From NCBI GenBank assembly GCA_918797485.1, contig CAKKNE010000002.1:4058501-4122500 (forward strand): 64,000 nt of DNA, in the 5' to 3' direction. The notes beneath the pieces are model-generated. The model made no database searches. It was given only the letters and a program-made list of their open reading frames with translations, and was not told the DNA's origin. The DNA comes from Pelagomonas calceolata (taxonomy: Eukaryota; Sar; Pelagophyceae; Pelagomonadales; Pelagomonadaceae). This document shows, one piece after another, positions 1 through 64,000 of the stretch (positions are counted from its first letter, which is position 1; every line of letters starts with the position of its first letter). A program made the translations under genes and the position numbers.

Positions 1-357
1 AAACAAATAGTCGATCCACTCCAACTTCACGAGGCCCCGATTGCCCGTGTTGATGCGGTACATCATCATTTTATTGTTATAAGCGCGGTCTAGGAGTACG
101 AGTACGATATGATCGAGGAGCTGCAATCCTAAACATTTCAGGGCCCACCCACACCAGTAGTACTCTCTCGATAGGTTCAGGGGGTTCGTCAATTTCTCAA
201 AACTTTCTCGTCGCTTACTTCGCAGCAACAGGAGCAGTCCGACGAAAGCCGCGAAGGACTGGAAGCTCTTCTTGTGCTTGCGGAGCTGGTCCTCGACTAT
301 CGTAGATCTTCGTCGCGCCGTGGGCTGGGCGAGGCTCTTCGGGGGGGCGACGCACAT
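1..357 (-). CDS. Hypothetical protein, N-terminal part, runs off the left edge
   Basis: The minus strand is open from an ATG at 357 to base 1 (119 codons, no stop). The product begins MCVAPPKSLAQ. It has a short hydrophobic run (FVGLLLLL) near residues 38-45 and a second one (CLGLQLLDHIVLVLLD) near 77-92, which suggests membrane contact. Tyr, Trp and Lys content late in the piece looks like real protein rather than a shadow frame. The promoter palindrome at 543-566 lies 186 bp upstream, as at neighbouring genes, which supports the start. I do not recognise the family. The rest lies outside the window. Confidence 0.6.
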   Translation of the reverse strand, partial: MCVAPPKSLAQPTARRRSTIVEDQLRKHKKSFQSFAAFVGLLLLLRSKRRESFEKLTNPLNLSREYYWCGWALKCLGLQLLDHIVLVLLDRAYNNKMMMYRINTGNRGLVKLEWIDYLF

Positions 358-542
358 GCTTGCGGCGGCGTTTTGCGGCTGCCACGCCAATCTCGTTTGG
401 AGCGCCGTCCGGGGCGTTAGTGTTGGTTGTTTCGCACTTGAGCCGTTGGTAGGTGTCGTGGCTGTCGTATACGCGGCTTAGATCGGCAGCGTCGCCGCTA
501 GGGACGGCGGTAGAGCGGCGAAACGACTGCCACCTCGACTTC

Positions 543-566
543 GCTAGCGGTCTGTAAAGACACTAG
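543..566. promoter_or_regulatory. Promoter palindrome copy 1 (divergent intergenic 358-879)
   Basis: This copy reads, on the minus strand, CTAGTGTCTTTACAG then ACCGCTAGC. It sits between the left-edge gene and the WD40 gene, about 186 and 314 bp from their start codons. Apart from this motif I see nothing else in the 522-bp intergenic region. Confidence 0.6.
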
Positions 567-879
567 GAATAGCCACGCTTTGGTTTTTCGCTTCATACGA
601 AGCCAAGCTGCGGCATCGGACAGCTTTGACTGGTTCGGACATCACTAATCGATCACAGCTGCACGCCTGAAACAGCAGCGTGCCGATTAGAGGCTTTTAA
701 AAGGCTAAACACAGCCTACCCGCGAAAGCCGCTCTCCGGCAGGATATAAGCGCAAGAAACGCAGCAGAAAACGCCGCGCCCCGCTCCCCGACGTCGAAGA
801 AGGCCTCGGCGACGCGGTCCGCAGCCAACACCCCCCAAAAACCAAGCAAATAAACGTCGTCGAGACAAGGCGGGAAACC

Positions 880-2598
880 ATGGAGTTCTCGCACGTCGGC
901 GACGTCCTGCACCCGTCGCCGGATGACGTCGAGGCAGCAGTAAGGGCCGCAGGCACGAACACGGGAGAAGAAGTTTTAGAAGCCGCGAGACGGAAGAAGA
1001 TGAGTTTCGTCCGGAGGCAATTAGCGCCGGAGGCATCTCGAAGAGTCGACGCGGCCCTCAGCGAGGAGTTCATCGGCGCGCCGGGGTGGCGGGTAGAAGT
1101 CGTCCAGGCGAGGCAGGTCTGCGGCGGGCCGTTGTGGTGCGTGTCGTCCGGAGGCAAGGGTCTCGTTGCTTGTGGTGGTTCTGATGGTGTCGTGCGAGTA
1201 GCGACCCTAGGAACGTTTGAGCGTGCCGAAAGGTGGCGACTCAATCGGGATTCGGCGTTGTCTGATGTCCAACTGCTCGAGGGCCACGAAGGGGCGGTCT
1301 TCGACTGCGCGTTTTCGAGGCAGGAGGACAAGAAGAAGACCACTCTCGTAACAGTATCGGCGGACGCTACCGCAAGGTTGTGGACGGGCTGGGAGGGCGA
1401 CCCGAGACTCTCGCCGGGTTTGATCTTCGCCCACGGGCAGGGCGTCTGCTGCTGCGCTTGGTTAGGGGGCGAATCATTTGTGACCGGCGGCTTCGACCGA
1501 AACATCCGAGTGTGGCACATTCCCGACCGCAAGGCGACGGCCTGGGCCCACTTGAACGATGCGGTTACTGCTGTTGGTTGCAGAGCGTCGGACGGTCCTG
1601 GGGCTCCAGCAAGGTTAGGTGTCGGTACAAGAGGCGGCCAGGTCTTCGTCTACAAGTCACGAGATCATACCCATGTAGAATGCGACGAGATGGTGCTGGG
1701 GACCATGCGTGCGGGAGCCTTCAACGAAGCGGAACGATGCGGTGCTGCGGGCATTCGGGCCCAATCCAATGCTCTGCAGGGCATCGTGGCCGGTTCGGCC
1801 AAGCCCAAGAAAAAAGGTGGAGGGGGCTTCTTCTCCAAATTGTTCAAGCCCCGGAAGAAGACCGCTGATTTGCAAGCCGAGTCCGAGGCGCGCGCGGCGG
1901 AATTCCTATCAGGTACCGACGAGGACACGAAAGTGGAAGAGCAGAGTACTGATGACGAAGGCGACGATAGTTCTGAAGATGGCGATCTACAGGAAATAGA
2001 ACAGACCGACAAGGTCGCTTCTATTGAGTCCGTGAAGTATAGAGCTTCCTCGATCTCATTTCCCAGAGAGGACGGGTTATTGTGCTGCGCGAACAACGGC
2101 GAGCCCGCTCTCTACGATGCGATGAACCCCCAGAAGGACGCTCAAACCACTTTTCGGGGAGGTGTTAGATCTGTGGTGGGCTGCGGCGTGTCTGCGGACG
2201 AGACGGGCACGTTCTGCGTCGGAGGCTCGGAGACGGGCCAAATCTTAGCGTGGCGGCTGCCTGATGTTGGGACGTCGAAGCCCGAAGCGCTGCCCTTGGA
2301 AATCGACGTGAAGGCACGGAACGCTCGGATTGCAGCGGTTACTGCCGTTGCTTTTGTGCCTGCTGAGAGCGCGTCCGCTACCTTAGATGCAAAAGTACTG
2401 AAGGCGACCTACGACAATACTGGAGCGTGTTTGATCGTCGCGACGGACTACTCTGGAAGGTTACTCGTCGCTCAGCGCGAGCCGGGCGACGCGCACGCCG
2501 AAGGTGTCGATACTTTACCGACGCCGCCGCCGTCGGCCACGAAGACGAAGAAGAAGCGCCCGTCCCTGCCGGGCCAGGCCTACGTCGAGGAGGAGTAA
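880..2598 (+). CDS. WD40-repeat protein, WDR44-like
   Basis: A 572-residue protein with an acidic, helical N-terminus (1-75), then WD-type blades from about residue 80 to 270. These include GHEGAVFDCAFS ... ADATARLW and the next blade ending GGFDRNIRVW. A charged linker follows with a basic KFSKLFKPRKK-like patch (about 310-330) and a Glu/Asp-rich stretch (340-370), then more blades to about residue 545 and a basic tail. The order of blades around a long charged insert recalls WDR44-type scaffolds that bind small GTPases, but that match is by memory and only moderate. The first ATG follows the promoter palindrome by 314 bp. No intron is needed. Confidence 0.7.
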   Translation: MEFSHVGDVLHPSPDDVEAAVRAAGTNTGEEVLEAARRKKMSFVRRQLAPEASRRVDAALSEEFIGAPGWRVEVVQARQVCGGPLWCVSSGGKGLVACGGSDGVVRVATLGTFERAERWRLNRDSALSDVQLLEGHEGAVFDCAFSRQEDKKKTTLVTVSADATARLWTGWEGDPRLSPGLIFAHGQGVCCCAWLGGESFVTGGFDRNIRVWHIPDRKATAWAHLNDAVTAVGCRASDGPGAPARLGVGTRGGQVFVYKSRDHTHVECDEMVLGTMRAGAFNEAERCGAAGIRAQSNALQGIVAGSAKPKKKGGGGFFSKLFKPRKKTADLQAESEARAAEFLSGTDEDTKVEEQSTDDEGDDSSEDGDLQEIEQTDKVASIESVKYRASSISFPREDGLLCCANNGEPALYDAMNPQKDAQTTFRGGVRSVVGCGVSADETGTFCVGGSETGQILAWRLPDVGTSKPEALPLEIDVKARNARIAAVTAVAFVPAESASATLDAKVLKATYDNTGACLIVATDYSGRLLVAQREPGDAHAEGVDTLPTPPPSATKTKKKRPSLPGQAYVEEE

Positions 2599-2771
2599 GT
2601 CGGCCATTTCTTGCATTAACGCGGCGGCGGAATCGCGGATATCGCTGACAGCTAGAATAAAACGGGTTTTACACGGCTCTAAATTAATTTAAATTTGACC
2701 CGCGCCGCCCGCCACGCCCGCCGCCGCGACTGAGATCGACAGGAAACCAACGCCTGACACACGACTCAAGC

Positions 2772-3242
2772 ATGAGCACCGCGGAGCCCATCAATGAGGC
2801 CCAAAATTTGAGTTCCATGCCCGAAGACGTGCTCCGCGCCGTGCTCGCGCGCGCGCGATTCGACGACCAGGCCGCGCTCAAACGCGTCTGCAAGCGGTTT
2901 CTCGCCGTCATCTCGAGCCGTTCGTTTCGCGAGGAGCGCCGCGCGAGCGGGTGCCTCGAGCATACGGTCCTCGTGATGAAATACGAGACGTTTTGGTGGG
3001 AGTGGAAGCACATCTGCTGGCTCTTGCGCCAGCCGGCCAAGGATTCCAAAACTGGGAACCGTGCGTGGCGGCCGGAGAATAGCGATGGGTCCTGGACCAC
3101 GCTGGTCGCCATGAAGACTTTTCAATACTCGATTCCGATCTTTGCCTTCGACGGCGAGGGCGCCGTCGCGCGGTTCTCGTTCGGGGGCCTACCGTGCGAC
3201 GGGCCAGGCGGCATGGTGTGGGCCGTCGCGACGCTCGGATAG
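2772..3242 (+). CDS. F-box domain protein
   Basis: A 156-residue protein. Residues 14-50 form an F-box: SSMPEDVLRAVLAR, then ALKRVCKRFLAVISS, the usual Leu-Pro-x-(D/E) and Cys-(R/K)-x-(F/W) pattern that binds SKP1 in SCF ubiquitin ligases. The C-terminal half (70-156), rich in Trp, is presumably the substrate-binding part and is not recognised. It follows the WD40 gene on the same strand after 173 bp, with no promoter palindrome between them. The gap holds an AATAAA-like signal near 2655. Confidence 0.75.
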   Translation: MSTAEPINEAQNLSSMPEDVLRAVLARARFDDQAALKRVCKRFLAVISSRSFREERRASGCLEHTVLVMKYETFWWEWKHICWLLRQPAKDSKTGNRAWRPENSDGSWTTLVAMKTFQYSIPIFAFDGEGAVARFSFGGLPCDGPGGMVWAVATLG

Positions 3243-3294
3243 GACCCCACCCCCCCAACGACTAAGAGCCCTCTCCTTACCCGGGAAACCCGCC

Positions 3295-5598
3295 TCAGGA
3301 CTCCACGGCGAGCTTCATGAGGTGCTCCATGAACACCTTGAGGCTGACATCGTCGGTGGGGATGACCTGGCCTGCGTGGACGTCGGTCGAGTTGTGCGTC
3401 ACCGAGGGATTCAACTTGCAGATGAGGAAGCGCGCCTCGGACTTGTGCTGGTCGGCGATGATGTAGCGCGGCACGGGGAAGCGCGCGTCCATGATCGCGT
3501 TCGCGTCTTCTAGGGGCTGATGTAATAAAGTTCGGAAATGCACGTGTTCATCACTGTCCTGGTACCGTTGATCCCTCCACGCAGCAATTGTCTCGCCATG
3601 AAACACAATCACGTAGAAGAACGTATCTAGGAGTAGTATGACGTCCGGTCTCACACTACTGGCATCGAGCATGGCTGGAGTAGGAGGAGCCTGGAAGCCA
3701 TAGGACACAAGTGTAGGCTGGATCATCACCAACGAGTTGGTCGTGTTTTCTCTGACTAACACCATTCTGTAGTAAGAAGCCTCATCGGGCGAGGAATTAA
3801 ATAATTGGAGGAACTGCGACCTTCGCAAGTTAAACACGAATTGCGGATAGACCGAGAACTCGTGCGGCAGTCTAAATGAGGAAGGATCGTCCTTTCGATA
3901 GTCCGCGAACTTCGCGCACAACCTGATGAGCGACCGGTCGACCCACCGCAGGATATCAGCGACCTCCTCAGTCTCGGTTCTATGGACCGCCACTCTAGCC
4001 ATCAACACCGCGGCGGCCTCCTGGTCGAAGGAGCGAGCGACCGGTGAGGCATCCGAGGGATCGGGCTGCCACGCTCCACAGAGTGTGGTACACCTCAACC
4101 TTTGTTTACCAGACGCGTGTTGATAGCTCGTAAGGAATTGCGCATATCTCCTCTTATGAGCGGGCACCGGCGTAGTAGACGCATTAGTAACTTCAAAGTA
4201 CACCGCAATAGTCGTCGAGGGGTCGATCCCACCAATAGACCACTGGTTTGTGCCGCCCTGCCCTATTTCCGTCTCGGAGACGTAATTGGTCTTGATCTTG
4301 TTGTTCTTGAGAGCAGCGCACGGGCCGATGGCGCCGGCCACCTTGAATTCACGAGAAGTGAGCACCTCTAGTGAAGCGGCGAAGCCCATGACCAGGTGCC
4401 CGGCGTTCGGCCCGGGCTGGTCGTCGGCGTGCCTCCGGAAGACCCTCCTCAGACTTTCTTTGAAGACCGACTGCGTGAAGGAATCACCCAAGATGGCGAC
4501 GCCTCCTGTTCTATCAACGCAGCTCCGCATTTCATGCAGGCCGACCTGATCCAGCGAACAAGCAAAACAATCGACGACGTGGGCATTGGAGGCGGCCCGT
4601 TCCGCTAGTTTAGCATAAAACTCCTGCGCTTTCTTCACGTGCGGCGCGTTGCCCTTCACCAGGTCCTGGTGGCTGCGCATGTCCTCGCTTCTTGCTTTAT
4701 CCACGACCATACCTGGTCCCACGGTACTGGGACCGCCGACGAAGAGCATGACTCTACTACCTTGTCTCGGCGCTGCGGCTTCTAGTAAGCCCACAGCGAC
4801 AGCTAAGGCGGCCCCGGTGCACCGCGCGGCTCGTTGGTCCGCCGCGGCCGGCCACGGGTCCCTACCTAAGTCTTCCAGGACAGACTCGACCGTAAAGGAG
4901 CAGTCCCCGACCGTCATCAGGAAAGACCCGATCGCCGCCGCCCTTCCACCTTGTTGTTGTTGCTGCTGTTGGGGCCTATTGCCAGGCGCGATATTCAATA
5001 ATTCTTGGACCCTTTGGGCACTGTAGTCCTTCGACCCTTTGAAGGCTATGGCCTTGTGGCACTCGCCAAACCCAATTTCGTGGACGAGGACGTGGGCGCC
5101 GAAGGTGATTAAACCAACAAGGGCGTCCTCCGGTAACAAGTTCAGAGTTTGCTGGATGGAGTCCTTGAGGGACTCGAGTTCGCTTTCCGGGAGACACGTG
5201 TCGACCACAAATAAGAATACTGGAGGGCCTACCGAACGCTGTTGGAGTTCGTACTCCACAGTGGTAAACTGGGGGATGAGCTCCGCCGGTAAATTTGTTT
5301 CCGTGATGTTCTCCGCGTAGTGCGGCGGGAAATGATTCCTTCCGAGACAAAAGGGGCACGTCCAGAGTTTGGTTCTGAAGTCGAGCTGGCAGTAGGGGTT
5401 GAGGAGAGCTCCACAACCATTACATCGGATCGGATCGTAGACGAGAGGTGGGGGGTTGCCGATGGGTTTCAAAGGAGTGTAGAGCGCGCCGATCGGGACG
5501 ACGATGCGCGTCGCTTCTAGTCTGGACGAGGGCCAGACGTTCCAGCTCAGGCGCACGCCGTCGCGCTCCTCCTGCGCTTGGATGCTACTCATGTCCAT
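3295..5598 (-). CDS. SEC23: SEC23, COPII coat GTPase-activating subunit
   Basis: A 767-residue protein of the usual SEC23 length. SEC23 is the SAR1-GAP of the inner COPII coat at ER exit sites. The zinc finger is clear at about residues 58-83 ([12 protein letters not shown] ... [10 protein letters not shown]). The vWA-like trunk domain follows ([12 protein letters not shown]), then a beta-sandwich, the helical region and the C-terminal gelsolin-like domain ([22 protein letters not shown]). A poly-Gln run near residue 210 is encoded by CAA/CAG codons and is a local oddity. The start MDMSS is the first in-frame ATG; a second is 6 bp downstream. Confidence 0.97.
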
Positions 5599-5811
5599 GA
5601 TGCCTCGCCGCGCCGCCGCGCTGCGCGTTTGCTAGGCCTTGGTGTGTCGACAGCCGCGCGGTTTCGTGCGCAGCGCTGCTCAGCTTTTGTAGCTCTTCAG
5701 CGATGCAGCAATTTTACAGACAGCGCACGTACGCTGCTGCACGCCCGGCTGAGACGCGTGGGGCTTTTGGCTGGCCGACTCGAAAAATCGAGCGAGGCAG
5801 CCCCTATCTCC

Positions 5812-5846
5812 GAGGTATAAGGTACTTAAGTACTTACTGATACCTC
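5812..5846. repeat. Nested palindrome upstream of SEC23
   Basis: Outer arms GAGGTAT (5812-5818) and ATACCTC (5840-5846) enclose a perfect 12-bp palindrome GTACTTAAGTAC (5822-5833). It lies 214 bp upstream of the SEC23 start codon, where most other genes carry the 24-bp promoter palindrome, which is absent here. The rest of 5599-5861 shows nothing else. Confidence 0.5.
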
Positions 5847-5861
5847 ACCTGGCGGCCGGGC

Positions 5862-6047
5862 TCACGCCAGCCGCGCCGTGAAGATGCCCACCGGCATGGG
5901 GTCCTTGGTGGTCGCGACGGCCTCGGGCGCACCGCTCGCGGCCTCGAGCGGCGCCCACGTGATCGCCTCGAAGCCCGCGGCCTCGATCCACAAAACGCCC
6001 CCACCGGGTCCCGAAGATAACAACGAAGATAAGTTAAAACACGATAG
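5862..6047 (-). other. In-frame open stretch after the USP stop codon (possible readthrough tail or orphan coding fragment)
   Basis: Directly after the TAG that ends the USP-like gene (6048-6050) the same minus frame stays open for 61 codons to a TGA at 5862-5864. Most of it reads like real protein (GGGVLWIEAAGFEAITWAP ... ending GIFTARLA) with GC-rich third positions. It has no early ATG of its own; only one Met lies near its end. The bases after the stop are CTA, a context that favours readthrough of UGA in some eukaryotes. A 55-codon plus-strand ORF (5884-6051) covers the same bases and cannot be excluded. Confidence 0.3.
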
Positions 6048-9000
6048 CTAGAAGATGTCGTACACGAGAAGATACGGCAGCATGGCCCCCTTGCCGTCCG
6101 ACGGCTCCGCCCGGGCCTTCACGTCCTCCCAGCCGCCTAGTTGATGGACGGAGCCGCGGTCGTGCCACTCCCAGCCCTTGTTCCAGTCCCTGCCTTTCCG
6201 CACGAAGGACGTGTAGTGGTTGCCCCGGAACATGATGAGGGCCACGAGGTCGCGCTTCCCGGCCTTTTTAGCCTTGTCGTCGAAGCACTTCGCCGCGTCG
6301 CGCACGCCGCCCATGAGAGCTAAGTCCATGACGCTCAAGACGTCACCCCGCGAACGATCGATGCCGGTCCACGTGATGCCCAGGATTAGTGTGGAAGCGC
6401 ACCTTGATAACGTTTGCGAAACAGCACAAGCCTTCGGCGCGTGGCACGCGTCACAAGATTTAGCAGTATGGGCGTGTGCAAGTAAGTACACGGGCGCTAG
6501 ATGGGCCCCTCGCTTGTAGGCGACGCGGGCCTGCTTGAGCTTCGTGGCCGGGGCTGAACGCGCATATTCTAAGACTTGCTCGTCGACGGCATCACTATTA
6601 GATTTGCCGCATTTGGAACAGGGCGCCTGCGTGATGCGGCCTACACTTGTAAGAGTAGAGGCGGCGCTTTTGGTGGAAGCGTCCGCTGTCAACGCCTCGA
6701 CTAATTCGCCGAGCACCTCGGCCACATCCAAGTGAGCGCCGCCCGTCGCGAGCTCCTGTCGTATGTCCGGGTCGCCTCCCTCCCTCTCGGCTAGCGCAGC
6801 TCGTAAATCGTCGATGGCCTGGTCGTACTGGCGCTTCTTCGTCGTCCTTCTCAACAATGCATTGCCGCTCTGGTCTAGGGGCGGGAGCGCGTCCAAAGCT
6901 CTACGCAAAGCCTTCGGCGCGGCGTCTTTCGCGTCAGCACTATCGAAGGCGCGCCGGAAGGACTTCGCGGACCGCAGCGCCGTCGCGAGGGCCTCGAGCG
7001 CGCAGTTCGCGCGGGGCTTCACGTCCTTCAAGTTGCGGGGGATGCCCTCGTCGACGGCGCCCCAGCCCTGCCGCTTGGGCGGCGGCGGCGCCGCCGACGG
7101 CAGCGGCCCCAGCGCCAAGCTTTGTGGGGGCGGCGAGCCCGGTGGCAAATTCGCGTCGACGGCGCCCCAGCCGCGCGGCGGAGTAGGCGGCGGCGGCGCG
7201 GCGGGCGGCGCCACGACTGGCGACGCCGGTGGCGACGTCGGCGCTGATGGTGGCGCGGCCGGCGCGGCCGGCGGAGGTGACGGCGGCGGCGACCGCGGTG
7301 CGGGTGGTGGCGACGGCGGTGGCGCAGAAGTAGCCGGCAGGACCGCCGACGGCAGCTTCGAGTCGACGGCGCCCCAGCCGCGCGGCGCGGGCGCTGGCGC
7401 GGGGGCAGGCGGTGATGGCGGCGTGGCAGGCGGCGCAACCGGCGGCGACCGCGGCGGCAACCGGACTGGCGGCGACCGCGGCGGCGACCGGACCGGCGGC
7501 GACGGCGGCGCGGGAGGTGGGAGGTGCGCGTCGACGGCGCCCCAGCCGCGGGGCACGGGCGGCGGGCGCGCCGGCGTCCACGGCGGCGACGCCGGCGGTT
7601 TTGGGGCGGTCTCCGCGTCCTCGATGGCCTGGAGCGCGCGCGCTAGCTCCGCGTCGTTCGCGAGGCGGGCCTCCTCCGCGGCTCGGCGCGCCGCGGCGGC
7701 GGCGGTCTCCTCCTCGAGGCGCCGCGCCTCGGCCGCCTCGGCCGCCTGCCGCTCGCGCTCGGCCTCGGCGGCCAGGCGCCGCCGCTCCGCGGCGGCCCGC
7801 TCGGCCTCGGCCTCGGCCGAGGCGCGCGACGCCGCGAGCGCCCGCTCCAGCTCGGCGGCCTCCTCGGACGGCCGCGCCGGTCGCGCGAACGCGGCCGCGG
7901 GCTCCGGCGCCGGATCGGGCGGTGGCGGCGCCGGCGCCCGCGCGGGCCGCGCCGCGGGCGCCGGCGCCGGCGCCGGCGGCTGCGCGGGTCTCTGCTTCTC
8001 GAGCTCGTGCGTCACGAGCGTGGACACGTAGGTGAAGGGGATGTCGACCTTGCTGTTGCTCTTCCGCACCCGCTTCGCCACGACCCGCTGCGTCGCTCCA
8101 TCCAAACACCGCAGCTGGTCCACGGTCGCGCCGGTCACGCCGCGCGCCGCGAGCGCCGCGGCGAGCTCCTCCTCCAGGTCGTAGTCGCGCGGCGGCTGCG
8201 CGAGCTGCTCCTTGATCAGCCGGCGCAGGACGTGGCGCGGCGCGTCCTTGTGCGCCAGGATCTGGCGCTGCCGCTCCGCGCCCAAGCCCGCGAGGGCCGC
8301 CGTCTCCTCTGCATCAAGTTCGACGTCGCGCGCGAGGGCGCCAATGCGCCGCGCCTCGGCGCTCGCCGCCGGCCGCTTCTCCCGCTTCTTCTTCGCGGGT
8401 ACGGCGGCCCAGCCGTCCTCCGCGGGCGCCTCCGCGGGCGCCTCGACGATCGGAGGCGGCGGCAGCTCCCTGGAAGCAACCTCGGGCTCGGGCGAGCGCG
8501 CGTCGAAGAACCGCTCGCCGTCCGACGACGACGACGACGACGAGGACTCGTCGTCGCTGTCGGCCGGCGGCGCCGCGCCTCGCTCGGGGATCTCGGGCGC
8601 CGCCGCGCGCGCCGCCGCCGCCCGCAGCGCGGCGGCCTTCTTTCGCTCCTTCTGGCGCTTCTTCTTCGCGGCCTTGGCGCCGAGCTTCTTCTCCTTCGGC
8701 TGCGCGGCGTCGCCGCGCGGCGTCGACGCGGGCGTGCCGTAGACGGTCGCCGGCGTCGTCGGCGTCGCCTCGTCGTCGCTCCACGACGTCGACGGCGCGG
8801 CGGGCTTCGGCGCCTTGGGCGGCGAGGGCCGCGCGTCGCGCAGTCTCGGCGCGACGCGGAACCGCGCCAGCAGGGCGCGGAGGCCCGCCGGCGGGTCCCG
8901 CACGATCAGATTCGAATACACGGCGCCGGGCTCGTACTTCCTCAATAAGAGTTTGCGCTGGGCCCCCGCCCGCTTCGAAGCCCGGTCGCCCCGCAGCTTC

Positions 9001-10934
9001 GCCGCGAGGTCGCGAAGCATCTGGCCGGACACGTAGGCGTCGCTTTCGCCCTTGGACTCCGCCCGGTCCGCGAGAGCTTCGCAATGCCGCCTAAAGTCTT
9101 TGGCCTCGTCCGGCCGCACGAGGTCCCACAGCAGCAGCAGATCGGAGATGGTCTCGCGCAGCCGCGACCGCTGCTCGAGGTCGAGGCACGACTCGTCGAG
9201 CGGCGCCTCCAGTAGATCGAAGGGCAGGGCCAAAAGCAAGTTCAAGGAAACACGCCTCTCTGTCCGCTCGCCCAGTAGGACCGCCTGTCTTCCCCGCGTG
9301 GCGGCGGCCTGACACAACACGCTCAGACAGAACGCGGCGACGTGCGGCTGGCCGCGCGTGCGCGATTCCCGATTGGGCATCGCGAGCTGCCGCCGCACGT
9401 TCTCGACGACTTCCAGCGCCTTGCGGGCCACGGTCGTTTCGTCGCCGTCGCCCTGGATGCTCGCCTGTAATTTCTGCAGCTCCGGCACCCGCCGGAGCGT
9501 GAGGAACGAGGCCACCCCCAACCGGCTCGCGAAAATCTCGGCTTGTTTCCGCGCAGCGCCGTCGACGCCCAGCACACACGTAAAGATCGGCGCGTTGGCC
9601 GCCCTGAAGTAGCTTTCGATTTCCATGACGCAGTCGATGGCGCGCGCCGCGTCGGCGCGGTCGAGCCGGCCCGCCGCCTCGAACAGACCCAGCGCGTGCA
9701 GAAATTCCAGACACGTGTGCGCGGTCGCGAGAGTTTGACCCGCGTTAATATCGTCCTTGCGCGCCTTGTAGAGGCGGCTGCGCACCTCGAGCGCGCGCCA
9801 GGTTGATTTGGGGGCGTACAGCTCCTCGCCGGCCTCGAGGCGCCGCATGCACGCCGCCGCCATCGCGGCCACCGCGAGGTAGGACCCGTTTTCTGGGTGG
9901 TCTTGGAACAGGTTGCCGGAAGTCTCTACGACGAGGCGCTCCGGGTGAGCCACCTCGAGCTCATCGCCTGGGACCATCTGAGCGGCCGGCGCGCCGTCGA
10001 CGGCGACGGCGACGTCGTCCATGTCCATGCTTTCTATCGCTTGCTGGACAACGGCGTCGCGGAGCTGCGGGGACATCATGCCGTGCAGCACAAGGGGCGC
10101 GGAGACGGTCCGCAGCGCCCACTCGGCCCACATGCGCGGCGTCCGCGGCACCGGCCACTCGCGCACGGCGATGGCCTCGATGCGGCCGCCCGCCCACGCG
10201 ATGTCGACGATCGTCGTCTTCAAGCCTCGCCGCGCGAGCTGGTCGTCCGCGCGGCGCACGAGCACGAGCGGCGGTATCCGCGCGCCTTGGAGGGCTTCGG
10301 CGGCCGGGACCGTGGGGTCGAGGTCAATCGAGATCCCGCACCAGGGCGCTTTGGCCTCCACGAGCTGGTGGGAGACCTCGGTGATGGCAACGTCGTCGTT
10401 GACGAGCGCCAGGCTCGCGCTCACGCCGCGCGCCCACTCCTCTCGGGGGCATTCGCACACCGCGGCTGCGGCGTCGCCGAGTGATCGGTCCCCCAACCGA
10501 TGGATGTTCAAAGCGCGCGACCCGACGTAGCCGCGTGCGTCGCCGACCACGAGGACCATGTCCGCTCGGGCGCCGCCGCCGGCCATGGCAATCAGCATTA
10601 CAGTGGCGTCGGGGGTCTCTCCGGGCGTGAGTAGGGTGTCCCCCGCGGTGAGCCGCTTTCCCACGTCGGGTCGGTGGAACTGGGCGTCGGGGAGGCGCAG
10701 GCCCTGGAGGATGTCCGGCAGGCCCAGATCGGTCTGAGTCTGCTGCCGGTTCCGGTTGATCAGCACCTCCTGCACCAGCTTTAGCACCGGCTTGCTCTGG
10801 AGCTCCTCACGAAGTATGTTCACTCTGAACGCGTGCTGGGCGACCCCCTCCTGGTCGGCCACCTGAAAGAGGACGCCGACCTCGCCCGGCTCGGCCGGCT
10901 TGCCCGGCGAGTCCGGCTTGTCCGGCGGCGGCAT
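6048..10934 (-). CDS. Large USP-like ubiquitin hydrolase (peptidase C19 type) with UIM-like and GWGAVD repeats
   Basis: A 1628-residue protein. The C-terminal 330 residues resemble divergent plant-type ubiquitin hydrolase-related proteins. The Cys box is NLKDVKPRANCALEAL (Cys1311), and the His box is RGNHYTSFV (His1573) followed by WEWHD. A CxxC ... CxxC pair (CSKCGK, CDACHA) lies between them as in USP zinc sub-domains. The middle is disordered: Ser/Asp runs near residue 800, an Ala/Glu coiled coil with a UIM-like segment (ELERALAASRAS), then four copies of GWGAVD at about residues 1133, 1190, 1258 and 1294 separated by Pro-rich linkers. The N-terminal 650 residues are helical and unrecognised. 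Activity on ubiquitin is inferred from the Cys and His boxes only. Confidence 0.7.
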   Translation of the reverse strand: MPPPDKPDSPGKPAEPGEVGVLFQVADQEGVAQHAFRVNILREELQSKPVLKLVQEVLINRNRQQTQTDLGLPDILQGLRLPDAQFHRPDVGKRLTAGDTLLTPGETPDATVMLIAMAGGGARADMVLVVGDARGYVGSRALNIHRLGDRSLGDAAAAVCECPREEWARGVSASLALVNDDVAITEVSHQLVEAKAPWCGISIDLDPTVPAAEALQGARIPPLVLVRRADDQLARRGLKTTIVDIAWAGGRIEAIAVREWPVPRTPRMWAEWALRTVSAPLVLHGMMSPQLRDAVVQQAIESMDMDDVAVAVDGAPAAQMVPGDELEVAHPERLVVETSGNLFQDHPENGSYLAVAAMAAACMRRLEAGEELYAPKSTWRALEVRSRLYKARKDDINAGQTLATAHTCLEFLHALGLFEAAGRLDRADAARAIDCVMEIESYFRAANAPIFTCVLGVDGAARKQAEIFASRLGVASFLTLRRVPELQKLQASIQGDGDETTVARKALEVVENVRRQLAMPNRESRTRGQPHVAAFCLSVLCQAAATRGRQAVLLGERTERRVSLNLLLALPFDLLEAPLDESCLDLEQRSRLRETISDLLLLWDLVRPDEAKDFRRHCEALADRAESKGESDAYVSGQMLRDLAAKLRGDRASKRAGAQRKLLLRKYEPGAVYSNLIVRDPPAGLRALLARFRVAPRLRDARPSPPKAPKPAAPSTSWSDDEATPTTPATVYGTPASTPRGDAAQPKEKKLGAKAAKKKRQKERKKAAALRAAAARAAAPEIPERGAAPPADSDDESSSSSSSSDGERFFDARSPEPEVASRELPPPPIVEAPAEAPAEDGWAAVPAKKKREKRPAASAEARRIGALARDVELDAEETAALAGLGAERQRQILAHKDAPRHVLRRLIKEQLAQPPRDYDLEEELAAALAARGVTGATVDQLRCLDGATQRVVAKRVRKSNSKVDIPFTYVSTLVTHELEKQRPAQPPAPAPAPAARPARAPAPPPPDPAPEPAAAFARPARPSEEAAELERALAASRASAEAEAERAAAERRRLAAEAERERQAAEAAEARRLEEETAAAAARRAAEEARLANDAELARALQAIEDAETAPKPPASPPWTPARPPPVPRGWGAVDAHLPPPAPPSPPVRSPPRSPPVRLPPRSPPVAPPATPPSPPAPAPAPAPRGWGAVDSKLPSAVLPATSAPPPSPPPAPRSPPPSPPPAAPAAPPSAPTSPPASPVVAPPAAPPPPTPPRGWGAVDANLPPGSPPPQSLALGPLPSAAPPPPKRQGWGAVDEGIPRNLKDVKPRANCALEALATALRSAKSFRRAFDSADAKDAAPKALRRALDALPPLDQSGNALLRRTTKKRQYDQAIDDLRAALAEREGGDPDIRQELATGGAHLDVAEVLGELVEALTADASTKSAASTLTSVGRITQAPCSKCGKSNSDAVDEQVLEYARSAPATKLKQARVAYKRGAHLAPVYLLAHAHTAKSCDACHAPKACAVSQTLSRCASTLILGITWTGIDRSRGDVLSVMDLALMGGVRDAAKCFDDKAKKAGKRDLVALIMFRGNHYTSFVRKGRDWNKGWEWHDRGSVHQLGGWEDVKARAEPSDGKGAMLPYLLVYDIF

Positions 10935-11181
10935 CGGTTTCGCGTGTCAGTTTCGTGCAGCGCGGCGTATAGAGTGATCTCTAATCGTTCGTGCCGCGCC
11001 TTGCGCTGGCTGCTACAGCGATTGCAGCCCTCTTTGTGGTGCGCAGTGCTCGCAGCGTTGGCGGCCCAACGGCTCGCCTGATGCAGCGCAGTGAGTGCAG
11101 TAGTGCGTAACCGCTCGTAATAAGCGCACGCAGACGGCGCTCGCAGGCTTGCTTAGCTGAAAAGAGAGGCGGGCGAGTTAG

Positions 11182-11205
11182 GCTAGCGACCAGTAAGACA
11201 CTAGC
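11182..11205. promoter_or_regulatory. Promoter palindrome copy 2 (divergent intergenic 10935-11394)
   Basis: Perfect outer arms GCTAGCG and CACTAGC with a GTAAGACACTAG core on the plus strand. It sits between the USP-like gene (248 bp) and VPS29 (190 bp). The rest of the intergenic is GCAGCGC-rich and otherwise featureless. Confidence 0.65.
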
Positions 11206-11394
11206 CGGCGCTTTTTCTCCGCGCGGGCCAAACTCTGCGGTTTGGAGCAGAGCAGCTCTCGACCCAAAGGACTGCACCTCTAATCACGCGCGTCCATCCT
11301 TGCCAGCGCGCAGCGCAGCGCGCATCGCATTTGTGGTGCTCCCAGCACAGCTCTCTCAGTCCGGTCACTCCAGTGATCGCGCAGCGGAGCAGCC

Positions 11395-11967
11395 ATGGCA
11401 AAAGACTTCGGCGAGCTCGCCCTCGTTTTAGGAGATGCGCACGTGCCCGGCCGCGCGCCGAAAATTCCCGCGAAACTGAAACGCATGCTCGTGCCGAACA
11501 AGATGCAGCACGTTTTGTGTACGGGCAACATGGGGTCGCGCGAGCTCTATGATGAGTTAAGGGCGCTGGCGCCGACGCAACATTTTGTGTGTGGAGATGA
11601 CGACGATGATGCGGACTTCCCGGAGGAGACGATTACACAGATAGGTGATGTGAAAGTAGGCGTCGTCCACGGCCACGACGTCCAGCCCTGGGGCGACGCG
11701 AAGGCGCTGGAAGCGCGGAGGAGGCGGTTGGACGTCGACGTATTGATCTCGGGCCACACGCATCGAGCCGAAGTGCGGGAGGAGGGCGATTACTTATACC
11801 TCAACCCCGGGACGATCACGGGCGCTTATGCACCTGCTTCTCCAGACATCGTGCCGTCCTTCATCCTGCTGGCGGTCCAGGGGCCGAAGGTCGTCGTCTA
11901 CCTCTACGAGCTGCATGGCGACTCGGTCGATGTCTCAAAGTCCGAGTTCACGGCGCAGCCTAAGTAG
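11395..11967 (+). CDS. VPS29: VPS29, retromer subunit
   Basis: A 190-residue protein of the typical VPS29 length. It has the metallophosphoesterase-like fold signature (LVLGDAHVPGR at 10-20, VLCTGNMGS, FVCGDDD, VVHGHD, LISGHTHRAE, LNPGTITG). VPS29 joins VPS35 and VPS26 in retromer for endosome-to-Golgi recycling and is normally catalytically inert. The His-to-Asn type changes at the usual nuclease positions (GNMG for GNHD) fit that. The first ATG gives the canonical N-terminus. Confidence 0.97.
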   Translation: MAKDFGELALVLGDAHVPGRAPKIPAKLKRMLVPNKMQHVLCTGNMGSRELYDELRALAPTQHFVCGDDDDDADFPEETITQIGDVKVGVVHGHDVQPWGDAKALEARRRRLDVDVLISGHTHRAEVREEGDYLYLNPGTITGAYAPASPDIVPSFILLAVQGPKVVVYLYELHGDSVDVSKSEFTAQPK

Positions 11968-11998
11968 TATACACACACAACACGTTAGTCGCAGGACC

Positions 11999-14347
11999 CT
12001 ACAAGATCCCGTTGCAGCACGTCTGGTAGCCGTCGTAGGCCCGCGTGCGCCAGTGCATCGACGCCTCCCGAATTAACGAGTTCATGAACGCCCGGCACTG
12101 TCTCTCGGATAACTCCGGCCGGAACCTTCGCTTCAGGCCGTCCAACGCTTCGCGCGCCCTCCCATCGAAGCAGGGCAGGTGGTCGCACCCCGCGGCCGCC
12201 ATTTCGGCCAGCAACAACAGTTTGTCCGAATTCCTTCGCAGACAGACGAAGGTTCTATGACATAAATCCCGGAACAGCGGCAACAAATCGTGCCCTAAGA
12301 CCTCGAGAAAGTCGCGCGTGAGCTTGAAGGGCGCCGCTTCGAAACCCATGTTTCCTCCTGGCGACGAGGCTAACAAATAACCATAGTCCACATGGGCCAC
12401 GGCGCCCGACGCATGTAGCAAGATGTTGCCGTTGTGCCTATCTTTGAGCTGCAGTAAGTAGGACACGACACAAGCTGGAGCCAAGGACTCGACGAAGACC
12501 TTCCGGGCTTTTTGCAATGCTTTTTGCGTCGTAAACCGCCTCCGGAATAAATCCAATAAACCGCTATATGCCAGATCATGCTTCCGCAACGCATCCAACG
12601 ACACCGTATCCGGCAGGGCCTCGATCAAGCCGCTGTCGGGCCCCGTCGCGACGACGTCGTAGGCCGGCAAGCGCACGGGCACCTTTTCGTTGTCCAGCGT
12701 CAGCGCGCAGGCTTTTATGAGTTGCGAGGCGAACTGCTCCTGGCGCAGGTCGTCCCTAGCTTTCACGATGATGGGCACCAAGGCGTGGTTCCGCGCGTGG
12801 AGTAATCGAGAGCGCGTCTCGCTCCAGCGCTCCCGAAACACGACGGGAGGCTTCTGGGGCGGCAGCTCCGCCGCGACGCGCGGCGCGAGGGGCTCGCCAT
12901 GTTGTATGGGAGAGGGCGGCCGTCTGGGCGGCGGCGACGAGGGGCCGAACGTCCCGAAGAAGTCCTCGGGCGGTGCCTTCCATTGCCCGAGGGCTTCGTC
13001 CTCGCGCAGCGCGTTCTTTATCAATTCCGCGGGGGAATGGGAATTGAACGCCGGGGAAGGGCTTCGTTCCGACGGAGGAGCTTCGCTGACGACCTCCACC
13101 ACACATAAGTAGGGGCACCGGTCTCTGGTCGAAAACGCCCTCGCCTCCCCGAAGTGGACGCGCACGACTCTCCTCGAGAAGCCCCCCACGGCCAGCTCCG
13201 CGTCGCTCAGATCGCCGCTCGTGACGCGATGGTCGAGACTCCTCAAGTTACTTTCAAGGAAGGCCTGGCGCTCGTCTCGATCGACGTCGCATAACTCTGA
13301 ACTGATTGTTGTGAGCGCGTCCGCGAGCGTCAGCGTCCGAGCAAAGGCCTGGGTGGCTTGGGCCACGTCCGCACTTAAAGCGGCGACGGCCGCCTCGCCC
13401 GCTGCCGTCAGGTTCAGGCCCGGCGACAGATCTGACGAATCCGCGAAGGCCCTCAAATAAAACGCGACGCGATGCGCAAAGGCTAAATCAGACGCGCACA
13501 GGTCGAGTAACAAGTCGCGCATCCTGTCGCCGTCCCGGTAGGCGCCGAACAAGACAAAAGTACTGAGCTGGAGCGCGTAGAACAGCAACGCGGTTCGATC
13601 GTTCATGAGGGCCGTTCTTAATTGATCGACGACGTCCTCGTGGGCGAACAACCTTAGTAGTAGTGAGAAAGCGTCGTCTTGGGTCGGCGACGGCGCCCTT
13701 TGGTTCACGCTCATGATCGTGTCCAGTTGGGACCGCCAGTAGTTCTTGACGGACTCAGAGCGCGCCAAAAACCGCTGCGCCAGGTCGGGCTGCGCCTCGA
13801 CGTCGATCAAGGACGTCGCTTCGCCGTGCGTCGAGAGCATTCTTCTCAATGCATCTTGCGTCGCCTGGAGGGTTTCCGAGGCCATGAGGAAGATGTCGCG
13901 TTCGACGGGCGGCCGCGTCTGCAGGAACGACCAGCTGTACCGGTAGAACGTCGCGGCGATCAAACCGAGCACGACGAGCACGAAACGGTGGAGCTGGATG
14001 GCCGGCGTCGCTGCTGATGTCTTCGCGAGCGCGGCGAGGACGGCTATCACTAAACAGGCCAGCGCGTGCGCGGCGTAGCACCGTTCGAGCGTCGCTCTTC
14101 GCAACTCGGCGCCGCGTCTGGACGCGGCGAGCCAGGCGTGGAACAGTCCTCGAAGCCCGGCCAAGCACGCGACCGCCACGAATAAAGGTCGGGCCTCCGG
14201 CCGCCGTTCCGGATTGCGGAACGCGACGCGGGCGTCGCCGAACCACTGCGGCCGCACGCAGTAGAGCGTTATCGACGCCGCGTCGACGGTGAGCGCGGTG
14301 ACGGCGGCGACGGAGCCCCAGCGCGGGCGGCCGAGGCGCGAGTACAT
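11999..14347 (-). CDS. Phosphatidylinositol 4-kinase, type III beta-like, with N-terminal membrane segments
   Basis: A 782-residue protein. The C-terminal 270 residues are a PI3/PI4-kinase domain. The ATP-binding Lys sits in VPIIVKARDDLRQEQ (about 525-540), the catalytic loop is KDRHNGNILL (about 635), and the metal motif is HVDYGYLL (about 652), with DYG where most kinases have DFG. This best fits PI4KB, which makes PI4P on Golgi membranes. Unusually, residues 10-150 hold three or four hydrophobic helices (LFVAVACLAGLRGLFHAWL, CLVIAVLAALA, FVLVVLGLIAATFY), so the enzyme may be an integral membrane protein. A helical middle region (200-400) would cover the lipid-kinase accessory part. Confidence 0.9.
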   Translation of the reverse strand: MYSRLGRPRWGSVAAVTALTVDAASITLYCVRPQWFGDARVAFRNPERRPEARPLFVAVACLAGLRGLFHAWLAASRRGAELRRATLERCYAAHALACLVIAVLAALAKTSAATPAIQLHRFVLVVLGLIAATFYRYSWSFLQTRPPVERDIFLMASETLQATQDALRRMLSTHGEATSLIDVEAQPDLAQRFLARSESVKNYWRSQLDTIMSVNQRAPSPTQDDAFSLLLRLFAHEDVVDQLRTALMNDRTALLFYALQLSTFVLFGAYRDGDRMRDLLLDLCASDLAFAHRVAFYLRAFADSSDLSPGLNLTAAGEAAVAALSADVAQATQAFARTLTLADALTTISSELCDVDRDERQAFLESNLRSLDHRVTSGDLSDAELAVGGFSRRVVRVHFGEARAFSTRDRCPYLCVVEVVSEAPPSERSPSPAFNSHSPAELIKNALREDEALGQWKAPPEDFFGTFGPSSPPPRRPPSPIQHGEPLAPRVAAELPPQKPPVVFRERWSETRSRLLHARNHALVPIIVKARDDLRQEQFASQLIKACALTLDNEKVPVRLPAYDVVATGPDSGLIEALPDTVSLDALRKHDLAYSGLLDLFRRRFTTQKALQKARKVFVESLAPACVVSYLLQLKDRHNGNILLHASGAVAHVDYGYLLASSPGGNMGFEAAPFKLTRDFLEVLGHDLLPLFRDLCHRTFVCLRRNSDKLLLLAEMAAAGCDHLPCFDGRAREALDGLKRRFRPELSERQCRAFMNSLIREASMHWRTRAYDGYQTCCNGIL

Positions 14348-14590
14348 CGTTCTTTTTTGCGTTTTTTTAGCTACAGCGCTGCTTTTTTTGCAGTCTTACT
14401 ACGCACTACGCGTCTTGATGCGACACAAGCTGCGTGGCTGCGCTATGAGATCGCTGCGGTGCCCGCACCAATGCCCCTTAGCGCTGTCCCGGCGGCGGAT
14501 GGCAAAAATACAGATCCACCGCGGCGTTTTCAAGCCGGTTCGGCTGCACTGGAGCGCGCACGGCTGCCGATTCCCCTGTCGGCTTGATTT

Positions 14591-14610
14591 GCTAGTGTCT
14601 TACCGCTAGC
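14591..14610. promoter_or_regulatory. Promoter palindrome copy 3, shortened
   Basis: The two arms GCTAGTGTCTTAC and CGCTAGC are directly joined (20 bp). Position between PI4K (244 bp) and the secreted Cys-rich gene (90 bp). Flanked by TTTGC and GCAAA, which lengthens the palindrome. Confidence 0.65.
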
Positions 14611-14699
14611 GCAAAACGGCTCCAAACGTGCCAGCGCTAGAGCTATGCCTGGCTGCCTCCGCGTGGTACATTGAAGGGAGGGCAGCCCCACGACGCGCC

Positions 14700-15719
14700 A
14701 TGCGCGGCCCCACGGTTTACCTCCTCCTGGCCACCGTAAGATCAGAGGACTGGGTCCAAAAAACCACTGACAATATAGAACGAGCCTGGCCCTCGGCCCT
14801 CGACCGGAGACTTAGTACAGGAGGCGCCTGCGACGCCGACGCCGCCCTCACGACCTTCCAGAAGTGCCTGAAGGCGCAGTGCCCGACGATCATCGACAGT
14901 AAAGCGGCGACGCTTTACGTGTTTCCAGCACAAAATGACACCGCGACCACCTGCCAAGAAGCGAGAGAACTCCCTGCTTTCAGAGACGCCTGCTGCGCGT
15001 CGCAGCTCATCGAGTACGCCTGCGGGCACCACCGATCTTATGTGGGGGAGGGCGCGAAGGGCTACCAGCAGGCCAAGGCCATGGCCATCCAGCAAAGGAA
15101 CTCGCTGAAGTGGGTCGAGGGGGAAGATTATGACGATAGTGGCTGTCGGGACGCGTGGCGGGCCGTCGTGGAATGTGTCTGGCACAACGGTGTAACGAAT
15201 AAGGGCCTCGACTGCGACATGACGTGCCCCGAGCCGAGGACGCCCGCGCCATCCATGGCGCCGTCTTCCACAAACCAAATCTACCCCACGAAGATGCCCA
15301 CGATGCCCGAAAGTCACCTGGAAAAGTGCCCCTGCTCCAGCGACTGGGGCTGGGACCGCAAATCCCTCGGGAACGGCTGGGCCGACGGCAGCGGCAAGCC
15401 TGGTAGTCATGAGGGCGGCGCCGACCCGAACGACCCGGACCACTGGCGCTGCCGCCACGCGCTCGGCGGCGGGCCGGGCGGTTCTGGGAGGCGCGGCGGG
15501 CCGCGGCCCAAATCCGAGGGCCAGGAGGGCACGAAGAAGGCCAAGGGCCGCTACAACGGCCACCGGGGCGAGTGCGGGCCGCGCCTGCCCGACGAGGGCC
15601 GGGCCGCCGGCGGGCCGCGGTCCGCGAACGCGGACCTGTACCCGCCGTGCGCCGTGAATGCCGCGCTCCCGTCCGCGCCGGGGGTCGCGCTGCTCCTGTT
15701 CGCGGCGTTCGTCGCGTAA
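14700..15719 (+). CDS. Secreted or GPI-anchored Cys-rich protein
   Basis: From the ATG at 14700 the product is 339 residues and begins MRGPTVYLLLATVRS, a plausible signal peptide; an upstream in-frame ATG at 14628 would bury it. The first 200 residues carry about 12 Cys in patterns such as CDAD ... CLKAQC ... ACCASQLIEYACG ... CRDAWRAVVECVW, likely disulfide-bonded. A Pro/Ser/Thr linker (PAPSMAPSS ... YPTKMPTMPES) leads to a Gly/Arg-rich segment. The last residues (APGVALLLFAAFVA) are hydrophobic, as in GPI-anchor signals. No family recognised; a surface or wall protein is inferred. Confidence 0.65.
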   Translation: MRGPTVYLLLATVRSEDWVQKTTDNIERAWPSALDRRLSTGGACDADAALTTFQKCLKAQCPTIIDSKAATLYVFPAQNDTATTCQEARELPAFRDACCASQLIEYACGHHRSYVGEGAKGYQQAKAMAIQQRNSLKWVEGEDYDDSGCRDAWRAVVECVWHNGVTNKGLDCDMTCPEPRTPAPSMAPSSTNQIYPTKMPTMPESHLEKCPCSSDWGWDRKSLGNGWADGSGKPGSHEGGADPNDPDHWRCRHALGGGPGGSGRRGGPRPKSEGQEGTKKAKGRYNGHRGECGPRLPDEGRAAGGPRSANADLYPPCAVNAALPSAPGVALLLFAAFVA

Positions 15720-15756
15720 GATTGCTTGTGTACTCGTGGGTTCGCGTCGGTGGATC

Positions 15757-15812
15757 TGTCGTCAACTGGTGTTCGATGTTACGGTGCTAGGACTAGTGTC
15801 GTCAACTGGTGT
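15757..15812. repeat. 16-bp direct repeat flanking the 3' boundary motif
   Basis: TGTCGTCAACTGGTGT occurs at 15757-15772 and again at 15797-15812, with the boundary motif TGTTACGGTGCTAG between. Forty bases separate the two starts. It looks like a local duplication. Confidence 0.7.
15777..15798 (+). terminator. 3' boundary motif copy 1
   Basis: TGTTACGGTGCTAG followed by GACTAGTG, 58 bp after the stop codon of the Cys-rich gene. The same 22 bases recur, inverted, at 37999-38020. A role in 3' end formation or insulation is inferred from position only. Confidence 0.4.
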
Positions 15813-15928
15813 CGCCTGGCTCAGCGGTTTATGCGCGGGCTTCGTGCCCGGACTCTTAGAGGTCTGTTCCTAGTAAATCCATCCCCAAGGTGCTCCCAAA
15901 ACCGAGTAACAACTACGTTATTTTTCGC

Positions 15929-15952
15929 GCTAGTATCTTACAGACCGCTAGC
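15929..15952. promoter_or_regulatory. Promoter palindrome copy 4 (upstream of CDPK)
   Basis: GCTAGTATCTTACAG then ACCGCTAGC, with GCGC outside each arm. It lies 313 bp upstream of the CDPK ATG and 130 bp after boundary motif copy 1. The remainder of 15953-16264 shows no other feature. Confidence 0.65.
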
Positions 15953-16264
15953 GCTTTATATTTGAGCTGCAGCCGCAGGTGAAACGCGGGAGTTGAGGCG
16001 TGCGCGGCACCAAAGTGGTGCTTAGAGTAACCAACTTCTTGCTACCGAAGCCCTCCTCGCAGCGGAGGCAGAGCTCTGCGCGTGACCAGCCGCAAAGCCA
16101 TCCTTTGGTACCTAGTCCCACGGTAGCAATCACTGGCGCAGACGCTTGCCGCCGCCCGCTCGCCACGATTCGATACCACAAGACCAGTGCAGCAAAACTA
16201 CTGCACCGCGGCCGCGGCGCGCGAGCTCGCCACGATTCGCCGCTGCGAGCCGTGCGGCTGCACC

Positions 16265-17758
16265 ATGGGCGCATGCCTAGGGAAAAAGGAGAAGCCCGAG
16301 GTGCACCGGTCGCTCCGCACCCAACATAAGTCCGCGAAACAGAACATGATGCGGCAAAGAGACACTGATATCGCCCAATTCTACGACATCGACGCGACCA
16401 TTGGAAGAGGTAGTATAGGCACGGTCGCGCGAGCGAAACACAAGGAGTCGAGCAAATGGTACGCCGTGAAAACATTACAGACCTCCAAAATGTCGAAAGA
16501 CGCCCTGGAGGAGATGATGAACGAGATAGCCATTATGATGGGCCTCGATCATCCTAATATAGTGAGACCTCTGGAATTGTTTCAGAAGAAGCGGGAGATC
16601 TATTTTATCATACCTTATTGTAGCGGCGGCGATCTCTACAAAAGAGCACCTTATACCGAACATCACGCTTCTAGATACATCGCCCAGGTCTGCGACGCCG
16701 TGGCGTACATGCACAAGTTTGGGGTCGTGCATCGTGATCTGAAGTTCGAGAACGTGCTCTTCCAGTCGAAGGCTCCTGAATCGGAAGTGGTTGTCATAGA
16801 TTTTGGCTTGGCCAAAGCGAAGGTCGCACGAGACAAGCGCTTGCACGACTTTGTGGGTACGCTGTACAGTATGGCGCCGGAAGTCCTGCGAGGTAGCTAT
16901 GATGCCAAATGTGACGTCTGGAGCATTGGAGTGATATCGTACATGATGCTGGCCTCGGCCATGCCCTTCACGCGCTTTGATGATGAGGAATTACTACTAA
17001 GAGATCTCGAGGCGGAACGGTATGATATGCGAAGGCGGTGCATCCGGAAACGTAGTGAGGACGCGCGCGACTTCGTGCGATCATTGCTGAAGGCGAAGGT
17101 GAAGGAACGGCCGACCATGGCTGCGGTGCTGAAGCTGCCTTGGATCAAAGGTAAAAATCGGGACCACGAGCCTAGTCCTAACTCTGAACGGGCTTCTTTT
17201 TCAGAAACTTTATCGGAGCAGGATCTCGCTGGGAGTTTAAGGGAGTACTCGGCCACGTCCGCTATTAGGAGGGTGGGCCTCATGGTCATCGCCCATAGAA
17301 CGGAGGCCGATTCGGTAAGGACACTGAGAAAAGCTTTCAGAGCGATAGACACGGGCGGCGAGGGCTACATCACGTTTCAGGAATTGGAGGATGTCCTGGC
17401 GAAGAACGGCCACTCGTCCGAAGAAATAAAAGACATCTTTAACGCGGTCGACCACGCGAACGACCAGCGCATCTCGTACACGGAGTTTCTCGCGGCGATG
17501 CTCGACGGCCAGTCGCATCTCCAGGAGGACGCGTTGCTCGACGCCTTCGACCGCATCGATAGTGATGATTCTGGATTTATTTCATTTGAAAATCTGAGAG
17601 ATTTGCTGGGGAGGCAGTTCTCGCCCCAACTCGTGCAGCAGATGATCGCCGACGCGGACTTTAAAGAGAACGGCGTGATTGATTATGAGGAGTTCAAGCA
17701 GATGATGCTTGGTTCAAGGCCGGCGCGGAGATTGGCTGACGAGGCGGCGAGCGAGTAA
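16265..17758 (+). CDS. Calcium-dependent protein kinase (CDPK)
   Basis: From the ATG at 16265 (MGACLGKKEK, an N-myristoylation/palmitoylation signal) the protein is 497 residues; the frame is open 78 bp further up but would hide that signal. The kinase domain starts with GRGSIGTVARAKH (about 47), with HRDLKFENV (about 154), DFG (about 178) and APE (MAPEVL). An autoinhibitory junction follows, then four EF-hands: DTGGEGYITFQEL (about 360), DHANDQRISYTEF (392), DSDDSGFISFENL (430) and ADFKENGVIDYEEF (461). The fourth and second loops are less regular. CDPKs couple Ca2+ rises to Ser/Thr phosphorylation in plants and protists. Confidence 0.96.
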   Translation: MGACLGKKEKPEVHRSLRTQHKSAKQNMMRQRDTDIAQFYDIDATIGRGSIGTVARAKHKESSKWYAVKTLQTSKMSKDALEEMMNEIAIMMGLDHPNIVRPLELFQKKREIYFIIPYCSGGDLYKRAPYTEHHASRYIAQVCDAVAYMHKFGVVHRDLKFENVLFQSKAPESEVVVIDFGLAKAKVARDKRLHDFVGTLYSMAPEVLRGSYDAKCDVWSIGVISYMMLASAMPFTRFDDEELLLRDLEAERYDMRRRCIRKRSEDARDFVRSLLKAKVKERPTMAAVLKLPWIKGKNRDHEPSPNSERASFSETLSEQDLAGSLREYSATSAIRRVGLMVIAHRTEADSVRTLRKAFRAIDTGGEGYITFQELEDVLAKNGHSSEEIKDIFNAVDHANDQRISYTEFLAAMLDGQSHLQEDALLDAFDRIDSDDSGFISFENLRDLLGRQFSPQLVQQMIADADFKENGVIDYEEFKQMMLGSRPARRLADEAASE

Positions 17759-17859
17759 CGTATACTAGTGTTATTTCTACTAGCTATGATTGACGCGTCG
17801 GCTGCGCGTATGGCCAGTCCTTCTACCAAGACTCGGAGTGAATTGACCAGACAAGTATC

Positions 17860-18930
17860 TTACATCAACGCACAAACCCCCTCCTCGCGCGGGGCATTAT
17901 TTGACATTCCGCTCGACGCCCGCCGCCGCGGCGCCGCGGCAGCGCCCATCATTCCCCTGAGGCATTGAATCCACGCGTCGCGTTCTGAAGCCGACGCCGC
18001 CTGGAGCATCCACTCTTCCCCGTGTTTGGCGCCCGGCGTGCGGACTCGAAAGGCGTAGGGCGCCGTGGGTCGGGACGTGAAGTCGTCGCAGTCACTGAAG
18101 GAGCCATCATCCAGACTTTCGCAAATTGTAATGCGCGAACACTCGATGTAGCCGCGGCACCGCTTCTCGTTGTACTCGCGGAAGTAGTACAGCCTGCCTT
18201 CATCGGGCCAGGCCTCGCACCACCGCGTCTTCCAGGCGGGGTTCATGCGACCGCGCTTCCGGAGGTAGCCCGTTTTGGAGACGCGTCTCGTCGCCGGCGC
18301 GTCCGCGGCGTCGTCCGAAAAAGCTGCCGCGACGTCGCCCAGGCAGCCGAAGGCCTGGGCGTCACCAGTGCTATCCGCCGACGCGGACGACTGGAGGTGC
18401 GACGAGTCCCAGACGGCGGGCGCTTCAGGCGTCTTTTCAGACGTCGTGACGCGGGGCAGTTGTGGCGGCGGCGGGGGCGCCGCGTCGTCGCCGCGGCCGA
18501 GGTCCGAGAAGCATCGCGCCGCGGCGTCTTCGCCGAGGTCCGAGAAGGCCCCCGTGGACGGGCGCCCGGCGGGCGCCGGCGCCGGCGCGGCGGCCGGCTC
18601 CGAAGACGGCGCGGGCGGCGCCGCCGCTCCAAAGCTCAGGCGCCCGCGCGGTTCCTCCGCGGCAGCGTCGTCAGCACGAGGCGCCGTGACGGCCGCTTTC
18701 GCCGCCCGCGGCGCGGGCTTCGGCAGGAATCGATACGGGTCCGCATCCGCATTAACGCTCTCGGGAACGATTAATTGATTCGTGCCGCGGAATCGACTCT
18801 CGCGCCGGCGCTGACTGCCCGACCCTTCGTACACGGCCGCCGGGCCTTTTTCAGCCGAGCGCCGCCGCGACAGCGTGGCTGGGGTCTTCAGAGGTGTGTG
18901 GTTCTCTTTTACAGAGCTCTTCTCCGCCAT
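17860..18930 (-). CDS. PH-domain protein with C-terminal CaaX prenylation motif
   Basis: Starting at MAEKSSVKENHT (18930) the product is 356 residues; an upstream in-frame ATG at 19008 is less likely because it lies nearer the promoter palindrome. Residues 1-205 are low complexity (Pro, Ala, Arg). A PH domain spans about 220-330 (SKTGYLRKRGRMNPAWKTRWCEAW ... LYYFREYNEK ... ERDAWIQCLRGMM), with the invariant Trp in the last helix. The protein ends Cys-Ala-Leu-Met, a CaaX box predicted to be farnesylated. Lipid binding at both ends suggests stable membrane attachment. Partner unknown. Confidence 0.75.
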   Translation of the reverse strand: MAEKSSVKENHTPLKTPATLSRRRSAEKGPAAVYEGSGSQRRRESRFRGTNQLIVPESVNADADPYRFLPKPAPRAAKAAVTAPRADDAAAEEPRGRLSFGAAAPPAPSSEPAAAPAPAPAGRPSTGAFSDLGEDAAARCFSDLGRGDDAAPPPPPQLPRVTTSEKTPEAPAVWDSSHLQSSASADSTGDAQAFGCLGDVAAAFSDDAADAPATRRVSKTGYLRKRGRMNPAWKTRWCEAWPDEGRLYYFREYNEKRCRGYIECSRITICESLDDGSFSDCDDFTSRPTAPYAFRVRTPGAKHGEEWMLQAASASERDAWIQCLRGMMGAAAAPRRRASSGMSNNAPREEGVCALM

Positions 18931-19053
18931 TGATCTCGAAACTCTGCGAGCGCAGCACCAGCGTTCAAGACGCACTGTAGCGCGAGACAGCGTCGTTGTT
19001 CTCGCCACCGTTTAGCACAGGTGGACTCGTGTGCTGAAAATTCTAGCTAACCA

Positions 19054-19077
19054 GCTAGCGTCCTGTAAGGCACTAGC
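19054..19077. promoter_or_regulatory. Promoter palindrome copy 5
   Basis: Plus-strand GCTAGCGTCCTGTAAGG then CACTAGC. It lies 124 bp from the PH-protein start and 228 bp from the plus gene at 19305. Nothing else seen in 18931-19304. Confidence 0.65.
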
Positions 19078-19304
19078 AAACCAGCAGGGATGCGAAAGCG
19101 TACGCAAGAGACCCCCGAACAGCTCAATCGCGCCGCGAACTCATCCAAGGGGCGCTAGTGGACCGCCACTAATGCTCGCAATTCCTTTCAGTTGTGCCGC
19201 CCTGCACTCAAAACTGGCGCGTCGCAGCCCGACAAACGGCAGCCACAACACACAAAGCAGCTGCCAATCGCGGCTGCCCCGTATACATAACAAGAGGCAT
19301 AACG

Positions 19305-21317
19305 ATGAACGCCCACCTCCCCGCCCATCTGGACTCCATGAAGGCGCCGCCGCAACGCGACGCCGTCCACGCCGCATTTTTAAGAGCGTCGCAGGACGGC
19401 AAGGCCCTCACGGCGGAGTCGGAGTGGCGGCGCTTTCTGGGGGAGCTCACTTCATTGAAAGTGTGCTCGTCGAGCAAGGAGCGCCGCGTCCTGGAAGAGG
19501 CGTGGGCTACTTGTGAAACCCCTACAGCGAAGAGAATGACCTGGACCGACTTCCGGAACCACGTCGTGGCGCAGTTCCTGGATGCGGACGACCAGTCGGA
19601 GCAGGCGCGCGACGCTGTCAGACGTGTGAGAGCCGCGGCCAAGCAGCTGCAAGCGCTGTCCCTGGTCGACGATGCGCCTCTCAAAAGGTGTCGTGAATTA
19701 CTTGAGAGATGTAGAGACGCCGACGAGGCCCTGGAGGCCGGCGAAGCTTTGGTCGAAGCGTCGCTCAAAGCAAACGCCAAGGAACTCGAAGCGTGGACAG
19801 CAAAGGCCATGACGACGAACGACGACTCGGACGACGATGAAGAGTTAATAAGACCGGCGAACCCCGTGCAGTGGCAGCTCACGAACTCTCTACAGGTCGA
19901 GAAGGCGGCGGGAAAGAATCGAGTCACGTCAAGGGACCAGATCAAGTTTCCGCGCGGCGGTGGTCGGGTCGAGGATCTGTGGGGGTTGAGCGGTGGCTAC
20001 GACGGGAGTTGCGTGGAAGTTCGGAGGGCTCGGGTTCTCTGCGCGGACGGGGAACAAAGGGACGCGTACGTGGTGGCCATGGTGCCTCCTAGGAGAGGTG
20101 CTCGCGTCGATCCAAGGACGGCGGCGGAAGCTCGAAAAGCCTGCTGGCGCACGTACGCCGCGCATCGAGAACTATCAACTTCAAACGGTCTGTGCAAGGC
20201 CTACGGCTGGTTGGAAGAACAACCCGTACCGCAGGGTCAACGGCGTATGAATAATGATGACGAGGACGCGCCGCCTGGAAATGGCCCGTGGTTCGTCTAC
20301 GAGCGACCGAAGGGCTGTGCGTCGATCGTGAGCATGTTGGCCAAGGTCGAGGCGCGGAAACGACGACCGCCACCGCTGTCCGCGGCGTCGCCGCTCGTGC
20401 GGCATTGGTTACGGGAGGCCCTGAGCGCCCTGGCCGACATCGATCGGTGCGCGACGTATTCACTCAGGGAACCGTTCCCGGGCGCGAAGCCCCTCGAGGC
20501 GAAGAATTTCTACGTGGGCGACCACGGCGCTTGTTTAAAGATGGGCTCGATCCCTTGGTCGGAATCATGGGACGCGCCGCTGAAGGTTTCCACTGTTGAA
20601 AATCGGTCGAGGATGTTGGTATCGGCCTTCGGGGAAGTAGCTTCAGCGATACTAGGGACGTTGTGCGAGGATCGAAGAACGGCTGATACATTTAAAAAGA
20701 TGGGTGGCGCGGACAAGCCGCCGAAAAAAGTGTATGTGGAGGACGACGCCGTGGCCGGCGTCTACGCCTCGCCCGGCGAAAGATTCGACATCCTCCTGGA
20801 TCCGCCGAAACGGGGCGTAGCGCATCGATGGCGCGCCCCTGACCTAGGAAGTATGCACGCGGAAGAAGTTCTAGATTTCTGCGACGACTTGGAGCCCGGG
20901 ACCGCGATGCCCATGGACGGTCCAAGTGGTAGAGTGCGCATCAAGTGTACCGCTTTAAGGCCGGGGGCCTGCGTTTTGCAGTTGGTCGCTCTGTCGCCGG
21001 GCGACGGCCATCGGAGTGATAGCCTGACCGTACCGATCTTCGTCGCGGAGGAAGGCCTACCTCCGGACCTGTCCTCGATCCTAGCGAGATGTAGAGACGG
21101 CGCGCGGCCCGTGCCCGGGTCCAAAGCGACGACGCCGCGCGCGTTACTCGCGCACCCGTTCTTCCTGCCTTTGGATGCCGAGGAGCTCGCGGCCGCGATG
21201 GACTCGTACTCGCGGTTGTTTCTGAGTGGTGGGGATGAAGAATACGATGAGACGCTCCCGTACCCGGAGAAGCCCGGCCGTAGGAGTGGACGGCGCCTGG
21301 ACGACGCCGAGGAGTAA
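19305..21317 (+). CDS. Pseudokinase-like protein
   Basis: From MNAHLPAHLDSMKAPP (19305) the product is 670 residues. The N-terminal 180 residues are helical and charged. From about 250 to 640 it resembles a degenerate kinase fold: PWFVYERPKGCASIVSML fits the hinge and helix D, HWLREALSALADIDRC fits helix E, and TTPRALLAHPFFLPLD is the typical RPSxxELLxHPFF end of a kinase C-lobe. No HRD or DFG motif is seen, and a beta-rich insert (about 470-580, VYASPGERFDILLDPP ... VRIKCTALRPGACVLQLVAL) interrupts the lobe. A catalytically dead scaffold is inferred. Confidence 0.55.
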   Translation: MNAHLPAHLDSMKAPPQRDAVHAAFLRASQDGKALTAESEWRRFLGELTSLKVCSSSKERRVLEEAWATCETPTAKRMTWTDFRNHVVAQFLDADDQSEQARDAVRRVRAAAKQLQALSLVDDAPLKRCRELLERCRDADEALEAGEALVEASLKANAKELEAWTAKAMTTNDDSDDDEELIRPANPVQWQLTNSLQVEKAAGKNRVTSRDQIKFPRGGGRVEDLWGLSGGYDGSCVEVRRARVLCADGEQRDAYVVAMVPPRRGARVDPRTAAEARKACWRTYAAHRELSTSNGLCKAYGWLEEQPVPQGQRRMNNDDEDAPPGNGPWFVYERPKGCASIVSMLAKVEARKRRPPPLSAASPLVRHWLREALSALADIDRCATYSLREPFPGAKPLEAKNFYVGDHGACLKMGSIPWSESWDAPLKVSTVENRSRMLVSAFGEVASAILGTLCEDRRTADTFKKMGGADKPPKKVYVEDDAVAGVYASPGERFDILLDPPKRGVAHRWRAPDLGSMHAEEVLDFCDDLEPGTAMPMDGPSGRVRIKCTALRPGACVLQLVALSPGDGHRSDSLTVPIFVAEEGLPPDLSSILARCRDGARPVPGSKATTPRALLAHPFFLPLDAEELAAAMDSYSRLFLSGGDEEYDETLPYPEKPGRRSGRRLDDAEE

Positions 21318-21325
21318 AAATATAA

Positions 21326-21928
21326 TTACATATCCTGGAAGTCGTCGAACGAGTCCGCCCTGAGCAGTCGGTGGAACTGGTCCGCGTGGATCGCCGCGAG
21401 GTGCTCCTCGGCGCCGAGACCGGCCACGTTGACGGAGTCCTGGCCGTCGGGGAAGATCTTCTCGTCCTTGCGCGTTTTGGGCTGGCTCTTGCGCCGCGCG
21501 TGCGCCGGACTCTTCGCGAGCCGCGCTGCGCGGCGCTTGTAGTGCTCCCGCTTGTCGCGCTCGGCCGACGTGAGCGACGCGACGAGCTGCTTGTGCTCGG
21601 CCTCGGCGATTTTATGGGCGGCCTCGGCGTTCTGCTTCGAGATGCGGTAGACGCTCGAGTCGAGGTCGTTCGCCGACGCCGCGACGAAGGAGTACTCGTC
21701 GCCGCAGCGCGCCGGCGACGCCTCGCAGGCGCTCTGGAGCGACGGGTTCGACGGGTCCCAGTCCTCATCCACCACACTCGACGCCGCGCGGTGCAGCTCG
21801 AAGATGCGGTTGTTGTAGCGCCGGATGCGGTCGTCGCCTGTGGAAATGAACCAGTGTGTCGGATGCGCCGTAAATTTGATTTCCACACAGGTCGTCGCGG
21901 GCCTTGCGATTACCGAGAATCGCCTGCT
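21326..21928 (-). CDS. Exon(s) of an unrecognised charged protein lacking any visible start codon, interrupted by a 53-bp introner-like insert
   Basis: Minus-strand coding from a strong acceptor (poly-T then CAG, 21929-21931) down to a stop at 21326. Excluding the insert at 21838-21890 plus one copy of its 8-bp duplication, the frame runs smoothly (ILGNRKARDD then RIRRYNNRIFEL). The rest is Lys/Arg/Glu-rich and helical (DKREHYKRRAARLAKSP). There is no ATG on this strand between here and the stop of the GH3 gene at 22119, and no internal Met before the last residue. So the 5' exon is missing, lies elsewhere, or the segment is a relic. Family not recognised. Confidence 0.5.
   Translation of the reverse strand, partial: SRRFSVIARPATTCVEIKFTAHPTHWFISTGDDRIRRYNNRIFELHRAASSVVDEDWDPSNPSLQSACEASPARCGDEYSFVAASANDLDSSVYRISKQNAEAAHKIAEAEHKQLVASLTSAERDKREHYKRRAARLAKSPAHARRKSQPKTRKDEKIFPDGQDSVNVAGLGAEEHLAAIHADQFHRLLRADSFDDFQDM
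21838..21890. mobile_element. 53-bp mini introner-like element with 8-bp target duplication
   Basis: The termini are inverted (CTGTGGAAAT at one end, ATTTCCACACAG at the other), and the insert is flanked by identical GTCGTCGC at 21830-21837 and 21891-21898. The right end (AAATTTGATTTCCACACAG) is nearly identical to one end of the larger element at 23427-23612. In plus orientation the duplication supplies a GT donor and the element a CAG acceptor. In the minus-strand gene it sits in, the available donors are GC at the duplication or an internal GTGG. Confidence 0.7.
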
Positions 21929-22118
21929 CTGAAAAAAAAAGCTGAGTCGGCCACCACTGCGGCTACGCGTTCGCTTCCGTCGCTTAGGAGTCGAAACGCA
22001 ATCTATTTCTCCGTCCCACTCAAAATCGCTCGGCCGGTTGTGACGTTTTGCGTGTGTGGCTGGAACTATTTACAAAAACCCGGCGCTGTCTAGGAAACAA
22101 AATACACAGCAATTACAA

Positions 22119-24514
22119 CTATACGACGCCGCCGCCGCGAACAAACACCGTCGCCGCGTCGAACCCCACTCTTGAATCGCCGCGGACGCCGGCCTCGACG
22201 CGGTAGGCGCCCTTCTTTGCGAAGACCGTAGAAGGCACAGAGAGCGCCACGGACACCGTCGCGTTCACACCAACATGGACGCGGTCGAACGCCACGAGAT
22301 TTTTGAGCGCCACGCCGTCGGCGCCCGCGTTTGGTGGAACGAGGAACAGCAAAACGACGTCGTCGCTGGCCATGCTACCAGTATTCGTCACGTCCACCAC
22401 GAACGAAGTCGCGCCCACGACGCGCAAGGCATAGCGGAACGTCGTATAAGACAGCCCGAAGCCGAAGGGCACGACAGCTTTACCTTCGTAGAACCGGTAC
22501 GTGCGGCCCGGGTTCACGCCTCGCGGACACCTTGAAACATTCTTCATGGCGCAGTCGGGCCGCGCGAAGACCGAGGGCCCCGGCCGCATGTTGAAATCGG
22601 CGATGGAGATGGCATCCTCGTAGGCCGCGGGGTAGACCGTCTGGACGGCTCGGCCCGCGAAGGACCGCCGTCCGTACAGCAGATCACTAAAGCCGACGAC
22701 GGCGACGGACGGCTGGCCGAGGTGCGCGATGGCGCCAACTTTGTCATTGGCCTTCAGCGCGGTTATATCGAGCGGCGTCGCCGTGAGGAGCACGACGGTG
22801 ATCGGCTTTCTGGCCGCGGCGGCGACCTCCTCGACCAATCGCAGCTGGTCCGCCGGCAATCTGATCGATGGCGCGTCCCTGCCCTCGCGGGCGTAGTTTA
22901 AATCAGTGCCGAGCGCCAGGACGACGGCGTCGACCGTAGATGCGGCCGCAACCGCGCGGTCGAGGTCCTGCTCGTAGACGACGTCGACGCGGCCCGCTTC
23001 GCGCACGGCGTCCACGAGGCCAGGGTAAGCGCCGCCACAAACATCACGAGGCCCGTAGTAGCTCGCCAGGACTTGGGAAATATTCGCCGTTGGGCCGCTC
23101 ACGAGCAGCGTCTCCACCCTTCGAAGGGGCAAGGCACCGTCGTTCTTGTACAGCGTTGCGGACTGCGCGACGCCTTCATAACTTGTCTGCACGTGCGCCT
23201 TCGAGCAAACAACACTTTCGGGTATCATATCTAAGGGTCCCCGCGGCTTCTTATTATCAAAACTCAGGTCGAAGTGGCCGAGCCTTAATCTAACCTTAAA
23301 GAGGTTGACGAGCCGCTCATCAATTAAAGCCTCGTCAACCAGGCCCTCGGCGAGCGCCTTCGAAGCATGACGAGTAACGAATTCCCCACAATCGACGTCT
23401 GTTCCTGCCGTCAGGACGTCGCGGACCTGTGTGGAAATCAAATTTCGGGCGCCCCACGCCATCGACGCGACATGCCTCCGTAGCTGCGTCTGGGCGATGG
23501 CGTGGCGATTCCACGCCATCGACGCGAAGTTGTCCTCGTGATCGCGTCGGCTCGATGGCGTGGAGGCTCACGAAGGTCCACTAACCTAACTCACTGGTTG
23601 ATTTCCACACAGTCGCAGACGGCCTCGGCGCGCGTCGCCGCGTACTTGTGCGTGTTGTAGACGTTGCGGTCCGCGTCGCAGTCTGATGTGACGTAGCCGT
23701 CGAAGCCCCAGGACTTCGCAGTGTCGAGCAATTCTTTGGAAGCGCACGCCGGCACACCATTAAGTGAATTGTAGGAGCACATCAACCCGGACACGCCCGC
23801 TCTAACACAAGCTTCAAAAGGCGGCAAATAAGAATCAAGCAGGTCGCGCTCAGTCACTTGCGCATTATCGTGCCGTCTATCATACTCCTCGCCGTCAAGT
23901 TGTGTGGTTTTCTCGAGCTCGTTGGCCACGAAGTGCTTGCAGCACGCCGACGCCTGGAGGAAGCCGCCCTGTTTGTTTTGTAGGCCGCTGATGAAGGATG
24001 ATGCATACTCTCCGGTGAGAAAGGGGTCCTCGCCGGGCACCTCGACGTTCCTCCCCCAGCGCGGGTCGCGCGCGAGGTTGACGACGGGCGTCCACAACGT
24101 GGAATAGGCCTTGCCGGCGTTCATGAGCGCCCTCGCTTCCCGCCCGATGGCCTCTCCTGTTACTCGCCAGAGGCTCCGGTTGAAAGCCATGCCTGTGGTC
24201 ACGGGATAGGCGAAGTGTGTATGGAAACCGTCCGCGCCGTGGGCGCCGTTCGCCACGCCTGACGTCGCCTCGGACCACCAGTCGTACTTTCCGAGGCCCA
24301 GCGACGGCGTCGGGCCCTGCTCCGTGCCCAGCGCGTCGATCTTTTCCGTTAGTGACATTCGGCCGACGGCGTCTCTTGAACGTTGGTCAATTGTGAGCGA
24401 TGCGTTGCAGAACGGCAGCGCTGCGAACGGTGCGGAGAGGCATGGGTTGGTGAGCTTGCGGGTGTCGGCGCTGGCGGCTGCCGCCAGGAGGAATGGCAGC
24501 ATTGCTTTCCGCAT
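22119..24514 (-). CDS. GH3 family beta-D-glucosidase/xylosidase, two exons
   Basis: Exon 1 is 24514-23621 (298 codons) and exon 2 is 23426-22119 (436 codons with stop); together 733 residues. The start MRKAMLPFLLAAAASA is a signal peptide; an ATG at 24628 would precede it with a non-signal leader. Exon 1 carries the GH3 barrel (WWSEATSGVANG, TLWTPVVNLARDPRWGRNVE, CCKHFVANELE) and the nucleophile Asp278 in YVTSDCDA. The joined sequence EAV then RDVLTAGTDVDCG matches plant beta-xylosidases at the junction. Exon 2 holds the second sandwich domain and a fibronectin III-like end. The product is likely secreted and trims beta-linked oligosaccharides; substrate is inferred. Confidence 0.92.
23427..23620 (-). 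mobile_element. Introner element forming the GH3 intron
   Basis: The 194-nt intron equals an 8-bp duplication (GTCTGCGA, 23613-23620) plus a 186-bp element (23427-23612). The second, slightly diverged duplication GTCCGCGA (23419-23426) starts exon 2. The element's ends are a perfect 15-bp inverted repeat (CTGTGTGGAAATCAA). The GT donor comes from the duplication and the AG acceptor from the element end. Inside are two hairpins built from CCACGCCATCGA and its complement. This is the mechanism known for introners of Aureococcus and Micromonas. Confidence 0.9.
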
Positions 24515-24633
24515 CGATGGCTTTGATGGTTTTCGCTGCGCTTGGGGGGTCTCAGGCGTATGGATGAATGCCTTTACGCCTCTCGGATCGCCCGGTAAAC
24601 TCAGCACTGAGCAAAAGCCCCCCAGCACTGCTT

Positions 24634-24657
24634 ATGTAGCGTCTGTAACATACTAGC
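24634..24657. promoter_or_regulatory. Promoter palindrome copy 6, degenerate (intergenic 24515-24818)
   Basis: On the minus strand GCTAGTATGTTACAG then ACGCTA. It lies 120 bp from the GH3 start and 162 bp from the small plus ORF at 24819. A lone CACTAGC follows at about 24679. Nothing else seen. Confidence 0.5.
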
Positions 24658-24818
24658 CAGCACCGAGTATAACCTCTGACACTAGCGCTGAAGAGATTTC
24701 CTCGAGTAGTTTGCACAGAGTCGCCGTAGATATTGTGAGGCTCGATCGTACCGCGGTTAGGTAACCGTGTTACTCTCCTAAAAAAAGCAAGAGAGAATAA
24801 TCCTCAGTGAGAGCCATC

Positions 24819-24998
24819 ATGGGTTGCGCCGCCTCCAGGGCCGACGGCCTGGACCACGAGGAGGCCCTCCAGCACGTCATACAGATGATGCGCGAGCTCA
24901 AGGTAAAACAAATTGCAAACATCGCCGCGCGGCGCGAGGGCCGGAGGAGCCGCGAGAAGTATTATCTACACGTTCTTCCAGCGGTCGGGGAACCGTGA
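24819..24998 (+). CDS. Small N-myristoylated-type protein, possibly spliced
   Basis: A 59-residue ORF starting MGCAASRADGLDHEE. Gly2, Cys3 and Ser6 make a good N-myristoylation/palmitoylation signal. The helical segment HVIQMMRELK follows. A donor-like AAG|GTAAAAC occurs at 24902/24903 and a pyrimidine-rich acceptor TTCTTCCAG ends at 24982. If that 80-nt intron is used, the C-terminus changes and ends at 25039. Which form is real cannot be told here. Position opposite the GH3 gene across a promoter palindrome supports expression. Confidence 0.5.
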   Translation: MGCAASRADGLDHEEALQHVIQMMRELKVKQIANIAARREGRRSREKYYLHVLPAVGEP

Positions 24999-25067
24999 GC
25001 GGTACGCAGTGGTGATTCGCGGGGTGGTCTGCGGGCTAAGCTAAGTACCAACGAATTAAGTTAAACA

Positions 25068-25541
25068 TCAGAGCTCGTCCTCGCCCTCGCCGAACCGCTC
25101 GTAGAGGCCCTCCTCGACATCCCCCAGCTCGGGCTCGACGAGCTTCACCGTGGACTTGTGCTGGTCGGGGTGCTCGTCGTCGAAAAACGCCTCGCCGTAA
25201 CCGTCGTCCGCGTACAGGACGCCCTCGGGGCCCAGGCCCAACTCCTCGAAGAGTGCGTCGAGCTCGTCGCCGCTTGCGGGGTTCTCCCCAAAAATCTTCT
25301 CGAGGAGCTCGGGCGAGACCTCGCCCGGGTAGTCGGCCATGTCCTCCATATTAAACTGCTCGATGCCGTCGTAATAATCGTCGGGGCCGTCGTAGTACAA
25401 CGCCTGGTCGTATTCTATATAAGACTCCGGGTCCTCGTAGTCGCCCTCTCCATCGAGGTCGAAGAGGTCCTCCTCGTCGAGGTCGTCGGCTCGTACGTAA
25501 TATCGTAGCAACAAGCAGAGCAATGCGCGCCGGAGGCGCAT
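25068..25541 (-). CDS. Acidic ER-lumen protein with signal peptide and C-terminal EDEL
   Basis: Starting at MRLRRALLCLLLRYYVRA (25541) the product is 157 residues; the frame extends to 25670 but the extension is not signal-like. After the signal peptide the protein is almost wholly acidic with many Tyr (DLDEEDLFDLDGEGDYEDPE). It ends Glu-Asp-Glu-Leu, matching the HDEL/KDEL-type ER retrieval signal. A low-affinity calcium buffer or acidic chaperone partner of the ER lumen is inferred from composition. No family recognised. Confidence 0.7.
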   Translation of the reverse strand: MRLRRALLCLLLRYYVRADDLDEEDLFDLDGEGDYEDPESYIEYDQALYYDGPDDYYDGIEQFNMEDMADYPGEVSPELLEKIFGENPASGDELDALFEELGLGPEGVLYADDGYGEAFFDDEHPDQHKSTVKLVEPELGDVEEGLYERFGEGEDEL

Positions 25542-25709
25542 TGTGCTGCTGCGTTCGGGAGAGCCCTTGGGTTTTGGAGGCTGCGAAGCTCTGGCACGCG
25601 TCGGCCGCGCTTGTGGCAGGCTGCAGGGATGCGTTTGGGCTGCAATGAGCCAGTGGTATTGTAAAAACACACGGCTGCAGGCGATTTGACCTTGGTCGGC
25701 TTTGAGCTC

Positions 25710-25733
25710 GCTAGTGTCTTACAGTACGCTAGC
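25710..25733. promoter_or_regulatory. Promoter palindrome copy 7 (intergenic 25542-25884)
   Basis: GCTAGTGTCTTACAG then TACGCTAGC, one of the closest matches to consensus. It lies 169 bp from the EDEL gene start and 152 bp from the plus gene at 25885. Confidence 0.65.
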
Positions 25734-25884
25734 GTGCAGCGTCTTCAAGTAGCGCATACTCTTCACCTAGGCAACTCTGTGACCACATCGATCGTCAACG
25801 CAGCAAGCGTGGTCCTACGGAACGTGCGGCAGCACAAACACCGCATCTCAGCACGGTGCGACTGCAAAAAACACAAGTAAGAGC

Positions 25885-26799
25885 ATGCACGCAAAAGCAG
25901 CCCTCCTCGCCGCGGCGGCAGTGGCCTTCGCGCCGCCACCAAGCCAACCAGCACCACCGCGACCGCACGCCGCATCAATCGCACTGGAAGAGGAGCCGGC
26001 GAAGCCCGTACGCGGCGTCCGCCGCGCCGCGCTCTGGATGAACGTGAGGAGCGCGCTCTGCTACGCGAACAACATCTTCCCAAAAAACGCCTACGGACGC
26101 GGCGTGTCCTTCCGGGCGAAGCGCGAGGGCTTCTGGGTGTCGCCGGCCAATCCTTGGGCGGCCAAACCAATAATAAGGGCCTGTCGCACAATCAAAAGCC
26201 AACAACCCTACTTACTCAACGACTTGCGCAAGAACGTCTGCTTCCTGCACAACCCCGATAAAAAACTAAGTCCCCAGTTCGTCATGCACTGCGACTGGTG
26301 TTCTTTACTGAACGGCATTTGCCATACCATAAAAACGAATGCAGGGACCGGCGACGAAGCCGCGCGGGTTATTGGAGTGGCTTCCGGAGATTTCGAGCGG
26401 GCCGAGGCCTACATGCGCTTCGCCATGGCCAGTCGCCACAATGAAGATGAAAATGCGTTTTTGCGGGACGCGGACGCGTACTGCGACGAGGCCTTCGGTT
26501 CCTTGGACGAAAGCCTGCGGGTCTTCTCGCGCTTCGCTTTGAGGTTAGAAAGGGTGGAATTGGTGTGGTGTCCGTTCAAGCGCTGCGCCGAGGATTACTA
26601 CCGGAACGCTGATGCGAGGTATCGCCGTCATCCATCGCCCGAAGCCGAGGAGGCGCTCTATAAACGTTTAGGGGCCATGCTCGGTGATACCGTGGAATGT
26701 AGAGACTGCGCATCGGAGTTCAACGCGGAATTCCCGATGGAGGGCTCGAACGCGCGATCGATCTACCAGGGGCTCCTGGACGCGCTGTGTAACGATTAG
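25885..26799 (+). CDS. Probable plastid-targeted protein of unknown function
   Basis: A 304-residue protein. It begins MHAKAALLAAAAVAFAPPPSQ: a signal peptide with cleavage before Phe (AVA then FAPPP), the ASAFAP-type bipartite leader of heterokont plastid proteins. The mature part has conserved-looking Cys and His residues (CDWCSLLNGICHTIKTNAG near 130; CRDCASEFNAEF near 275) that could bind metal or form disulfides, and a helical middle. The last codons overlap the degenerate start of an introner-like element (CTGTGT at 26785), so the native C-terminus may have been changed by it. Function not recognised. Confidence 0.7.
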   Translation: MHAKAALLAAAAVAFAPPPSQPAPPRPHAASIALEEEPAKPVRGVRRAALWMNVRSALCYANNIFPKNAYGRGVSFRAKREGFWVSPANPWAAKPIIRACRTIKSQQPYLLNDLRKNVCFLHNPDKKLSPQFVMHCDWCSLLNGICHTIKTNAGTGDEAARVIGVASGDFERAEAYMRFAMASRHNEDENAFLRDADAYCDEAFGSLDESLRVFSRFALRLERVELVWCPFKRCAEDYYRNADARYRRHPSPEAEEALYKRLGAMLGDTVECRDCASEFNAEFPMEGSNARSIYQGLLDALCND

Positions 26800-26950
26800 T
26801 GTAGAGACCTTCGTGAACCTCCACGCCATCGAACCGACGCGGCCACTGGAACGACATCGCGTGGATGGCGTGCAAGTTCCACGCCATCGAGCAGATGCAG
26901 CCATAGGAACAACGTCACGTCGATGGCGTGGGGCGGTTTATAGTTAACTC
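26785..26950 (+). mobile_element. Introner-like element between convergent genes
   Basis: Bases 26806-26935 align along their length with the GH3 introner in reverse orientation (GACCTTCGTGA, then CCTCCACGCCATCGA, then CGTCGATGGCGTGGGGCG). The left end is a degraded CTGTGT; the right end differs (TTTATAGTTAACTCACC). On the minus strand AAG|GTGAGTTAAC is a good donor and TTACACAG (26784-26791) a possible acceptor, so the minus gene may use it as a terminal intron. Confidence 0.7.
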
Positions 26951-27366
26951 ACCTTAGGGCGCCGCAGCTTCACGTAGAGCGTCGCACACATCGACGCGAG
27001 CGGGCCGACGCAGCAGACTCCGACAAATTGATAGAGCAGCGACCACTCGAACCGCGTCGCTACACTCATAAACGCGACGGCGGTCACGGGTGCAACAATG
27101 ATCCCGTCGTCGCCCGCGTCCCGCGTCGCTCCCAACACCTCCATGGCGCCGCAGTAGCAGGCCGCGCCCGCGTTCAGCCCCATCCCGAACGCCGTCCCCG
27201 TCGGTATTATTGATAGGTCCAATACTTTCGCAAGGAGATAGAAGGGCGGCGCCACGAAGGCGGCGAGCTGGACGAAGTGCGACCAGATGTGGACGAACGC
27301 GAAGCCCCGGTTTAATAATCGATCCGTCCAGCCGGCGCCCTGGTAGGGGGTCGCGGTCGATGACAT
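26944..27366 (-). CDS. Small multi-pass membrane protein
   Basis: A 140-residue protein starting MSSTATPYQGAGWTD. Hydrophobic segments lie at about 27-50 (HFVQLAAFVAPPFYLLAKVL), 55-80, 88-103 and 108-128. The Gly-rich middle (GTAFGMGLNAGAACYCGAMEVL ... RDAGDDG) faintly recalls Tim17/22/23 or NDUFA11 folds, but I cannot call it. The last residues before the stop (AAG GTG AGT TAA) coincide with a splice donor inside the neighbouring introner-like element, so the true C-terminus may lie in an exon downstream of it, antisense to the plastid gene. Confidence 0.65.
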   Translation of the reverse strand: MSSTATPYQGAGWTDRLLNRGFAFVHIWSHFVQLAAFVAPPFYLLAKVLDLSIIPTGTAFGMGLNAGAACYCGAMEVLGATRDAGDDGIIVAPVTAVAFMSVATRFEWSLLYQFVGVCCVGPLASMCATLYVKLRRPKVS

Positions 27367-27700
27367 GGCTGTTCTGATTTTGGGGGCGCGTCGACGGCGT
27401 GGCGGCGGTGCTGCCTTCGATCGATGCGCTCGTCGCGACGCGTTCGTGAGCGGCTGCGACGCACGTGCTCTCCTGAGGCACTGATGCTCTCCGAGCTGTC
27501 CGCCTCCTGGAGGCCGTGAAACGTTGCGCGGCGGCTCGTGTTGTATGCTGGTGACACAAAGAGTGCCGCGTTAATCAATAGCACCAACAATGCCTACAGC
27601 GCGTGCGCGTGAACTTGTGCGCGGGTTTTGTCTCGTTCCAAAAACGCGACTCTCTCTCGCTCGTATTCCACGGAAGGAGCCCACCCACAATACCTCATAC

Positions 27701-28546
27701 TTACGCCTTCGGCGCCACCGCCCCGCCCTTGTCGAACATCGCCGCGCGCGCCTTCATCTTCGCCCTTCTAGCGTCCGCGTCGGCCTTGGCCGCCTTCTCC
27801 TTCTCCTCCTTGAGATTCTTGACGGCCTCGGCACCACTCGTCTTCTGGGCCTTGCGCTTCGCGGCGGCCAGGGTGAGTTCCAATTTGTTCGTCTCGGTCT
27901 CGTCGCCGGACTCGAGGATGCGCAGTTCTTGCCGCGCGGCCATGCCCTTGACGCCGCCGGCCTCGGCCTTCGCCGTGAGTTCGTCGACCTTCTTCTGGCG
28001 AGCTTTCTTCTCCGCGGCGAACGTCTCCAGGGCTTCCTCGAGCTGCGGCGACAAACCGGCAGGCATACTAAATAACTCCTCGAGCAATTTCGCGCCGACT
28101 TCCGTAATGCCCACGCCATCTAACGACAGGTCCTCCAAGGGCTCCTTCTCATGTCTCTTGTAGTATTCTCCTAAAATCATGGCCTTGTAGTGCAAGATCA
28201 GATATTCTATGAACGATATACGACCATCGGAGTTAATGTCCACGTCTTCGACCTCGTGCTTCCGCTGGATGCCGGTTCTCGTTTTCCCGTGCTTTTGCAA
28301 GAAATCCGCGGCTTGAATGTGGTTCATGTTTTGACTGGAATCGCCCGTGTTCTTGGCGTGCTTCTGGAACTCGGTGCAGAGTCGCGGCACGTCCTGCCAC
28401 TGATCTCCTAACGCAAAGATAAAGCTCTTGAGGAAGAACTCGCACTGGTCGACGGGGTCCTTCTGCCCTAGCTCCGTGAACCTATCTTGTGTGGATTGGC
28501 GGCGCTGGGGCTTCGGTTTTTCCAGGAGTTGGGCCATGGTCGTCAA
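27701..28546 (-). CDS. Calcium-regulated actin-bundling protein, ABP34-like
   Basis: A 281-residue protein, close to the Dictyostelium 34-kDa bundling protein in length. By memory of that family three blocks match: KHEVEDVDINSDGRISFIEYLI (an EF-hand at about 110-130) followed by HYK; a coiled coil with VDELTAKAEAGGVKGMAAR; and LESGDETETNKLELTLAAAKR. The family cross-links actin filaments and is inhibited by Ca2+. Only one of the usual EF-hands is well formed here. The C-terminus is Lys/Ala-rich. Met4 (28537) is an alternative start. Confidence 0.72.
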   Translation of the reverse strand: MTTMAQLLEKPKPQRRQSTQDRFTELGQKDPVDQCEFFLKSFIFALGDQWQDVPRLCTEFQKHAKNTGDSSQNMNHIQAADFLQKHGKTRTGIQRKHEVEDVDINSDGRISFIEYLILHYKAMILGEYYKRHEKEPLEDLSLDGVGITEVGAKLLEELFSMPAGLSPQLEEALETFAAEKKARQKKVDELTAKAEAGGVKGMAARQELRILESGDETETNKLELTLAAAKRKAQKTSGAEAVKNLKEEKEKAAKADADARRAKMKARAAMFDKGGAVAPKA

Positions 28547-28743
28547 ATGAGTAGCGCGGCGTCCCGCGGAGTTGCCTGTTATGCGCCTGGCCTAGGAATT
28601 TGGCTTTTTGGGAGGGTCGCGGCGGCTTATGCGTCGCAGCGCTGCGTCGACGGCTTTGCAGCGGTGCCCGTGCGTCCAAGCGCAGCGTGTGCTAGCACTG
28701 TGGCGCCCTGTAGCGCCGCAACAGATTTTTTTGACCCGGGGGA

Positions 28744-28767
28744 GCTAGCGGTGTGTAAGGCACTAGC
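28744..28767. promoter_or_regulatory. Promoter palindrome copy 8
   Basis: Plus strand GCTAGCGGTGTGTAAGG then CACTAGC. It lies 207 bp from the actin-bundling gene start (counted from 28537 it is 170) and 64 bp from the MYND gene ATG. Confidence 0.65.
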
Positions 28768-28830
28768 CTTATCGGGCGGCGTCGAGCTTGCGTCGCAGGG
28801 CTGCCCCCGAGCGAGTTGACCATATACAAG

Positions 28831-30000
28831 ATGATCCTCACGCAGTGCGCCGTCTGCGCCACGGACCTTGGCCTAACTTCGGGCAAGAAATGCGGCCGCT
28901 GCAGTACACGCTACTGTGGGCCTGAATGCCAGGTGCAGCACTGGAAAGAGGGCGGCCATGACAAGCTCTGCAAACCAATTAAAAAAGCAGGCGGAGCTGA
29001 GCAGTACAACGCAAATAATAAATACACGGAGGCCGTCGCGGAGGCCGTCGAGGCGTGCGCGGACGACACGAAGGGCCAGACGTGCTACATCTGCACGCAG
29101 GCCCTCCATTGGAAGACCAAGGAGGGCCTTGTGCGCGGGTGTTCTTGCCGCGGGACGGCGGGCGTCGTGCACGTGTCGTGCTTGGCGGAGCAGGCGAAGA
29201 TTTTGGTCGCAGAGGCCGAGGAGAATAATAAAGACTCGCAGTGGCATCGGTGGCACACGTGCAGTCTATGCGAGCAACAATACCACGGTGTCGTGCGGTG
29301 CGCGCTCGGGTGGGCGTGCTGGAAGACGTACGTGGGGCGACCGGAGACAATACGTGGGCATCGGACAGGTGCGATGACAATGCTTGGGAACGGTTTATCC
29401 GCGGGAAAACACCTCGAGGACGCGTTGTCCGTGAAAAAGGCCGAGCTGTCTATTCTGCAGCGCCTTGGCGCACCGGAAGACGTCATTTTCGTCGTGCAGG
29501 GCAATATTGCGGTCACGTATGAATTGCTTGGGCGGGGCGAACTGGCTATCCGTTTAAAGCGAGACGTCTACTCTGGAAATCTGAAGCTCTTTGGCGAGGA
29601 ACATTTTGACAGCCTCACATCAGCCAACAACTACGCGTCGTCCCTCGTCGAACTAGGGCACTTCAAAGAAGCCAAAGCACTGATGCGCAAAACGATACCC
29701 GTGGTTCGACGTGTTCTTGGCGAGAATCATGATCTCATTCTCACAATGCGATGGAATTACGCGGAGGCGCTCTACAAGGACGATGGCGCGACGCTCGACG
29801 ATCTGCGCGAGGCCGTGACGACGCTCGATGGCACGGGACAGACAGCGCGGCGCGTGCTCGGTGGTGCGCATCCGATCACAAAGGGGATTGAGAGAGAACT
29901 GCAAATGTCTCGATCAGTGCTCCGTGCCTACGAAGATACAGCGCCAGGCGTGAGCGGTATCCGGAAGGCGGTGGAAGCGATGACGGCGGGGGATGCGTAA
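28831..30000 (+). CDS. MYND / RINGv zinc finger protein with kinesin-light-chain-like TPRs
   Basis: A 389-residue protein from the ATG at 28831. A MYND finger opens it (CAVCATD ... CGRCSTRYCGPECQVQHWKEGGHDKLC, 6-48). A RINGv-type finger follows (CYICTQAL ... GCSCRGTAGVVHVSCLAEQ ... CSLCEQQYHG, about 90-165). The C-terminal half holds TPR pairs of the kinesin-light-chain type (GNIAVTYELLGR, NNYASSLVELGHFKEAKAL, VLGENHDLILTMRWNYAEAL). RINGv domains are usually E3 ubiquitin ligases and MYND binds Pro-rich partners. This domain order is common in my memory of pelagophyte proteomes. Targets unknown. Confidence 0.88.
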   Translation: MILTQCAVCATDLGLTSGKKCGRCSTRYCGPECQVQHWKEGGHDKLCKPIKKAGGAEQYNANNKYTEAVAEAVEACADDTKGQTCYICTQALHWKTKEGLVRGCSCRGTAGVVHVSCLAEQAKILVAEAEENNKDSQWHRWHTCSLCEQQYHGVVRCALGWACWKTYVGRPETIRGHRTGAMTMLGNGLSAGKHLEDALSVKKAELSILQRLGAPEDVIFVVQGNIAVTYELLGRGELAIRLKRDVYSGNLKLFGEEHFDSLTSANNYASSLVELGHFKEAKALMRKTIPVVRRVLGENHDLILTMRWNYAEALYKDDGATLDDLREAVTTLDGTGQTARRVLGGAHPITKGIERELQMSRSVLRAYEDTAPGVSGIRKAVEAMTAGDA

Positions 30001-30024
30001 GAAAAGAAAAACACAAACTACGTA

Positions 30025-30912
30025 CTAGGACATGCTCACCCCCCGCTGCTGGAACGGGTACGTGTACGTGATGAGCGTCTCGAGGGCCTTCGCGTGGCGC
30101 TCGGCGACGCCGAGCGTCGCGTTCTCCAGCTTGAGCATGCGCCCGTCGACGGCCGTGTCGGCGTCCATGCGCGCCCGAGCTTCTCTTTCTAGAGCCTCGG
30201 CGACGTCGACGACCGCGCGCTCGAGCTCGCCGGCGCGCGCGAGCGCCGCCGCCGCGGCGTCGCCCGACACCGGTGGTGGTGGTGGTGGTCGCGAGGCAGC
30301 GGGCTTCGACGAGGACGCGGGTACCGCGTTCGCGGCGCTCGCCGCGGTCCGCGCGGCGGCCGTCGCCGCGGCGACGTCACGAGTTAAATCTGCGACGGCC
30401 TGTTCCAGCCGCTCCAGCCGCTTCGCGTCGAGGCCGCTCGGAGCGGCGCCCTCCGGAGGAGGCGACGCGGTCTCCGGGGGAGGCGACGCGGTCTTAGAGG
30501 CGGCCAGCGTCGCCGCGTCGAGGCGCGCGAGCGCCGCCGCGAGCTTCGCATCAGAAAAAGCGAGGCGCTGGTCGACCTCCTCGATGCCCGGCGCCCGTTT
30601 TAATATCTCAATAGCTTCATCTAACCTCTCCAACGTCCGGCACTCGGCCTGGGTCTCGCTCAGGGCCTGTTCCAGCGGTTGTGTCGCCATCGACGCCGCG
30701 GTCTGCATCCGGCCCACCAGGTCGTCCCTCAAAGATGCGACCTCGTTTTGTACGAGTAGTTTGATCTCCGCCTCGCTCATCCCCGACCCGCCGCCTCCAC
30801 CTATAGGGATGTACTGCGGCTCGCACTTGCCACGGCTGCCGCCGCGGCCGTCCATGAGGGTGAGCTTGGCGTCCAGCGCCGCCCACGTGGCGCAGAGGAG
30901 CATGCGTCGCAT
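30025..30912 (-). CDS. Coiled-coil protein with Pro-Glu-Thr linker
   Basis: A 295-residue protein starting MRRMLLCATWAALDAKLTL. A Gly-rich turn is followed by heptad-patterned helices (about 45-125 and 155-180), a repeated linker (SPPPETA then SPPPEGA), an Ala-rich helix, poly-Pro, and a final coiled coil (ELERAVVDVAEALEREARARM). The N-terminal 15 residues could be a weak signal or mitochondrial leader. No catalytic motif. A structural or tethering protein is inferred. Confidence 0.6.
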   Translation of the reverse strand: MRRMLLCATWAALDAKLTLMDGRGGSRGKCEPQYIPIGGGGGSGMSEAEIKLLVQNEVASLRDDLVGRMQTAASMATQPLEQALSETQAECRTLERLDEAIEILKRAPGIEEVDQRLAFSDAKLAAALARLDAATLAASKTASPPPETASPPPEGAAPSGLDAKRLERLEQAVADLTRDVAAATAAARTAASAANAVPASSSKPAASRPPPPPPVSGDAAAAALARAGELERAVVDVAEALEREARARMDADTAVDGRMLKLENATLGVAERHAKALETLITYTYPFQQRGVSMS

Positions 30913-31079
30913 GATTGACGCGTGTTTGGGCAGCGCGGGCAGCGTTTACAGTGCGCTGCAGCGGCACATTTGTGAGGCGCTCTGCGGCCTGAGCCTGCAC
31001 GAAAAAATTAGCGCAGGACTCTTCATCAAGCAGGAGCGCTCGATCGCGGGGAGGTGTCCGGCAGGGACGGGTTCACGGC

Positions 31080-31103
31080 GCTAGTGTGTGTGCGACCGCT
31101 AGC
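31080..31103. promoter_or_regulatory. Promoter palindrome copy 9 (intergenic 30913-31335)
   Basis: GCTAGTGTGTGTGCG then ACCGCTAGC; the arms are intact and the core drifted. It lies 168 bp from the coiled-coil gene and 233 bp from the hydrolase gene. Nothing else supported in this 423-bp gap. Confidence 0.6.
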
Positions 31104-31335
31104 TAAATATCATGCCGCTCAAAAATCGCGCGTGCACCTCGAGAATTGGTGCCGAGTGGCCGAGTTGAGTTGCTCGGAGCCATCTTTGCGACTTCCTTTG
31201 CGCCGCGAGCAACTCGACGTGCAGAAAGCGCTGCGGGAGGGCTCAAAACGCTGTGAGGCGCCAAAAGGCCCAAGCTGACAGCACACGCGCGCGCACCCTG
31301 CACGCACGCAGATTAGGACACGCAGAAAAAAGACA

Positions 31336-32280
31336 ATGGACGCCTTCGTCAAGAAGCGCAAGGCCCCCGACGGCGCCGACAAAGTGCGGCCGACCTTTGT
31401 GGTGTGCCCCGGAGCCGGCGGCGGCGACTGCGCCGCCTTGACCCAAGCGCTGGCGACCTTCGGCAAGACCACAACAATTGCCAATGGCAAGTGGGCGGGG
31501 AACTTCCCTTCCCAGATGGGCGCGAACGTCCAGCTGGTCGTCGATGCGGCCCGAAGAGCCGCGGCGGACGGCGCGCCAGTTATCTTGGTGGGCCACTCCT
31601 TCGGGTGTCGCGTCGTTGCGGAATTGCTGACGAGCGAGGCGGTCCCGAAGCCGTCTGGTGTGCAGAGATTGCCTTCCAACGTCATTACGAGTGGCGCGGT
31701 CCTGGAATCATTTCCGCTCTATGGCCCGTCGCCGCCCAAGCCCTCTACCGATAGGGAAGTGTCGATCCGGAACCTCCCTTCTCAGTCCAAGATTTTATTT
31801 TTGAGTGGAGCCAAGGACGAGTTCCTGGATAGGAGCAAGCAGTGGCGCTCGGGTCAACCCGTGGGCGAGGCTGCGTTGAAAGCGGTCCTTGCTACGTCTC
31901 AATGCGACCCCACGGTGGTCATGGTCGACGGCGCGAGACATGCGGCCTTCAAGGTTGCGAAAGCAAAGAGCGACACGGTCCGCCGGAGCAACATCGCCGC
32001 GATCAAGGCGCACGTCTTCGAGCGTTTGTTAACGACGGCGCGGCCCGTGACGGCGCCCGTGCCCGCTCCGAACAAACCGCCGCCTCTCGTGAAGCCTGTA
32101 GCTTTAAGGCCGCCGACGCCGCCACCTTCTTCTGAAATAGTGCCGCCGTCCACGACCGAGCGGCCCGAGCCCGAGCCGCTGAAGGTCGCTCTACCTGAAG
32201 CGGGCCTGGCCAACTTCATGGCCAAACCTGATGTGTCGAGCCCGGAGCCGAAGAAGGCGCGCCCGAACGCGGAGAACTAA
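31336..32280 (+). CDS. Alpha/beta-hydrolase of the TEX30/KANSL3 type
   Basis: A 314-residue protein. The hydrolase domain spans about 15-235: oxyanion strand VVCPGAGGG, nucleophile elbow GHSFGCR (Ser88), acid in LSGAKDEFLD and His in VDGARHAAFK, so the triad appears complete. The pattern best fits the TEX30/KANSL3 group of small hydrolases. A basic start (KKRKAPD) could be a nuclear signal. The C-terminal 75 residues are Pro-rich and disordered. Substrate unknown. Confidence 0.75.
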   Translation: MDAFVKKRKAPDGADKVRPTFVVCPGAGGGDCAALTQALATFGKTTTIANGKWAGNFPSQMGANVQLVVDAARRAAADGAPVILVGHSFGCRVVAELLTSEAVPKPSGVQRLPSNVITSGAVLESFPLYGPSPPKPSTDREVSIRNLPSQSKILFLSGAKDEFLDRSKQWRSGQPVGEAALKAVLATSQCDPTVVMVDGARHAAFKVAKAKSDTVRRSNIAAIKAHVFERLLTTARPVTAPVPAPNKPPPLVKPVALRPPTPPPSSEIVPPSTTERPEPEPLKVALPEAGLANFMAKPDVSSPEPKKARPNAEN

Positions 32281-32363
32281 CGCCACACCTCATGGTGTGG
32301 ACCTAACCTAAGTATATTGCCTGTTATTTGCTCCGAGTCGATAGCATGTAGCAAAAAACATAC

Positions 32364-35300
32364 TTACATGAAGCGCCCGTCCCAGGCGCCCGGGTCCATG
32401 GCCTCCGTCAGCGCCTTGCCCGTCCGCAACCCTTCCCGAGCCCTAAATTCAAACACCCTTCCTTCCCCAAGCTTCCTGCGGTACCGCACCACACCAGAAG
32501 GGTCGGCCTCCTTCCAGCCGTACTCCGACGGGTCGTCCTTCTGCGGGCCGTCGTCGTTCTGGCGGGAGGACGGCCGCGACCGTGATGACTTTCTGGGAGG
32601 GACGCGGATCCCAGCTAGTTGTTTCCGGTCGTCTTTCTTCGCGTGTTCGAAGAGTCCGAGATGGGGTTTTGGTACTTTTTCCTTCCCATGTTTGAACGAG
32701 AGCGGGACCACGCTACAAACGTATGGTGTCGGCTTCGGTACGGGTGGCATCATAGGATTTAAACCAGCCTCTCTCAACCGCTGCTCCCGGTCGATTTGCG
32801 CATCAATTGTATCCAGGAAGAAGTCTACCACTAGGACATCCGGTGCCGGTGGTAGAAACCGGTCGCGCTCGTCACAGATCTCGCCCAATTGCGAGCAGAC
32901 CTCGTCCACGAAACCCCGGACGCGTCGATGGACCGACGGCACCTCATGTACCGCGGGTAAGGATTCCAGCATCCCCAGAAAGTCCTCATATTTAGTTTCG
33001 CTGCCGTCGCATAATCGCTCGACGTCGATCATAGACAGATCAAAGCCTAATTGATCAAAGGCCACGCACAGCTCCTTGACGTTCAAGGAGTCGCGATCGC
33101 CCGCAAGTTTCTGGAAGGCGTATTGGGCTCGCATGTGCATCGGCTCTCGTACTTTACCACTATCAAACAATGCGTCGGTGCCAAAAAGTTTTACGTAAGG
33201 TACTGTATCCTCCTTCGTAAATGACCGTAAAGAACACCGTACCACTGCTCTTTTGACCCGCAAGCCCTTCAGCGACTCCACCGTTGCCTGAAATTGCTCG
33301 AACGACAACTCGCCCTCGACGAGCAAAGCCTCAATTTTCTCCGACGTAAAGTAGTGCTCCACCCGCAGATCCCCAAAAAGTAACCCTAAGGCTTCGCCGT
33401 TCAGCGTCGTGCGCCGGTCCCCGCCCTTGACACTCCATAACCTCATCAAGTACTTGTCATATACTTTTCTCAGTTTGTAGCCCTCATCTGATTCCAGTAA
33501 GTCGAGTAACTCCGAAAACTGTTCGTGGTTCACACCCTCACCACCCTTCGAGTAGTGCTCGATGGTATCAGACAAGTCTTCACTGTCAGGCACAGTAAGC
33601 TTCATGTCCACAAAGACCTGCTCCAGGCCATCGACATCCACTCGACCGCCCTCGTTGTACTTGATGAAGGCGTCCCGATGCCTCGTTGCCTTCTTCTTTG
33701 ATGTTTCATTCGGTTCCGCAATTCGTATGATAGCCTCGCCCACACCCTCGTCCGGCTTGTCGAGTCGTGCGCGTTCCACAGCTCTTCTTCGGTCGAAATT
33801 CTGAAAAATAGCCAACCAGGCACCCTTGGTCTTTTCGAACACTTCCGTCAAGTCATTGACCGTGGTTTCCATTCTAGCGAGCCATTCCGGACCGTGCTGT
33901 ACACTTGAGTCGTACTGCGACACCGCGCATAACGTACCTTCACTATCAATAGTAGCGACGTATCTCTGGGCAAGGTCAAGGCAGTCGACTCTTTTTTCAA
34001 CGAGGAAAGGCAGGGGGAAGCACTCCCTAAGAGGCCACGCAGTCTCTTGCTGGTAGATGCGCAGACCGTCCTCGAGGGCGTGCTTCACCGTTTCCGACTT
34101 AAGGATCAATCGCAACACATCTTCAGCTTTATAATAAGATAATGCTTTGAATTGAGACTCCCTGAATAATTGTAATTGATCATTTTTCGCTTTCCGTTGT
34201 TGGAGCGTGTCCCGACCACCGCGGTTCATTTCCTTCTGCTCCTTGAGCTTCTCCCGCGCTTCCTTGCGCTTCTGCCTTGCTAGTTTCTCCTTGGCCTTGT
34301 CATCTGTGGTCTTCTCGAGGAAGCAAGTCGAGACAGGGGCGTCCCATTTGATGCCCTCGTCGTCTTCGCTTTCCGACGACGAGGGCTCCTCTAACCGCGC
34401 TAACAACGCGTCGTCGAGCAGTCTCAACGCATCGCTCTGGGCGCTGTCGTCGAGCGTCGCGCACGGTAGTAAGCTACAGCACGCGTGGTGCTTCAAAGCT
34501 TCTCTGATCGCCTGGGCCTCCCGCTCCTTCTTCTGCGCCTTCTCCCTCTCTTCCAGCGCATCCAACATGTTACAGAACTCGTCGAAGTAGACCTCGTCGC
34601 GCTCCTCGTCCTTGACCTGTGTGGAATGGACTCCGTCGCGACACGGCCGCGGCTCCCGCGCGAGACGCGTGGACTCTCTCACGGCCACATCGACGGCGTT
34701 GAGCGTCGATGCCATCGACGCGCCCCCACCAGGATTCTGCGCCGCGCCACGGACCGCATATTCAAAAATCAGGTCGTTGATCTGCTCCTGCGGTAACACG
34801 CGCTTCATGTCCCGGAAGATGACATCCAGCTCGCCCGCGTCCACGGTACCTCCTCGATCGACATCGTATCTGTTGAAGATGATCTGGTGTTCTTTTTGTT
34901 TACGTAAACGCATCTCCTCGGTGACATACGGCTCGTCCTCAGACTTCTGTGGAGGAGGCTCCTTTCTATATCTAGGTTGTGATAGTTTCCTCCCTAGGTA
35001 CCGATGCGCGTTCTCCAGGGCGTCCCGCAGTTTACCGAGCTCATACAGCGCCTCGGACCGCTCATCTCGCAGTTTCCGTTTCGCCTCGTTGGCCTTCCTA
35101 TGCAATGTATCTTTCTGTAGCCGACGCTTAGCTTTCTCTTCCTCGTTCTGTAAGCGTCGTTTCATGTTCTCCATCGTGCCCAGATTTGGCTCCCTTTTCA
35201 ACATGAGTGGTGGTCGCTTCCAGGTTAAGGGGTGCGGATTTCTCTTCGACGTGAACGAGGCCTTCTTCTTCTTGCCTACTGGACTATGCGCTTTCTGCTC

Positions 35301-35894
35301 CTTCTCGACGTCTAGGTCGATGTAGTACTTGTTGTTTCCCTTGGCTCTTTGTTCAAATTTTGTTAACAGCCACCTCCTAATTTTCCTTCTACAAATAAAA
35401 CCTCGTCCTAAGGATTGGAGTCTCGGTAACAACTCTCGGGCACTCGCCATCTTCTTGGCCATGAATTCGTAGGTAGCAGGCATGTCTGTCAATATCTCAT
35501 CTACGAAAATATCGAGGTCTTTTGCATGAGTCCCCTGCCTTGCTGTCCTTCTCAAAGCTGCGGCGCATTCCGGCGTGAGCCAGATATAGGTCTGCGGGAC
35601 GGCTTGGAGTGACTCATTCTGTTCGACGTCGTCGCGCCACAGGTCGGCGCCGTACTGTAAGAGAGTATGCGCATATTCACACGCCTTTTCTCGTCTTTCC
35701 TTGACTACTTTTTGATTCTCCTCTCTAGCTTTGCGCTCGACCTCGTCCCTACACACAGCCCACTGGTGCTGGGCGCTCCTTAAGCACACGGTGGCTGGCA
35801 GCCACGGGGACAACTGGAGGTAGGCGTCGGACTTGGGCGGCGGGGGCTTCTTGGGCGCTGCGGCTGGCTTCTTCTTCTTCTCGCCGGCGGCCAT
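32364..35894 (-). CDS. Giant IQ / EF-hand coiled-coil protein
   Basis: A 1176-residue ORF. The N-terminus is Lys/Pro-rich (GEKKKKPAAAPKK). An IQ-like helix lies near 170-185 (LQSLGRGFICRRKIRRWL), with long charged coiled coils around it. EF-hands follow: FNRYDVDRGGTVDAGELDVIF (about 345-365), a partner ending DEVYFDEF, FIKYNEGGRVDVDGLEQVF (about 745) and further degenerate pairs to about 1030. A 138-nt in-frame segment (34754-34617) looks like a retained introner; if spliced, the protein is 1130 residues. A calmodulin-like cytoskeletal or flagellar scaffold is inferred. Confidence 0.7.
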   Translation of the reverse strand: MAAGEKKKKPAAAPKKPPPPKSDAYLQLSPWLPATVCLRSAQHQWAVCRDEVERKAREENQKVVKERREKACEYAHTLLQYGADLWRDDVEQNESLQAVPQTYIWLTPECAAALRRTARQGTHAKDLDIFVDEILTDMPATYEFMAKKMASARELLPRLQSLGRGFICRRKIRRWLLTKFEQRAKGNNKYYIDLDVEKEQKAHSPVGKKKKASFTSKRNPHPLTWKRPPLMLKREPNLGTMENMKRRLQNEEEKAKRRLQKDTLHRKANEAKRKLRDERSEALYELGKLRDALENAHRYLGRKLSQPRYRKEPPPQKSEDEPYVTEEMRLRKQKEHQIIFNRYDVDRGGTVDAGELDVIFRDMKRVLPQEQINDLIFEYAVRGAAQNPGGGASMASTLNAVDVAVRESTRLAREPRPCRDGVHSTQVKDEERDEVYFDEFCNMLDALEEREKAQKKEREAQAIREALKHHACCSLLPCATLDDSAQSDALRLLDDALLARLEEPSSSESEDDEGIKWDAPVSTCFLEKTTDDKAKEKLARQKRKEAREKLKEQKEMNRGGRDTLQQRKAKNDQLQLFRESQFKALSYYKAEDVLRLILKSETVKHALEDGLRIYQQETAWPLRECFPLPFLVEKRVDCLDLAQRYVATIDSEGTLCAVSQYDSSVQHGPEWLARMETTVNDLTEVFEKTKGAWLAIFQNFDRRRAVERARLDKPDEGVGEAIIRIAEPNETSKKKATRHRDAFIKYNEGGRVDVDGLEQVFVDMKLTVPDSEDLSDTIEHYSKGGEGVNHEQFSELLDLLESDEGYKLRKVYDKYLMRLWSVKGGDRRTTLNGEALGLLFGDLRVEHYFTSEKIEALLVEGELSFEQFQATVESLKGLRVKRAVVRCSLRSFTKEDTVPYVKLFGTDALFDSGKVREPMHMRAQYAFQKLAGDRDSLNVKELCVAFDQLGFDLSMIDVERLCDGSETKYEDFLGMLESLPAVHEVPSVHRRVRGFVDEVCSQLGEICDERDRFLPPAPDVLVVDFFLDTIDAQIDREQRLREAGLNPMMPPVPKPTPYVCSVVPLSFKHGKEKVPKPHLGLFEHAKKDDRKQLAGIRVPPRKSSRSRPSSRQNDDGPQKDDPSEYGWKEADPSGVVRYRRKLGEGRVFEFRAREGLRTGKALTEAMDPGAWDGRFM
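34617..34754 (-). mobile_element. Candidate in-frame introner inside the EF-hand gene
   Basis: On the minus strand GCG|GTCCGTGG at 34754 opens and ATTCCACACAG| at 34617 closes a 138-nt, 46-codon segment without stops. The 3' end matches the introner end seen at 23427 and 21890, and the segment contains GTCGATGGC as in that family. Removing it joins FEYA to VKDEERDEVYFDEF and restores a compact EF-hand pair. The flanking duplication is poor, so this is less certain than the GH3 case. Confidence 0.55.
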
Positions 35895-36022
35895 GCCTAC
35901 GGCATGGGGGCTGCCCGCGCAGCGCTTGGCTGGTTGTCGGGGCGCGAGCCCGCACGCTATCGACCTGGGGCTTTGGATATCAAGGCTCCTAGTCTTGGTA
36001 CTTACGGACTATGTACTTCCTT

Positions 36023-37651
36023 CTACTGACGGGGGCGGCGCGGCGGGCGTGCTGCGGCGTCCTCGGCCTGCTCCCGCCGGTAGGCGGCCCGGATCTTCTC
36101 TAGCTCGAGGTCCGCGGCCAGCTTCTTGATGTCCCGGCGCATCTCCGCGATGTCGCGGCCGGTGAACCACGCCTCGAAGTCGTGGTCGCGGAAGTCCAGG
36201 GAGACGTCCCGCCCGTTGACGGCGAGCGGTGCGCCTCGACACACGGCTCGCGTGAGGAACTCCTGGGCGTAGCGTAGCGCGTAGAGACCGGAGTCGGCCG
36301 AGTTCATCTGCTGCGGGACCTTGGGCCTCGCCAGCAGCAGGTCCGCCGGGTTCATGATGGCGCTGCCCGCCCGCGGCCCCGCCCAGAGCGTGAACGGCTC
36401 CTCGCCCGCGTGCCGCTTGCGCCACTCCATCTCTAGGAAACAGCGCAGCCACTTCTCGATCTTTCTCGCGCTGTGCAGCGAGGAGCCGCGCGAGTCCATA
36501 TGGATAACGCAGGGCCGCGCCGGGCCATCCTCGTGGTCGGCCGAGTCTACGGTGGGGTAGATGTGGCCCGCGATGGCGCGCTTCGCCAGCTCGCCCGGGT
36601 GGCAGACGATCGCCAGGCTCCAGTGCAGGTCCTCGACGACGGGCACGAGGAGGAACTTCTTTGCGAAGACGTCGACGCCGCGCGTCCAGCGCTCCACGCG
36701 TTCGTTGCCCGCGCTAAGCATCGTGAAAAAATCCGAGGGGAATGCGTGCACGGCGGACGCCATGTTGCCGAAGTCCGGATCTTCGGCGAGCGGCGAGCGG
36801 CGGGCGTCGGCGACGATGACCTTGAGGTAGAAGTCCACGAGCTTTTCGTTGAGGTACCCGCCCGGCTCGAGGCGGCGCAGGTCGCCCCTCGTGACGACGA
36901 TGCTGTCGCTGGCCGCCACGCCGGGCGGGTACTGGAAGACCAGCGTCGGGTCCGTCTCCGCGGGCCCCGCGCGCGTCGCGCGCGTCCGCCGTGCCGCCGG
37001 CGGCGACACGACGGCCAGATCGCCCGGCCGCTGCGCCTCGAGCGCCTCCAAGCGCGCCTTCAACCGCTGCGTCGCCTCGTGTTCCGCCGTCAGCCGCCGC
37101 TTGGCGTCGCGGACCTCGCCCTCCAGGTTCCGAATCCGCGCGTTCTGCGCGTCGAGCACCGGACCCAGCACGACGAAGGGACACGCTTGCTCATGGGCTG
37201 CGACTTCAAGGCGGCTCCCGACGAACGCGCAGCGCGCGCACTTGGATGGCTTGCACGGGCAGTTCGCCTCGTGAGCCTCGAGGTCGCCGAGGGCGCTCCA
37301 TGCTTCACAGCCGCGCGCCGCGTATCTGCAGGGGACCGACTGCGCGTCGATGATCTGCTGGACCGCGATGTTCGGGACGAGGACCGCCGCGATGTTGCCC
37401 TCGCGGACGGTGAGGCGCGTCCCGGTGAGCGGGTCCGTTCGATTCTCCGAGAGCCACGCCGTGATGCAGCCTTTGCAGTACGTGTTCCCGAGGGGCTTCA
37501 CGAAGACCGGCTCGTCGAACGGCCCGAGGCACATCGAGCAGCACAGATGCTGGCGCTTCCGGCGGCCCTCCTCGCCCTGGGCCTCAAAGGCTGCCTCCAG
37601 CCGCTGGCGCTTCGACGGGGGTGCTTCCGCTGCGTCGGCGGCGTCGGCCAT
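36023..37651 (-). CDS. RING/U-box-TRAF finger protein fused to an Ulp1/SENP domain with Cys-to-Ser change
   Basis: A 542-residue protein. Residues 36-75 form a RING-like finger (CCSMCLGPF ... CKGCITAWL). TRAF-type fingers follow at 105-155 (CRYAARGCEAW, CPCKPSKCARC, HEQACPF), then a coiled coil (170-205). The C-terminal half is a C48 (SUMO protease) fold: GDLRRLEPGGYLNEKLVDFYL, His343 in DLHWSLAI, Asp386 in IHMDSRG and the Gln site PQQMN (about 447-450). In the usual PQQMNGSDCG block this protein has PQQMNSADSG, so Ser454 replaces the catalytic Cys (codon 36290-36292, TCC). Likely a SUMO- or NEDD8-binding pseudoprotease joined to an E3. Confidence 0.85.
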   Translation of the reverse strand: MADAADAAEAPPSKRQRLEAAFEAQGEEGRRKRQHLCCSMCLGPFDEPVFVKPLGNTYCKGCITAWLSENRTDPLTGTRLTVREGNIAAVLVPNIAVQQIIDAQSVPCRYAARGCEAWSALGDLEAHEANCPCKPSKCARCAFVGSRLEVAAHEQACPFVVLGPVLDAQNARIRNLEGEVRDAKRRLTAEHEATQRLKARLEALEAQRPGDLAVVSPPAARRTRATRAGPAETDPTLVFQYPPGVAASDSIVVTRGDLRRLEPGGYLNEKLVDFYLKVIVADARRSPLAEDPDFGNMASAVHAFPSDFFTMLSAGNERVERWTRGVDVFAKKFLLVPVVEDLHWSLAIVCHPGELAKRAIAGHIYPTVDSADHEDGPARPCVIHMDSRGSSLHSARKIEKWLRCFLEMEWRKRHAGEEPFTLWAGPRAGSAIMNPADLLLARPKVPQQMNSADSGLYALRYAQEFLTRAVCRGAPLAVNGRDVSLDFRDHDFEAWFTGRDIAEMRRDIKKLAADLELEKIRAAYRREQAEDAAARPPRRPRQ

Positions 37652-37824
37652 CTCTGAGGCTGATCTCTATGCTGAGAGCCTTTTCAACAATTCAACAAAG
37701 CTCGTCTCCCCTTGCGCGCCGATGCTCCCACGCTTCCAGCGCGCTGCCACGGAACAGATGCGGTACCAGAGACAACCTTTTTGTCCTGTTTTGCCGGTGA
37801 ATTACAAAGCGTTCCAAAGCCCGA

Positions 37825-37849
37825 GCTTAGCGTCCGGTAAGACACTAGG
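37825..37849. promoter_or_regulatory. Promoter palindrome copy 10 (tandem intergenic 37652-38105)
   Basis: On the minus strand CCTAGTGTCTTACCGG then ACGCTAAGC. It lies 174 bp upstream of the RING-Ulp1 start. The intergenic also holds a dispersed 76-bp repeat (37867-37942) and boundary motif copy 2 (37999-38020). Confidence 0.6.
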
Positions 37850-37866
37850 AGCTTGGTCCTAGTCCA

Positions 37867-37942
37867 CAGCCGGACGGGTGGGCCCGGGGGGAGCGGGAGG
37901 GGTACGGGGAACCCCGCGACGTAAATAGCCTGAGCCTGAGCC
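37867..37942. repeat. Dispersed 76-bp repeat, copy 1
   Basis: Begins CAGCCGGACGGGTGGGCCC and ends with tandem CCTGAG units. It matches 50944-51019 with four differences in 76 bp. A further run of CCTGAG units follows at 37950-37967. Both copies sit immediately upstream of a promoter palindrome. Confidence 0.85.
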
Positions 37943-37998
37943 GATGACTAGCCTGAGCCTGAGCCTGAATCGGCGACGCGCGGTGTCTCCCCCAAACC

Positions 37999-38020
37999 CA
38001 CTAGTCCTAGCACCGTAACA
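37999..38020 (-). terminator. 3' boundary motif copy 2
   Basis: Inverted and identical over 22 bases to 15777-15798. It lies about 86 bp after the stop codon of the minus gene at 38106 and 150 bp from promoter palindrome copy 10. Confidence 0.4.
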
Positions 38021-38105
38021 ATAGGACGCTCATCTTAGCTTAGATCCTTGGCTTGGTAGAGACCCAACCGGCGCCGACGACGAAAGCAATACAACAACAC
38101 TAGAA

Positions 38106-39254
38106 TTAGCACCCGCTCCCCCGCGCGTCCACGGCGAGCACGTCGACGACGACGCCGCCGCGGTGCAAGATCCAATGATCATGTAAATTCACGCAGGGGT
38201 CGCAGTGCGACGGGTACAGGCGCAGCTTCGCGCCCACTGCTAAATCGTCGCCCGCCTCGAGATCCAAAATGCCGTGCTCGTCGCCGCCGCTTCGGTACGG
38301 CCTGTTACCCTCCACATCTGGCGGCCCGGCGACGAGGTCAACGGCCTTCGACCCTGCGTCGACGACGCATCGATTCGGTGCTGGCCGCGAGAGGACCGTC
38401 GTCAACACTTCGAGAGCTCTCTCAAAAACAATTTCGTGCTCTATTGAACCATACTGGAGGTCCATGACACAAAACGAGCCAGGTTGGACCTCGTCGAACA
38501 CACCGCTGTCCCTATCTGCGGCTAAGGTACCGGTGCCGCCGCCCGTGATTACGAATTCGGCCAGCCCCGCAGCACTCAGAGCATTTCGGACCTCGCGGAC
38601 GGCGTCGGCCACATCAGCGACCGCCTCCCGTCGTTCTGCCTTCGAAGGCACGTGCTGCAATAGCCCGTGGTAGCAGTGGCAGCCCGCGAACCTCAGATTC
38701 TTTAACCGTGAGATTTGTAATGCTAAAGGCGCCGCTTCGGATGGTGAAACGCCGCAGCGGCGCTGGCCCACGTCGACCTCGACGTACGCATCTACTATCA
38801 CATCGTCGTCCAGCGCGAGATTTAAATCGGTCGCCTGGGCCCAGAAGTCGTCGATCAGCACGCCAACTCGACCACTGCTTTTTTTTGCGGCCGCCGCGAC
38901 GCGTTCGATTTTATCCGCACCGACGACCTCATTCGTGAGCAAGACGTCACCGACGCCCGCGTCCACAGCAGCCTCGAGCTCACTTACGGTCTGGGCGCAG
39001 ACGCCCGCCGCGTGCACGTCCAGCAGCTCGAGCTGCCTTTTCGCGAGCGCTCCCGACTTATGAGCCTTCATGTGGGGTCGCGCGCGCACGCCGGTGAGGG
39101 CGACTGCTGATTTTAACGTCTCGCAGTTGCGCTCGAAGGCGTCGGCGTCGAGCAATAAAGCCGGCGTCGCGACGTCGTGCAGTTTCTGTCCGATTACCGC
39201 GGGCGGCTTCGCGAGGGCGCGCGCGCCGGTTACGAGGAGCGCTATGAGGCGCAT
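38106..39254 (-). CDS. D-threonine aldolase / D-serine dehydratase-like PLP enzyme
   Basis: From MRLIALLVTGARALAKPP (39254, a likely leader peptide) the product is 382 residues, typical for this alanine-racemase-fold family. The PLP Lys is in VRARPHMKAHKSG (about residue 56). The family's C-terminal metal site is present as PSHCDPCVNLHDHW. Strand motifs DVLLTNEVV and YVEVDVGQRRCGV fit the barrel. Such enzymes cleave D-threonine or dehydrate D-serine; which one cannot be told. The in-frame ATG at 39305 would precede a non-leader sequence. Confidence 0.9.
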   Translation of the reverse strand: MRLIALLVTGARALAKPPAVIGQKLHDVATPALLLDADAFERNCETLKSAVALTGVRARPHMKAHKSGALAKRQLELLDVHAAGVCAQTVSELEAAVDAGVGDVLLTNEVVGADKIERVAAAAKKSSGRVGVLIDDFWAQATDLNLALDDDVIVDAYVEVDVGQRRCGVSPSEAAPLALQISRLKNLRFAGCHCYHGLLQHVPSKAERREAVADVADAVREVRNALSAAGLAEFVITGGGTGTLAADRDSGVFDEVQPGSFCVMDLQYGSIEHEIVFERALEVLTTVLSRPAPNRCVVDAGSKAVDLVAGPPDVEGNRPYRSGGDEHGILDLEAGDDLAVGAKLRLYPSHCDPCVNLHDHWILHRGGVVVDVLAVDARGSGC

Positions 39255-39472
39255 CGCTTGTATGCTCTCTGGCAGCCTCCGGTAGCCGCTGCAGGCCGCG
39301 CACAACTATGCTCTCAGAAGGGAGATGGCTCTCCGGGCTTTTCTAGCCGTTTTGGCTGATCGGAGTTGACGTGCTTGGCTCGGTGGTGTCGGAATGTGTC
39401 CGAACCGTAGCTGCACGGCTCCAGATGCACAGCTGCGGCGAGATAGAGCTAGCTCCGCCGGAGGGCCTGCTT

Positions 39473-39494
39473 GCTAGTGTCTTAAGCCGCTAGC
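39473..39494. promoter_or_regulatory. Promoter palindrome copy 11 (intergenic 39255-39688)
   Basis: GCTAGTGTCTTAAG then CCGCTAGC, 219 bp from the aldolase-like gene and 195 bp from eL34. A second imperfect inverted repeat (GCTAATT ... AATTAGC) with an inner CGCTAGCG lies at about 39618-39650, nearer eL34. Confidence 0.65.
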
Positions 39495-39688
39495 TTCGGA
39501 CGCTTGAAAGCAGTCCAGCGAGGCCAGCGAGGGGTGTGGCGGCCGACGTAGCCATCTGGAGAGGCGTTCGCGGTGTAAAAATAGTCGCCATCGCCGGCAA
39601 GGCCAAGCCCATCGCCGTGCTAATTTGCCGCTAGCGCAGCGACAATTAGCCAGCCGCAGCCAGCGAAAGCACCTCATCCAAAGCAGCG

Positions 39689-40033
39689 ATGAAGGACGTC
39701 CGGGTCACTTTCTCGCGGCGCCACGCCTACGCGACGAAGAGCAATGTGCTCAAGGTCGTCAAGACGCCGGGCGGCCGCCTCGTCGGCGCCTACCGGAGCA
39801 AGAAGCGCCAGGGCCCGAAGTGCGGCGACTGCGGCACGCCGCTGCCGGGCATCAAGCACCTCTCGTCGTTCGCCTACAAAAACACGCACAAGCGCGAGCG
39901 CACCGTCTCGCGCGCGTACGGCGGCAGCCGCTGCGCCAAGTGCGTGCGGCAACGCGTCGTCCGGGCGTTTCTCATCGAGGAGCAGAAGATCGTCAAGCAG
40001 ATGATGATCGAGAAGCAGAAGAAGACGAAGTAA
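39689..40033 (+). CDS. RPL34: 60S ribosomal protein eL34
   Basis: A 114-residue basic protein matching eL34 along its length. It has the N-terminal TFSRRHAYATKSN, the PKCGDCGTPLPGI and SRCAKCVRQRVVRAFL Cys pairs that bind zinc, and a Lys/Gln-rich tail. It is part of the large cytosolic ribosomal subunit. Start context GCAGCGATGAAGG. Confidence 0.97.
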   Translation: MKDVRVTFSRRHAYATKSNVLKVVKTPGGRLVGAYRSKKRQGPKCGDCGTPLPGIKHLSSFAYKNTHKRERTVSRAYGGSRCAKCVRQRVVRAFLIEEQKIVKQMMIEKQKKTK

Positions 40034-40346
40034 GCGGCCGCCGAAAGGCGGGCGCATCTCGTTAAATTTGTGTCTCTCTCTACTCGCAGTGTCTCCTCTC
40101 CCCCCTCCTCTCCTCGACGGCGTCGCGGGGAAGCGTCGCGGCGCAGTCGTCGAAGGAACTCCCCGGGGGAGCGCGGCGGAACGTCGGGCCGGCGCACGTG
40201 CCGGCGCGACTCCATCATCTGGACCTGCGCTCCCAGCGGGCAGCCCAGGACCCGCTCTCGCTGTAGTGCGACTACTGGGGCCGGGAGACATACGCGCCAC
40301 CTAGACGCCGTCGACGCGACTACCAAAGACTAGTAGAGTCGAACCC
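40034..40346. other. Convergent intergenic region after eL34
   Basis: No gene is supported. It is rich in CTCTCC runs at 40075-40110, and ends with GACGCCGTCGACGCGA then a nearby GACTAGT (40302-40332), a combination that recurs after the GNAT gene at 43188-43211. Confidence 0.4.
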
Positions 40347-42026
40347 TTACGCCTTCTCAAGAAACTCCTTCACGACCTTGGCGTGGTCGTAGCCAAACGT
40401 GACGCAGTCGGGGAAGGCCACGCCCGTGCGGTAGTTGCCCATCACATATAAGCCCGGCGTCTCGGCTTCGGCCTTCTCGAGCTGCTCGATGAGCGGCAGG
40501 TGCCCGAGCTCGTATTGCGGGATCGCCGTCGGCCAGAGCTTCACTCCCAAAATCTTGGGAGGCGGCGCGTCCGCATTCAGCAGCACCTGCCTGCACCCCT
40601 TGTCGACCTCGGCGACAATTTCTTCCTCCGACAGATCAGCAATCCCGACGTCTCGAGACCCGCCGATGTAGTTCAGCAGCACGTTGTAGTCCGCCGGGCA
40701 CCGTCCGGGAAATAGTGAAGAGGACCACAAGGTACCTAGCGTTCTGACACCCTCGGTCCGCGGATTCAACGACCCGAACCCAGGTAGATCTCGTAAGTTG
40801 CCAAACCCATTATCCAGCTCGATATCTCTGAACGCCGACTTGGGGTAGGCGACCGTGCAGGCGCAGACGGGCGGGTAGTACACGCCTTTCCTCTTGATAG
40901 TGTCGCGTACCTCCTCGACGAGCGGCAAAGCCGCGGGCAGGACGTTCTTCAGCACGTCGCCACCCAACTTATGGGCTGGTAAAGTAGACACTAAGGAGCG
41001 ACAGTCCACTATTCGTACACCGTCCGGTGTAGAAAAGGTAGCCTTGTAGCCCTTCGCCGATTTTTCAACAGACGTCAGTTCCCATTGTAGTTTCGCTTGA
41101 TCACCTAATTCGACAGCGATGGCGTTCGGTAGAGTGGATAAGCCCTTCCGGAAGCTCCCCGGATTGCCATATTCGAATTCCGGCCACCGCGGGTCCGGCG
41201 GCGCGGCTTTTCTTTCCTTGGTTAATTCGACCTGGCGCGCCAAACCGCCCCAGAACAAGCCGCCGAACTTGTTCCACTCGATATTGTATGAGTATCTTTC
41301 AATACGATTGATTTTTGGTAATGCCGCAGACATAGATAACGTCTCGGGATCTCCCGCGTACACGCCGCTCACGAACGGATCAATACATCTCAAAAACACC
41401 TCTTCACCCAATGTACGCGTGACCCACTCCCGGATCGTTTCCTCTTTATCGTCGGGTGGCGGCGGGTGGCCCAAAAAAGCACCTATGGCCGCCCTTATTT
41501 TCCCGGGCCACGTCAACAAATCACCAACTAATCCAAATTTCAAAACACCGTTCGGCCCAAACACCAATTCGAGCTGGCCCTTGGGGCCCTTGCCGCCCTG
41601 GCCCTTTGGCAGAGGGTGGAGCTTCCCGTTATGGTTGACCCACGGCGGTAGCGACTCATCCGCAAAAACCAACTCGTCACTAATACCGAGTTCGTAGGCG
41701 ATCCTTACGATCGACGGCTGCGTCGCGAAGGAATTAGGCCCTTCCTCCCACGTGAAGCCGTCTTCGGTGGTATGTGATTTCACGTTTCCGCCCAGGTAGT
41801 CCCGCTGTTCCGCCAGTAAACAGTCTACATTGTTCACTTTGAGGTTGTGGGCTAACGTACAGCCCGAGATGCCGCCGCCCACCACCAGACAGTCCGTCTC
41901 GATCGTCTGCGGCGGTTCGACGGGCGCGGCGTGCAGCGCCCTACTCTGGCGTACACGTAGAGGTGCCTGGAGCGCTGTCGCCAAAGCGAGGACGCATGCG
42001 GCTGCGAGCTGCCGCCGCGCGGGCAT
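40347..42026 (-). CDS. Protoporphyrinogen IX oxidase, plastid type
   Basis: A 559-residue protein. The leader MPARRQLAAACVLALATALQAPLRV looks like a signal plus transit peptide. The FAD-binding start is VVGGGISGCTLAHNL (about 49-63), and the family blocks EEGPNSF, GEEVFLRCIDPFVSGVYAGDP and GLYVMGNYRTGVAFPDC are present. It oxidises protoporphyrinogen IX to protoporphyrin IX, the last shared step of haem and chlorophyll synthesis, in the plastid. Length and motifs are complete. Confidence 0.96.
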   Translation of the reverse strand: MPARRQLAAACVLALATALQAPLRVRQSRALHAAPVEPPQTIETDCLVVGGGISGCTLAHNLKVNNVDCLLAEQRDYLGGNVKSHTTEDGFTWEEGPNSFATQPSIVRIAYELGISDELVFADESLPPWVNHNGKLHPLPKGQGGKGPKGQLELVFGPNGVLKFGLVGDLLTWPGKIRAAIGAFLGHPPPPDDKEETIREWVTRTLGEEVFLRCIDPFVSGVYAGDPETLSMSAALPKINRIERYSYNIEWNKFGGLFWGGLARQVELTKERKAAPPDPRWPEFEYGNPGSFRKGLSTLPNAIAVELGDQAKLQWELTSVEKSAKGYKATFSTPDGVRIVDCRSLVSTLPAHKLGGDVLKNVLPAALPLVEEVRDTIKRKGVYYPPVCACTVAYPKSAFRDIELDNGFGNLRDLPGFGSLNPRTEGVRTLGTLWSSSLFPGRCPADYNVLLNYIGGSRDVGIADLSEEEIVAEVDKGCRQVLLNADAPPPKILGVKLWPTAIPQYELGHLPLIEQLEKAEAETPGLYVMGNYRTGVAFPDCVTFGYDHAKVVKEFLEKA

Positions 42027-42485
42027 GGCTATAGCTGCTCAGCTTTGCTTGTAGTTGCTCAGGTACGTCACCGCTCGCGTTTCAGCCGATGGTGCGTCGC
42101 GGATGCAGTATGCGCACACGACTGACCACAAAAATGCAATCTCTGATGCAGCAGCGGTACAGCACACGCAATAGATCCAATGCCTCCACTGCTACATTAG
42201 CATACCCGCACGCAACGTCACTGCCAGCACGGATGTTACGGAGCGGTCGGAAAGGTCCGTTGGAACCGCAACGGGTCGCTCTCGCCTTTGAATCCGCGGG
42301 GCGAGACGGCCTGCTTGCGGCATGCCAGTGAGTCTGGCTGCTGCGCTATACTGGTGTGTACGAGCGTCTATTAATCGTCGCGCGCGCTCATACGAGCCAT
42401 TTTCACACGTGCACCAACTTGCAGACAGTCGCTGCGGTGCTGCACAAGCTGCACACACTTAGCCACACTCACTGCACCTGAAAGC

Positions 42486-43157
42486 ATGCGCCTATACGTC
42501 CTCGCAGCGGTACTGCTGCTGCAACACACGCATGCGCTCACCTTCCCCAAGTTCGAAGTGCAGAAGAAGGCGCCGCCGCCCGCGCCTGCGCCCGCGCCGT
42601 TCTCGCTCTTCGGCCCAACGATCCGCAAGGCCCAGATCGCGGACCTCGAGCCCCTCGCCGAGACACGGTTACAAGCAAGCCCGTTCGCGGCGGGCTACGC
42701 CATCGCGTCGCGAAAGGAAGCCGGCGAGAAGCTCAGCGACTTATTTTGCAGAGGTATTGAAAAGGGCGACACGGTCTGCTACCTAGCCGTGGAGAACGAT
42801 GATATCATCGGGAGCTGCGACGTCACGGTGCGCAAGCGCTTGGGGAGAGGGCTGCCGAAGCATGCCTACCTCAAGAACCTATTCGTGGATGAAGCGTATA
42901 GAAGGCGAGGTATTGGTGGGAAGTTAGTAGCAGCGTGCGCGGAGGAAGCAAGGCGCTGGGACGTGTGTACGCTGGCTCTCGAGGTCGAGAACGACAATGA
43001 CCAAGCAGCTAGACTGTACGAGCGCCTCGGCTTCGAAGAAAAGGCGTCGCTGGCGTCCTTCGAGAGCCTGTGGCGCTTCGAGACGTTCTTTTATGGAAGG
43101 TCGATCCTCTGGAAGGCCAACGACGGCGTCCGTTCTTCGCGGGGGGCGTGGTTCTAG
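42486..43157 (+). CDS. GNAT family N-acetyltransferase, plastid-targeted
   Basis: A 223-residue protein. MRLYVLAAVLLLQHTHALTFPKFE is a signal peptide followed by a transit-like Pro/Ala region. The GNAT fold starts at about 48 (IRKAQIADLEPLAE). Motif A is LFVDEAYRRRGIGGKLVAAC (about 138-157) with the R-R-x-G-I-G acetyl-CoA loop, and motif B is ARLYERLGFEE. Plastid GNATs acetylate protein N-termini or Lys; the substrate here is unknown. The upstream gap 42027-42485 lacks the promoter palindrome and shows no other feature. Confidence 0.88.
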   Translation: MRLYVLAAVLLLQHTHALTFPKFEVQKKAPPPAPAPAPFSLFGPTIRKAQIADLEPLAETRLQASPFAAGYAIASRKEAGEKLSDLFCRGIEKGDTVCYLAVENDDIIGSCDVTVRKRLGRGLPKHAYLKNLFVDEAYRRRGIGGKLVAACAEEARRWDVCTLALEVENDNDQAARLYERLGFEEKASLASFESLWRFETFFYGRSILWKANDGVRSSRGAWF

Positions 43158-43162
43158 GCCCT

Positions 43163-43269
43163 CGGTCGCGGCGACGGCGTGCCCGTGACGCCGTCGACGC
43201 GAAGACTAGTGAGGCGCCGTCGACGCTAGGGGCCGGTCGCGGCGACGGCGTGCCCGTGGAAGACTAGTG
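43163..43269. repeat. Compound direct repeat after the GNAT gene
   Basis: A 25-bp unit starting CGGTCGCGGCGACGGCG is perfect at 43163-43187 and 43234-43258. GAAGACTAGTG occurs at 43201-43211 and 43259-43269. CGCCGTCGACGC occurs at 43189-43200 and 43215-43226. It lies just past the GNAT stop and before the end of the convergent DUF3223 gene. Confidence 0.8.
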
Positions 43270-43286
43270 TGTAACTGTTGTTAAGT

Positions 43287-44279
43287 CTAGTTCTTCGGCG
43301 GCCCGTAATGTCCCAACCCGCGGCCCGGGCGGCCCCGCCCACGCCCACGGCCGCGGCCCGCCGACCGGATGGACCGCCCGCGGCCCTTGCCTCGACCCCG
43401 TCCGCCCTTGCCGCCCTTGCCCCGCTTCGCCTCGCGCGCGGCCTCCCTTTTCGCGTCGGCATCTTTCCGATACGCGTCCTCGAGCTCCGGCGCCATCACG
43501 ACGACGGTCACGGCGGCGCCCTCGATCTCCACACAAGCACAAGCCTTCACGGCGCTCTCGTTATCATCAAAACGCGCGATCGCATAACCCTCGTCGTCGT
43601 TCAGGTCCACAAAACGCGGCACCGCAAACTCCGACAAAGCTTCCTTGATCTCTCCATATTGGATGGCCTGGCCCGACAAGCCATCAATGCGCACGTGGGC
43701 GCCTCGAGGTGGCGGGTCTCGCGCTTTTTTTTGAGGCGACTCCTTGTACTCGCGCGCGCCCATGGACTGCCTTCCCAAGGTCAGTGCCGACTTCGTGGAG
43801 TCTTTCGGGTAGAGCTCGTCGACGCACTTGCGGGCGGAGAAGCCCGCTCTTGAACCATCGGTCCGCTCGACAAAAAACGACTTCGTGTCCGGGTACTCTT
43901 GATTGATATCAAAACCGATCTTCGCCGCACCCGGCGCGAGTTTCTCGTTGGCCCCGGGGTGGCACGTCACCAACGCAAACAAGAAGAAGGCGTCCGCGCC
44001 CTCGGCGACGCCGCCGTCGATCTTTCGCTGGAGGGAAAGCACGTGGGCCCAGAGCTCGTCTCTATTCGCAAAGCGGCGGCCGGCTATTACTCTCACCTTC
44101 GCGGCGTCGTCGTCTTCTTCCTCTTCCGCGTCGGCTGGTGCTGGTGCTGGCGCTGGCGCCTCGCTCGCGGGTGCCGGCGCGGCGGCCGGCTCCGTGTCCG
44201 GTTCTTCCGTGCGCGCCTTCTTCGTGGCCGGTTCTTCCGTGCTATCGGCCGCTGCGTCTGTGGTGTCCATGGCACTCAT
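43287..44279 (-). CDS. DUF3223 (DCL) plus RRM and RGG-tail protein
   Basis: A 330-residue protein. The N-terminus is acidic and disordered. A DCL/DUF3223 domain lies at about 60-160 (FANRDELWAHVLSLQ ... FVTCHPGANEK-like core ... KSFFVERTDGSRAGFSARKCVDELYP), known from plant DCL rRNA-processing proteins and Pol V. An RRM-like fold follows (GAHVRIDGLSGQ ... DDEGYAIARFDD ... 190-255), and an RGG/RG-rich tail ends it. This suggests RNA binding in ribosome biogenesis or a La-related role. Met4 is an alternative start. Confidence 0.78.
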   Translation of the reverse strand: MSAMDTTDAAADSTEEPATKKARTEEPDTEPAAAPAPASEAPAPAPAPADAEEEEDDDAAKVRVIAGRRFANRDELWAHVLSLQRKIDGGVAEGADAFFLFALVTCHPGANEKLAPGAAKIGFDINQEYPDTKSFFVERTDGSRAGFSARKCVDELYPKDSTKSALTLGRQSMGAREYKESPQKKARDPPPRGAHVRIDGLSGQAIQYGEIKEALSEFAVPRFVDLNDDEGYAIARFDDNESAVKACACVEIEGAAVTVVVMAPELEDAYRKDADAKREAAREAKRGKGGKGGRGRGKGRGRSIRSAGRGRGRGRGRPGRGLGHYGPPKN

Positions 44280-44464
44280 CGCGCTGCGGCAAAGTTGTTG
44301 TGCTGTCCAGCGATTGATTGAATGCTTGCAAACCAGCCGCTACTAGCTGTCGTTTGCACCGGAAATAGTTCACGGGGGGTGTCAGTAATGTACGCACGTC
44401 CCCAAGTCCTCCTAGTGGCACTATTGTGATCGCTAGAGGCAAAAAACGCTACGGAGAGCTGCTT

Positions 44465-44489
44465 GCTAGTGTCTTTACAGGCCGCTAGG
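44465..44489. promoter_or_regulatory. Promoter palindrome copy 12 (intergenic 44280-44705)
   Basis: GCTAGTGTCTTTACAGG then CCGCTAGG, 186 bp from the DUF3223 gene and 216 bp from the WWE/UIM gene. An 18-bp tandem repeat (CAGTGGTGCTGCCGCTCG) follows at 44581-44618. Confidence 0.65.
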
Positions 44490-44705
44490 CCGAAAAAATA
44501 ATTAGTGGATTGCGGGCCGAGCGCGCACGATCCGGCCGGGGCTGGCCCGGTAGTGGTTGATCCGAGCTCGGCGGTCGTCACAGTGGTGCTGCCGCTCGCA
44601 CAGTGGTGCTGCCGCTCGCCCCCAGTCTGTTTCAGGGTGTGGGGGCTGCCTACTCCTCACTTGCGATCCGGGCCCCGGGGAGCGCCGTCGTCGAGGCAGG
44701 CCACG

Positions 44706-47303
44706 ATGGCGCGGGCCGATGCACCCATCATGCAGTGGCAAGGTAATCCCCGCAACCTGCCCATAAGAGATGGCAGCATATCCCTCAACTGGAGCGCGCT
44801 CGGGAAATGGGATCCCCGCTCTAAAATCGGATTAGTATGGAAGTTCCAATTGGAGCCGCGGATGGATCTGGGGAACGGCCACACGGTCACGCTGACGGTC
44901 TCGTTCCGGTCGAGTCGGCGCGTCATCGTGCACGACGGCGTGCGGGTGGAGTACAGCGTCCGCGAGGATCGCGCGCGCAGCTATGCCTGGCGACGTGACG
45001 GCCACGACTTCGCGATCCAGGAGCTGCCGAACGGCCCGCGCGACATCTCGCGCTTCCGATTTGTTGTGGACAGCGCGTGCTCGTTTACGACGCCCGGCGG
45101 GCAGCGCGCGTTCATCGACGTCGCGCTGTCGGGCACGCGCTCCCCGACGCACGCGCAGCCAGTTTCTGCGAACGCGGCTAGCGCGCTCCCGTGCGCCGAA
45201 GCGAGAGTCGTGGACGCGGACCCGGCGAGCGGGACCCTGACGGCGGAGCGCGCCGGCGTCTACTTGACGCCGGCGGAGCGGCAGGAGCATATTTTCCAAG
45301 TCGGGGGCGTCGATGCAGACCTCGCACGGGCGCTCGCGGCGTCGGCGCGCGAATCGGCCAACGCCCGCCAGTTCGAGGCGGACACGGCCCTGGCGCGCCA
45401 GCTGTCGAGCGACGGAGAGGTGGCGTCGCCGCGGAGGCCGCGCGCCCCCGACGCGCCCCCGGCGTCGCCACTGTCGCCGCGGTCGCCGACGGCGCCCCCG
45501 CTGCCCGTGGCCTCGCCGTCGCCGCGGCCGTCCGCCACGTGGTACTGGGAGGAGGAGCCGCACCGACTGACGGCGCACAACCCCGCCCTCGTGAAGCCGC
45601 CACACTGGGTCGCGTACCCCGACGACGTCCAGGCCGTGCTGGAAGCGGCCTTTCAAGCGGGACATCCCACGTGCACCGGCGCAAATAACGTCGTGGACTT
45701 CGTGGCGCGGCAGCAAACGAATTTGCGGACCGGCGCCAAGCGGGCCGTGCTGCGGGACGACGCCGCCTTCTTCGAGCGCGACGTGCTGCGGGAGGACCGC
45801 GACGCCGCGGCGGCCTTCGCACCCCCGTCGCCGCCCGCGGTCGTCGCGCCGCCTGCGCCGGCACCTGCGCCACGGCGTCCGCCGGCACCCTCGTCGCCGC
45901 CGACCGGGCCGCCACCTCAGCGGCAGTGGGACGAGGCACGGCCGTGGGTCGCGGCGGACGAGGCGCTCGCCGACATCGCCGAGGCCGCGTCCATCGTCCA
46001 TGCGTCCACGAGCGGCCAGAGCCTCGACCCGCGCGCGCTTGCTTCGGTGCCCTGGGCGCACCAAATCATCGAGCTGCGAACTTTGATCGGCGCCAAAGGC
46101 ATGGAGACGCTCAGCGCCGGCCGCGAGCCCGTGCCCCGCTTCGCTGTGACGTGGGCGAAGCTCCGCACGCAACGCGCGGAGATCGACCGAGCGCTGCGCG
46201 ATCGAGCTGCCGAAGCGCCGGCGGCGTCGGTCGCGCCGCCGTCGCCGCCGCGTCTCAGCCGGGCGCAGGAACTGCAACGACGCCGGGATCTGCAACGAAG
46301 CCGGGCACCGCCGTCGCCACCCGCGGAGCCGCTTCGCCTACACGCGCGCATCACCGCTTTGAGCTTTGAGGAGGCACGGCACCGGACGCAGGAAGGCGCC
46401 ACCGCCGGCGTGGGTGACGACGATGATCTGACGCGGGCGCTGGCGGCGTCGCGGCGCGTCGCGGCTGCCGAGGAGCGGCACCGGGAAGATCTCACACGGG
46501 CGCTCGTGGCGTCGCGTGACGTTGCGGTTGCCGAGGAGCGGCGTCGGGCACAGTGCGCCACCGCCGACGACGAGGTCGAGTACGCCCGTCACGTCCACAT
46601 CGGCGAGACGCCCGTCCCGCCTGGCCATGTAAGAGTTCGCGTGCCGCCGGGCATGGGCCCCGGTTCGGAGGCGGCCTTCACGGCGCCGGACGGAAGAGTG
46701 CTTAGGGCAACTATCCCAGCCGGTGCGACGGAGGACTCCCTCTTCGACGTACGATTGCCACCGCGGCGCACCATCTCCGAGGAAGCTTCACCCGCGGCGC
46801 CGCCGTCGCCGCCCGCGGAAGAGGCCAGTCCCGGCCGTCGAGGTGACGTGATACGGATCTTCGAGGAAGCGCAGCGCCGGCGCGCCGCTGAGGCAGCCGC
46901 GGCCAAAGACGACGTGCCACCCCAACCGCGCGTCGCGGGACGCATGATGGCCGAAAGTGACAGCGATAGCGACAGCGACGAGGCAAAGGAGACCGCCCGC
47001 GGGGCGCGGCCCGCCCCGCCGCCGATGTTAGGCGGCGTCCCGGACGGACCGGAACAGCTCGTTAGGAACATCGAGGCCCACATCCGTCTGCTGGAGCCCG
47101 CGTCGAGGGCCGACTTCCGCCGCCGCCTCGCGGCCGCGCGCAATAACATCAGCGCCCTGGCGGAGCTGAACCGACGCGTGGCCCAGGCCGTCGACGAGGA
47201 AAACGAAGCCACCGCGGAGCCCGAGCCCGCGCCGATCGACCGGGAGGCGTTCGAGGCGCTCCTCGCGGGCCTCACCGACGACTCGGGCTCGGACGACTAC
47301 TAG
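44706..47303 (+). CDS. UIM and WWE domain protein
   Basis: From MARADAPIMQWQGN (44706) the product is 865 residues; the frame extends to 44505 but that leader is not protein-like and overlaps promoter sequence. Residues 10-165 form a beta-rich N-terminal domain. UIM-like helices follow: DADLARALAASARES (about 205), DDDLTRALAASRR and EDLTRALVASRD (about 575-605), each with the L-x-x-A-L-x-x-S core. A WWE domain lies at about 275-355 (WYWEEEP ... VDFVARQQTNLRTGAKRAVLR). A VRVPPGMGPGS-type repeat is near 640. WWE binds ADP-ribose and UIM binds ubiquitin, so a reader linking both is inferred. Confidence 0.75.
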   Translation: MARADAPIMQWQGNPRNLPIRDGSISLNWSALGKWDPRSKIGLVWKFQLEPRMDLGNGHTVTLTVSFRSSRRVIVHDGVRVEYSVREDRARSYAWRRDGHDFAIQELPNGPRDISRFRFVVDSACSFTTPGGQRAFIDVALSGTRSPTHAQPVSANAASALPCAEARVVDADPASGTLTAERAGVYLTPAERQEHIFQVGGVDADLARALAASARESANARQFEADTALARQLSSDGEVASPRRPRAPDAPPASPLSPRSPTAPPLPVASPSPRPSATWYWEEEPHRLTAHNPALVKPPHWVAYPDDVQAVLEAAFQAGHPTCTGANNVVDFVARQQTNLRTGAKRAVLRDDAAFFERDVLREDRDAAAAFAPPSPPAVVAPPAPAPAPRRPPAPSSPPTGPPPQRQWDEARPWVAADEALADIAEAASIVHASTSGQSLDPRALASVPWAHQIIELRTLIGAKGMETLSAGREPVPRFAVTWAKLRTQRAEIDRALRDRAAEAPAASVAPPSPPRLSRAQELQRRRDLQRSRAPPSPPAEPLRLHARITALSFEEARHRTQEGATAGVGDDDDLTRALAASRRVAAAEERHREDLTRALVASRDVAVAEERRRAQCATADDEVEYARHVHIGETPVPPGHVRVRVPPGMGPGSEAAFTAPDGRVLRATIPAGATEDSLFDVRLPPRRTISEEASPAAPPSPPAEEASPGRRGDVIRIFEEAQRRRAAEAAAAKDDVPPQPRVAGRMMAESDSDSDSDEAKETARGARPAPPPMLGGVPDGPEQLVRNIEAHIRLLEPASRADFRRRLAAARNNISALAELNRRVAQAVDEENEATAEPEPAPIDREAFEALLAGLTDDSGSDDY

Positions 47304-47356
47304 GAACCTCCATGCTCCCCTTCTACCAATCTAATGTGATCACAAAATTAAAACTA

Positions 47357-49450
47357 CTAGACCTGGAAGTAGATGGCCGTCTGCGGCTCCACCAAACACG
47401 CGTCGCCGGCCTGCTTACTGATCGTCATCGCCGTCTTGTAGAAGAGGAGCTGGCCCTTGTGGTTCACGAGCCAGCTCCGGTCCGCCCCCGCTTCTACCTT
47501 GAAGTTGCGGCCCGGCCGGTAATCAACTTCATCTAAAGAAGAAAAGCACCGGAAGCACTGGAGCCGCGGCCTTGTTACTGTTTCGGTGGAAATCCAGAAC
47601 AGCGGCGTCTCCGGGTTCGCTATTCCTCTGTCAACGGCCTCGTCGACGTACCACGTCTGATGTTCATAAGCACTGATGGTAGGCGACCGCCACTGATGGG
47701 CCCGTTTCACCGCCTCGCCCCAGAGCGGTATACAACTATAACCAGCACCACCAGCACCACAAGCCGATTTTTTGGTACATTCGAAATCATAAGGACGCCT
47801 CTCCTGAACATGGGACCCGTTCATGGCCCACAATTGCAACCATTCTAGGGCAGCTTGGTCGTGCGGGTGGCACTGGGCCAAACCGTCCCGCGCGACGGCG
47901 AGCCACTTCCGCACGACCTCCCTTCCATCTGCATTGCCCCTTACGAGAAACACTCCAGTGTTCAAACCTCGGTAGTTGCCCAAGACGACATGTCTATTTT
48001 GAGGAACGTCTTCGACATACCTCTCGAGTTCCACAGAAAACTGACTAGGATTCACCCAGGCGTCGGCGTCGATCCAGCAGTACCACCTCGCTGTCCTATA
48101 TCGACGCATCGCGTCGCGCACCATGAGTATCTTCGAGAACTCCCACGCCAAGCGCTTTTCCTCGAAAATATGTGAATGCGCCGTCTTCCGCCGCAGCAAC
48201 CGATCCAGCGTGTCCGCCACATAGAAAGCAAACCCGTAACCTCGGGCAAGAGCGTAGGCCCGCTTGTTCAGCGCAAGGTCCACGTCCGCCTTCGCGTTGT
48301 TCCCGTCCCTCACATTCACGCCGGACACAATGACGAAAGCTGGTGCATGCGGCTCTTGCGTCGTCGCGAACCCATGCATGCATGGTAATCTCCGATCACC
48401 TTCATCTCCAAGAATACGAGCGGCGAGGGCGTCGATTTTACTCGCGTCGCCCTCGAACTTGACTAATCTTTCAGGCGTGCCCGCGCGGACTTTCGCCCGC
48501 TCGCGCTCGAGGTCGGCGCCGGCGCAGCCGGCGCCGCATGAGGCGCAGCGTAACTGTGGAGGGAGGTCGCTCGGTTCTATACTAAGATCGTAGGCCGCGT
48601 CCAAGACCGCGTCCGGCGGGCTCTCGGAGGACCCGGGGCCCGCCAGTTGTTTGTCTCTGTAGTTTCGTAAGACGTCCGCGAGTTCTTTGGCCCTCTGACC
48701 ACCTTTCGTAGAAGCCCAGCCTATCAAAGTGGTCGAGAGGTCCGCGACGGCCGCGTGGCCGGGTTTTGTAGGGGGTGCCGCGGCGACGTATAAAGTGTCA
48801 CCATCAATGGAGGGCAGCGCGGCCCAGAAGTCCTTGGAGAAGGTTCTGCAAGGGGTCCACGCGTCCAGATCTATAGACACGATGATCTGCGAGGAGGCCT
48901 CGGCCGTGCCTTCGTCGAGCTCCGTAATTAATGATTCGGTGACGCGGCTCGTTCTGGATGAAGTACCGGACGTGCCGAGCGCCGCGTGGCGCCGTTCCAA
49001 GCCCGCCGCCTCCGCCACCGACCAAAGCTCGTCCTGGAACCGCTCGCGCTCGTCTTCTTTCGAACCGCTCCCCCAGTAGGGCGTCTGCACGAGGACCGCC
49101 GTGCGTGCTGCTCTTTGACCTCTCAGTTCCTTCACGATGCGCAGCGCGGACCGCCTTGCAGAAGGCGAGGCCGCGTGCAGCGTCAATCGCACGGACGGAG
49201 GCAGGGGCGCCGGCGTCGGCGGCCGCGGCTTGTGGTCGTCGGCGGCCCAGTTCGTGACCTGAGACATTATTTTCGTGTAAAATTGCAAAGCTCGTTCGTC
49301 CTCGGCGAGCTCTTTTGGAGTGCGGGGCGCGTAGTTCTCGCGGTAGCGCTTCTCGTCGGCGAGGGCCATCTCCTTGGCGACGGGGTCGACGAGGCGCTCA
49401 TTTGTTATAGCTGCGCAGGCGGCCGCGGCGCAGAGGAGGAGCGCTCGCAT
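47357..49450 (-). CDS. GT34-like (GMA12/MNN10 type) glycosyltransferase with N-terminal extension
   Basis: A 697-residue protein with a signal peptide (MRALLLCAAAACAA). Residues 60-290 form an Asp/Ser-rich domain I do not recognise, possibly a second degenerate transferase fold (QIIVSIDLDAWTP). The GT34 part is about 370-600: NKRAYALARGYGFAFYV, WEFSKILMVRDAMRRYRTARWYCWIDADAWVNP with the DxD motif, then GNYRGLNTGVFLVRGNADGREVVRKWL. A Golgi-type alpha-galactosyl or mannosyl transferase is inferred. No clear transmembrane anchor beyond the leader. Confidence 0.82.
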   Translation of the reverse strand: MRALLLCAAAACAAITNERLVDPVAKEMALADEKRYRENYAPRTPKELAEDERALQFYTKIMSQVTNWAADDHKPRPPTPAPLPPSVRLTLHAASPSARRSALRIVKELRGQRAARTAVLVQTPYWGSGSKEDERERFQDELWSVAEAAGLERRHAALGTSGTSSRTSRVTESLITELDEGTAEASSQIIVSIDLDAWTPCRTFSKDFWAALPSIDGDTLYVAAAPPTKPGHAAVADLSTTLIGWASTKGGQRAKELADVLRNYRDKQLAGPGSSESPPDAVLDAAYDLSIEPSDLPPQLRCASCGAGCAGADLERERAKVRAGTPERLVKFEGDASKIDALAARILGDEGDRRLPCMHGFATTQEPHAPAFVIVSGVNVRDGNNAKADVDLALNKRAYALARGYGFAFYVADTLDRLLRRKTAHSHIFEEKRLAWEFSKILMVRDAMRRYRTARWYCWIDADAWVNPSQFSVELERYVEDVPQNRHVVLGNYRGLNTGVFLVRGNADGREVVRKWLAVARDGLAQCHPHDQAALEWLQLWAMNGSHVQERRPYDFECTKKSACGAGGAGYSCIPLWGEAVKRAHQWRSPTISAYEHQTWYVDEAVDRGIANPETPLFWISTETVTRPRLQCFRCFSSLDEVDYRPGRNFKVEAGADRSWLVNHKGQLLFYKTAMTISKQAGDACLVEPQTAIYFQV

Positions 49451-49587
49451 CCTTCACGGCAGGCGCGGTGCAACAGGCAGCATGGCTTTGCACGTTCGAG
49501 CGCTACTAGCACTCGTCCGTCACGGATGCGCAACTATAAGGTATACCAAGCCAGGCTCACGCTTTTTTTTGGTCAGCTTGCTTTCTT

Positions 49588-49610
49588 GCTAGTGTCTTAC
49601 AGCCGCTAGC
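49588..49610. promoter_or_regulatory. Promoter palindrome copy 13
   Basis: GCTAGTGTCTTACAG then CCGCTAGC, 138 bp upstream of the GT34-like gene. Confidence 0.65.
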
Positions 49611-49722
49611 TAACCAACACCCGATCGCCAATCCCAATAGTGGCGAAGCGTTCGGGGTCCGTACTACCTGGGGGTGGGTTCAATAAGTGGCTCTCTCTCT
49701 CAGCAGGCGCGAAGGTTTTGTA

Positions 49723-49736
49723 CTAGCACCGTAACA
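49723..49736 (-). terminator. 3' boundary motif copy 3
   Basis: TGTTACGGTGCTAG on the minus strand, 5-20 bp after the stop codon of the Cys-rich gene and 113 bp from promoter palindrome copy 13. Confidence 0.4.
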
Positions 49737-49742
49737 ACGGCC

Positions 49743-50747
49743 TTAACGCTCCATCTCTTCCACGCGGACCGAGCCCCCGCCCCCGCCGCCGCCGCCGTCG
49801 CCGCCGCCGCCGTCTCCCTGCTGGTGGTACGGGTACACGACGCTCTCGAAGATGGCGGCCGCGAACCACACCTCGGGGGGCACGTCGTTCTTGGCGGGCA
49901 GTTGCATGCTATACGTCTGGAGGCCGATCGGCTTCCCCCCGGGGCAGAAGCAACACGGCATTCGCCGGAAGGGCTGGACTGGGTCGCGCCCGGGCCCGCT
50001 CGCGCACGGCTGGAGTATCCACCGGTACATCCCCGCACCCGGTTCGCCCTCGACGGGCCGCACGAACGGCGTGTCACAGCAGGGCTGCACGCAACACGGA
50101 TACAGCGTGCCCTTCAGAGTTGTTGAATTGACTGTCATGTCAGCATCAGCAATACACTGGGGGCAGGCGCTCGGGCCGCCGTGGGACACGAGGGGATACG
50201 CGACGCCGGCCTTGACGACCCGCCCCGAGATAGGCGTGTTGTCGCAGGGGCACTGACACGCGGGGACGACGTCGAAATGAAGTCGGGCCGCTTCGAAGTT
50301 TCTGTCCGTGATCTTACCGTTGCCAGCGTCGATCGTCGAGAGGTACACGGGCACCTCTAAACCTTGATAGGGGTTCTTGCAGCAGCCCATGTTATCCATG
50401 ATCATGCCGAACGTCACTTCCGACGCGAAGGCCGGCCGCGCCCCGGCGCCCATCACGTCGTCCGCGGCGTAGCCCGCGAAGGCCTGTCCCGGGAACTTGC
50501 CACAATTGGCGACGAGCAAGTGGTCGACGAGGACCACTGGTCCGGCGGGCGCGGCCGGCATCATCATCTGCGGAGCGGCGGCGGGCACGGCGATCGTGAA
50601 CTGCTGGCCCGGGCCCAGGCCCGGCGGGATCTGGACCTGGACCGGCTGCCCATTGGGGGCCGTGAGCTGGACCATTGTCCCGGGCGGAGCACCCTCTGGC
50701 ACCTGGACCGTCATCATGGCGCTAGGGGCCGCCATGACTTGTGCCAT
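49743..50747 (-). CDS. Cys-rich protein with VP-G-PG repeat
   Basis: A 334-residue protein. Residues 10-55 hold a duplicated VQVPEGAPPG ... IPPGLGPGQQFTIAVP motif, also present once in the WWE/UIM protein at 44706. The central part has many Cys, often paired (MGCCKNP, CQCPCDN, YPCCVQPCCDTP, MPCCFCPGG), which may bind metal or be acylated. A hydrophobic stretch (VWFAAAIFESVVYPY) precedes a Gly-rich, charged tail. It faintly recalls scramblase-like Cys-rich membrane-associated proteins; I cannot assign it. Confidence 0.6.
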   Translation of the reverse strand: MAQVMAAPSAMMTVQVPEGAPPGTMVQLTAPNGQPVQVQIPPGLGPGQQFTIAVPAAAPQMMMPAAPAGPVVLVDHLLVANCGKFPGQAFAGYAADDVMGAGARPAFASEVTFGMIMDNMGCCKNPYQGLEVPVYLSTIDAGNGKITDRNFEAARLHFDVVPACQCPCDNTPISGRVVKAGVAYPLVSHGGPSACPQCIADADMTVNSTTLKGTLYPCCVQPCCDTPFVRPVEGEPGAGMYRWILQPCASGPGRDPVQPFRRMPCCFCPGGKPIGLQTYSMQLPAKNDVPPEVWFAAAIFESVVYPYHQQGDGGGGDGGGGGGGGSVRVEEMER

Positions 50748-50913
50748 GGTTCACTCGACAGCAGCCGCTCTGGGGCCGTGAGCACGAACGGTGTGTTACT
50801 CGGGCTGGCGCACAACGTAATGGGCAGCCTGAGCGAGTCGTGGGGGTCTAGTCCCTAGTCCTTGGTGATGGCTAGGCTACTATCTTGTAGCAAAGCACAG
50901 CGCCTGTAAACTA

Positions 50914-50935
50914 CCTAGCTAGGTAGAGACACTAG
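50914..50935. promoter_or_regulatory. Promoter palindrome copy 14 (tandem intergenic 50748-51108)
   Basis: On the minus strand GCTAGTGTCTCTAC then CTAGCTAG, degenerate. It is 167 bp upstream of the Cys-rich gene. The intergenic also carries the dispersed repeat copy 2 and a weak boundary motif at 51038-51050. Confidence 0.5.
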
Positions 50936-50943
50936 CCGATTCA

Positions 50944-51019
50944 CCAGCCGGACGGGTGGGCCCGGGGGGAGCGGGAGGGGTGCGGGGGACCCTGCGACGT
51001 AACTAGCCTGAGCCTGAGC
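50944..51019. repeat. Dispersed 76-bp repeat, copy 2
   Basis: Matches 37867-37942 with four differences and the same orientation, the same position next to a promoter palindrome, and the same CCTGAG tail. Confidence 0.85.
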
Positions 51020-51037
51020 CTGATTCACGCACTCCCG

Positions 51038-51050
51038 TGCTAGCACCGCA
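51038..51050 (-). terminator. 3' boundary motif copy 4, degenerate
   Basis: CTGCGGTGCTAGC on the minus strand, about 59 bp after the stop of the large membrane protein and 103 bp from promoter palindrome copy 14. Confidence 0.3.
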
Positions 51051-51108
51051 GACTAGCATCGTATATCAGAAACTGAAACACACTCATAAAATTAACAAAA
51101 CCGCGTCG

Positions 51109-54100
51109 TCAGCGACGCGACCCTTCGCGCACGAACTTGTGCGGCACGTAGCCCTCTCGGTCGGAGCCGTCCGTCTTCCTGGCGTAGACCAGGGATCCGA
51201 ACTTCGCGAGGTCCGCGGCCGGCACCAAGACCACGTCGCCTTCGTTCACCGAGAGCTCGTTCGGCGAGTGGGCGACAAACGCGCGGACGACGACGCAGCG
51301 CCGCTCGCCGCGCGAGGGCGTCACGGTCGCGGGCGCTGGGGCCGGCTCCGGCGGCGCAATTGGCGCCGCTTTTGGCTTTGGCGGCGTCGCGACGGGTTCT
51401 GGGCTCCTCTGTGGCGTCGCAGGTGGCTCCGGCGCAGGCCTCGGCGTCGCGGCCGGCTCCGAAGGTGACAGCTCGATCGACCGCGGCGTCGCAATCGCCA
51501 CGGGACTCGGTTTGCGCGGCGACGGCGACGGAGACACGGGCGACGCGGCGGCGGTCGAGGCCGGACTCGTCGGAGGCGACGGGGTCGGGCTCTTCGGCCC
51601 GCCCGCTGCCGCGTTGACGGTGCGCAGGAGCCGCGCGCAGGCGACTGTTGCCCACAATGCCTCGTCGGCGTCGGCCGCGACGCCGTGGCCAAAGATCAGC
51701 GGCGCCGTCGCGGCCGCGAGCCCGCGCCACGAAGCGCCGTTCAAACGGCGCCGACGCACGATTTTCCCGAGGTGTTTCGCCAGGCGCGTCAGCACCTCGC
51801 GGTGAAAGGGTGGGAGCTCCCCGAGGAGAATGCACAGGTGATGACGCTGGCCGGCGACGCCGCGGCTCGGGCTCGGCTCCGTCGCGGCGCGGATGAAGGC
51901 TTGCCTCCGCCCCAGTGTCGCCAATGGTGCGCGCTCCCGGAGCAGCGCGGCGACCGCGTCGATCACGGCGTGCGGGTCGCCGGCGTCGATCGCTGCGGCG
52001 ATCGCGGGCTTCGCCTCTAGAACCACTCGCACGGCCGCGGACCTCGCCTCGTCGCCGTGCCGCATCCAGAGTCCTGGGGCGCAGAGCGCGCGCTCGTCCC
52101 CGTCGAGCGCGTCGAGCGCGCCTCGCATCACCTCGGCGTCGCCGGCCGTCCAGGGCGGCAGGTCGTCGTCGTCGTCGTCCACGTCCACCTCCACGTGTTC
52201 ATCCGGCGGCCCATCCCCTCCCTGCTCGAAGGCGTCGTCGTCGTCCTCGGCGCCGACGCGGCAGCAGGTCGCGCCGAAAAACGCCGATACGCGGGCGAAC
52301 GACGCGCCGTCCGCGCCGGGCGTCGCATGAGAGGCGAAGGCGGCGCCGCAGCCGCTCGAGATGGCCCCCTCGATGCCCGTCGACAGAGCCGCCCCGCGCG
52401 CCCCCTGGGCCAGGAGCTCGAACTGGAGCCGCGCGGTTCGGCGCCGCGCGCCAAAGGGGCCCTTGTGGAGCTTCGTGCGCTTGACCACGTGCTCCCAGAA
52501 CTGGTGGAAGCTCAGAGTTGAGGCCACCTGAGCTGATACGTCCGCGACGCGCTCGTCGAAGCCCTTCATGCGCACGAAGAGAGTTTCACTTAACGCGCGC
52601 CGCGTCTCCGCGTCGAGGCCGAGGCCACTGCAGATGCTCGACGCGCACGCCGCGGGCTCCTCCGACGCGAGGCGCCAGACGCAGAACGCCACGAACTCCG
52701 GCAGGTCGAAGCCCGGCGCGACGGCCACCTCCCGCAGATCGTCGTCGACGAGTGCGTAGTAGCCCTTGCGCGCGCAGGAGATGGCGTCGACGAGCCCCAA
52801 TGCTTCCTCGCTCGAAATCTCGCAGCCCTGCGACTGGTAGTGGAACCGCAGGTCGTCGACGCTCACGAGGCCGTCCTGGTCCTTGTCTAGCAAACGGAAG
52901 GCCGTGCGCAGGTGGCCGAGCTGGAACGGCAGCGCGACGTCCACCAAATGCTCGGGATCCTGGATCGCGTCCGCGTCGAGGGCGACGGCCTTCTCCGAGG
53001 TAGGACTCGCCGGGCGGCGGTGCTTCAGCGCCCGCTCGGCCGCGTGGCGCCAGGCGCCCTTCTTGCTGCTCGCGTGTGGCTCGGCAACGGGGCTCGGAGC
53101 CGTCGCCTCCATCTCTAGAATTTCCTCGAGCTCGTCGACGTGGCCCAAAAAGGCGGCGCGCATCGGCGCGCCCCGTAGCTCGTGGTCGGCCACGGCCTCG
53201 CGCACCTTTCGACGCAACTTCGTCGCCTCGTGCTCCTTCCGCGCTTTCAATCGCGGGTACGCGCGGCGCCAGAGGCTCCCGGAAATGGGCCGCGCGCGCC
53301 ACGCGGCCACGTTGTACGGTTCCAGAGAGGGGTGCAGCGTCAGCACGTAGATTAAGTGCAACGCTCGCCAGGCGTCGGCGAGTTCTCCGCGCTTCAATGA
53401 TGAAGGAACGCGCCCGCCCAGCAGGACGTCGTCCAGGATGCGAGCGAGCTCGTCTGATTGTAAACGGCACGCCAGCGCGCGGCTCGGCGCCGGCGCCGCG
53501 AAGGCGAGGCAGTGCGCCGGCCGCACGCGCCGCGCGTAGGCGTCCTCGACCGCCGACAGTATCAAACGCGAGGCCGCGCACATGACGGGGTTGTTGTGTC
53601 TCTCAGAAAGCATGACCGTGGACGCGAACGTGTTGTAGCCCGGGTCCAACCAGCCGATGTTGCCCGTGAAGAGCGAGACGTCGACCCGGAACACGTTGAT
53701 CGTGGCGATGAGGTAGAGGACGAGCACCCGCAGCGGCCCCGCGACGGGCCCCACTATCAAATCCCACATCCCGAGCACAAAGTCCCACAAGTCGAAACAA
53801 TTCCGGTGGTGCACGTACGTGCCGTCGCTGATGAACTTGTTGAGGAAGACGAACAGCAGCATGTTGAAGAGCCACAGCACGAGCAAGGGTACGATGGCGC
53901 CGCCCAGCAACTCCACGACGTACCGCCGCGCCGCCTCCTGCGCCTCCCAGGCGTTCCAGGCGAAAACCACCAGTCCCGCGCCCAGAAAGCATATCGCCGA
54001 GACGACCAGCGCGTGCGCCACGACGACGCCCATGAACCGGATCGCGTATGGCGCCGCCGGCGTAATAAACCCACGCCACAGCCGGTCGCCCAGGGTCCGG

Positions 54101-56154
54101 GGCAGCGTCGCCTCCGCTTTTATAAGGTCGCGCCCGTCCAGCAGGCCCGTCTCGCGCATCTCGAGCGTCGCCTCCTCGAAGCGGAACAGGATCATCAGCA
54201 GGCCGTAGTTCACGAACACGAACGCCGCGACGGCCGCGACGTTGCCGGCGTCGGTGAGCATCGCGCAGTAGCGCTCCGCCGCCGCCGTCCATTTGCCGAG
54301 CTCGCTCCGGTACTCGAGGACGTACGGTAGATATTGGCGGGTCATGTTCTGCGCGCGCTCCATTTCGACGGCGAGGACTTGCGCGGCGTCGGTCAGGCGC
54401 GAGACGTCTTGCGCGACGTCGACGCCGAGGCCCGTCGCGTTCAGGGCCGCGTCCAGGGTACTGGCGGCGCTCGCGACGCCCGCGACCGCATCGTACTGGG
54501 CGACTTGGGCGCACGACGCGTTGGTGAGGCGGTCGAAGCTACTTGTACACGAAGCATTGTAGTAAGACGCCACGATTGCGTCAACGTCGTCCAGGTCGTC
54601 CTCGAGGTTCCCGAGCCGCTTCTCAACAGTGATCGCCACGAGCCACGTCAGATACGCGAGCGCGGCGATGACTGTCACCGCTACCAACCACGCGGCGGCT
54701 ACCGCGGCGATGAGCCGCGCGGCCGGGTGGTAGCTCCGGTCGCGGACGCGGTCCTCCCAGGCCGTCTCCGCGCCCTCGGGCAGGTGCAGGCGGTCGAGGC
54801 GCGGCTCGTCGCGCGCGTCCCCCTGGGCCTTGAAGAGCGCCCCGCACAGCGAATTCGTGCAGCACTCAAACGCGAGCCGCCGCGAGTAGAGCTGGACCCG
54901 GCGGGCGCCGCGCTTCGCGACCCTGAAGGACCTGTCGTCGTCCTCGGACGAGCCGCTCTGCCGGACAAAGTCCTCGTACGCGCCGTCGCCCTTCTCCAAG
55001 ATCGCCTGGGCGCGTCGCTGCAGGGGCCGCGGCCGCTTCGTCGGGTCGTGCGCGCGTTCGGCGAGGTCGTGGCCACCGAACGGGCCCGGACAGGCGCCCG
55101 GTGGGTGAATGAGCGCGGCGAGCAATGCGCGCTGCTCGGCCTCCTTGTAGAGGTGCGAAGGAGCCCAGGTCGGGTCGCGCAGCGTCCCGCGGAGCAGCGC
55201 GCGCCAGGCGTCCGCCCTCGGGCGCCAGGCGCGCGGGAGCGCGCCGGGCGCCTCGGCCTTCAGGTCCGCGAGGAGCGCCTCGTCGCGCGCCAGCGCTTTT
55301 TCGAGGACCGCACGCTCGACGGAATCCTTCTCCCGCGCCAGGCGGTCGCGCGTCGCCTCCACACGTTTCGCCTGCTCGGCCGCGTCGTGCGGCGCGAATG
55401 CCACAGCGATCACGAGGGCGTAAGCCAGGACCGCCACGAGCAGCGCGTCGCAGATCAAGATGATCGCGCAGCCGATGACATGAACAATACTCCGGGACTT
55501 CGCGGTCGCGTCGAGCGGGCGCTCGTGGTTCCAGTAGGTCAGGCGCGCGTCGCGCGCGACGGCGACGAAGAGACTCGCCGCCGCCGCGACGAGCCAGTGC
55601 CAGCGCCGCAATTGGCACCTGTTGCGCTGCCTTGATTTCACGGAGGCGTTGTTCGCGCCGCACACGGCCGCCATGAAAATGATTTCCAGTAGCATGTCCG
55701 CGTAGAAGTTGGAGGCCCAGCCGTCCCGGTCCACAAAAACCGCGTACAGAAGCTTGCCGAAGCTTGATTCGGGCTCGTGCTCGTATAATTTCTCGCGCTG
55801 CGCGCACTCCCAGCGGTACATGCTGTCATCACATTTCTTCAAAGGAGCGAGCAGGAGCACGTAGACGCCCCGCAGCACGAGCCGGAAGATCACGATCGCC
55901 GGAAAGTATTGCGAGAGGTGCGAGTTCCGCAGCAGTTGCCAGCAGTTCAGTAAGTACCGCTCGAGATACGCCGTGGCCTCGTCGATCGCGCGCGGGACGG
56001 ACCACCGTCTGTGCTTCGCCTGCCGGTCGGGCGGCTTTTCGTGGCGCGCGACGCAGGCGCCTTCTACAGCAGCTACATGACGCGCCACCGGCGACTCCAC
56101 GTCTTGGTGCGCCCTTGCCTCCTTCTTCGTGCGCGCCCGGCCCCCTCCGAACAT
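51109..56154 (-). CDS. Large multi-pass membrane protein with EF-hand, RhoGAP-like and SH3 domains
   Basis: From MFGGGRARTKKEA (56154) the product is 1681 residues; the frame extends to 56340 but that leader is less likely. Roughly nine hydrophobic segments lie between about 85 and 830 (e.g. FPAIVIFRLVLRGVYVLLL, VIGCAIILICDALLVAVLA, AALAYLTWLVAI, GGAIVPLLVLWLFNMLLF). An EF-hand follows (LLDKDQDGLVSVDDL, about 1090), with Asp-rich linkers. A RhoGAP-like block has LPPFHREVLTRLAKHL ... LAAATAPLIFG (about 1470-1510), then a Pro-rich region and a C-terminal SH3 (VRAFVAHSPNELSVNEGDVV ... GYVPHKFV). A membrane-anchored regulator of Rho GTPases responding to Ca2+ is inferred. Confidence 0.75.
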   Translation of the reverse strand: MFGGGRARTKKEARAHQDVESPVARHVAAVEGACVARHEKPPDRQAKHRRWSVPRAIDEATAYLERYLLNCWQLLRNSHLSQYFPAIVIFRLVLRGVYVLLLAPLKKCDDSMYRWECAQREKLYEHEPESSFGKLLYAVFVDRDGWASNFYADMLLEIIFMAAVCGANNASVKSRQRNRCQLRRWHWLVAAAASLFVAVARDARLTYWNHERPLDATAKSRSIVHVIGCAIILICDALLVAVLAYALVIAVAFAPHDAAEQAKRVEATRDRLAREKDSVERAVLEKALARDEALLADLKAEAPGALPRAWRPRADAWRALLRGTLRDPTWAPSHLYKEAEQRALLAALIHPPGACPGPFGGHDLAERAHDPTKRPRPLQRRAQAILEKGDGAYEDFVRQSGSSEDDDRSFRVAKRGARRVQLYSRRLAFECCTNSLCGALFKAQGDARDEPRLDRLHLPEGAETAWEDRVRDRSYHPAARLIAAVAAAWLVAVTVIAALAYLTWLVAITVEKRLGNLEDDLDDVDAIVASYYNASCTSSFDRLTNASCAQVAQYDAVAGVASAASTLDAALNATGLGVDVAQDVSRLTDAAQVLAVEMERAQNMTRQYLPYVLEYRSELGKWTAAAERYCAMLTDAGNVAAVAAFVFVNYGLLMILFRFEEATLEMRETGLLDGRDLIKAEATLPRTLGDRLWRGFITPAAPYAIRFMGVVVAHALVVSAICFLGAGLVVFAWNAWEAQEAARRYVVELLGGAIVPLLVLWLFNMLLFVFLNKFISDGTYVHHRNCFDLWDFVLGMWDLIVGPVAGPLRVLVLYLIATINVFRVDVSLFTGNIGWLDPGYNTFASTVMLSERHNNPVMCAASRLILSAVEDAYARRVRPAHCLAFAAPAPSRALACRLQSDELARILDDVLLGGRVPSSLKRGELADAWRALHLIYVLTLHPSLEPYNVAAWRARPISGSLWRRAYPRLKARKEHEATKLRRKVREAVADHELRGAPMRAAFLGHVDELEEILEMEATAPSPVAEPHASSKKGAWRHAAERALKHRRPASPTSEKAVALDADAIQDPEHLVDVALPFQLGHLRTAFRLLDKDQDGLVSVDDLRFHYQSQGCEISSEEALGLVDAISCARKGYYALVDDDLREVAVAPGFDLPEFVAFCVWRLASEEPAACASSICSGLGLDAETRRALSETLFVRMKGFDERVADVSAQVASTLSFHQFWEHVVKRTKLHKGPFGARRRTARLQFELLAQGARGAALSTGIEGAISSGCGAAFASHATPGADGASFARVSAFFGATCCRVGAEDDDDAFEQGGDGPPDEHVEVDVDDDDDDLPPWTAGDAEVMRGALDALDGDERALCAPGLWMRHGDEARSAAVRVVLEAKPAIAAAIDAGDPHAVIDAVAALLRERAPLATLGRRQAFIRAATEPSPSRGVAGQRHHLCILLGELPPFHREVLTRLAKHLGKIVRRRRLNGASWRGLAAATAPLIFGHGVAADADEALWATVACARLLRTVNAAAGGPKSPTPSPPTSPASTAAASPVSPSPSPRKPSPVAIATPRSIELSPSEPAATPRPAPEPPATPQRSPEPVATPPKPKAAPIAPPEPAPAPATVTPSRGERRCVVVRAFVAHSPNELSVNEGDVVLVPAADLAKFGSLVYARKTDGSDREGYVPHKFVREGSRR

Positions 56155-56398
56155 GATGATTGCTAGCTTTTGCCGGCAGTGGCAGGAGCCAGGGAATACC
56201 TTGGTTGCTTGAAAGCTAGCTAGCTGCCCGTGGTGCGCATTGTGCACTTTGTGGGTCTTTACGGGCTGCTTGGGGCAGCGTTTTGGCACAGCGCCTTGAG
56301 ACCCAATCACAAACCTAGTATGTCTCACACTAACCCACAAAACTGGCCGCGCGGCGTCCAGTGCGCGCCCTTGAGGCTAGGCTAGGCTATCTATAATA

Positions 56399-56923
56399 TT
56401 ACCTCGCTATCCGCAGCGCCTCGTCGTCGCCCCGCGGCGTCCAGTAGACGCCCGCGCGGCACGCCTCCTCGGCCGAGAACTGGCGTCGTTCTTCCCGCCG
56501 CCGCGCCGCGTGCACGATACAAAAGCCGCCGAAGAGAATGGTGAGGAGCACGACGCCGCCAAGGACCCAGAGCGCCGCCGTGGCGAACGTGTCGGCGTCG
56601 GTCGGTGCCGCGTCGTCGTCGCCGTCGTCGTCCGAGCAGCGGCTCGCGGCTGCGAGCCCCGCCCGGGCCTCGGTCGTGTTCGTGGCGTTGCAAAAGCGCT
56701 CGAGGTCCGCGCCACAGGTCGCTCGCGCGACGGCCTCGGTGCAGTTCCAGGCCGTCGGCGCGGCGGACGGCAGCGGACTCGGAACGGCCGTCGGCTGGCG
56801 CGTCGGCTGGTGCGTCGGTCGCGGCGTCGGCTGGCGCGTCGGTCGCGGCGTCGGCTGGCGCGTCGGCCGCGGTGTGGGGCTGCCCCATACGGCCACCAGC
56901 AAGAGCCAGCCCCACGCATGCAT
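56399..56923 (-). CDS. Single-pass membrane protein with PTxxPT repeats
   Basis: From MHAWGWLLLVAVWGSP (56923) the product is 174 residues with a signal peptide. A Pro-Thr-Arg repeat (PTRQPTPRPT units, residues 16-45) follows, encoded by 24-bp tandem repeats at about 56790-56875. A short Cys-containing ectodomain (WNCTEAVARATCGADLERFCNATN) carries N-glycosylation sites. A transmembrane helix (ALWVLGGVVLLTILFGGFCIV, about 108-128) and a basic cytoplasmic tail end it. PTxxPT runs are typical of stramenopile cell-surface proteins. Confidence 0.7.
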   Translation of the reverse strand: MHAWGWLLLVAVWGSPTPRPTRQPTPRPTRQPTPRPTHQPTRQPTAVPSPLPSAAPTAWNCTEAVARATCGADLERFCNATNTTEARAGLAAASRCSDDDGDDDAAPTDADTFATAALWVLGGVVLLTILFGGFCIVHAARRREERRQFSAEEACRAGVYWTPRGDDEALRIAR

Positions 56924-57017
56924 CCAGCATTCAGCGGGCGACGTTCTGGACCATGGCTTCGCTGCGTAGCCGTTGTCTAGGCTGCTGGTATGCAGCGCTC
57001 TGATTGATTTTTTGCAA

Positions 57018-57039
57018 TCTAGTGTGTTACTACGCTGGC
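57018..57039. promoter_or_regulatory. Promoter palindrome copy 15, degenerate (intergenic 56924-57226)
   Basis: TCTAGTGTGTTAC then TACGCTGGC, 95 bp from the PTxxPT gene and about 188 bp from the ATG at 57227. Bases 57045-57234 also stay open in another plus frame with a hydrophobic stretch (AWALIGLIVGIPFCAQL) but no ATG. Confidence 0.5.
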
Positions 57040-57226
57040 ACAGCATCATCGGCGCCGCACTGGGGCAGCCCAGAACGACCCGCAGCGCTCGTAAAAACGG
57101 CGGCCGTCCCTCCCTGGGCCTGGGCCCTGATTGGGCTCATTGTGGGCATCCCATTTTGTGCCCAGCTCAATTGTTACATCGAGAAGAAGCGCGAGGAATG
57201 CGCGAAAAGAGATGAGGTAGACGCAA

Positions 57227-57610
57227 ATGTGTGATGATGCCTCCGATGGCGTCTGCGCCACGGGCTCGTTCCTGCTCGGCGGCTTTTCCGGCGGCATGGG
57301 CGGCTTTGTTGGAATGCTCCTTGGGGCGCCGGTGTTCGGCGTCTTCGGCGGCGTGACGCTCGGCGTCCTCGCGGGCGCCTACCCGAACGGCCCGCCGCGC
57401 GCCGTCCTCGCGACCGTCGTCGCGGCCGCGGCGCCGGCGGCCTACGCGAGCTGCGCAATCGTAAGGACGCGCGACGCCGGCGTGCTGTTCGCCTGCGCAG
57501 TATTTACATCCGGTGCGGCGAGCCTGGCCCTCTTCGCGAGCGGGGCCCTCGCGGCGCATCGGAGGCGGCTCGAGGTCGAGGAGGAGCTCCTCAAGGAGAC
57601 GTCGGTATGA
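57227..57610 (+). CDS. Small Gly/Ala-rich membrane protein
   Basis: A 127-residue ORF starting MCDDASDGVCATGSF. Three hydrophobic segments are visible: a Gly-rich one (GGFSGGMGGFVGMLLGAPVFGVFGGVTLGVLAGAY), AVLATVVAAAAPAAYASC, and VLFACAVFTSGAASLALFASGAL, then a charged tail RRRLEVEEELLKE. An upstream open frame ending at 57234 encodes another hydrophobic piece and overlaps it, so an unseen splice may join them. No family recognised. Confidence 0.5.
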   Translation: MCDDASDGVCATGSFLLGGFSGGMGGFVGMLLGAPVFGVFGGVTLGVLAGAYPNGPPRAVLATVVAAAAPAAYASCAIVRTRDAGVLFACAVFTSGAASLALFASGALAAHRRRLEVEEELLKETSV

Positions 57611-57764
57611 TACGTCTGCTCGATGGCGTGGATGCTGGCGCCCGTCTCACGACTCGGGCGCCGTCGACGACTGGAACGCGGCGTGCGGTCACTCAGATGA
57701 CCCGCTGGTGGCTAGGCGGCCTAGCTCTAAGCAAAGCAACAGGAACTAGGAATCTCAACCTTAC

Positions 57765-59210
57765 TCATGACTGCGTCGACCGCTGCTCGCGGACCGTCCC
57801 GCGCGTCCGTCTTTTTCGACGCACGGTCTTCCGCTTCCGCTTGACAGAGTCCTCGGGCCACTCCGCGTCGAGCTCATCCAAGAACCCCGCCACATCCGAC
57901 GACACCTTGCAGACGGCGCTCCGTGTCGCGTACTCCTCGACCTCCTCGATCGACGGCCAGGAGACGTTTATCGCGTTCACTTTCTCGGCCTTGTCCCTTA
58001 TTCTTCGCAGTAGTCTTTCTTCGGACTCCTGCTTGCGTTGACGAGCCATGCCTTCTTCTTCTCGTCGTCTTCTGTGTTCAATCCTGACAATCTTGTGGAA
58101 GCAAGTCAGAAATTCCGCGCCGTCGACGAGGCCGTCGCCGTGGCGATCTAACACACCCATCAACGCAGCTAACTCCGCCGGTGTGAGCGTGATCCGTAAA
58201 CAGACTTTCAGGAAGTGTTTGAGAGTGGTAGCGTCCATGTTCGACCCCTTCTTGAAGGGGTTTAAGTCTGGTGCGGCCGCGCCTCTCAGAGCCCCTCGCG
58301 CGATCTTTGCCAACTTGCCCAACGCAGACGCCTCGTCGTCCTCCGTGTAGTCCTCCAACAAAGCCTCTTCGTCCCTCGCGAAGAACCTTTCATGGATCGC
58401 CTCCTCGACGTCCCGTTGCCGTCGTTGCCGCTGCTCCCGCGATCGCCGTTCCTCGTCGAAGCGCGCTGATCTTAATTCAGCACTCAACCGGAAGAACCTC
58501 GAAGCAAATTCCCCACCATCAACTAACCCGTCTTCATTGGCGAAGAAGGCCATGACCGCCGCGAGTTCCGACGGGTCGAGTTGCACGTTGAAAACCACGC
58601 GTAATTGCTGCCAGAAGGATGAGGGAGTCAGGGGCCCGCCCTCCGAGAAAGGAGTTAGTGCAGGACCTTTGGGTGGCGGCGCCCAGGCACCAGCCGCGGC
58701 CTCCAACTTCCGCAGACCCCGGTCGCGGTCCTCATCACTCCACGTCGCAGCTACAGCGACCTGCGCCTGCTTCCGATGTTTAGCAACAACGGCAGCTTCC
58801 CGTTCCAACTTCCGCTCCAGGAAGTAGGAGTTGTCCTCCCTTGCCAATCGTTCCCGTTTCGTCTTCTCTTCCGTTTTCACGTCAGACAGGTGTTTGGCGA
58901 ACTCCTTCGCAGCGACGGTCCCGTCGCCGTCGTTGTCGAAGGCGCAGAACAACATGCCGAGCTCCTTCGCATTCAGCTTCACGTTCAGAGAACGCATCTG
59001 CTTGGCGAAAGCCTTCGGGTCCAAGTCGGCGCCCGTCGCGAGCTGCCTGAGCTCCTTCTGGTCAATCACAAAAGCGCCCCGGGCGAGTTTTCTCCTCGTC
59101 AAAGCCCATCGCGGCGAGTCGAGCATGGCGCGCCTTTCGTTTATGTTGGGCAGGATGAGACTCCCTCTTGTGGACAGCGCCGACGCGTCGTCGAGGTGGT
59201 GGTAGGACAT
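57765..59210 (-). CDS. EF-hand repeat protein
   Basis: A 481-residue protein. EF-hands are visible at about 85-105 (LFCAFDNDGDGTVAAKEF, canonical), about 215-235 (AFFANEDGLVDGGEF, loop short of acidic residues) and about 340-360 (GVLDRHGDGLVDGAEF). Charged coiled coils separate them, and a basic C-terminus (KRKRKTVRRKRRTRG) may bind nucleic acid or acidic lipids. The domain layout is like that of the 1176-residue EF-hand protein at 32364, so a shared cytoskeletal or ciliary role is possible. Start MSYHHLDD. Confidence 0.78.
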   Translation of the reverse strand: MSYHHLDDASALSTRGSLILPNINERRAMLDSPRWALTRRKLARGAFVIDQKELRQLATGADLDPKAFAKQMRSLNVKLNAKELGMLFCAFDNDGDGTVAAKEFAKHLSDVKTEEKTKRERLAREDNSYFLERKLEREAAVVAKHRKQAQVAVAATWSDEDRDRGLRKLEAAAGAWAPPPKGPALTPFSEGGPLTPSSFWQQLRVVFNVQLDPSELAAVMAFFANEDGLVDGGEFASRFFRLSAELRSARFDEERRSREQRQRRQRDVEEAIHERFFARDEEALLEDYTEDDEASALGKLAKIARGALRGAAAPDLNPFKKGSNMDATTLKHFLKVCLRITLTPAELAALMGVLDRHGDGLVDGAEFLTCFHKIVRIEHRRRREEEGMARQRKQESEERLLRRIRDKAEKVNAINVSWPSIEEVEEYATRSAVCKVSSDVAGFLDELDAEWPEDSVKRKRKTVRRKRRTRGTVREQRSTQS

Positions 59211-59411
59211 GCCTGCTGCGCGTTGTGTTGGGGCAGCCCCCTCGGTGGTTCTGGCGGTCTCTGCGCTTTCCTGGGGCGCCTTTTTGGCCCTGGTGTCTCT
59301 GGCGTCTCTGTGGCGCTGTCCCGGGTGTGACCGGGACGCTGGTTGACAACGGACGCGTCGGCGGCCTTCCTGACGCGCGGCGAGGACTGGTGGGGCGGTG
59401 GTGCTGGATTT

Positions 59412-59434
59412 GCTAGTGTCTTTGTGTCTTTAGC
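59412..59434. promoter_or_regulatory. Promoter palindrome copy 16 (intergenic 59211-59639)
   Basis: GCTAGTGTCTTTG then TGTCTTTAGC; the right arm has decayed. It lies 202 bp from the EF-hand gene and 206 bp from the W-motif gene. Nothing else seen in the gap. Confidence 0.5.
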
Positions 59435-59639
59435 TTTTCATCGATCTCCAGCCAAAAAAAACAGCGTGGTCTTGCCCACACGATTGCCGGTCACCGCCAC
59501 CAGGTTAGCAGGTAGGCAGTAGGAGCTCCGTTCCGGGAGCTGTCGCTTTCGCGCTGCCGGCGTCGGCCCTGCCGGCTGCATTGCCACTGTTGCACAACTC
59601 CCGCCTGCGGCGGTCGCGGGCGGTCCCGGCCCGGCAACC

Positions 59640-61112
59640 ATGGTGAAACATGCCGCATTCATGCGCCGGAAGGAGAAGAAGGTCGAGGCGCCCGCGCCGA
59701 GCGCGCCCGCCGCGCCGGCGCCGACCGCGCCCGCGCCGGCGCCCGCCGCGCCCGCGCCGCCGCCGCCGAAACCCAAGCCTAAGGCGTCCTGGGGCGCGCC
59801 GTCGCCCGCGCCGACCGCGTCAAAACCCAAGGCCTCGTGGGCCGCGCCGTCGCCGAAGCCGACGGCGTCGCCGGGCGCCGCCGCGCCCCGCAAGGCGTCC
59901 TGGGGCGCCGCCCTCGGCGGCGCGAACAAGCCGAAGCTCAGCTGGAGCCAGCTCGGCGGCGCGGCCAAAACCAAAGCCAAGGATATACGTATCGGCGACG
60001 CGCCGCCTCCCAAGGCCTCCTGGGGCAGCGCGCTCGGGAAAGAACGTACGAACTCCGAGGAGAGCCCGCGCAGCGTCGTCTCGAGCCCCGTCCAGGCGAA
60101 GGAGGCCACCTCCACGAAGCGAGGCTGGGGCGACGCGACTGGTAACCCTGTCAAGAGACAAAAGACGGAAGACCCGGAGAGCTGCGTGGTTTTAGCGTGC
60201 AAGTACGACACGCCGAACAGGAACAAGGACTGTCCCGACCACGTGCGGTTGGACGCGTTGCAGAAACTGTACCCTTCGTTTCGGGTCGTCGGGTGCTCGG
60301 AGTATCGCCCGGGGCCCAAGTCCTTAGATTCAAAGTCGGGCAAGGCCGACGACGTCATCATGGGCCAAGCTAACACAAAGGAGGACACGCACATCTCCGC
60401 GAATTTCAAGAAGACGCTACGGGAGATCTTGCGGGGGCGGAACCCGAAAGTGCTCATGTTGGACTACTTCTGGCTCCAGCCGGGCTACTACGAGGAGCGA
60501 TATGGGATGAATTTTTTATCATCAAAGGTGGATTCCGATGTGGGATCTAAGATAAGAGAACTGTTCATATCGCACCAGTGCCAGGTCATGCTGCTACCAT
60601 GCGACTCGCGGGGCGCGGTGCGGGAAATGTACAAGAACTCGTTTGATGACCGGCCGGACTGCGTCTGCATCGACTTCGTCGATGAAAGGGATGGCCTGAA
60701 GCACCATCCTCTCGTCAGGGCGACGCGGCATATCGATAGTGAATTGAAGGACCTCGCGAAGCGCGTCCAACACTCCAAAGGCAGGTGGCACGACATGCAG
60801 ATGTTAAGGTTACAAAATCCGGAGCCCTTCCTCGTGGCCTACCGGAAAGGTTTAGATTGGCGCGCGTATTTGGATGAAAGATGCATCCTGGGCGTCGCCG
60901 CGGAGCCGTCTCCCCTGGAGATCCGGCCGCCGCCGCCTCCAACGACAACAAAAAAGCGGCGGTCGCGGTCTACTACTCCGCCAGTGGTTGTTAGTGCTCC
61001 CGCGGACGTGTCCTCGGACGACGAGCCCGTCGGGTTGATCATAGCGAGGCAGGGCGGCGACGTGTCGTCGGACGACGAGCCCGTGGGGCTGTTGGTGCCG
61101 GCGAGCGCCTGA
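59640..61112 (+). CDS. Protein with repeated KASWG motifs and an unrecognised alpha/beta domain
   Basis: A 490-residue protein. Residues 15-165 are Pro/Ala/Lys-rich and carry tryptophan motifs (KASWGA, KASWAA, KASWGA, KLSWSQ, KASWGS, KRGWGD) about every 25 residues, similar in style to the GWGAVD repeats of the USP-like protein. Residues 180-400 look globular (VLMLDYFWLQPGYYEERYG, QVMLLPCDSRGA, PDCVCIDFVDERDGLKHHP), with acidic residues at strand ends as in alpha/beta enzymes. It ends in two DVSSDDEPVGL repeats. Function unknown. Confidence 0.65.
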   Translation: MVKHAAFMRRKEKKVEAPAPSAPAAPAPTAPAPAPAAPAPPPPKPKPKASWGAPSPAPTASKPKASWAAPSPKPTASPGAAAPRKASWGAALGGANKPKLSWSQLGGAAKTKAKDIRIGDAPPPKASWGSALGKERTNSEESPRSVVSSPVQAKEATSTKRGWGDATGNPVKRQKTEDPESCVVLACKYDTPNRNKDCPDHVRLDALQKLYPSFRVVGCSEYRPGPKSLDSKSGKADDVIMGQANTKEDTHISANFKKTLREILRGRNPKVLMLDYFWLQPGYYEERYGMNFLSSKVDSDVGSKIRELFISHQCQVMLLPCDSRGAVREMYKNSFDDRPDCVCIDFVDERDGLKHHPLVRATRHIDSELKDLAKRVQHSKGRWHDMQMLRLQNPEPFLVAYRKGLDWRAYLDERCILGVAAEPSPLEIRPPPPPTTTKKRRSRSTTPPVVVSAPADVSSDDEPVGLIIARQGGDVSSDDEPVGLLVPASA

Positions 61113-61340
61113 TGATTTTTCTCTTAAGTTATAGTTACTCCGTTTACCTTCGTTGTTTTAAGGACCAATGAGGTGGGGATGGGCCGATGGAACAAAAAAG
61201 GAGCACCGGGCTCTTTTCGCGTCCATCGGGCCCCACACACCCACTCGCGCTGCACCGAGCGCGTACCCTCTGTCCTACGGCCCCGGCAACCCCGCCGGGC
61301 AGCCCCTGATCACCGCATCACAAGCACGAGCGCAGCTAAA

Positions 61341-61607
61341 ATGTTTGGGTGGCTCAAGGGAAGCGGCAAGACGCCGGCTGCCCGCCGGCAAGAGCTCCGC
61401 GACGCGGCCAAGCTCCCGAAGGGCACGACGACAGAGGCCAGGTCGCCCGTCAAGCGGCGCAACACGGCCCCGGCGTTCTCGCGCGAACAATGCCGCCGCG
61501 ACCGCGCGATGATGTCCTCGTCGTTCCGCCGGCGCATGACCTGGCAGCAGTCTTTGTGCGTGGCGCCCGTCATCCAGCTTCCAGCTTCGGAGCGCCTGGC
61601 GAAGTAG
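61341..61607 (+). CDS. Small basic hypothetical protein
   Basis: An 88-residue ORF starting MFGWLKGSGKTPAARRQ, Arg-rich, ending QLPASERLAK. The frame is open further upstream (to 61173), but the ATG at 61341 has an AAAATG context and starts the protein-like part. It lies 228 bp after the W-motif gene on the same strand without a promoter palindrome. No family recognised. Confidence 0.45.
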   Translation: MFGWLKGSGKTPAARRQELRDAAKLPKGTTTEARSPVKRRNTAPAFSREQCRRDRAMMSSSFRRRMTWQQSLCVAPVIQLPASERLAK

Positions 61608-61765
61608 GCCCCTCTTCCCCCGTCCGCACCTTAACTTTATGTCTCCTCTCTATCGCGCGCGCGCCGACTCGAGCGCGCCCTCACTGGGCCATGGTCGAGG
61701 TCCGCGGTTCGGAAGGCCGGCTAGCCGTGCCGACAAAACTAAACGTGATACTACTATGTACATTA

Positions 61766-62947
61766 CTAGCCCCCGATCTTGACCATGGGCCGGTTCTCGG
61801 ACGCGTTCCGCGCGACGCCCTCGGCGTTCCCGTGGCCGCCGTGCTTGAAGTGCTTCTTCAGGAGGGCGCCCTGTATTAAATCGCCGAGCTCCCGGTCCGA
61901 CACGCCGCTTCGTAAAGCGTCCCTCAACGAAACAGAATCGGACCCGAACAAACACGTTTTGAGCGACCCGTCGGCCGTCACGCGCACGCGATTGCACGAC
62001 CCACAGAAGTGCTCGGACATGGACGTGATGAAGCCCACTTGTGAAGAGCCAGCGGTCCACCATTTCGTCGTGTCGTGTCTATCACTAGATGGGAGCGGCA
62101 CCAAGGGAGGCAGCATCTTCATCATTTCCGCGTAGGGCACCAACCGTTTCGCGTCGTAGGCGTTGCCCGAGAAGGGCATCCACTCGATGAAGCGGACTTT
62201 CACGGACGAGTCCCACCTTTCTGCGAAAGCTGCTAGTTCGTGCTCGTTCTCGCCTCGCAGCACCACACAATTGACCTTAACATTTAAACCGAGGGAAGCG
62301 CACGCGTCGATCGCATCCAGGACCCGTTTATGGGTCGATGATGGCCGCCGCGTCATGCGCGAGAAAACGTCGGCGTCGAGCGAGTCCAGGGAAATGTTGA
62401 CCGAGTCCACGCCCGAGGCTGCCAGCGCATCCACTAGTCTCACACCATCCGACCGCGATAGCAGCTTCATGCCGTTCGTCGTGAGGCCCAGCGATTTCAC
62501 ACCAGGATTGTCCCGCTTGATCGATGAACAGATGTCCACCAAATCTCTTCGCAGCGTCGGCTCGCCGCCCGTCAATCTAACTTTGGACGCGCCGGCCCGC
62601 GCGAAGACGTTGATGACGCGCTCGACCTCTTTTGTTGTCAGTAACTCATGTGAGGGCGTCAAATCGGAAACGCCCTCGGCCGGCATGCAGTACCTACATC
62701 TCAAATTGCACCGCTCGGTGAGCGACATGCGGAGGTAGCCGTGGAAGCGTCGATATGAATCCGTCAGGACGTCGCGCGGCAATGCGTGCGTGTCCCTCGG
62801 CATCGCCTCGAGCGGCGGCGGTATTGATGGCCTCCGTAAAAAGTCGGCGAAGGACGGCCCCTGGGGGAGCGGGCGGCGCTGCGGCAGCGCCGTGGACTTC
62901 TGTCTTCTCAGGAAGAGGCGCCGCCGCGCGCGCAAGCGCAGCAGCAT
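61766..62947 (-). CDS. GTP 3',8-cyclase, molybdenum cofactor synthesis (MoaA / CNX2 / MOCS1A)
   Basis: A 393-residue protein. An Arg-rich N-terminus (MLLRLRARRRLFLRRQKS) fits a mitochondrial leader. The radical SAM cluster motif is CNLRCRYCMP (about residues 78-86) with GGEP after it. The second 4Fe-4S site is CGSCNRVR ... LKTCLF near 310-330. The chain ends VKIGG; the terminal Gly-Gly is needed for catalysis in MoaA. It converts GTP to 3',8-cyclo-H2GTP, the first step to molybdopterin. Confidence 0.96.
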   Translation of the reverse strand: MLLRLRARRRLFLRRQKSTALPQRRPLPQGPSFADFLRRPSIPPPLEAMPRDTHALPRDVLTDSYRRFHGYLRMSLTERCNLRCRYCMPAEGVSDLTPSHELLTTKEVERVINVFARAGASKVRLTGGEPTLRRDLVDICSSIKRDNPGVKSLGLTTNGMKLLSRSDGVRLVDALAASGVDSVNISLDSLDADVFSRMTRRPSSTHKRVLDAIDACASLGLNVKVNCVVLRGENEHELAAFAERWDSSVKVRFIEWMPFSGNAYDAKRLVPYAEMMKMLPPLVPLPSSDRHDTTKWWTAGSSQVGFITSMSEHFCGSCNRVRVTADGSLKTCLFGSDSVSLRDALRSGVSDRELGDLIQGALLKKHFKHGGHGNAEGVARNASENRPMVKIGG

Positions 62948-63541
62948 GGTGGCTGAAGGGCTGGAGGCAAGGTGGCCGAGCGCTGCTTTTTGCGACGCGC
63001 GTCGCCGGCGTCGATCGCTACGCGTGAAATGCGTCTACTTTGCACTGCTATCGGCACGCGTGTCGCATCGCTGCGAATGGCAGCGTCTTGTGATGCAAAG
63101 AGCAGCAGGCAAGTTGACATAGCAGTTTTCCCTTTCGCCACCCGTCCCGGAACGGGTCCGAGGACGACGGTCCGTACACGTCGTAGAGGTGAGCGACAAG
63201 AATTGAAACAGCAAAGCCCGCACGCCTCCTGTTCCACGCCCCAGGGTCTTTGCCAATGCGCTGCCGAGCAGCAGCGCCGTGGCAGGAAGAGGCGCCGCGC
63301 GCCGAGGTGGAGCGCTGCTTTTTGCGCGATCGCTGACGCGTGTCGCACTTGTGATGCAAAGAGCACGGCGACGTATCGTGCAGCTTTGCCAATGCGCTGC
63401 CGAGCAGGCGTGGGGAGCGGTGGCGCGCCGAGACGCTGACGCACGGCGACGTATCGTGCAGCGCCGGATCGCAGCGCGCGAATCGGGTAGCCCTTTCGCA
63501 CTAGCGCACAGCCCCACCTGAAACCCAGGGCAGCCAGCACG
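62948..63541. repeat. Divergent intergenic region with degenerate tandem duplications
   Basis: Shared blocks show a repeated segment. GAGCGCTGCTTTTTGCG is at 62976-62992 and 63310-63326. TTGTGATGCAAAGAGCA is at 63088-63104 and 63349-63365. A 24-bp block starting CTTTGCCAATGCGC is at 63248-63271 and 63384-63407. A 21-bp block starting CACGGCGACGTATCG is at 63364-63384 and 63442-63462. It lies between MoaA and the right-edge gene; only a half palindrome (CACTAGCG, near 63498) is present. Confidence 0.8.
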
Positions 63542-64000
63542 ATGGTGCTCGCGCTCATCAAGAAGCCCTTCGTCTGGGTGTGGGCACTCATAACAGCACC
63601 AATACGATGGCTGCGCGGCGGCAGGAGGAGGCACCGGCGCGGCCTCTTCAGCAAAGTGGGCGACCTGATGCCGACGTTTTCGTTTATGTCGTTCGTCCGA
63701 GGCGGTCAGGACGAATCAATACCGATGCAGTGCGAGCGCGACCAGCAACCAGGCGAGGAAGCGCCGCCCGCGCGAGTGGTGGAAGAGGAAGCGCCGCCTC
63801 CCCCAAAGAAGAAGCGCGTCGCGTGGTCGAAGAAGGCGGCCACGACCAAATTACAAGCTAGATGGCGCGGCAGGAAAGCGAGGCAGAACTCGAAGCGGCG
63901 GGCGCCGCCCCGACGGCAGCAGTCCTTCTCCGAGGGTACCCTTGGCATACATAGGGACGTGCATCCCCTTACCAGGGAAGACATCTTGGCTCGGAGAGCT
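63542..64000 (+). CDS. IQ-motif protein, N-terminal part, runs off the right edge
   Basis: Open from an ATG at 63542 to the end (153 codons, no stop). The N-terminus MVLALIKKPFVWVWALITAP is hydrophobic and may be a membrane anchor. A PPPPKKKRV stretch (about 85-93) resembles a classical nuclear localisation signal. An IQ-like calmodulin site follows (TTKLQARWRGRKARQ, about 100-114). The rest lies outside the window. The start is chosen as the first ATG after the repeat-rich promoter. Confidence 0.6.
   Translation, partial: MVLALIKKPFVWVWALITAPIRWLRGGRRRHRRGLFSKVGDLMPTFSFMSFVRGGQDESIPMQCERDQQPGEEAPPARVVEEEAPPPPKKKRVAWSKKAATTKLQARWRGRKARQNSKRRAPPRRQQSFSEGTLGIHRDVHPLTREDILARRA

Follow-up and report, generated by a model that had tools for sequence, protein, structure and literature searches.

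Core promoters are known chiefly from animals, fungi and plants. The CGCG element of vertebrate CpG-island promoters, TCTCGCGAGA, is palindromic, occurs in TATA-less promoters and at ribosomal-protein and housekeeping genes, and activates divergent start sites (PMC6192621). The core promoter of Phytophthora infestans comprises an INR (YCAYTYY) plus an FPR (MWTTTNC), and also a DPEP, the INR+FPR combination being directional (5.9 to 1), separated by a gap of nearly always 2 nt, and present in ~13% of genes (PMC3599244).

The element considered here is shared by many intergenic regions of the window, the whole 64,000-nucleotide stretch of Pelagomonas calceolata DNA subject to analysis, and its presence was confirmed: all 16 palindrome copies noted in a preliminary description were found, each at or no more than 4 bases from its initial position. 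The window itself is eukaryotic, compact and intron-poor, with a GC content of 63%; Chloropicon primus, considered first as the source, was discarded since its GC is 57.5% (PMC6731263). Across 29 sites, drawn from the window and from MAG contigs, the consensus was CTAGTGTCTT followed by a flexible linker of 1–7 bp and then CGCTAGC, a bipartite, quasi-palindromic arrangement in which primary sequence was kept in the left arm, the core and the right arm. The span was 19–25 bp with a mode of 24 bp (13/29 sites), hence the '24-bp' signature initially proposed represents the commonest length and not a constant one. Similarly, the imperfect palindrome stood as described in respect of its quasi-palindromic form and retained asymmetry, with the qualification that the arms are imperfect partners: position 6 was T in 29/29 left arms vs C in 26/29 right arms. 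An undescribed dimeric factor had been suggested as one possibility; the fixed asymmetry, together with the variable linker, argues against its rigid homodimeric form, for which two equal half-sites at a fixed spacing would be expected. No second element or initiator was seen at a fixed offset from the element at any of the 29 sites.

The CGCG element is also palindromic and linked to divergent starts, the divergence in the present case being based on a proxy, but it is 10 bp long and symmetric, whereas the window element is ~24 bp, bipartite, of fixed asymmetry, variable linker and unrelated sequence, and lies upstream of most gene starts in the window (PMC6192621). Identity was rejected, TCTCGCGAGA not being matched by the 29-site consensus. 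The oomycete INR+FPR, from a stramenopile, is comparable in being long, placed at the start site and composed of a related pair of halves; however, it is directional and confined to ~13% of genes, whereas the window element is unbiased in orientation and precedes 26/35 gene starts (PMC3599244). Inspection of the consensus alone, by eye, revealed neither YCAYTYY nor MWTTTNC, and this identity was also discarded (PMC3599244). The virus promoter motif described in PMC5917014 differs in sequence from the window element, and the words 'palindrom', 'motif' and 'promoter' had 0 occurrences in the main text of PMC9481584. Literature searches showed no report of the element among the matches listed, the exact-string matches being papers with unrelated titles.

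Consensus scoring (12+7 letters, linker 0–6), with 10 versions of the window generated by a first-order Markov model as controls, returned at least 16/19 consensus letters for 14/16 sites and for none in the 10 copies; the sites at 24635 and 50918 scored 15 letters, a level at which the Markov copies averaged 2.0 matches, and are individually marginal. A gapped weight matrix was then trained on 13 MAG sites outside the window, and is only partly independent because those sites were located by the window consensus. The 16 reported sites proved to be exactly its top 16 window matches (scores 19.3–31.5; next best 10.1), vs a mean of 0.1 matches at a score of at least 15 in the Markov copies. A count free of any model gave 11 occurrences of the 8-mer CTAGTGTC in head-to-head and tandem DNA combined, against none in coding or tail-to-tail DNA.

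Ten of the 16 copies lay in head-to-head regions, between divergent pairs, five others being in tandem regions and one at the window edge (strand and gapped-matrix score follow each copy). The head-to-head copies were at 11182..11205 (−; 31.5), between 6048-10934 (−) and a phosphoesterase gene, 11395-11967 (+); 14591..14610 (+; 29.3; 20 bp), between a PI3/PI4-kinase gene, 11999-14347 (−), and 14700-15719 (+); 19054..19077 (−; 27.5), between a PH-domain gene, 17860-18930 (−), and 19305-21317 (+); 25710..25733 (+; 31.5), between 25068-25541 (−) and 25885-26799 (+); 28744..28767 (−; 27.5), between 27701-28537 (−) and a MYND/TPR gene, 28831-30000 (+); 31080..31103 (+; 23.9), between 30025-30912 (−) and 31336-32280 (+); 39473..39494 (+; 30.6), between a D-serine dehydratase-like gene, 38106-39254 (−), and that for ribosomal protein L34e, 39689-40033 (+); 44465..44489 (+; 22.5), between 43287-44279 (−) and a WWE gene, 44706-47303 (+); 57018..57039 (+; 20.6), near 57227-57610 (+); and 59412..59434 (+; 22.5), between an EF-hand gene, 57765-59210 (−), and 59640-61112 (+). 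The tandem copies were upstream of an EF-hand protein kinase gene, 16265-17758 (+), at 15929..15952 (+; 29.8); a GH3 gene, 22119-24514 (−), at 24635..24657 (−; 19.3; marginal by consensus scoring); an Ulp1-protease gene, 36023-37651 (−), at 37826..37849 (−; 19.3); 47357-49450 (−), at 49588..49610 (+; 30.6); and 49743-50747 (−), where a degenerate copy at 50914..50936 (−; 19.6), 50918-50936 by consensus, was marginal by that scoring. The window-edge copy, located by consensus and matrix upstream of a WD40 gene, 880-2598 (+), was at 543..567 (−; 26.3). A possible weak copy at 56314..56334 (+; 9.3), in the tandem region 56155-56398, fell below the clear cut and was uncounted.

All region and gene-start tallies rest on ORF-based gene models, by which the element was present in 10/11 head-to-head, 5/11 tandem and 0/12 tail-to-tail intergenic regions (head-to-head vs tail-to-tail, Fisher p=1e-5). 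Equal density in coding and intergenic DNA, named at the outset as an outcome that would refute the proposal, was not observed in the window: 52 kb of coding sequence held 0/15 sites (p=1e-12 under random placement). The earlier view that the element never occurs in coding sequence holds for clear coding DNA, the exception being the copy at 57018, which overlaps the uncertain N-terminus of a possible ORF, 56399-57049 (−); the matrix analysis took the shorter version of this gene model, to 56930. On correction for length, the head-to-head share (10/15 sites) gave p=0.046, and the emptiness of tail-to-tail DNA, which accounts for just 2082 of 9977 bp, carries less weight (p=0.03). An element was located upstream of 26/35 window gene starts, in agreement with the original assertion that it is shared by most genes; the 9/35 without a clear copy included both genes of a head-to-head pair (42027-42485). 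Promoters with the element had one clear, regularly placed copy, which in head-to-head regions was central, its mean displacement being 0.10 of the length of the region (p=0.0006). The distance from element to ATG, first estimated as 60–320 bp, was measured as 63–312 bp with a median of 191 (42 gene starts: 25 window, 17 MAG). In 11 tandem promoters (window plus MAG) the orientation was 4 with the gene and 7 against, and thus not fixed; the L011 7635 site, outside this tally, would add one 'against'.

Depletion of upstream ATG was used as a proxy for the start site. Throughout 42 motif-to-ATG intervals (8028 bp, with neither the L012 site nor the left-hand gene of the 57018 copy included), ATG was the most depleted of the 64 trinucleotides (19 seen vs 81.6 expected), with out-of-frame ATG numbering 12 vs 71 for CAT (p=2e-11), and the window alone (24 starts) gave ATG 4 vs CAT 38 (p=6e-8). 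By way of contrast, the far side of the element in 12 tandem regions contained 19 ATG vs 14 CAT, the ATG count itself being below the 30.4 expected from composition. The change point for the depletion, determined with 40 gene starts (57018 left out), lay between −6 and +49 bp relative to the edge of the motif for all data and was −60 to +13 (best −47) for window data alone; tandem regions alone gave no resolution (gain 2.4). Since the depletion begins near the motif, outward transcription would appear to start at or beside the element.

Together, the regions occupied, the central placement, the lack of a fixed tandem orientation and the ATG signal near the element support the core bidirectional promoter envisaged at the outset, and from this sequence evidence we consider it probable that the element is a lineage-specific bidirectional core-promoter element recognised by a putative sequence-specific DNA-binding protein, and probably an undescribed two-way promoter switch. 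Such a protein would recognise the unequal half-sites CTAGTGTCTT and CGCTAGC, 1–7 bp apart, and, with binding and open chromatin both predicted, could hold the short intergenic region open and recruit RNA polymerase II. Transcription would then begin at the element or within ~50 bp of its edges, outward both ways, to give leaders of ~190 nt; a single copy would serve both genes of a head-to-head pair, and in a tandem region the copy would serve the downstream gene in either orientation.

The alternative that survives best, itself unlikely, is an upstream regulatory or chromatin-organising site that opens promoters, the start site being set elsewhere, downstream, at diverse positions. Sites of the yeast general regulatory factors Reb1 and Abf1 are long, sometimes bipartite, common to many promoters and often found in divergent intergenic DNA, and they sit upstream of the start region; the window element shares this length, promoter range and divergent setting, but has a different sequence and a proxy start near the element. 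The absence of orientation bias, the flexible linker and the lack of an adjoining fixed-offset initiator favour such a site, as does a change point from MAG data alone (−20 to +106, best +85) that allows up to +106 bp. Against it, ATG depletion extends to the motif, the initial 40 bp containing 3 ATG vs 14 CAT, and the all-data change point lies close to the motif edge. The weakening of the tail-to-tail result on length correction lowered confidence in the core-promoter reading and raised it in this rival.

Two further readings are disfavoured. An RNA hairpin acting on mRNA from the 5' leader is highly improbable: the arms could pair with one G-U and leaders seem to begin near the element, but only 1/14 deviating arm positions (positions 1–5, 29 sites) was matched in both arms, a pattern not indicative of compensation, and this sole matched change, in site 37826, was broken at the next position. 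Arms and core alike keep their primary sequence, and a single copy stands between genes on both strands; an Rfam scan gave no match and a tRNA scan nothing. There is similarly very little likelihood that the element is the remnant of a tiny transposon or of its joined terminal repeats. It is a two-armed palindromic repeat, introner-like elements with terminal repeats are present in this genome, and two copies adjoin an 85-nt repeat (91% alike); however, exact abutting direct repeats were found at 0/29 sites for 4, 5, 6 and 8 bp, at 1 for 3 bp and at 6 for 2 bp, 0/16 copies lay in clear coding or tail-to-tail DNA, and each promoter holds one clear copy in a regular place. A chance or compositional pattern, for which nothing speaks in the set as a whole and only the two marginal sites individually, is vanishingly improbable given 16 high-scoring matches vs the Markov mean of 0.1.

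If the core-promoter reading is true, a compact marine algal genome with one such element upstream of most genes would be a clean system for studying the setting of divergent start sites by a single DNA-bound protein; gene annotation for little-studied phytoplankton would benefit, and algal work would gain a source of two-way promoters. A second element, TGTTACGGTGCTAGGACTAGTG, in sense orientation, was present only in tandem regions that also have the promoter element. A more speculative and rather doubtful extension is that in this algal lineage the customary mix of core-promoter motifs has given way to one long bipartite element, a single dedicated protein between two genes setting both start sites at most genes, with TGTTACGGTGCTAGGACTAGTG stopping read-through from the upstream gene; the two would form a two-word code punctuating gene order, perhaps read by the same protein.

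A 12-base half-pattern, searched with one mismatch allowed, was not discriminating in the two MAGs, where it matched 10 times and once while the reversed pattern serving as control matched 16 and 8 times, and exact and gapped patterns each gave 0 matches in a viral-contig collection. Recurrence of the element in other contigs is established: both of these MAGs carry the title Spirochaeta, and further copies are present in contigs of theirs that are alga-like. Thirteen of these sites were used, to the exclusion of L013 7954-7974 (15/19, inside an ORF and at chance level) and a copy truncated where L014 ends (9633). Placement in contigs L010–L015 was similar to that in the window, and the element thereby flags algal contigs hidden inside bacterial metagenome bins.

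Over its 64,000 bases (63% GC) the window carries densely packed eukaryotic genes, for the most part intronless, including a full-length Sec23 together with a PI3/PI4-kinase, a Ulp1 protease, an EF-hand protein kinase, ribosomal protein L34e, and F-box and WWE proteins, among others; ORF-based models mapped 35 genes, covering 84% of 880–62947. Composition and gene density agree with those described for the genome of Pelagomonas calceolata (PMC9481584), which has 63% GC, 16,667 genes within 32.4 Mb and 0.45 introns per gene.

The 16 sites previously proposed from the sequence as a palindromic promoter signature proved to be exactly the 16 highest-scoring window matches to a gapped matrix (19.3–31.5; next 10.1), a result that bears on coherence and ranking but is no blind test, because the 13 MAG sites used for training had themselves been located via the window's consensus. 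Ten Markov copies yielded a mean of 0.1 matches scoring 15 or more. A model-free count returned CTAGTGTC as the 8-mer with the top z-score in head-to-head plus tandem intergenic DNA (11 observed, 0.2 expected), with no occurrences in the coding and tail-to-tail DNA of the window. The element is thus present beyond chance.

Alignment of 29 sites (16 window and 13 MAG copies) gave the consensus [G]CTAGTGTCTT, a linker of 1–7 bp (often ACAGNN) and CGCTAGC; excluded from these counts were a weak window match (56314–56334, matrix score 9.3), a 15/19 match within an ORF (L013 7954–7974) and a copy truncated by the end of L014. CTAGT (left positions 2–6), T at position 10 and the right-arm T were invariant, and the arms differed at position 6 (left T in 29/29, right C in 26/29). 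Total length was 24 bp at 13 sites, 23 at six, 22 at five, 25 at two, 20 at two and 19 at one. Arm deviations occurred at 14 positions, with a matching change in the opposite arm in only one case (site 37826). Exact direct repeats abutting the element measured 2 bp at six of the 29 sites and 3 bp at one, and none of at least 4 bp was found at any of them.

The MAG copies derived from a scan with CTAGTGTCTTACAGNNCGCTAG of the genome_contigs collection, described as 84,980 prokaryote species, which matched four stretches in two MAGs titled Spirochaeta. Both MAGs are, judging from isolate names, presumably of marine origin. In translation, some contigs appeared to encode eukaryotic proteins (contig L001 an importin-like HEAT protein, L004 proteins with plastid-type leaders), an intron-like repeat family was common to L013 and the window, and codon usage correlated with that of the window at 0.97–0.98 for L011, L013 and L014, at 0.91–0.92 for L010 and L012, and at 0.87 for the bacterial genes of L015. 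The five contigs L010–L014, which carry the element and belong to a published Spirochaeta MAG (G001), therefore appear to be mis-binned algal DNA from the window's own lineage or a close one, an assignment less certain by codon usage for L010 and L012. L015 comprises the first 12 kb of contig 13 (77 kb, titled uncultured Spirochaeta) of the second MAG, G002; that contig begins with ~3.5 kb that carry the element, with codon usage correlating at 0.94 with the window and 0.79 with the contig's further genes, and the assembly is probably chimeric. Since all these contigs were found through the element, they inform on its sequence and placement, not its frequency.

Across the 34 regions between neighbouring gene models, the element was present in 10 of 11 head-to-head, 5 of 11 tandem and none of 12 tail-to-tail regions (summed lengths 4170, 3725 and 2082 bp), the sixteenth copy lying upstream of the window's first gene. 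Length-weighted random placement of 15 sites in intergenic DNA gave p = 0.03 for none tail-to-tail and p = 0.046 for ten head-to-head; the 52 kb of coding DNA held none of the 15 (p = 1e-12 under random placement). Head-to-head sites were central (mean offset 0.10 of region length, p = 0.0006 vs uniform), and orientation across 11 tandem promoters was with the gene in four and against it in seven. The sole head-to-head region lacking the element, 42027–42485, has TGTTACGG near its middle, so a different core promoter may be present there. Nine of the 35 window gene starts must depend on something other than the element.

Upstream ATGs are commonly selected against in leaders, and their depletion was used as a proxy for transcription starts across 42 intervals from motif to start codon (25 from the window and 17 from the MAGs; 8028 bp in total, median 191 bp), head-to-head regions being counted twice, with one entry per strand. 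ATG was the most depleted trinucleotide, with 19 occurrences where base composition predicts 81.6; the reverse complement, CAT, was present 99 times. With the reading frame open to bias by start-codon choice omitted, 12 ATG vs 71 CAT remained (p = 2e-11), or 4 vs 38 in the window only (24 starts; p = 6e-8). The 40 bp nearest the motif held 3 ATG vs 14 CAT. In 12 tandem regions, DNA on the element's far side held 19 vs 14 (Fisher p = 5e-6 between sides), these 19 ATGs also falling under the 30.4 expected, and tail-to-tail DNA held 21 vs 15. A one-step change-point fit to 40 gene starts placed the boundary +13 bp from the motif edge (support −6 to +49; window −60 to +13, MAG −20 to +106, head-to-head −37 to +49), tandem regions alone giving no resolved boundary. 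Since outward ATGs are depleted and inward ATGs (read as CAT) are not, divergent leaders appear to start near the element and not to traverse it.

In the most probable mechanism, a putative protein would bind the two unequal half-sites, open the short intergenic region and set divergent initiation at both element edges; given the variable linker, two flexibly joined DNA-binding modules seem likelier than a rigid homodimer. Among known elements, the nearest functional parallel to emerge was a palindrome of vertebrates, the CGCG element, which is reported to drive divergent transcription (PMC6192621). Should the window be stramenopile, the oomycete INR+FPR (PMC3599244) would be taxonomically closest; its sequence, its direction bias and the share of genes it covers all differ from those of the present element. 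No prior report of the element was found in the open-access literature searched.

Tandem regions carried a second sequence, TGTTACGGTGCTAGGACTAGTG, located between the preceding gene's stop codon, which it follows by 6–85 bp, and the promoter element, and always sense relative to both flanking genes. The 12 element-bearing tandem regions held six clear copies (16–22 of 22 matching: window 15777–15798, + strand, and 37999–38020 and 49715–49736, − strand; L011 299, 2050 and 4054), one partial (L014 ~5285, first 10/10 bases kept, then divergent) and one weak (window 51032–51053, − strand, 14/22; chance level ~12 per 64 kb). Best matches reached only 10–12 of 22 in seven listed tandem regions without the element, and 6–13 of 22 in the 12 tail-to-tail regions. 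The two sequences have the words TTAC, GCTAG and CTAGTG in common; a role for TGTTACGGTGCTAGGACTAGTG as terminator or insulator is speculation.

An 85-nt repeat (91% identical) adjoins two element copies in tandem regions (window 37858–37942 and 50936–51020), hinting at possible copying of promoter cassettes from one gene to another. Introner-like repeats were also noted (window 23425–23600 and 26806–26931; L013 1441–1545 and 2251–2400), with terminal inverted repeats (TGTGTGGAAATCAA...) and ends GTGAGT...CACACAG. Aureococcus introners are reported with 8-bp duplications (PMC9860276); one introner-like window copy interrupts a GH3 gene (22119–24514), with a possible 9-bp target duplication, bearing one mismatch, seen by eye.
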